Of a DNA stretch of 17,893 nt, positions 1 to 17,893 are shown in pieces (the stretch's first letter is position 1; every line of letters begins with the position of its first letter). A program made the translations under genes and the position numbers. The DNA lies in assembly GCA_015521505.1 (NCBI GenBank), contig WAOB01000038.1, forward strand, positions 1 to 17,893, given 5' to 3'. Origin of the DNA: Nanobdellati archaeon (GTDB lineage: Archaea; EX4484-52; JAADEF01). The notes beneath the pieces are model-generated. The model searched no databases, was not told the DNA's origin, and saw nothing but the letters and a program-made list of their open reading frames with translations.

Positions 1-151
1 TCTGCTATTCTCTTTTTATCTACTGCTGCAGTCAATAAATACTCCTTTCCACAATATCTACATCTAAGCACTGACACCATTTTTGTTCACCTTCCTTTCT
101 TCATACTTTTTAGCATATTCATTAATCCAATCCTCATAGCTCTCTAGATAA
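1..151. repeat. Left copy of 151-bp terminal direct repeat (circular overlap)
   Basis: Bases 1-151 are identical to 17743-17893. This is the usual signature of an assembler running past the end of a circular molecule. The repeat lies inside a minus-strand operon whose genes continue across the join, which supports a circle and not a linear genome with terminal repeats. Confidence 0.95.
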
Positions 152-300
152 TACTTTAGCATATTGCTCATCTTTACTCGCAAATAGTCTCTTTTAGCAA
201 CTTGTTTCATCTCTATAGAGATATTACATCCTGTAAAATGAATCTCCCAATCATCATAATCCTCATATTCTTTTCCACATAAACAGATGTAGTTTTTCAT
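64..300 (-). CDS. Small C2HC zinc-finger protein (78 aa), early operon
   Basis: The function is not known; a DNA- or protein-binding role is inferred. Close to the N-terminus it carries C6-x-C8-x12-H21-x3-C25, a likely zinc site beginning CLCGKEY. The rest is a charged helical region rich in Lys, Glu and Tyr. The ATG at 300 is chosen over one at 318 because a GAGGTGGT ribosome site lies 5-6 bases upstream of it. The gene follows the winged-helix gene that ends at 311, and its 3' end overlaps the start (ATG at 80) of the next zinc-finger gene by 17 bases. The CxxCGKEY-like element recurs in that next gene, so the two may be related. Its 3' part is also present in the terminal repeat at 17743-17893. 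Confidence 0.75.
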   Translation of the reverse strand: MKNYICLCGKEYEDYDDWEIHFTGCNISIEMKQVAKRDYLRVKMSNMLKYYLESYEDWINEYAKKYEERKVNKNGVSA

Positions 301-310
301 AGCAACCACC

Positions 311-1282
311 TCAAACATAAAAAGTCCTAATCGCTCTCATTATAACATCTATCTCTTGTTCTATGTCTTTGCTTTTCTCTAATTGAGAAACAAACTGCTC
401 AACATCTTGCTGTTTTATGTCAAGAAGATAAACATCTCTTAGTCTCTTAGTTACTTTTGCAGAAGCTTCTATGTATTCTTGTGTCATTGCTCCATATTTC
501 TTAAATATTCTTTTTCTAAACATCGCAAGCTCTATTAAAAGCTTCTTTATATTTTCTTCTCTATTATTTAGTTTCTCTATGTTTGAGTTTGATACAGATA
601 AAACTCTATCTAATTTGTTTATTCTTTCTTTAATATCCTTTGGAAGTAGAGAATATAATTCATTAGAGAATTTCTTTATTAGCTGTGAGTAAGGAGGGTT
701 AAAGACATAGAACTTAATCTTCTTTGCATTCTTTTTGTTTTTAGAGGTTGTAAATACTAACCTCTTTAATGAGAATGTAAGAACATCGTCTTCTGTTTCG
801 GAGATTATTCCTTTGTTTTCAAGTTCCGTTAATATATGTCTTATATCTCCATTGTTATATCCCGTTACTTTATGTATTAGTCTCTGATAGAAAGCATCAT
901 ATCTAGAAAATAAAACCATCGCAGTAAGCTCTATCTTCGTTTTTGTTTTTGTTAGATTAATAAAATAAGATAGAGGTTGTATAACCATAACCAACTCTTT
1001 AAGAGAAATATTTCTATCTTCTAATATTGAGGTGATGAGGTTATAACCAACCAACCTCTTTTTTTCTTCTATATTATATATATTTTTATGGGTTGGTTGT
1101 GGTTGTATAACCTCAACCTCAATATTCTCTCGTTCTCTATTATCTTTTACCCCATCTCCCTTCCTGGGATGTGAGGTGGGGTTGCCATTTGGCAGCCCTA
1201 CACTTACACCCGGGTTAATGGTTTTAGAATCATCATTTGTGACAGCATCGCTACCTTTAATAACTTTATTTTGCTCACTCAT
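311..1282 (-). CDS. Winged-helix DNA-binding protein (323 aa), first gene of early operon; candidate replication initiator or regulator
   Basis: Residues 1 to about 70 are polar and Pro/Gly/Asn-rich, so probably disordered. The middle, roughly residues 110-200, looks like a winged helix: a helical stretch, a recognition-helix-like segment (NNGDIRHILTELENKGII), then a beta wing. The C-terminal third is charged and helical, probably coiled coil. The ATG at 1282 is preferred over an upstream one at 1300, because the 1300 start lies inside a tandem repeat and GGTGAT sits 3 bases before 1282. Four 10-bp repeats (1288-1329) cover its leader, as expected for an autoregulated initiator or repressor. 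It heads about 13 small genes on the same strand. Initiator versus pure regulator cannot be decided here, and no Rep nuclease or ATPase motif is visible. Confidence 0.75.
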   Translation of the reverse strand: MSEQNKVIKGSDAVTNDDSKTINPGVSVGLPNGNPTSHPRKGDGVKDNRERENIEVEVIQPQPTHKNIYNIEEKKRLVGYNLITSILEDRNISLKELVMVIQPLSYFINLTKTKTKIELTAMVLFSRYDAFYQRLIHKVTGYNNGDIRHILTELENKGIISETEDDVLTFSLKRLVFTTSKNKKNAKKIKFYVFNPPYSQLIKKFSNELYSLLPKDIKERINKLDRVLSVSNSNIEKLNNREENIKKLLIELAMFRKRIFKKYGAMTQEYIEASAKVTKRLRDVYLLDIKQQDVEQFVSQLEKSKDIEQEIDVIMRAIRTFYV

Positions 1283-1287
1283 ATTAT

Positions 1288-1329
1288 CACCGTATATCAC
1301 CGTATATCACCGTATATAACACCGTATAT
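1288..1329. repeat. Four-copy 10-bp iteron array (CACCGTATAT)
   Basis: CACCGTATAT occurs at 1288-1297, 1298-1307, 1308-1317 and 1320-1329. Three copies are head to tail at 10 bp, about one helical turn, and the fourth is offset by 2 bp. A partial copy may follow at 1332. The array fills the space between a TATA-like element at 1350-1357 and the start codon at 1282. On the minus strand the last copy supplies the GGTGAT ribosome site. This is consistent with an operator or replication iterons bound by the adjacent winged-helix protein (inferred). Confidence 0.85.
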
Positions 1330-1349
1330 AACCGCATCCAGGGTGTGAA

Positions 1350-1382
1350 TATAAATAAGCCCCGTGTGGCAGCACGGGGCTT
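1350..1382. promoter_or_regulatory. Divergent promoter with shared TATA element and GC-rich inverted repeat
   Basis: TATAAATA at 1350-1357 can serve as a TATA box in both directions. On the plus strand it predicts transcription from about 1380, followed by GAGGTGA and the ATG at 1411. On the minus strand it predicts a start near 1325, inside the iterons. A perfect 10-bp inverted repeat, AAGCCCCGTG (1357-1366) and CACGGGGCTT (1373-1382) with a 6-base spacer, fills the space between the TATA box and the predicted plus-strand start. It could be an operator, or a terminator hairpin for transcripts arriving from upstream. Confidence 0.6.
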
Positions 1383-1410
1383 TACATTTAATGGTGAGGT
1401 GAATACACGA

Positions 1411-1500
1411 ATGGGATTAATGACATTGATTGCTGAAGTGATCGGAGCAGCTATTTTGGCGGTAGTGTTTTTCGTCTATATACTACCGCAGTTGCTGTAG
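1411..1500 (+). CDS. 29-residue single-span membrane peptide
   Basis: This gene has a strong GAGGTGA ribosome site (1396-1402) 8 bases before the ATG, a promoter-like TATA element upstream, and GC-rich hairpins on both sides, so it looks like its own transcription unit. The product is almost entirely hydrophobic with one predicted transmembrane helix, and ends VYILPQLL. That ending resembles the end of helix 1 in the VP1/VP3-like protein at 7640-7855, which reads VYIALLPVL. Codon use is richer in GCG, CCG and CTG than in most neighbours, as in the capsid gene at 10437, suggesting high expression. It may be a minor virion peptide or a membrane-active egress peptide; neither is shown. Confidence 0.65.
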   Translation: MGLMTLIAEVIGAAILAVVFFVYILPQLL

Positions 1501-1507
1501 CCGATAA

Positions 1508-1530
1508 GAGCGGTGCTCAAGGCACCGCTC
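1508..1530. terminator. Bidirectional GC-rich hairpin between convergent genes
   Basis: A perfect 9-bp stem, GAGCGGTGC (1508-1516) and GCACCGCTC (1522-1530), has a 5-base loop. It sits 8 bases after the stop of the 29-residue peptide gene. Its right edge touches the stop codon of the convergent AbrB-type gene (1529-1531), so it could end both transcripts. Confidence 0.65.
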
Positions 1531-1675
1531 ATACTTCCTTCCCATTTACTTTCCTAACCTCTACTTCTAAAATATCGTCCTTAGATAAATTCAATTTCTT
1601 AACGATTTCTATAGGGATAACTATACCAAAACTGTGTCCTGTGCTGTATACTCTCTTAGTGAATATATATCCCAT
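1529..1675 (-). CDS. AbrB/SpoVT-type transcriptional regulator (48 aa)
   Basis: The product is a single swapped-hairpin DNA-binding domain. Residues 8-21 (RVYSTGHSFGIVIP) match the conserved core of the family, where a Gly-Ser turn is followed by a strand ending in Ile-Pro. This is followed by the helix EIVKKLNLSKDD and the strand ILEVEVRKV. Proteins of this family bind AT-rich promoters as dimers; in archaea they serve as antitoxins or viral and host regulators. No toxin partner is adjacent, so a stand-alone regulator is more likely. ATG codons lie at 1678 and 1675; the second is preferred because GGTGGT ends directly at the first. It diverges from the recombinase gene at 1797, and a perfect inverted repeat of TATA-like elements lies between them, so it may regulate both. 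Confidence 0.85.
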   Translation of the reverse strand: MGYIFTKRVYSTGHSFGIVIPIEIVKKLNLSKDDILEVEVRKVNGKEV

Positions 1676-1708
1676 CATACCACCATAATAATATATTTAT
1701 GCACGATT

Positions 1709-1770
1709 AGATTTAAATAATTTTCTAAAACTATCTAATACTATATAATACATAACTCATATTTAAATCT
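1709..1770. promoter_or_regulatory. Symmetric divergent promoters between AbrB-type gene and recombinase
   Basis: AGATTTAAAT (1709-1718) and ATTTAAATCT (1761-1770) form a perfect 10-bp inverted repeat. Each arm contains a TATA-like element about 27-31 bp from the start codon it faces (1678 on the minus strand, 1797 on the plus), which is the normal archaeal spacing for a very short leader. The AT-rich spacer could bind the AbrB-type protein. Confidence 0.6.
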
Positions 1771-1774
1771 TTCG

Positions 1775-1791
1775 GTCCCACCTTTTGGTGG
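1775..1791 (+). promoter_or_regulatory. Hairpin hiding the recombinase ribosome site; tRNA-3'-end-like candidate attachment site
   Basis: CCACC (1778-1782), TTTT and GGTGG (1787-1791) make a perfect hairpin whose 3' arm is the ribosome site for the ATG at 1797, so translation may be self-limited. The bases leading into it, CGGTCCCACC at 1773-1782, resemble the 3' end of some archaeal tRNA genes (acceptor strand, discriminator A, CC), and archaeal integrases commonly use tRNA 3' ends. The upstream T-arm match is poor, so the attachment-site idea is weak. Confidence 0.35.
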
Positions 1792-1796
1792 TTAAT

Positions 1797-2681
1797 ATGG
1801 AATATGTAAAAGGGAGATATTACGATAGATACATAACACGAATAATAGAGATAATACTCAAAGATGAGGAAATATTAAGCATCAACAAGCAGAGAATACA
1901 AGAGTTCATAATAACTCTATCTTTACAAAACAAGAAAAAATCAACAATCTTAAAGTATCTCTCAGTTATGCATAAGTTTATAAAACATGCTAAAAGAGAT
2001 ATAGATGAGTTGTCAGATTATGAGTTAAAGATGATACTTTTCACACTGCAACAAGAGATGACAAGAGCAGTTTTTAGAAACTTAAAGCAAGCAGTGAAGA
2101 AATATTACTCGTTAAAAGAAAGAAATCTGTGGTGGCTAAAAATAGAAGAAGAAACAGATGTTAAAGGAAAATACATAACAGAAGAGGACTTAAAAAGAAT
2201 ATTTTTAAGGATTGCTCAGAGAGATAGTGAGAAAAAGAAAATATTCTATTATCTATTGTGGAAAACAGGAGCAAGAGTTGGAGAATTGTTGCTTTTAAGA
2301 AAGAGAGATATTTCTATAAAGAAAGATGTTGTCTCTTTAAAACTTGATTTGAGAGCAAAGAACAAACCTTCACGGATCATAAGAATAAAAGATAATGTTC
2401 TTGCTAAAAATCTATTAAGCATAATACTTTCTCTAAGCGATGATGAGAGAGTTTTTAACTACTCTTATTACACAATAGCAGCAGATTTCAGAAAACTGCA
2501 GAAACAAGTTTTTAACAAAGTGAAGTATCGCTTATATGATTTTCGTCATACTAAAGCAACTGATTTGTTTAACAATGAGTTTTCTTATGCGAAAATATGT
2601 AACGTGATGGGTTGGGATATTACTTCTGATGTTGCGAAGAGATATTATCATAGAGAAGTTGATAGTAGTTTCATTCTCTAA
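1797..2681 (+). CDS. int: Tyrosine recombinase / integrase (294 aa)
   Basis: The enzyme would cut and rejoin DNA at specific sites through a tyrosine-DNA link, probably to integrate the circle or resolve it. Residues 1 to about 110 form a helical core-binding (SAM-like) domain, the rest the catalytic domain. Visible catalytic features are TGAR (R160), a basic beta-hairpin around RAKNKPSR, Y-D-F-R-H (R250; the usual first His is Tyr), a GW pair in the next box, and the nucleophile in RYYH (Y283). The ATG at 1797 has GGTGG 5 bases upstream; a TTG at 1785 would extend the reading frame but lies before that ribosome site. The length is normal for the family and the frame is not split by an attachment site as in SSV-type fuselloviruses. 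Confidence 0.92.
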   Translation: MEYVKGRYYDRYITRIIEIILKDEEILSINKQRIQEFIITLSLQNKKKSTILKYLSVMHKFIKHAKRDIDELSDYELKMILFTLQQEMTRAVFRNLKQAVKKYYSLKERNLWWLKIEEETDVKGKYITEEDLKRIFLRIAQRDSEKKKIFYYLLWKTGARVGELLLLRKRDISIKKDVVSLKLDLRAKNKPSRIIRIKDNVLAKNLLSIILSLSDDERVFNYSYYTIAADFRKLQKQVFNKVKYRLYDFRHTKATDLFNNEFSYAKICNVMGWDITSDVAKRYYHREVDSSFIL

Positions 2682-2744
2682 AACACTACATAAAACAAGA
2701 GCATGTAAGAATTCCTATAAGAAAACTATCGGTTGGAAGGATAT

Positions 2745-2809
2745 GAGCACCCGCACGAGGTCCTACACCTTACGGTGCAATCATCCCTATGCTGTGCGGT
2801 CTTACGCTC
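2745..2809 (-). ncRNA. Possible GC-rich structured RNA or 3'-UTR element
   Basis: A GC-rich island stands out in this AT-rich intergenic stretch. Read on the minus strand it folds as an outer stem GAGC/GCTC (2809-2806 with 2748-2745), a middle 6-bp stem CCGCAC/GTGCGG (2799-2794 with 2756-2751), and an inner hairpin CACC-GTAA-GGTG (2777-2766). The inner loop GTAA is a GNRA tetraloop only on this strand, which favours a minus-strand RNA. It lies between the convergent ends of the recombinase and the structural operon, so it may be the operon's 3' end or a separate RNA. No known RNA family is recognised. Confidence 0.45.
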
Positions 2810-2871
2810 AAACATAATGCCTTTACAACCCCAAATCTCACCCTCAGAACCCTACTTCCAAGGGCAAAATC

Positions 2872-3084
2872 CTACTTCAAAATGTCTTTTAATTTCTTAA
2901 GCAAACTTAATCTTTCCTCTTTGGTCAAGGATTTAGCACGAAGTTTATTCCATATACTTATCACTTCTCCTTTACTATCATTATGCCACAATCCTTTTAT
3001 CTGTCCTCTTCTTCTTTCTCCATCTCTCTCCTGCACTTTGTAATACTTCCCTGTAACGGGATTATATATCCTCTTCCTAGCCAT
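2872..3084 (-). CDS. Small basic protein (70 aa), last gene of structural operon
   Basis: The family is not firmly recognised. The protein is strongly basic, with an N-terminal half that reads like a beta hairpin around YNPVTGKYYKV followed by RRRGQIKGLW, and a C-terminal charged helix. Small basic proteins with a YNP-TG-YY segment are common in mobile elements; nucleic-acid binding is inferred. GAGGTGATT is the ribosome site just before the ATG at 3084. It follows the membrane-protein gene at 3094-3363 by only 9 bases, so it belongs to the same transcript. Confidence 0.7.
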   Translation of the reverse strand: MARKRIYNPVTGKYYKVQERDGERRRGQIKGLWHNDSKGEVISIWNKLRAKSLTKEERLSLLKKLKDILK

Positions 3085-3093
3085 ATAATCACC

Positions 3094-3363
3094 TCATAAT
3101 ATGATATATGCAATAACAAACGCAATGATTAAAGCAATACCTAGTAATATTCCTGTTCCAACAACACCTAATAAACCACTCATAGCAAAAGCAATTGCTA
3201 AAGGAATAATAAGCACCATAACCAAATGTATAGGTAATCCTGCTCTCGATAATGTGATTAAAGCAACTAACATAATCAATAAAGCAGTCAATACAGCACT
3301 TCCCGTAAGGTTTTGTGTTAGTGTACTAAACACGATATTGAAAAACTCTTCTGCTCCTACCAT
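3094..3363 (-). CDS. Three-span membrane protein (89 aa)
   Basis: Almost the whole protein is hydrophobic, with about three membrane helices (roughly residues 20-40, 43-63 and 66-88) after a short polar N-terminus. Its last segment (LLGIALIIAFVIAYIIL) closely resembles the C-terminal membrane segment of the adhesin encoded upstream (IVLGIALIIAFLR), so the anchors may have a common origin or pack together. The GAGGTGG ribosome site is clear. Role in the virion envelope is inferred from the operon position. Confidence 0.75.
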   Translation of the reverse strand: MVGAEEFFNIVFSTLTQNLTGSAVLTALLIMLVALITLSRAGLPIHLVMVLIIPLAIAFAMSGLLGVVGTGILLGIALIIAFVIAYIIL

Positions 3364-3372
3364 AAAACCACC

Positions 3373-3762
3373 TCAAAAACTCACTCCTCTTAATAACGCT
3401 ATAAAGGCAAACAGATAGGGTATAAACCATACTAAAAATAATGGAACTGCAAATTCCAAAGGCAATCCATAACCAAATATTGTTAAAGGAGCAAGCAGTG
3501 TTGCAGCGAGGAAAACAAGGAAGTTCCAAATATATACTAAAGGATTAAATGTGGAAATAACAATGTTACTTGTTACTGTTGATCCTTGCGATGAATTTAA
3601 GTCTCTCTCAACACTCTCAAGCAAGTTATCTGAAATTAGCACAGTATCACTACTTTTATCAATTATTAAAAAGTGTTGCAATATTGTGTTCTGCTCATAT
3701 CCAAAAACTATTGTGAAAAAATTAAACAATAACATCACAAGCAGTATTCTTGCTCCTATCAT
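3373..3762 (-). CDS. Secreted/membrane protein with signal peptide (129 aa)
   Basis: The N-terminal 20 or so residues form a signal peptide (hydrophobic, after Arg5). A polar segment of about 50 residues follows, which would be outside the cell and has a possible N-glycosylation site (NSS). The last 60 residues carry two to three membrane helices with prolines (LAPLTIFGYGLP, VWFIPYLF). It begins 4 bases after the stop of the 1076-aa adhesin and is followed after 9 bases by the three-span protein. A spike or anchor-complex partner of the adhesin is plausible. I do not recognise the family. Confidence 0.75.
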   Translation of the reverse strand: MIGARILLVMLLFNFFTIVFGYEQNTILQHFLIIDKSSDTVLISDNLLESVERDLNSSQGSTVTSNIVISTFNPLVYIWNFLVFLAATLLAPLTIFGYGLPLEFAVPLFLVWFIPYLFAFIALLRGVSF

Positions 3763-3766
3763 GCCA

Positions 3767-6700
3767 TCACCTCAAAAACGCGATTATTAGGGCTATGCCT
3801 AAAACTATTGCTATAGAGCCTGCAACAAACGGCATCAGACCAGCAGCCATCAATATTCCTGTTGTTATCACAGCAACAACCATGCCAACAGCAACATTTC
3901 CAGAAACTGCAACGGCTCCTAAAACAACTAATGTTATGATTGTAAATGACATAAGAGCCTTAAAAGCATCTCCGTATTGTGAGGTATCTAATAGAATATC
4001 ATTAAGCGTTGTTCCATTACTTTGATAATACCATACAAAGTATGTTCTATTAATATAGTATTCGTTTTCTCCTACTCTTTTAAAGGATGCTTCTATTTTT
4101 ATACTATCTCCTATTGTTATGTTGTGTTCTGTTATATTCAAAGTATATATAATCTCTCCACCGCCTGGAGAATTATCGAGTAAATACGAATAAAGTATGT
4201 TATTGCCATTTATAACAGACATCTTCATATATTCTATGTCTGCATTAACAGAAGAAACTCTAAAGATAAATGTTGTTGTTTCATCTGTTATACTATTTCC
4301 TCGAGGAAGTAATGCATAAGACACACCATTAAACAAATTATCAAAATTTATGTCTAAAACATTTGATAGTTTTATTCTATATGATGTTGCGTAAGGTATT
4401 ATCTGCTTATAGAACGAAACATAATTAGGATGCTCAACTTTTATGTAATATTCTTTTTCTGGTTTGAGGAACAAATATGCTGTTGCTGAAGCATCTGTTT
4501 TTGCCTGAGCAACAACCCTGTATGCTCCATTTATGTATGCTAAAGCACTAACTTTTGCATTATATACTGGTTCGTCTCTTGAATTAACAATATTGAAGGC
4601 AATTGTTCTTCCAACATCTATCCTCAACAAATAAGCATCCAAACTCAAACTAGTGTATGCAGGCACATTAATATAATAACTTCTTGAGACATATTCATCA
4701 GAACTTGCAGTAAACCTAATTTCTCCTGTCAAGTTATAATCAATAACTCCGAATACAAACTTATTTCCTATCCACTCATCAGTATAGATTTCTTTCATAT
4801 AATAATGACAATAACTACCAGTGTTTGCAGATGTCTGAATTCTTAAAAACAACTTGTTGTCTTTAATATAATTATTATTGTATCTATAAGAAGAAAGATC
4901 AACACTTGATGTTAAACTACTGATTAGTTCCCATGTTGAACTACCAAAGTTTCTTATGTATATTCCTGTGCTCAAACAACTACTACCGCCTCGTATACTA
5001 TAACTTAATCTTAATATGTCGCTTTTGTTATAGATGTAGTAGTATAGCACTTTGTTGTCTGTTACAGCACCACTACTATCTCTCGTTTCTCCAAACAAAA
5101 TTGATGTATCAAACTTATTGTCTATTGTATTACTTATATCGTAATTTATGACTCCATCATCACTAAGATAACCGAAAGCAACATATTTTATGTTTTCAAT
5201 TTTACCGTTTTTATATCTTATATCTACACTTGCGTTAACAACATTATCTAATGTTTCTTCATCATAAATATTAATTACTATGTCTACTTGTATTGTGTTA
5301 AAAGTGTAGTTGATACGATAACTGTTGTTCAACTCAAGACCAACTTCTTTATATTCATAACCCCATGAAGTAGCATTCAACAAATAATAACCTTCTGTTA
5401 TCTCTCTCATTTTTACAAATATTGTGTAATTGTTAGTATTGTAAATATAAGTATTATTGAGAGTCAAAACCCAATCCTTTATATAATTTCCTTTATCGTC
5501 TTTTAGATAGAACTCGTGTATAAGATATATGTTAAACACCTCTTGTTTAAAGCCCATGCTATCATAAAATGTAATCTCTTTGTAATCTGTGTCATAACCT
5601 GATTTGCTTACCCACATCTTTGCTAATGTGTTATTTCCGATTTCTCTCCAATCTATAATCTTGTAGTTGAGATTATTATATGTTGTGTTCTGACCATTAA
5701 CCTCAATAGTTAAATAAAAACCGTTAACATTAGCAGTTACATTTACTCCGTGAATGACATTTACTATTTTCTCACTATAAGAAGTGTCTATATCATCATC
5801 TGCAACTATTGTTATGTTGTAGTGATATCCTTTCACATCAACTGATAAATCAACTTGTGTATTATTTACATAAGCAGTATTTGAATAAATCTCTGTTCCA
5901 TTTAGATAAGCATAAACTTTAATTGTTGAGTTGTCATAATCCATTACAGAGAAACTAATATTTAATTGTGTAATGCCATAATAAGTATTTTGTGAAGGTT
6001 CTATTAATGTTATGATCGGCACAGCATTACTTTGAGCAACCTGCTCCTGCCCCACACTTGTTGTTGGCTCTACACTTGAATATTCTGCAATTGCTATCCA
6101 ATCAACCCATAAAGTTTCAGCCGTTTTTGTAGAAAACTCAAAATATGCATCTGTTACCGAAGGCATATTAATAGTTTCTGTATATCTTAATGTATCGTTG
6201 ACATAATAATCAACACTACCACCATTGTTTACTGCTTTTGCATAAAAGAACTTACTTAAATCTAAATTTGCATTTACTTGTATGTCTGTCGTTCCATCCC
6301 ACGTCCTAAAAACATGATAACCATTTCCACTATTCCAACCAAACCCAAAACCCCCTCCACTAGCACTTCTCAACCAAATTGTTCCACCATAACCTGATGT
6401 CCCTGCATTTAATCCCTCTATTGCTATTCTTCCTATCCATCTTGATTGTAAATTATATATCTTATTTGCACCTTCCATAGCATTCCACACTACACCATTT
6501 CCGTCAACTGATAATACACCTCCACTTTCAACGACATTACCTGAATTTACAACCCATTTATTCGTATCAATCACTCCATCGTTAAAATCATCAAAAAAGA
6601 TAAAGACATTATCTCCATTACTTTGACTTATCGCACTTGGATTTCCATACCACATCTTTATCGTATAACTTGACGAAGCAGGAATAGAAGGAACTTTAAC

Positions 6701-6997
6701 CCATATTCTTGTATTTGCTGTATTACACGTTCCATCCTCAATCCAATATGCTAATTCTGTAATGCCGTCTGCTTCTGTAAACCTCACATCCGAACAATCA
6801 TTATTCATTTTACCTGCTGAAATTAGAGAAGCCGTATCAATTGTCACGAGAACTTGATAATTTGTTAAAGTATTGCTATTCTGCGTATTGTCAATAGTAA
6901 TGTCTCTATAATACTGCCAGCCTGTAAGAGCATAACCGCTACTTAAAAATATGCTAAATGCAAACAACATTAATAAAAAAGTTATGCTTTTTCTCAT
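3767..6997 (-). CDS. Membrane-anchored adhesin / virion spike (1076 aa) with DUF2341 and ConA-like domain
   Basis: Residues 1-24 are a signal peptide. About 28-125 match the DUF2341 pattern (WQYYRDITIDN, then DVRFTEADG, LAYWIEDG, IWVKVP and MWYGNP). Residues 136 to about 312 look like a ConA/laminin-G-type jelly roll that starts FFDDFND, often found after DUF2341 and linked to sugar binding. Several Ig-like or carboxypeptidase-regulatory-like beta domains follow, with many N-x-S/T sites. The last 65 residues contain three membrane helices that would anchor the protein. The spindle-shaped Pyrococcus virus PAV1 is reported to encode large laminin-G-like proteins, so host attachment is the best inference. 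GGTGATT precedes the ATG. It is the largest gene of the genome and lies in the structural operon. Confidence 0.88.
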   Translation of the reverse strand: MRKSITFLLMLFAFSIFLSSGYALTGWQYYRDITIDNTQNSNTLTNYQVLVTIDTASLISAGKMNNDCSDVRFTEADGITELAYWIEDGTCNTANTRIWVKVPSIPASSSYTIKMWYGNPSAISQSNGDNVFIFFDDFNDGVIDTNKWVVNSGNVVESGGVLSVDGNGVVWNAMEGANKIYNLQSRWIGRIAIEGLNAGTSGYGGTIWLRSASGGGFGFGWNSGNGYHVFRTWDGTTDIQVNANLDLSKFFYAKAVNNGGSVDYYVNDTLRYTETINMPSVTDAYFEFSTKTAETLWVDWIAIAEYSSVEPTTSVGQEQVAQSNAVPIITLIEPSQNTYYGITQLNISFSVMDYDNSTIKVYAYLNGTEIYSNTAYVNNTQVDLSVDVKGYHYNITIVADDDIDTSYSEKIVNVIHGVNVTANVNGFYLTIEVNGQNTTYNNLNYKIIDWREIGNNTLAKMWVSKSGYDTDYKEITFYDSMGFKQEVFNIYLIHEFYLKDDKGNYIKDWVLTLNNTYIYNTNNYTIFVKMREITEGYYLLNATSWGYEYKEVGLELNNSYRINYTFNTIQVDIVINIYDEETLDNVVNASVDIRYKNGKIENIKYVAFGYLSDDGVINYDISNTIDNKFDTSILFGETRDSSGAVTDNKVLYYYIYNKSDILRLSYSIRGGSSCLSTGIYIRNFGSSTWELISSLTSSVDLSSYRYNNNYIKDNKLFLRIQTSANTGSYCHYYMKEIYTDEWIGNKFVFGVIDYNLTGEIRFTASSDEYVSRSYYINVPAYTSLSLDAYLLRIDVGRTIAFNIVNSRDEPVYNAKVSALAYINGAYRVVAQAKTDASATAYLFLKPEKEYYIKVEHPNYVSFYKQIIPYATSYRIKLSNVLDINFDNLFNGVSYALLPRGNSITDETTTFIFRVSSVNADIEYMKMSVINGNNILYSYLLDNSPGGGEIIYTLNITEHNITIGDSIKIEASFKRVGENEYYINRTYFVWYYQSNGTTLNDILLDTSQYGDAFKALMSFTIITLVVLGAVAVSGNVAVGMVVAVITTGILMAAGLMPFVAGSIAIVLGIALIIAFLR

Positions 6998-7009
6998 CTG
7001 TTAATCACC

Positions 7010-7255
7010 TTAAAATATTCTGTCTTCAAAAATCAAAATCAACGTATATCCGTCCTCTTTTGTTGTAACTCCTACCAATTTCAAGTTATACTTATCTTCA
7101 AATTCTTTTATTTTCTTTGCGCTTAGTTCAATATTTTTTCTTTCTGTATCAAAATAAATCTTAACAAAATCAAAACTAATCTCAACATTATAGATATACC
7201 CTAATTCGTCAAAAAAATCTTTCATCTCACTTAATATTTCCTTACATCCTCTCAT
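7010..7255 (-). CDS. Small soluble alpha/beta protein (81 aa), function unknown
   Basis: No family is recognised. The protein alternates strand and helix: a helical N-terminus, strands VEISFDFVKIYF and LKLVGVTTKED-GYTLILIFED, and a central charged helix KKIKEFEDKYN. This resembles a small ferredoxin-like fold, but that is only a guess. There is no signal peptide or membrane span. The gene lies 12 bases before the adhesin gene and is preceded by GAGGTGA, so it is co-expressed with virion proteins. Confidence 0.7.
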   Translation of the reverse strand: MRGCKEILSEMKDFFDELGYIYNVEISFDFVKIYFDTERKNIELSAKKIKEFEDKYNLKLVGVTTKEDGYTLILIFEDRIF

Positions 7256-7264
7256 AATGTCACC

Positions 7265-7633
7265 TCACAACTTTTTCATAATCATTGTTATTTTTCTTCT
7301 TATCTTTGCTGCTGTTATTGTTTTTCTCCTTATCTTCTTTATTATACACCAATCCTTATGCCTTATTCCTTCCTTACCATCATACTCATTTGCTTTACAA
7401 ATTATACACAACTCATCTTTGCTTCCATATATGCTATTCAAAGTGTCTAATTCGTTTTCTAATTCTCTGAGTGTTGTTTTAATTTTCTTTAATGTTTCCC
7501 TTATTACTTCATCTTTATCTCGTTTGTATGGTGTTATGTTTAATTTTATCTTTTCAACTTTTATTGTTTTCTTTTTAGGTCTTGGTCGTAGATGTGGAAT
7601 GTTAACTTTTGTGATGATTGGTGTCTTTTTCAT
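7265..7633 (-). CDS. Basic coiled-coil protein with C2HC zinc motif (122 aa)
   Basis: Residues 1-40 are very basic with prolines, residues 42-70 form a likely coiled coil, and C76-x2-C79-x12-H92-x3-C96 makes a C2HC zinc site. The last 25 residues are again very basic (IRRK repeated). A nucleic-acid-binding virion or assembly protein is the natural inference. The H-x3-C spacing equals that in the early protein at 64-300. The ribosome site is GAGGTGAAT before the ATG at 7633. It lies directly after the VP1/VP3-like gene. Confidence 0.75.
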   Translation of the reverse strand: MKKTPIITKVNIPHLRPRPKKKTIKVEKIKLNITPYKRDKDEVIRETLKKIKTTLRELENELDTLNSIYGSKDELCIICKANEYDGKEGIRHKDWCIIKKIRRKTITAAKIRRKITMIMKKL

Positions 7634-7639
7634 TCGTAT

Positions 7640-7855
7640 TCACCTCTCAAATTCCGAATAACTCCATATGCTCCTTATGATCGCTAACAACAAGAATAGA
7701 GGGAATAGCGAGAGTATTAATGAAGTCATACCGCTTGTTGTATTTAATGCTTGCTGTATTAAATCATTTAAAACAGGCAATAAAGCAATATAAACTACTA
7801 ACAAAAAGAATCCTACCAATATTCCATTAAATGTCAATTGCCCCTTAACCTTCAT
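7640..7855 (-). CDS. VP1/VP3-like capsid protein of spindle-shaped viruses (71 aa)
   Basis: There are two membrane helices (about residues 11-31 and 46-64) joined by a polar turn. The pattern LLPV-x2-D-x-I-x2-A, then T and later FPLFLLL, matches the conserved scheme of fusellovirus VP1/VP3 major capsid proteins as I know them (Pro at the end of helix 1, PLF in helix 2). It also aligns with the protein at 10437 (PV-x2-D-x-I-x-QA, then PLFL). Such proteins line the lipid-associated spindle coat. The ATG at 7855 overlaps the stop of the 835-aa gene as ATGA and has GAGGTGG 5 bases before it; a GTG at 7864 lies inside that ribosome site and is rejected. The N-terminus is not cleaved in any way I can see. 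Confidence 0.75.
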   Translation of the reverse strand: MKVKGQLTFNGILVGFFLLVVYIALLPVLNDLIQQALNTTSGMTSLILSLFPLFLLLAIIRSIWSYSEFER

Positions 7856-10359
7856 AATTTCCACCTCTTTCTATAATTCAAAGGAAGATTATAAGTCATT
7901 CCTGTTTTTAATAAATGCTTCCTAAACACTTTCAATATCTCTGGTGTTGGTTCTGGTTGTTTGACCTTTTTACCTGTTCTTGCCTCATATCTTATTATGT
8001 CTGCCCACGACCAATGAGGCAAGAACTCTTTATCTTTCTTTTTCTTTTTTGATTTACTTTTCTTCTCTAGTGATAAAGAAGCTCTTCTTTTAGTCAAAGA
8101 CAAAGACACAAGTTTTGGAGATGTCAGTTTCATATATCTACTATACAAAGAAATGTCTAAAGACAAAGGAGTTGTTTCTTTAGATATTTGCTTTTGCTTC
8201 AATTTCTGCAATTCTTTCAATTTTATTTTTAACATTGTTTTAAGCCTTAATTTTTGTGAGGTCTCAATATTTCTTAAACCGATTCTTCCTATACTAATTA
8301 TTTGTGATGAATTTGATTTCGATGTTTCTTGTTTGTTCTTGCTTTTGTTAATTTGTTTGTTTTCGATTAAGTTTATATTTCTCAATGATAATTTGTTATC
8401 TAGTTTTAATTTAATTGGCTCGGTATTTGAGTTAAGTGATATATTAGTTCTACTTGCTATACTATTCTGACTTTCTTTTACCTTTACAGGAGAAGTTCCT
8501 TTATAATTAACGGATGGTTTAATATCTACAGATGGCTTTTTAACAGCACTTTCAGTTACTGCTGCAACTATGCTGGAAACATCTTCTTTTGTTTTTGTTT
8601 TTGTAGTGGTTTTTCCTTTACCAACTATTGTTTTTTTGCCTAAATCTCGCAAGTATATGTTTTTAATTTCAAATCTACCTTTATTTGTTAATACTCTCCC
8701 TATAGAGACATCATACTTCTCCCCTGATTTAGTAAATAATAACGTCTCTTCAGGATATATTTTTATAGAAATCTTTTTACTTCTGTAATACTCGCTATAA
8801 TGAGCACCTAAACTCTCATAAGATTTATACTTTCCTGTTTCTTTTAGAGTATAATCACTAATCTTGACATATCTTTTTGTCTTTCCTAGTTTCTCTGCTA
8901 GAATGTATTTCATACCTTTAATCCTGCTAATCCTTTTACCATCTCTTAATGCTATGTCATAAGTTATAACGTTGTTATTTTTGCTAGCAAATCCAGTAAA
9001 TGCCTTATCATCATAAACAACGAACGTCTTTTTGTATGGTTCTATATTACCATAAGTTATCTTTTGGTATGTCCTAGAGAAACCCGTTACTTGATATTGA
9101 TTACTATATTTATTTGTTATCGTATATACTTTACCGCCTTCTTCTATATTGCTAGGAACAATTTTAGTTGTGGAAAAACTAGCCTTAAATCCAGAATATG
9201 CAATAGGAGACATTAAAGAATAAGAACCTGCTTTAGAGAAAGCATCAGCGTATTTCTTCGTGTAAATGTCTTTACCTATGTCTATTGCAGCCATAGATGT
9301 AAAACCAGCCCCTAGTATTCTATTATATTTTACCGCAAGATTAGGCGCTTTATTATACACCCATGCACTACCTTTACCTAGAGCATATGAACCTGTTAAA
9401 ACATATGCAGATTGCATCATAGGAGAGGATGCTAAAAATTTAACTTGCCCCAGATAACCTTCTTTTTGTCTTTGTTCTACTTCTTTTAAAATATCATATT
9501 TTAAATCCACTACTTTATTAACTGCCTTTTCTTTATCCATAAACCCGAGTTTCGCAGACCCAAGATAGTAAAGGGATTTTAGATTAAAAGGATCCTTACC
9601 TGACATAACACCAGAAGACCATATTAAACCAAAACTCTTTAAATCTCCTTGAGAAAGCATGTTCTTAAGTTGCTCCTTTGCTTTTTTCTCTTTTATTGCT
9701 TCATAATTCCATAACATTTTAGAGTATAAATACTTATTATAATCTTCGTATAACTCACTGTTGAAATCCTTATATTTTTTTAGTTTTTCTTTATTCTGTT
9801 CATATTCCTTGACAAATGCTCTTGCTCTCTCTAAATCTCTAAAAAATTGTTCTCTTTCTTCTCTACTCAATATAGATAGTTGCCTAATCCTATTTCTCGT
9901 TTCTGGATTATCATATTGTGCTAAAAATGATTTAGCATTTCTATAGCTTTGCTCGTATCTTTGAATCTGTGCTAAATTTTGCTGATATAAGTTGTATGCC
10001 ATGATGTTTGCCGTTCTTTTTAGTTCCATGAGGTTAGAAAGTTCTTTATTTTGTGTTTGTTGTATATTTTTAGAAGGTAATGCTTTTTCATTAGTTGTTT
10101 TTTCAAGTGTGATTTGTTTTTGTTGTTGTGCAAGTTTGCTTCCTGGTTTAGCAGTTCTCTTTAAGTGCTCTTTAACTTTATAATAGTAATAATCGCTTCT
10201 TGCCTTACCTATCCTTTTAGCCTCTGTATCTGATTTACCTTCTAAATATTTTGCCTTAAGATATTCTAATCTCTCGTCTCTCTTTTTAGGGTCATTTATT
10301 TTCCTTGCTTTCTCTAGTTCCTTCCAATACTCAGAAGGCGGAGATTTAGATTTACTCAA
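7852..10359 (-). CDS. Large virion-type protein with central hydrophobic region (835 aa), first gene of structural operon
   Basis: The family is not recognised. Residues 1-270 are highly charged, helical and coiled-coil-like. About 300-395 is Gly/Ala/Ser-rich and moderately hydrophobic, suggesting membrane insertion. About 400-590 is beta-rich, 600-770 Ser/Lys/Asn-rich and low complexity, with a Lys-rich KSKSKKKKKDK tract. A distinct conserved-looking tail (HWSWADIIRYEARTGKKVK) ends the protein. It starts with TTG at 10359, five bases after GGTGAT. It heads the structural operon and overlaps the capsid gene by ATGA. An internal virion protein that contacts genome and membrane, or a genome-ejection protein, is a reasonable inference from architecture and place, not proven. 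Confidence 0.75.
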   Translation of the reverse strand: MSKSKSPPSEYWKELEKARKINDPKKRDERLEYLKAKYLEGKSDTEAKRIGKARSDYYYYKVKEHLKRTAKPGSKLAQQQKQITLEKTTNEKALPSKNIQQTQNKELSNLMELKRTANIMAYNLYQQNLAQIQRYEQSYRNAKSFLAQYDNPETRNRIRQLSILSREEREQFFRDLERARAFVKEYEQNKEKLKKYKDFNSELYEDYNKYLYSKMLWNYEAIKEKKAKEQLKNMLSQGDLKSFGLIWSSGVMSGKDPFNLKSLYYLGSAKLGFMDKEKAVNKVVDLKYDILKEVEQRQKEGYLGQVKFLASSPMMQSAYVLTGSYALGKGSAWVYNKAPNLAVKYNRILGAGFTSMAAIDIGKDIYTKKYADAFSKAGSYSLMSPIAYSGFKASFSTTKIVPSNIEEGGKVYTITNKYSNQYQVTGFSRTYQKITYGNIEPYKKTFVVYDDKAFTGFASKNNNVITYDIALRDGKRISRIKGMKYILAEKLGKTKRYVKISDYTLKETGKYKSYESLGAHYSEYYRSKKISIKIYPEETLLFTKSGEKYDVSIGRVLTNKGRFEIKNIYLRDLGKKTIVGKGKTTTKTKTKEDVSSIVAAVTESAVKKPSVDIKPSVNYKGTSPVKVKESQNSIASRTNISLNSNTEPIKLKLDNKLSLRNINLIENKQINKSKNKQETSKSNSSQIISIGRIGLRNIETSQKLRLKTMLKIKLKELQKLKQKQISKETTPLSLDISLYSRYMKLTSPKLVSLSLTKRRASLSLEKKSKSKKKKKDKEFLPHWSWADIIRYEARTGKKVKQPEPTPEILKVFRKHLLKTGMTYNLPLNYRKRWKL

Positions 10360-10389
10360 AAAATATCACCAAAAAATATTTCCAACGTG

Positions 10390-10405
10390 GTAATTTATAA
10401 ATTAC
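10390..10405. promoter_or_regulatory. Palindromic TATA box: shared promoter of both structural operons
   Basis: GTAATTTATAAATTAC is a perfect 16-bp palindrome with TTTATAAA (10394-10401) at its centre; after one unpaired T it extends to GG...CC. The centre lies about 39 bp from each start codon: TTG at 10359 on the minus strand and TTG at 10437 on the plus. Both directions thus predict a start about 25 bp from the TATA box and a leader of roughly 10-15 bases. Confidence 0.75.
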
Positions 10406-10436
10406 TACCATACAATAAACAAATGAGGTGAATGTG

Positions 10437-10631
10437 TTGGCAGGCGGATTGACTGGAAGCGTGATGACCGTTATCGTGGGAACTATTTTGATTGTAGCCG
10501 TTGCGATACCAGTAACACAAGATGTGATTACTCAGGCAAACTTGACAGGAATTACTGCAACAATTGTGGGATTTATACCGCTGTTCTTGGGAGTTGCTGG
10601 TTTGTTCCTAGCAGTTGCAATGGTGAGATGA
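10437..10631 (+). CDS. VP1/VP3-like major capsid protein candidate (64 aa)
   Basis: Two long hydrophobic helices (about residues 8-26 and 38-62) are joined by a polar turn. The turn and second helix read PVTQDVITQANLTGITA then FIPLFLG, the same scheme as the protein at 7640-7855 and as fusellovirus VP1/VP3. GAGGTGA (10425-10431) lies 5 bases before TTG at 10437; a GTG at 10428 sits inside it and another at 10434 is too close. Codons are GC-richer than in neighbours, and the gene has its own strong promoter and a terminator, so it is probably the most abundant capsid protein. Fusellovirus VP1 is matured by N-terminal cleavage; here the protein is already short. Confidence 0.75.
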   Translation: MAGGLTGSVMTVIVGTILIVAVAIPVTQDVITQANLTGITATIVGFIPLFLGVAGLFLAVAMVR

Positions 10632-10643
10632 CACCACCTCCAC

Positions 10644-10662
10644 AAGGGGCTTCAAGCCCCTT
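10644..10662 (+). terminator. Hairpin terminator after capsid gene
   Basis: AAGGGGC (10644-10650), loop TTCAA, GCCCCTT (10656-10662) form a perfect 7-bp stem directly followed by the T-rich TTTATATTT. It lies 13 bases after the capsid stop codon and would give high capsid expression relative to downstream genes. Confidence 0.7.
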
Positions 10663-10669
10663 TATATTT
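10661..10669 (+). promoter_or_regulatory. Candidate TATA box for downstream plus-strand operon
   Basis: TTTATATTT follows the terminator hairpin. Transcription would begin near 10690, giving a leader of about 65 bases that contains the kink-turn at 10706-10734. Read-through from the capsid promoter is the alternative. Confidence 0.45.
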
Positions 10670-10705
10670 GCCACTAAATTCATTGATTCACCTCACACAT
10701 TTTAC

Positions 10706-10734
10706 TTGGTCAATGAGGCATTAGCCGAGACCAA
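10706..10734 (+). promoter_or_regulatory. Kink-turn RNA motif in mRNA leader (candidate L7Ae site)
   Basis: All parts of a canonical kink-turn are present. The C-stem TTGGTC (10706-10711) pairs with GACCAA (10729-10734), six perfect pairs. A 3-base bulge AAT (10712-10714) follows. GA (10715-10716) faces GA (10727-10728), giving the tandem G-A/A-G pairs. The second stem GGC/GCC is closed by ATTA. The motif ends 10 bases before the AAGGTG ribosome site of the gene at 10757. Archaeal L7Ae binds kink-turns and is known to repress its own mRNA this way, so translation control by host L7Ae is inferred. Confidence 0.7.
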
Positions 10735-10756
10735 ATAAACATAAAAAGGTGTGCAG

Positions 10757-11095
10757 ATGGAACTTTTAGGTATTTTGTTTTTGTTGGTTTTAGGAGCAAT
10801 ACTTTATTGGACAGCCGAACATTCAGGCACAGATTACTCTCTATTCTTAGGAATTATGCTTCTATTAGGTGGTTTGGCTTGGCTTTTATCTCCAGGAATA
10901 ACTTATTCTTCTTGTGATAATATAATCTCTTTAACAAATACTACAGGGAATATAACAGAATATTATTACAATAACAAATGTGTGCCTATAGAGTTATTAT
11001 CTTCTCTATTCACAACACCTCTAGCAATAATTTTGCTTTTCACAGGTCTAATTATGATTTACAGTTTTATAGAAAGGCAAAAGGTGGATGAGTGA
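10757..11095 (+). CDS. Three-span membrane protein with loop cysteine pair (112 aa)
   Basis: Hydrophobic helices lie near residues 3-17, 27-44 and 81-104. The loop between the second and third is polar, has several N-x-T sites, and carries two Cys about 24 residues apart that could form a disulfide outside the cell. ATG at 10757 has AAGGTG 6 bases before it and is preferred to the in-frame GTG at 10751. The family is not recognised; a minor virion membrane protein or holin-like protein are both possible. The gene opens the operon that ends with the ATPase and has a kink-turn in its leader. Confidence 0.72.
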   Translation: MELLGILFLLVLGAILYWTAEHSGTDYSLFLGIMLLLGGLAWLLSPGITYSSCDNIISLTNTTGNITEYYYNNKCVPIELLSSLFTTPLAIILLFTGLIMIYSFIERQKVDE

Positions 11096-11466
11096 TGGAT
11101 GAGGAATATGAACAGATAACAGAAGAAGAACTTGCATCTTTTATATCCGAGAACGAGATAATGTTTAAAGAGAGGATTATTACTCCTGAGTATGAGAGCG
11201 AGAAAAAGGATTTGGTTCTCTCAAATCTAGGTAAAAAAGAGCTTTATCAGTTGCATTTATTGAGCCTATTAATAGACATAACAAAAGACATTGATGAGTT
11301 CAGGGAAGCACATGATTTTTTCATCTCAGAGAAGGCACTTATCATAAATGCTTCTAGAGCATATAAAGGAAAAACTTTAGACACGCTACTAGGAGGTAAA
11401 AGAAAGATAATTACTACGGAATATGGAACTAAAGAAAATAGAGGTAGGTTTCCATGGATGAAGTAA
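11095..11466 (+). CDS. Soluble acidic helical protein (123 aa), function unknown
   Basis: The protein is charged and helical, with an acidic N-terminus and a basic C-terminus ending in GRFPWMK. No family or motif is recognised. Its ATG overlaps the upstream stop (TGATG), and its 3' end overlaps the next gene by 13 bases, so translation is probably coupled across the three genes. Lying between two membrane-protein genes suggests a cytosolic or inner-virion partner, which is only an inference. Confidence 0.72.
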   Translation: MDEEYEQITEEELASFISENEIMFKERIITPEYESEKKDLVLSNLGKKELYQLHLLSLLIDITKDIDEFREAHDFFISEKALIINASRAYKGKTLDTLLGGKRKIITTEYGTKENRGRFPWMK

Positions 11467-12104
11467 GAGAAAATTATGTGTGGTATAAGGATCCTTTTTG
11501 GTATAAGATGGTATTGTTTACATACTTTATAGGAATTGCAGTTTTTGCAACTGGAGCCTTGTTATATAAAGCAATGGGCATCGCGGTATGGTCATTAGTA
11601 TTGCTTATAATATGGAGTTTAAGCATCATAGGAAACCTTGTTTTCTTGGTTATGGCTTTAATTTCTTGGAAGGACATAAAAACCAACTTTAAGATACTTC
11701 TTTCAAGGCATAAAGGTTATGGTATATACAACATAGTAAGAGCAAATAAAGTTATTGATAGAATTGTTGCTAAATTAGAAAGCAATCCAGAGATTGCAGG
11801 TAAAAAGAGGCTAATTAATAAAGAGCATATATATTATGTTAAGCAATCTCCTATTTTCTTTGTTCCTCATGTCTTTATACCAGAGGATAGTGCGATGAGC
11901 ATACCTCTTAAAAGTGAAGACAAAGTTAATGCAACAAGATTTAGTGAGGCATTAAAACTTGCAGTAAGTTATGGTATGAGTAAAGCACTTGGATTAACAA
12001 AAGATTGGAAAAGTATTCTAATTTTATTAGTTAGTATTCTAAATCTTTTAGGATTATTTATAATAATCTATTTGATGTTAAAAGCACAAGGTGTTGCAAT
12101 ATGA
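11454..12104 (+). CDS. Membrane protein with N- and C-terminal spans (216 aa)
   Basis: Two membrane helices lie near residues 19-38 and 43-70. A soluble region of about 110 basic and mixed residues follows, and a final membrane helix lies near 185-208. The topology resembles a membrane-bound assembly or pore component. The family is not recognised. Its start overlaps the previous gene by 13 bases, with GGTAGGT before the ATG, and its stop overlaps the next start as ATGA. Confidence 0.75.
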   Translation: MDEVRENYVWYKDPFWYKMVLFTYFIGIAVFATGALLYKAMGIAVWSLVLLIIWSLSIIGNLVFLVMALISWKDIKTNFKILLSRHKGYGIYNIVRANKVIDRIVAKLESNPEIAGKKRLINKEHIYYVKQSPIFFVPHVFIPEDSAMSIPLKSEDKVNATRFSEALKLAVSYGMSKALGLTKDWKSILILLVSILNLLGLFIIIYLMLKAQGVAI

Positions 12105-12577
12105 ACATAGAAGAATTAAAAAGAAAACTAGGTGTTTTTTCCAAAAAAATTGAAATTAAAAATCCAGACAAAGTTAAAAAATACAAAATTATGGAGAGAT
12201 ATTACATAGAAGATACTTCAAGCAAAACTGCAATGGCTCTTTTTAAGAGTTTAAACAATTATGTGAATAAAGTTAAGAAAATTGGAAATGATGCTTATGT
12301 TTATATAGATGACAAAGGGTTTGTTTTAGTTGAGATATTGGAATTAGATGATGAAGGATTGGAACAAAGACTTTTTGATCCGAGATTTTTTTCCTACAGA
12401 GATAAAGAATATGTTTCTGTTGAAAAGCAGTCATCACTACCACAAAAAATGATGGCTAAGGTTCTTAATAAACAAATGGCAGTTATAAGAGATAGATTGA
12501 ACAAGATAGCAGAGTATCATTATGAAGTTTATGAGGTGTTAGACAATGGAGAAGAAAAACTTATCGAATCTCACTAA
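12101..12577 (+). CDS. Soluble protein (158 aa), function unknown
   Basis: The protein is Lys/Glu-rich with alternating helix and strand; the central segment AYVYIDDKGFVLVEILEL looks like a beta hairpin and the C-terminal half is helical. No signal peptide, membrane span or known motif is visible. The start overlaps the previous stop (ATGA) and the 3' end overlaps the next gene by 32 bases, an unusually long overlap in this otherwise tight operon. Confidence 0.73.
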   Translation: MNIEELKRKLGVFSKKIEIKNPDKVKKYKIMERYYIEDTSSKTAMALFKSLNNYVNKVKKIGNDAYVYIDDKGFVLVEILELDDEGLEQRLFDPRFFSYRDKEYVSVEKQSSLPQKMMAKVLNKQMAVIRDRLNKIAEYHYEVYEVLDNGEEKLIESH

Positions 12578-12800
12578 CGAATATGATATAAAGATTACTA
12601 TTTATGATAATTATGGTGGTTATAAGATATATGAAGAGCAAAGAAGCCTCTCTAAATTATTTAATATGCTTGACAAAATAGGAGAGAAATTTGGTTTTTC
12701 CACTTTTGACGAGTATTTTAAATACAAGTTCTATAAAGCAGATGAAGAACTTCAGAACTTTATAAGAACGATAAAAGTAAAACTCGGATTGGTGAAGTAG
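12546..12800 (+). CDS. Small soluble protein (84 aa), function unknown
   Basis: The N-terminal part has a strand-turn-strand look (DIKITIYDNYGGYKIYEE), the rest is helical and basic, rich in Phe, Tyr and Lys. The family is not recognised. GAGGTG lies in the 3' end of the upstream gene, 8 bases before the ATG, which supports the long overlap being real. The next gene begins one base after its stop. Confidence 0.68.
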   Translation: MEKKNLSNLTNEYDIKITIYDNYGGYKIYEEQRSLSKLFNMLDKIGEKFGFSTFDEYFKYKFYKADEELQNFIRTIKVKLGLVK

Positions 12801-12801
12801 A

Positions 12802-13251
12802 ATGTCTTTAAATAGACAGCAAATGCTTAAAGAAGAAGAACTTGGAGCAGTTAAAATAACAGATGCTTTTAATATGCTTCTATTTAGGCAGATGGATAGA
12901 ATAAATGTTATTGCTAGCAGTATGGATGGTAATTATAATAAAGATATAGTGCTTGCTTACGATTCTGCAGTAAAGCAGTTAAAAGCAATGCTTTATAAAA
13001 GTATATTTAATAACAAGATACTTTTTAAGATATTCAACGACATAGAAGCAAAGAAAAAGAAACTAATAAAAGAGACTAAACTTTCTATGATGGAGTTTAG
13101 GAAAGCCTATTATGATATGGTTTATGAGCAGTTTGCTATACTTATGCTTATCTATGAGATGTATTATCTTGTTGATGAAGTAGATGCCGAGGGAAAACTA
13201 ATTGATGAGGTTGATGTGAATGCTGGAAACAATACAAAGCAGAATAACTAA
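12802..13251 (+). CDS. Helical soluble protein (149 aa), function unknown
   Basis: It is almost all helix with heptad-like hydrophobic spacing, so a coiled-coil bundle is likely. The C-terminal 20 residues are acidic then Asn-rich (NAGNNTKQNN) and overlap the ATPase start by 32 bases. No motif is recognised. Its place directly before the ATPase suggests a partner or adaptor of the ATPase, by inference only. Confidence 0.72.
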   Translation: MSLNRQQMLKEEELGAVKITDAFNMLLFRQMDRINVIASSMDGNYNKDIVLAYDSAVKQLKAMLYKSIFNNKILFKIFNDIEAKKKKLIKETKLSMMEFRKAYYDMVYEQFAILMLIYEMYYLVDEVDAEGKLIDEVDVNAGNNTKQNN

Positions 13252-14251
13252 TTACCCGAATAAAAGAAATCTAATGAACCTTGAGGAAATGATTTCATTA
13301 GATTTAGATTTAAGACCTCATTATGAAGAGTTAATTAATGCTGTATCTTATAATCCATATGATCCTCACAATATATGGCAAGCACATTTTGACATGATAA
13401 GGCAAAGAGTTTATGAGAACAATCAGAATTATCTAGCAATATTTACAGGGCCCACAGGTTCCGGTAAGAGTTATTCTTCTTTAGCATTTGCCTTAACTCT
13501 AAACCCAGATTTTAACATAGAGGAAAGGATTGTTTTTAATGTCAAGGATTTCTTTAGGTTAATAAATAGCGGAGAACTAAAAAAAGGAGATGTCATAATA
13601 TGGGAAGAACTAGGAACCTCTACTCCTTCTGAGGAATGGTATAGCAAGCAGAACAAGGCAGTTAGAATGGTTTTAGAGACTTTTAGAACAGACAACCTTA
13701 TCGTTATCTTTAATGTGCCTTATCTTAAGTTCATTGATAGCAAGATAAGAATGCTAATGCATGCTCATTATAGAGCAATGGGATTTAGCAAAAAGAACGG
13801 ATTTGGATATGTGAAGCCTTATGCTATAGATTATAATGAATATCTGGACAAGATATTTTATCCAACCATGAAGTTAAAGGTTATGGGTAAAATAGTTAAG
13901 ATAAAATATCTAAAGATTCCAAGAATTCCTCGTAAAATTGCTCAAAGATATGAAAAGGTTAGAGAAGAGTTCTTAGAAGAGTTAAAAATGAAGCATGAGA
14001 CAGAGATAAGGGCAGAGGAGGTTAAAGAAGATAACAAAGACACACAATATAAGAAGCTTATTGTTAGAGAGATTGAAAGGTTGAGAGCAGAAGGATATAA
14101 ATGGAAAGAAATTGCTGAATATATGCTTGAGGAATATAACATTAATAAGAAAGAATCTGCATGGTTGCAGTTCTATAAACAAAACAAAGAAAAATTACTT
14201 AAGCCTAGGTTTGATGAATTATTATCAAAAATAAAGAATAATTCTAAATAA
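13220..14251 (+). CDS. P-loop ATPase (343 aa), candidate packaging/assembly motor
   Basis: The Walker A motif is GPTGSGKS at residues 77-84 and Walker B is GDVIIWEE at 123-130, with E129/E130 catalytic. An Asn at 165 (IVIFNVPYL) fits sensor 1. The fold is of the additional-strand (ASCE) type found in archaeal virus and plasmid ATPases (HerA/FtsK, Zot-like or the fusellovirus B251/B204 group); I cannot say which. Residues 238-275 are a charged helix, and 284-325 contain a helix-turn-helix-like segment (RAEGYKWKEIAEYML) that may bind DNA. GAGGT 8 bases before the ATG at 13220 supports that start. It is the last gene of the plus-strand operon. Packaging or virion assembly is the likely role; a DnaA-like replication role is the alternative. 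Confidence 0.85.
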   Translation: MLETIQSRITNYPNKRNLMNLEEMISLDLDLRPHYEELINAVSYNPYDPHNIWQAHFDMIRQRVYENNQNYLAIFTGPTGSGKSYSSLAFALTLNPDFNIEERIVFNVKDFFRLINSGELKKGDVIIWEELGTSTPSEEWYSKQNKAVRMVLETFRTDNLIVIFNVPYLKFIDSKIRMLMHAHYRAMGFSKKNGFGYVKPYAIDYNEYLDKIFYPTMKLKVMGKIVKIKYLKIPRIPRKIAQRYEKVREEFLEELKMKHETEIRAEEVKEDNKDTQYKKLIVREIERLRAEGYKWKEIAEYMLEEYNINKKESAWLQFYKQNKEKLLKPRFDELLSKIKNNSK

Positions 14252-14302
14252 TTTAGAATTAGTAAATATAATTATAATATATTGTATGCAGCAAACAATG
14301 GG

Positions 14303-14319
14303 TTTGTTTTTGGTTTTTT
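14303..14319 (+). terminator. T-rich terminator after ATPase operon
   Basis: T-tracts at 14303-14319 (TTTGTTTTT then GGTTTTTT) follow a weak CAAAC/GTTTG hairpin. Archaeal RNA polymerase terminates at such T-runs, so the operon probably ends here before the second recombinase gene. Confidence 0.5.
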
Positions 14320-14328
14320 CATAGTGTT

Positions 14329-14353
14329 TTTAACAAACTATAAATTTGTTAAA
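14329..14353 (+). promoter_or_regulatory. Inverted repeat with embedded TATA upstream of second recombinase
   Basis: TTTAACAAA (14329-14337) and TTTGTTAAA (14345-14353) are perfect 9-bp arms around CTATAAA. The spacer and right arm contain a TATA-like element (14339-14346), about 30 bp before the TTG start. A repressor on this site would block TBP. Alternatively, the repeat is a hairpin in a leader started from the AT-rich stretch at 14262-14283. Confidence 0.55.
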
Positions 14354-14376
14354 TAGAAAAAAATAAGGTGGTTGAT

Positions 14377-14967
14377 TTGCCAAAACCTTGGAGATGGCAC
14401 AATAAAGTTAAAAGGAAGTTGGATAAGAGCATACCTTCGGAAGAAGATATATTAGAGAAAATAAATTCTATAAGTAATGCTAGAAATAGATATTTTATAA
14501 TGATGTTATATTATACAGGAGGTAGGATTTCAGAGGTTCTTAATGTGCAAAGGATCTCTAAAGAAGTTAGATATAGCAGAATGCTTTCTAAGTATGTTCC
14601 GGTAATAGAAATACATATGCCTAATGAGAAAACCAGGGATAAAATACCTACTAAGATTATTCCTCTTAATCTTGAAATAGAAAATATAGAATATATTCTT
14701 CCCATGTATGAGTATGTTAAGATGGTTATAAGAAGCCCGCAGAAATGGGGATTTAGCACTAAGCAGAGAGCATGGCAGATAATTAAGAAAGAAACAGAAG
14801 GGTGGTTTGACTTTCCTGTCAATCCTCACATATTTAGACATTTAAGAACATCTCATCTAACTATGAGGGGCTATCATCCTGAGGTAATAAGACGATTGTT
14901 GGGATGGACGAGTTTAAGGATGTATGAGAGACATTACTCTCATTTGAATGTGTCAGATTTGATATAG
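14377..14967 (+). CDS. Compact tyrosine recombinase, catalytic domain only (196 aa)
   Basis: The catalytic set is complete: TGGR (R50), a Lys in NEKTR (K85), H-x-x-R (H151, R154), LGW (W177) and the nucleophile in HYSHL (Y187). The usual N-terminal core-binding domain is reduced to about 20 basic residues, so the protein is only about two thirds of normal family length. It may work with a partner, recognise a simple site, or resolve dimers in a Xer-like way. TTG at 14377 has AAGGTGG 5 bases upstream and is preferred over a GTG at 14368 that lies inside that ribosome site. It has its own promoter region and no downstream gene on the same strand. Its last 107 bases overlap a convergent gene. 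Confidence 0.87.
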   Translation: MPKPWRWHNKVKRKLDKSIPSEEDILEKINSISNARNRYFIMMLYYTGGRISEVLNVQRISKEVRYSRMLSKYVPVIEIHMPNEKTRDKIPTKIIPLNLEIENIEYILPMYEYVKMVIRSPQKWGFSTKQRAWQIIKKETEGWFDFPVNPHIFRHLRTSHLTMRGYHPEVIRRLLGWTSLRMYERHYSHLNVSDLI

Positions 14968-15181
14968 GGAAATCGACATAATAACCACGTATTTTTACAT
15001 AATCATCAATTTTATTATAATAATATTGTTCTATATCTCTATACATTAAAGCAACCATAAAAACACCAACAATAACAATTATATCTATTGTAATAGATAG
15101 AATAAAAAAGAACTTCTCATATCTTCTATTTGTACATTCATTAAGTTTTTTTAACCAATATCTCATCTCATAGATTTGCAT
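14861..15181 (-). CDS. Single-span membrane protein (106 aa), convergent overlap with recombinase
   Basis: A basic N-terminus is followed by one membrane helix at about residues 24-46 and then a polar, Ser/Asn-rich tail. The tail from about residue 72 is encoded antisense to the end of the recombinase gene, 107 bases of overlap; that part may have arisen by loss of an earlier stop. GGTGGAT precedes the ATG at 15181, and the start overlaps the upstream winged-helix gene by 14 bases, which supports translation. It is the last gene of the early operon. Family and function are unknown. Confidence 0.58.
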   Translation of the reverse strand: MQIYEMRYWLKKLNECTNRRYEKFFFILSITIDIIVIVGVFMVALMYRDIEQYYYNKIDDYVKIRGYYVDFPISNLTHSNESNVSHTSLNSSIPTIVLLPQDDSPS

Positions 15182-15470
15182 TTATGATCCACCACCAAAA
15201 CCTATCTGTTTTATCTTGCTCATCTAAGTATGACAATGCTTTTTCTTTAGATGTAAGTTCATAGATATATGCACCCTCTTCTGTTATACCTATAACATGT
15301 ATGATTCCTTTTTTTGCTAAATGCTGTATTGCTCTTTTTATCTGCATATATAGGGCTTCATTCTCATTTTTAGAGTAAGCATTAAAAAGAGAAAGAAAAT
15401 CCTTTGTTGTGCCTTTCTCGTGAGATATTAAAAAGTATATAATCTTCTTTCTAATTTCTGTGAAGGTCAT
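15168..15470 (-). CDS. Winged-helix transcription regulator (100 aa)
   Basis: The layout is typical of a winged helix: helix 1 (EIRKKIIYFLISHEKG), helix 2 (TTKDFLSLFNAY), recognition helix (IKRAIQHLAKKGII), then a two-strand wing (HVIGITEEGAYIYELT). The C-terminal tail is Trp-rich (FWWWI). It would bind DNA, probably as a dimer, and control viral or host promoters. The ATG shares its A with the stop of the upstream gene (TAATG), and GAGGTGA precedes it. It is distinct from the larger winged-helix protein at 311-1282. Confidence 0.75.
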   Translation of the reverse strand: MTFTEIRKKIIYFLISHEKGTTKDFLSLFNAYSKNENEALYMQIKRAIQHLAKKGIIHVIGITEEGAYIYELTSKEKALSYLDEQDKTDRFWWWIINANL

Positions 15471-15673
15471 TATCGGTCACCTCTATCTAACTTTATCACA
15501 CCATCCTTTATAAGTTGTATGTATATTGTTCCCCATACTCTTAATGCAAAAACCATTATATTATTTTCAAGCATAGACACCATTTTCTCATATTCCTCTT
15601 CACTTAGTATCCCTGCTTTCCTACTTAACTCGATAAACTCTCTTAATTCTTCCTCACTTATAATTGAGCCCAT
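15470..15673 (-). CDS. Small acidic helical protein (67 aa), function unknown
   Basis: The N-terminal 40 residues are acidic, with two helices (SEEELREFIELSRKAG and SEEEYEKMVSMLEN), and the C-terminus is basic. The repeated SEEE-type helix starts suggest a helical hairpin. ATG at 15673 is chosen because GGTGGTG lies just upstream; two GTG codons further up lie inside that site. The gene lies 52 bases after 15725, the largest gap in this operon. Confidence 0.68.
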   Translation of the reverse strand: MGSIISEEELREFIELSRKAGILSEEEYEKMVSMLENNIMVFALRVWGTIYIQLIKDGVIKLDRGDR

Positions 15674-15724
15674 ATACACCACCTTATATTAAATATACTG
15701 TGTCTATGTCCATCATTGATCACT

Positions 15725-15985
15725 TCATAAAAACTCTTCCAATAAATTATGAAATACAATTCTCTCTTCCTCGTTTACTTCAAATATCACATCAAAATCC
15801 TCAATATATGCATCTTGTAAACCTATATTTTTGGCATATTCCCTCAATCTTCTATCTAAAGAAGCGTAGAATTCATCAATTACTTTCCAATCAATTTCCT
15901 TACTAAAATCCTCTATTGTGTTTTTTATTATATTTTTTACTTCTTTTTTTAACATTTGTACAGCATCCACAACATTATTTTCCAT
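15725..15985 (-). CDS. Small acidic protein (86 aa), paralogue of the 16590-16889 protein
   Basis: The protein is helical at the N-terminus and alpha/beta at the C-terminus. The segment LREYAKNIGLQDAYIEDFDV aligns with LKKFAKERGFYDIYIDDTYH of the protein at 16590-16889, and both end with a hydrophobic strand, a Val-x-Glu and a final helix (LLEEFL; VLKEVC). The two are best explained by duplication inside the operon. Function is unknown. GGAGGTGGT is the ribosome site before the ATG at 15985. Confidence 0.7.
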   Translation of the reverse strand: MENNVVDAVQMLKKEVKNIIKNTIEDFSKEIDWKVIDEFYASLDRRLREYAKNIGLQDAYIEDFDVIFEVNEEERIVFHNLLEEFL

Positions 15986-16378
15986 TCATACCACCTCCCT
16001 CTTCCAATTAATTTTCTTATACTCTTTCTCAATATTACTTATCACCTTTGGCAATATCTCAACCTTTCTCTTTGCTCTTTCTAAACTATCTTTTAACATC
16101 TCTAAAAAATACTCAACCGCTTCCTCTTTTTCTGTATAGAATGGTATTTTACCATACAAAATTTTATCTAATGTTATTGTTGTTTCGTATTCAACAAATT
16201 TCTTATCTTCAATCTCTCCATCCTTAAAATATAATTTTATCCCTCTTACTTTAAATCGAAAAGATGTTTTGTTCTCTTTAATTAACTCATATTCTGCTAA
16301 TTCAAACATATCAAAAAACCAACCACCACTATATATTTTCTTCGCTTTTAGTATGTCTTCTTTTTTTGTTACTTCCAT
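15986..16378 (-). CDS. Soluble alpha/beta protein (130 aa), early operon, function unknown
   Basis: Residues 30-80 look beta-rich (TSFRFKVRGIKLYFKDGEIEDKKFVEYETTITL split over several strands) and the C-terminal 50 residues form a long charged helix ending KINWKREVV. No family is recognised. ATG at 16378 overlaps the upstream stop (TGATG); a GTG one codon earlier is possible. The next gene starts one base after its stop. Confidence 0.72.
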   Translation of the reverse strand: MEVTKKEDILKAKKIYSGGWFFDMFELAEYELIKENKTSFRFKVRGIKLYFKDGEIEDKKFVEYETTITLDKILYGKIPFYTEKEEAVEYFLEMLKDSLERAKRKVEILPKVISNIEKEYKKINWKREVV

Positions 16379-16578
16379 CACTCATCACCCTCTAATGTCT
16401 TAATAACATCATCAATCAATTCTTTCGCTTCTTTCAACCATTCAATCACTTTTTCCTTTTGGCATTCGTCATTACAATTCTGTAACTTATTTTCCCCTTC
16501 CTCTATAGTCCAATTCACATCAATAAGTAATTCCTCTATTTTTTGTGTTTTCTCCATAACAGATTCTTTCCAAGTCAT
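16378..16578 (-). CDS. Small acidic coiled-coil protein (66 aa), early operon
   Basis: It is almost entirely helical with Glu/Lys and heptad spacing, and has two Cys in CNDEC. Function unknown. The translation start uses GAGGTGATGTGGAATGA, nearly the same cassette as at 16889 and 17092. It starts 11 bases after the 16590 gene's stop. Confidence 0.7.
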   Translation of the reverse strand: MTWKESVMEKTQKIEELLIDVNWTIEEGENKLQNCNDECQKEKVIEWLKEAKELIDDVIKTLEGDE

Positions 16579-16589
16579 TCCACATCACC

Positions 16590-16889
16590 TCAACATACTT
16601 CTTTCAAAACATGTTCGAATTTTATCTTATCAAATGCGAATTCATCAACTATTATTACGATATGATAAGTGTCATCTATATAGATATCGTAAAATCCTCT
16701 CTCTTTTGCAAATTTCTTTAACTCTTTTTCAAACTCATCATTAAATTCATATAATACTTCCTCGAACAAATCGTCTTCTGCATAGCACAAATCAGAAACA
16801 CCTTTTCTGTTCAATGTTTCTTCCCAAACTTTATCAGCAATACTCTCTACTTCTTCACGTAGCTTTTTTATATCATTTGCTGTTATCAT
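16590..16889 (-). CDS. Small acidic protein (99 aa), paralogue of the 15725-15985 protein
   Basis: The N-terminal 60 residues are acidic and helical, followed by the AK-x2-G-x2-D-x-YI-D segment shared with 15725-15985, a hydrophobic strand (YHIVIIVDEF) and a final helix. The start overlaps the upstream stop as ATGA and is preceded by GGTGATGTGGA. Function is unknown. The strong acidity would fit a DNA-mimic or inhibitor, but nothing shows this. Confidence 0.7.
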   Translation of the reverse strand: MITANDIKKLREEVESIADKVWEETLNRKGVSDLCYAEDDLFEEVLYEFNDEFEKELKKFAKERGFYDIYIDDTYHIVIIVDEFAFDKIKFEHVLKEVC

Positions 16890-17092
16890 TCCACATCACC
16901 TTTTGACTTCAACTTCCCGAGTTCATTTTTCATTTCTTCTACATTTTCAACTAATGCCTTGATATACTCTTTTATCGTATCAATATCGTCAAACAAATCT
17001 ACGAAATCTTGTTCTATATTTATGAACTCTTCTTCAAACGTTTTCAGTTTCTTCTTTACAAACTCAACAAACTCTTTATTAACCTCATTCAT
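16886..17092 (-). CDS. Small acidic coiled-coil protein (68 aa), early operon
   Basis: The protein is one long acidic helix or helical pair with heptads (FEEEFINIEQDFVDLFDDID) and a basic C-terminus. ATG at 17092 is chosen over one at 17116 because it gives an ATGA overlap with the upstream stop and follows AGGTGGTGTGGA. Family unknown. Confidence 0.7.
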   Translation of the reverse strand: MNEVNKEFVEFVKKKLKTFEEEFINIEQDFVDLFDDIDTIKEYIKALVENVEEMKNELGKLKSKGDVE

Positions 17093-17283
17093 TCCACACC
17101 ACCTGCCTCTTTCCATTTCTTTTTTATCTCATAAATCATATCACTAACTTTATCAGCAATATCCTCTAATGTTGTCCATGCCTCTGCTAATGCTTCATTC
17201 TTAAGATACTCATCAACTTCTTCCAAATCATAGAGTATCTCTTTCAAAAAATCTCTCAAATCAGCTGTTTGTAGTGCTTCCAT
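17089..17283 (-). CDS. Small acidic helical protein (64 aa), early operon
   Basis: Two or three acidic helices are visible (RDFLKEILYDLEEVDEYL, then AWTTLEDIADKVSDMIYEI), with a short basic tail. The family is not recognised. AGGAGGTGA lies shortly before the ATG at 17283. The start lies inside the upstream 52-aa gene by 23 bases. Confidence 0.7.
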   Translation of the reverse strand: MEALQTADLRDFLKEILYDLEEVDEYLKNEALAEAWTTLEDIADKVSDMIYEIKKKWKEAGGVE

Positions 17284-17419
17284 TTTGCCTCACCTCCTTA
17301 CTCTTACTCTTATATGAGTATGGCTCCATTTCCTCTCTCAAATCCTGCAATATATCGACTGCAAGCAATAGCAAATCCTCAACTTGTTTTATCCTCTCAT
17401 CCCATGATTTTCTGCTCAT
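17261..17419 (-). CDS. 52-aa helical peptide, early operon
   Basis: A gene below the usual length cut-off. The first 32 residues form an amphipathic helix (QVEDLLLLAVDILQDLREE); the tail is Ser/Lys-rich. The ATG overlaps the upstream stop as ATGA, with AAGGTGAT just before it, which is the main support for it being real. Its 3' end overlaps the next gene by 23 bases. Function is unknown. Confidence 0.6.
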   Translation of the reverse strand: MSRKSWDERIKQVEDLLLLAVDILQDLREEMEPYSYKSKSKEVRQNGSTTNS

Positions 17420-17562
17420 TTTATCACCTTCTGTTTAATTATTCTCAACTCGCAGTTCTCACATTCTATCACTCTGACAGCTTCATGCTCCCATTTCACT
17501 AAATCAAACCCGCAAAAGCACTTGCCTATAACTTCCAAACCTAAAAGCTCTCTCCACTTCAT
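17416..17562 (-). CDS. 48-aa zinc-ribbon peptide, early operon
   Basis: C15-x-C17 and C34-x2-C37 form a likely four-cysteine zinc ribbon, with short strands between. The ATG at 17562 follows GAGAGGTGATCTA, and the stop overlaps the next ATG as ATGA. It could bind nucleic acid or a host factor. It is too short for default gene finders, but the metal motif and tight overlaps support it. Confidence 0.68.
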   Translation of the reverse strand: MKWRELLGLEVIGKCFCGFDLVKWEHEAVRVIECENCELRIIKQKVIK

Positions 17563-17566
17563 TAGA

Positions 17567-17822
17567 TCACCTCTCTTCCAGAGCGTTTGCTATTCTTGAC
17601 AAATTCATAACAATCTTAAACAACAACTCTTCTTGATTATACGACACTATCTCAAAACCCGCTGTTTTACAGCCTTCATAAGTGCTGTGATTTTCTGCTA
17701 TTCTCTTTTTATCTACTGCTGCAGTCAATAAATACTCCTTTCTCTGCTATTCTCTTTTTATCTACTGCTGCAGTCAATAAATACTCCTTTCCACAATATC
17801 TACATCTAAGCACTGACACCAT
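17567..17822 (-). CDS. C2HC zinc-finger protein (68 aa after repair), frame broken by 49-bp duplication
   Basis: As written, the frame from ATG at 17822 stops inside the duplicated 49 bp. Removing one copy gives a 68-residue protein with C7-x2-C10 (CRYCGKEY), H29 and C35, so all four zinc ligands return and the stop falls at 17567. The CxxCGKEY start and the H/C pair resemble the protein at 64-300, which is directly upstream in the circle and overlaps it by 17 bases. Both the ribosome context and the downstream gene spacing (4 bases) are normal. I therefore read this as one intact gene spoiled by an assembly artefact at the contig ends. A true frameshift mutation is the alternative. Confidence 0.7.
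17694..17791. repeat. Two tandem 49-bp copies at the contig junction
   Basis: 17694-17742 and 17743-17791 are identical. The length is 16 codons plus one base, so it shifts the frame of the zinc-finger gene there. It lies exactly where the circular overlap begins, which points to a faulty join. Confidence 0.9.
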
Positions 17823-17893
17823 TTTTGTTCACCTTCCTTTCTTCATACTTTTTAGCATATTCATTAATCCAATCCTCATAGCTCTCTAGATAA
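17743..17893. repeat. Right copy of 151-bp terminal direct repeat
   Basis: Identical to 1-151; redundant sequence from the circular overlap. The start of the 68-aa zinc-finger gene and the end of the 64-300 gene are repeated here and must not be counted twice. Confidence 0.95.

Follow-up and report, generated by a model that had tools for sequence, protein, structure and literature searches.

A circular 17.7-kb genome of a probable spindle-shaped virus with a VP1-type capsid candidate, linked by CRISPR spacers to a DPANN archaeon

A P-loop ATPase of the B251 group is a common trait of archaeal spindle-shaped viruses, and the Fuselloviridae share a core beyond VP1/VP3 and B251 as a family trait; the genome of another such virus, PAV1, is near 18 kb. 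DPANN archaea make up a large share of archaeal diversity, few of their viruses have been described to our knowledge, and a 2025 paper reportedly treats viruses of nanosized DPANN symbionts. A literature search, most subscription journals lying outside its scope, brought up no publication describing a spindle-type virus of DPANN archaea. The Haloferax virus LSV-48N (PP151251) is lemon-shaped by microscopy and nearly all genes are common to the members of its group, according to the part of the authors' paper used here (PMC12714723). In the spindle viruses of the Thermococcales (PAV1, TPV1 and proposed families), the core is described as including capsid proteins of the hairpin type and a pair of lectin-domain proteins that carry transmembrane helices (PMC12934983). 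We judge it likely that the window, meaning the whole stretch of 17,893 bp analysed here, represents in full the circular dsDNA genome (~17.7 kb) of a virus that is temperate, probably of spindle shape, and has a DPANN archaeon as its host.

Other drafts from the presumptive host's order contain relatives of the window. L006 (DAOVNB010000002, isolate CSMAG_1486, from another family) is circular, with 141-bp ends and a circle of 17,899 bp, and matches 14 of the 34 window genes, all 14 in the same order; L004 (JALWJP010000121, DPANN group archaeon M17) is a 13-kb fragment. In both, the VP1-type genes, the adhesin gene, the cassette on the plus strand and the ATPase gene are arranged as in the window, whereas the ATPase of L006 is 57% identical and its early genes have no match to those of the window, except for two at 14861-15470. 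The VP1-type genes, the cassette and the ATPase gene are the following:

7640-7864, minus strand: candidate VP1-type major capsid protein, 74 aa, with two hydrophobic helices
10428-10631, plus strand: second VP1-type protein, 67 aa, paralogue of the 7640-7864 product (phmmer, alignment)
10751-13251, plus strand: six-gene cassette with its order kept in L004 and L006 (10751-11095, 11092-11466, 11454-12104, 12101-12577, 12546-12800 and 12802-13251)
13220-14251, plus strand: P-loop ATPase akin to SSV1 B251 and the LSV-48N ATPase (tblastn, family HMM, hhalign)

The initial annotation had claimed two VP1/VP3-like capsid genes and had proposed a comparison of these two-helix proteins with fusellovirus VP1 and VP3, and the likeness was found, both by profile and by fold rank. 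The two products are paralogues in phmmer (E 7e-5 and 1e-4), and the profile of their family (46 sequences) had the SSV19 capsid protein VP1 as its top match in the PDB at E 9e-6, the next match being at E 0.14. Among the ORFs of 11 loci the same profile placed SSV1 VP1, SSV1 VP3 and His1 ORF21 (weak, E 1.5e-4) as the top three, which were again the top three with the core columns alone, and none of 100 column-shuffled profiles equalled any of those scores; hhalign gave 33% for SSV1 VP3 and 14% for His1 ORF21. The SSV19 VP1 chain was also ranked first by Foldseek for the predicted fold of the 74-aa protein, with a weak E-value of 1.6, and the Z of the VP1 fold match in a second structure aligner lies in the range common for helical models. 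None of the 115 matches of the VP1 model in a library of viral structure models reached E 0.001, tblastn of either protein in 50,697 phage records gave no match, and none of 50 candidates from viral contigs was confirmed with the VP1 alignment. In the host phylum, covered here by 34 genomes that all belong to one order, a VP1-type match was present in 4, with one of the four being a relic with stops. These comparisons support a relationship of the predicted two-helix proteins to the fusellovirus VP1 capsid protein.

The claimed P-loop ATPase is likewise present, with its P-loop intact. In tblastn of phage records it finds LSV-48N (27% identity, E 4e-16), and its family HMM finds SSV1 B251 at E 1e-7 and, weakly, His1 ORF16 at E 2.4e-4. 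The family profile reached 99.9% with LSV-48N, 95.5% with SSV1 B251 (205 of 251 residues) and 92% with His1 ORF16 in hhalign (98.5%, 31% and 41%, respectively, with the window sequence alone). A second LSV-48N protein also reached 85% with the family profile and therefore part of the likeness may be general to P-loop proteins; the matches of the profile in the PDB were all short, many of them at the P-loop. Against viral contigs, neither of two candidates was confirmed with the window ATPase alone and 1 of 242 was confirmed with the alignment.

The same two-helix protein could build a different shell, so that a virus with this capsid fold would have bacilliform (Clavaviridae-like) or pleomorphic particles. 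This is unlikely, as the sequence profiles point to fusellovirus VP1, VP3 and His1 ORF21 and the profile of the ATPase family finds proteins of SSV1, His1 and LSV-48N; the virions are probably spindle-shaped.

The adhesin, two membrane proteins and a large protein encoded beside the VP1-type gene are:

3767-6997, minus strand: surface adhesin, 1,076 aa, with DUF2341 near the N-terminus (Pfam E 5e-30) and predicted C-terminal helices
3373-3762, minus strand: membrane protein, 129 aa, 49% identical in L006
3094-3363, minus strand: small membrane protein, kept in L006
7852-10359, minus strand: 835-aa protein related to L004 and L048, its gene adjoining the VP1-type gene

A giant membrane-anchored jelly-roll adhesin had been proposed, of which the DUF2341 domain in a 1,076-aa protein stands; the jelly-roll part derives solely from DUF2341, and the anchor is visible solely in a low-confidence model of the whole protein (mean pLDDT 40, usable for secondary structure and too poor for structure search). 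The adhesin has relatives in L004, L006, L048 and L090. Its tblastn matches in phage records (15 records, of which 14 are of rod-shaped viruses, with some duplicates, and one of a tailed virus) are confined to the N-terminal part around DUF2341, which is therefore regarded as a widely shared domain, and the best profile match in the PDB was at E 0.44. A relationship with SSV1 C-792 was weighed and is not claimed (hhalign 9.5%), and a caveolin match of the 129-aa protein (profile against PDB, E 0.005) is regarded as a chance hydrophobic one. Neither the 129-aa nor the 835-aa protein had a tblastn match in phage records. The latter is 43% identical to its L048 relative over residues 37-518; it has no detectable relation to the 885-aa protein whose gene takes the corresponding position in L006, and therefore shared position alone was not taken as homology.

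Host assignment was approached through CRISPR spacers, as the initial annotation had suggested. An array of 13 spacers on contig C6 of the same draft includes three that are perfectly identical to the window and a fourth that differs from it at 3 of 39 positions:

1365-1399, minus strand: protospacer of spacer 10, 0 mismatches
2571-2607, plus strand: protospacer of spacer 9, 0 mismatches
7906-7941, plus strand: protospacer of spacer 1, 0 mismatches
16103-16141, plus strand: protospacer of spacer 3, 3 mismatches of 39

All four are flanked by NGG as printed, which is 5'-CCN on the other strand, and shuffled spacers (100 per spacer) never gave fewer than 10 mismatches. Contig C6 bears chromosomal genes, and its RfcS is 80% identical to that of draft G005 and 77% to that of draft G002 ('DPANN group archaeon M17'), both from the same family, compared with 61% for S141, 60% for CSMAG_1486 and 50% for a Woesearchaeota draft. 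Cas1 was not found in any of the four drafts of the host family, none of which is near complete, and the window's bin gave no match to archaeal SSU rRNA. Altogether, the array in the same draft indicates a DPANN archaeon as the presumptive host.

The draft of isolate S141 also contains two fragments of the window sequence, one of 3,027 bp with 100% identity and one of 4,729 bp with 99.98%, which supports the window sequence as real. Being binned with the S141 archaeon, these fragments also raise the question of whether the true host is this archaeon of ~2.4 Mb or a relative of it, in which case the DPANN array would record exposure only, for example to virus DNA of a partner cell. The window's bin is indeed mixed, one of its two rpoB genes being 79% identical to that of M17 and the other 75% to that of the 2.4-Mb S141 archaeon, the latter on a contig with a composition near that of the window (r 0.93). 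Composition is however a weak guide to the host, since r is also 0.79 to a CSMAG_1486 contig, and that of the window correlates at r 0.95-0.98 with four contigs of the DPANN family compared with 0.78 for one S141 contig. When the S141 bin was searched with the window, the candidates that were scored (40 of 113) gave only the two virus fragments and no spacer, whereas 4 of the 13 spacers of C6 match the virus, and L004 and L006 lie in drafts of the same order as the DPANN host; an S141 host is consequently improbable. That the virus passes from a DPANN symbiont to a larger archaeal partner and back, a reading drawn from the binning of a near-identical genome with the 2.4-Mb archaeon in one data set and with the spacer-bearing DPANN genome in another, is very doubtful; if true, it would be a virus with a nested, two-host life inside a symbiosis.

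For the proposed infection of a DPANN archaeon by a temperate virus, the following genes and site are of importance:

1529-1678, minus strand: AbrB/MazE-type DNA-binding protein, 49 aa (Pfam PF04014, E 8e-7, above cut-off)
1785-2681, plus strand: tyrosine integrase, 298 aa, containing one exact protospacer (Pfam E 1e-13)
2743-2768, plus strand: candidate attachment core, 3' of the integrase gene; contig C45 of the host has a site with the same 26 nt
14368-14967, plus strand: short tyrosine recombinase, 199 aa, common to L004 (Pfam E 2e-11)

An AbrB-type regulator and one integrase had been annotated initially; Pfam recovers the former and finds two tyrosine recombinases, the shorter of which has no match in L006. 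No match to the candidate attachment core was found in viral contigs. In a DNA search of the 34 genomes of the host phylum, with 8 candidates scored in each, no draft other than the window's own had an exact match of more than 24 nt. The window yielded none of the known replication enzymes, and no DNA polymerase was detected by Pfam scans of 30 or PHROG scans of 20 of the 34 genes. The window has no detected tRNA gene and no Rfam family at gathering score; two weak matches of a permissive Rfam scan are regarded as chance.

With evidence for a virus that is purely genomic, two recombinases and, in draft G005, a VP1-like relic with three in-frame stops, the window might also be read as a plasmid or a defective provirus with capsid relics that makes no virions. 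Against this, the called genes occupy 95% of the circle, and the block 7640-15471 shares 86% DNA identity with L004 over 7.8 kb and has its proteins kept in L006, which makes such an element very unlikely.

The circular form of this putative virus genome is seen at the ends of the contig:

1-151: left copy of the terminal repeat at the circular junction, identical to 17743-17893
17743-17893: right copy of the terminal repeat, identical to 1-151
17694-17742: additional 49-bp tandem copy of bases 1-49, abutting the junction (sequence identity)
64-318, minus strand: 84-aa protein with a CxC...H...C pattern (judged by eye), adjoining the junction
311-1300, minus strand: 329-aa protein that opens the junction-spanning operon, with weak winged-helix matches below cut-offs
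14861-17728, minus strand: operon of 12 small genes, two of which (14861-15470) match L004 and L006 and one (17416-17562) L004, the other nine having no match in either

Both grounds given earlier for a circle near 17.7 kb are thus present, namely the exact 151-bp direct repeat, with a repeat unit of 17,742 bp, and an operon crossing the join, with minus-strand genes from 1300 down to 64 and then from 17728 down to 14861. The 49-bp tandem copy changes the frame of the small zinc-finger-like ORF at the junction and therefore might be an artefact of assembly or a copy-number variant; the circle may be of 17,693 bp if this copy is not real. That the whole circle arose through an error in assembling an element that is linear or integrated is most improbable, as, odd though a tandem copy exactly at the join is, the operon crosses the join and L006 and L090 have similar terminal overlaps of 141 bp. 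It is very probable that this contig holds the whole DNA genome, in circular form, of a virus that is new.

Taken together, a tentative life cycle can be proposed in which the two VP1-type proteins would form a lipid-associated shell, with the membrane-anchored DUF2341 protein in it binding cell-surface sugars at entry. The AbrB-type protein and the junction-spanning minus-strand operon might serve in regulation and host take-over, one or both tyrosine recombinases could let the circle enter and leave the chromosome at a site resembling that on C45, and the B251-type ATPase, encoded last in the conserved cassette of the plus strand, would work on the DNA of the virus as it is replicated or packaged, with virions presumably released without lysis. 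The analysis yields a complete genome of which a host draft keeps an immune record, a circular relative from a different family within that order, and a candidate capsid protein connected with the fold of the fuselloviruses. This would extend VP1-type spindle viruses to tiny, mostly symbiotic hosts, and VP1 and the adhesin are targets for virus FISH and structural work.

Compared with the described systems, the Fuselloviridae (SSV1, X07234; SSV19) are like the window in having VP1, VP3 and B251 relatives, circular dsDNA and an integrase, which in SSV1 is D-335. Of the 20 SSV1 proteins compared by hhalign, the other 17 were all below 25%, so that the family core beyond VP1/VP3 and B251 was not recovered; the DNA-binding VP2, also without a window match, need not be conserved. 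The hosts differ as well, being Sulfolobales for the family and, by the CRISPR link to a DPANN-family contig, of another kind for the window. His1 (AF191796, Halspiviridae) has in ORF21 and ORF16 weak matches to the VP1 and ATPase profiles, and is unlike the window in that its genome is linear, bears terminal repeats and encodes a type B DNA polymerase. LSV-48N resembles the window by its related ATPase, by two genes annotated as integrase and, judged by eye, by a similar block layout in gene size and strand; it differs by its 24.9 kb, its haloarchaeal host and the failure of the VP1-type profile to detect any protein in it. When 27 of its 37 annotated proteins were compared with 36 queries by hhalign, values above 50% were given by ATPase queries only, with two proteins, and thus the gene sharing within the LSV-48N group does not extend to the window, where the ATPase alone is clearly related. 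The Thermococcales spindle viruses (PAV1, TPV1) are likened to the window by description only. The initial suggestion of a new lineage agrees with the absence of any near match in a whole-window DNA search of 50,697 phage records and with tblastn of six window proteins in phage records, where one, the ATPase, finds a spindle- or lemon-shaped virus. By these comparisons of genes and proteins, we would rate the window as a putative new family-level lineage of an already known kind of virus.

The first and last 151 bases of the window are identical, so that the contig represents a circle of 17,742 bp, and a minus-strand operon spans the contig join. Both observations, from which the initial annotation had proposed a circle near 17.7 kb, were confirmed. 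The 34 genes called cover 95% of the circle, and neither tRNA genes nor Rfam families reaching the gathering score were found in the window. A 49-bp tandem copy (17694-17742 and 1-49) abuts the contig junction exactly, causing a frameshift in a small zinc-finger-like ORF; consequently, the circle may be 17,693 bp, since the copy could be genuine or could have arisen in assembly.

When the family was searched at the DNA level, short matches appeared on C6, a contig of the window's own draft that bears the following array:

L046:3273-4174 (C6), CRISPR array, terminal on the contig, 13 exact repeats plus one cut by the contig end

Three of its 13 spacers (36, 37 and 35 nt) match the window with 0 mismatches and one further spacer shows 3 mismatches in 39, compared with 10 mismatches for the best of all shuffled controls (100 shuffles per spacer), while the remaining nine, with 11 to 19 mismatches, are like shuffled spacers. 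The spacer matching suggested earlier for finding the host thus led to an array of the window's own draft, with 4/13 spacers matching. As printed, all four protospacers are followed by NGG (TGG, TGG, TGG and CGG), which corresponds to a preceding CCN on the complementary strand, a motif common in type I systems. None of the four family drafts (completeness 74-85%) yielded Cas1.

The draft itself (849 kb, 141 contigs, 76.5% complete, 4.3% contaminated), of which the window is contig C38, contains two rpoB genes, on C51 (L020) and C55 (L016), and is a mixed bin, or perhaps holds two partners of one symbiosis. The C55 gene is 75% identical to that of S141, an archaeon of 2.4 Mb, and comes from a relative of it. 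C6 carries putative genes for eS26, RfcS, eS19, Pth2 and ribonucleotide reductase, named from their sequences. Against drafts of the same family its RfcS shows 80% and 77% identity, against S141 61% and against CSMAG_1486 60%; C6 therefore belongs to the family, although this gene alone does not separate S141 from the wider order. Judging by its identities (79% to 'DPANN group archaeon M17', 60% to CSMAG_1486 and 51% to S141), the DPANN-like rpoB on C51 does separate them. As weak evidence, composition is also compatible with a DPANN host.

A stretch of 26 nt a short way 3' of the window's integrase gene is identical to a site on contig C45 of the draft (L047:163-188) and forms a candidate attachment core. 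Window positions 2693-2730 are 92% identical (38 nt) to a second C45 site 0.6 kb away (L047:803-840); C45 carries putative genes for lysyl-tRNA synthetase and RtcB.

Nine loci with a related ATPase came from a single scan of the genome collection. L003 and L091, in the S141 draft, are fragments of the window's own virus (100% over 3,027 bp and 99.98% over 4,729 bp). L004 (M17, 13.1 kb) is 86% identical to the window over 7.8 kb and matches 16 of its 34 genes; L006 (CSMAG_1486), a circle of 17,899 bp with 141-bp ends, matches 14. A 40-nt stretch in the S141 draft (L092, G001:C170, contig 3380-3419) is 85% identical to L004, either by chance or perhaps as the remnant of an old spacer. L090 (1-18859) is a second circular relative in the CSMAG_1486 draft (141-bp ends, circle 18,718 bp); its adhesin belongs to the window adhesin's family (E 4e-124), its VP1 matches are marginal (E 0.003 and 0.008), and the window's ATPase family profile found no ATPase in it. 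Short DNA patches 89-98% identical between L090 and L006 suggest recombination between co-resident viruses. A further fragment, L048:1-10195 (G006), encodes a protein related to the window's 835-aa protein (43% identity across residues 37-518), together with the beginning of the adhesin (72% identity) and an ATPase that is more distantly related (profile E 9e-6). VP1-type matches occur in 4/34 genomes of the phylum in the collection, one relic included. That relic, L023 (G005:C71:1408-1548, same-family draft), has three in-frame stops and is possibly a decayed provirus.

Family scans gave no convincing match for the 835-aa protein, two membrane proteins at 3094-3762 or the six-gene cassette at 10751-13251. 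The 1,076-aa adhesin contains DUF2341 (E 5e-30). Since the core genes of Thermococcales spindle viruses include, in the available text of PMC12934983, two lectin-domain proteins with transmembrane helices, it is a fair inference that the adhesin binds glycans.

The 343-aa P-loop ATPase, which may serve in replication or in packaging, found 37 relatives with E values no higher than 1e-3, and its sole match in the phage collection is LSV-48N, a lemon-shaped virus (PMC12714723, in the part available). The family profile reached SSV1 B251 (E 1e-7) and His1 ORF16 (E 2e-4), and in hhalign it scored 99.9% against LSV-48N, 95.5% against B251 and 92.0% against ORF16. The lower values for the window sequence without its family (98.5%, 31% and 41%, respectively), together with 85% for the family profile against a second LSV-48N protein, suggest that part of this likeness may be common to P-loop proteins in general.

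Taken together, the window is a real, complete virus genome of the spindle kind, whose shape and replication we infer, and probably represents a new lineage at family level. Spindle viruses are known from ANME-1 (PMC9894754) and Bathyarchaeia (PMC10848311), according to the portions available; the literature surveyed, available in part, yielded none of spindle type from DPANN. In the accessible part of a 2018 review (PMC5867849), table rows list 'Nanoarchaeota 0 Yes' and 'Nanohaloarchaeota 0 Yes', which we take to mean that viruses were known there from sequences but not from isolates. The available text of PMC8324899 reports viruses of Ca. Altiarchaeum. DPANN viruses are thus in themselves not new, and the main news of this spindle-type virus is its link to a DPANN host.
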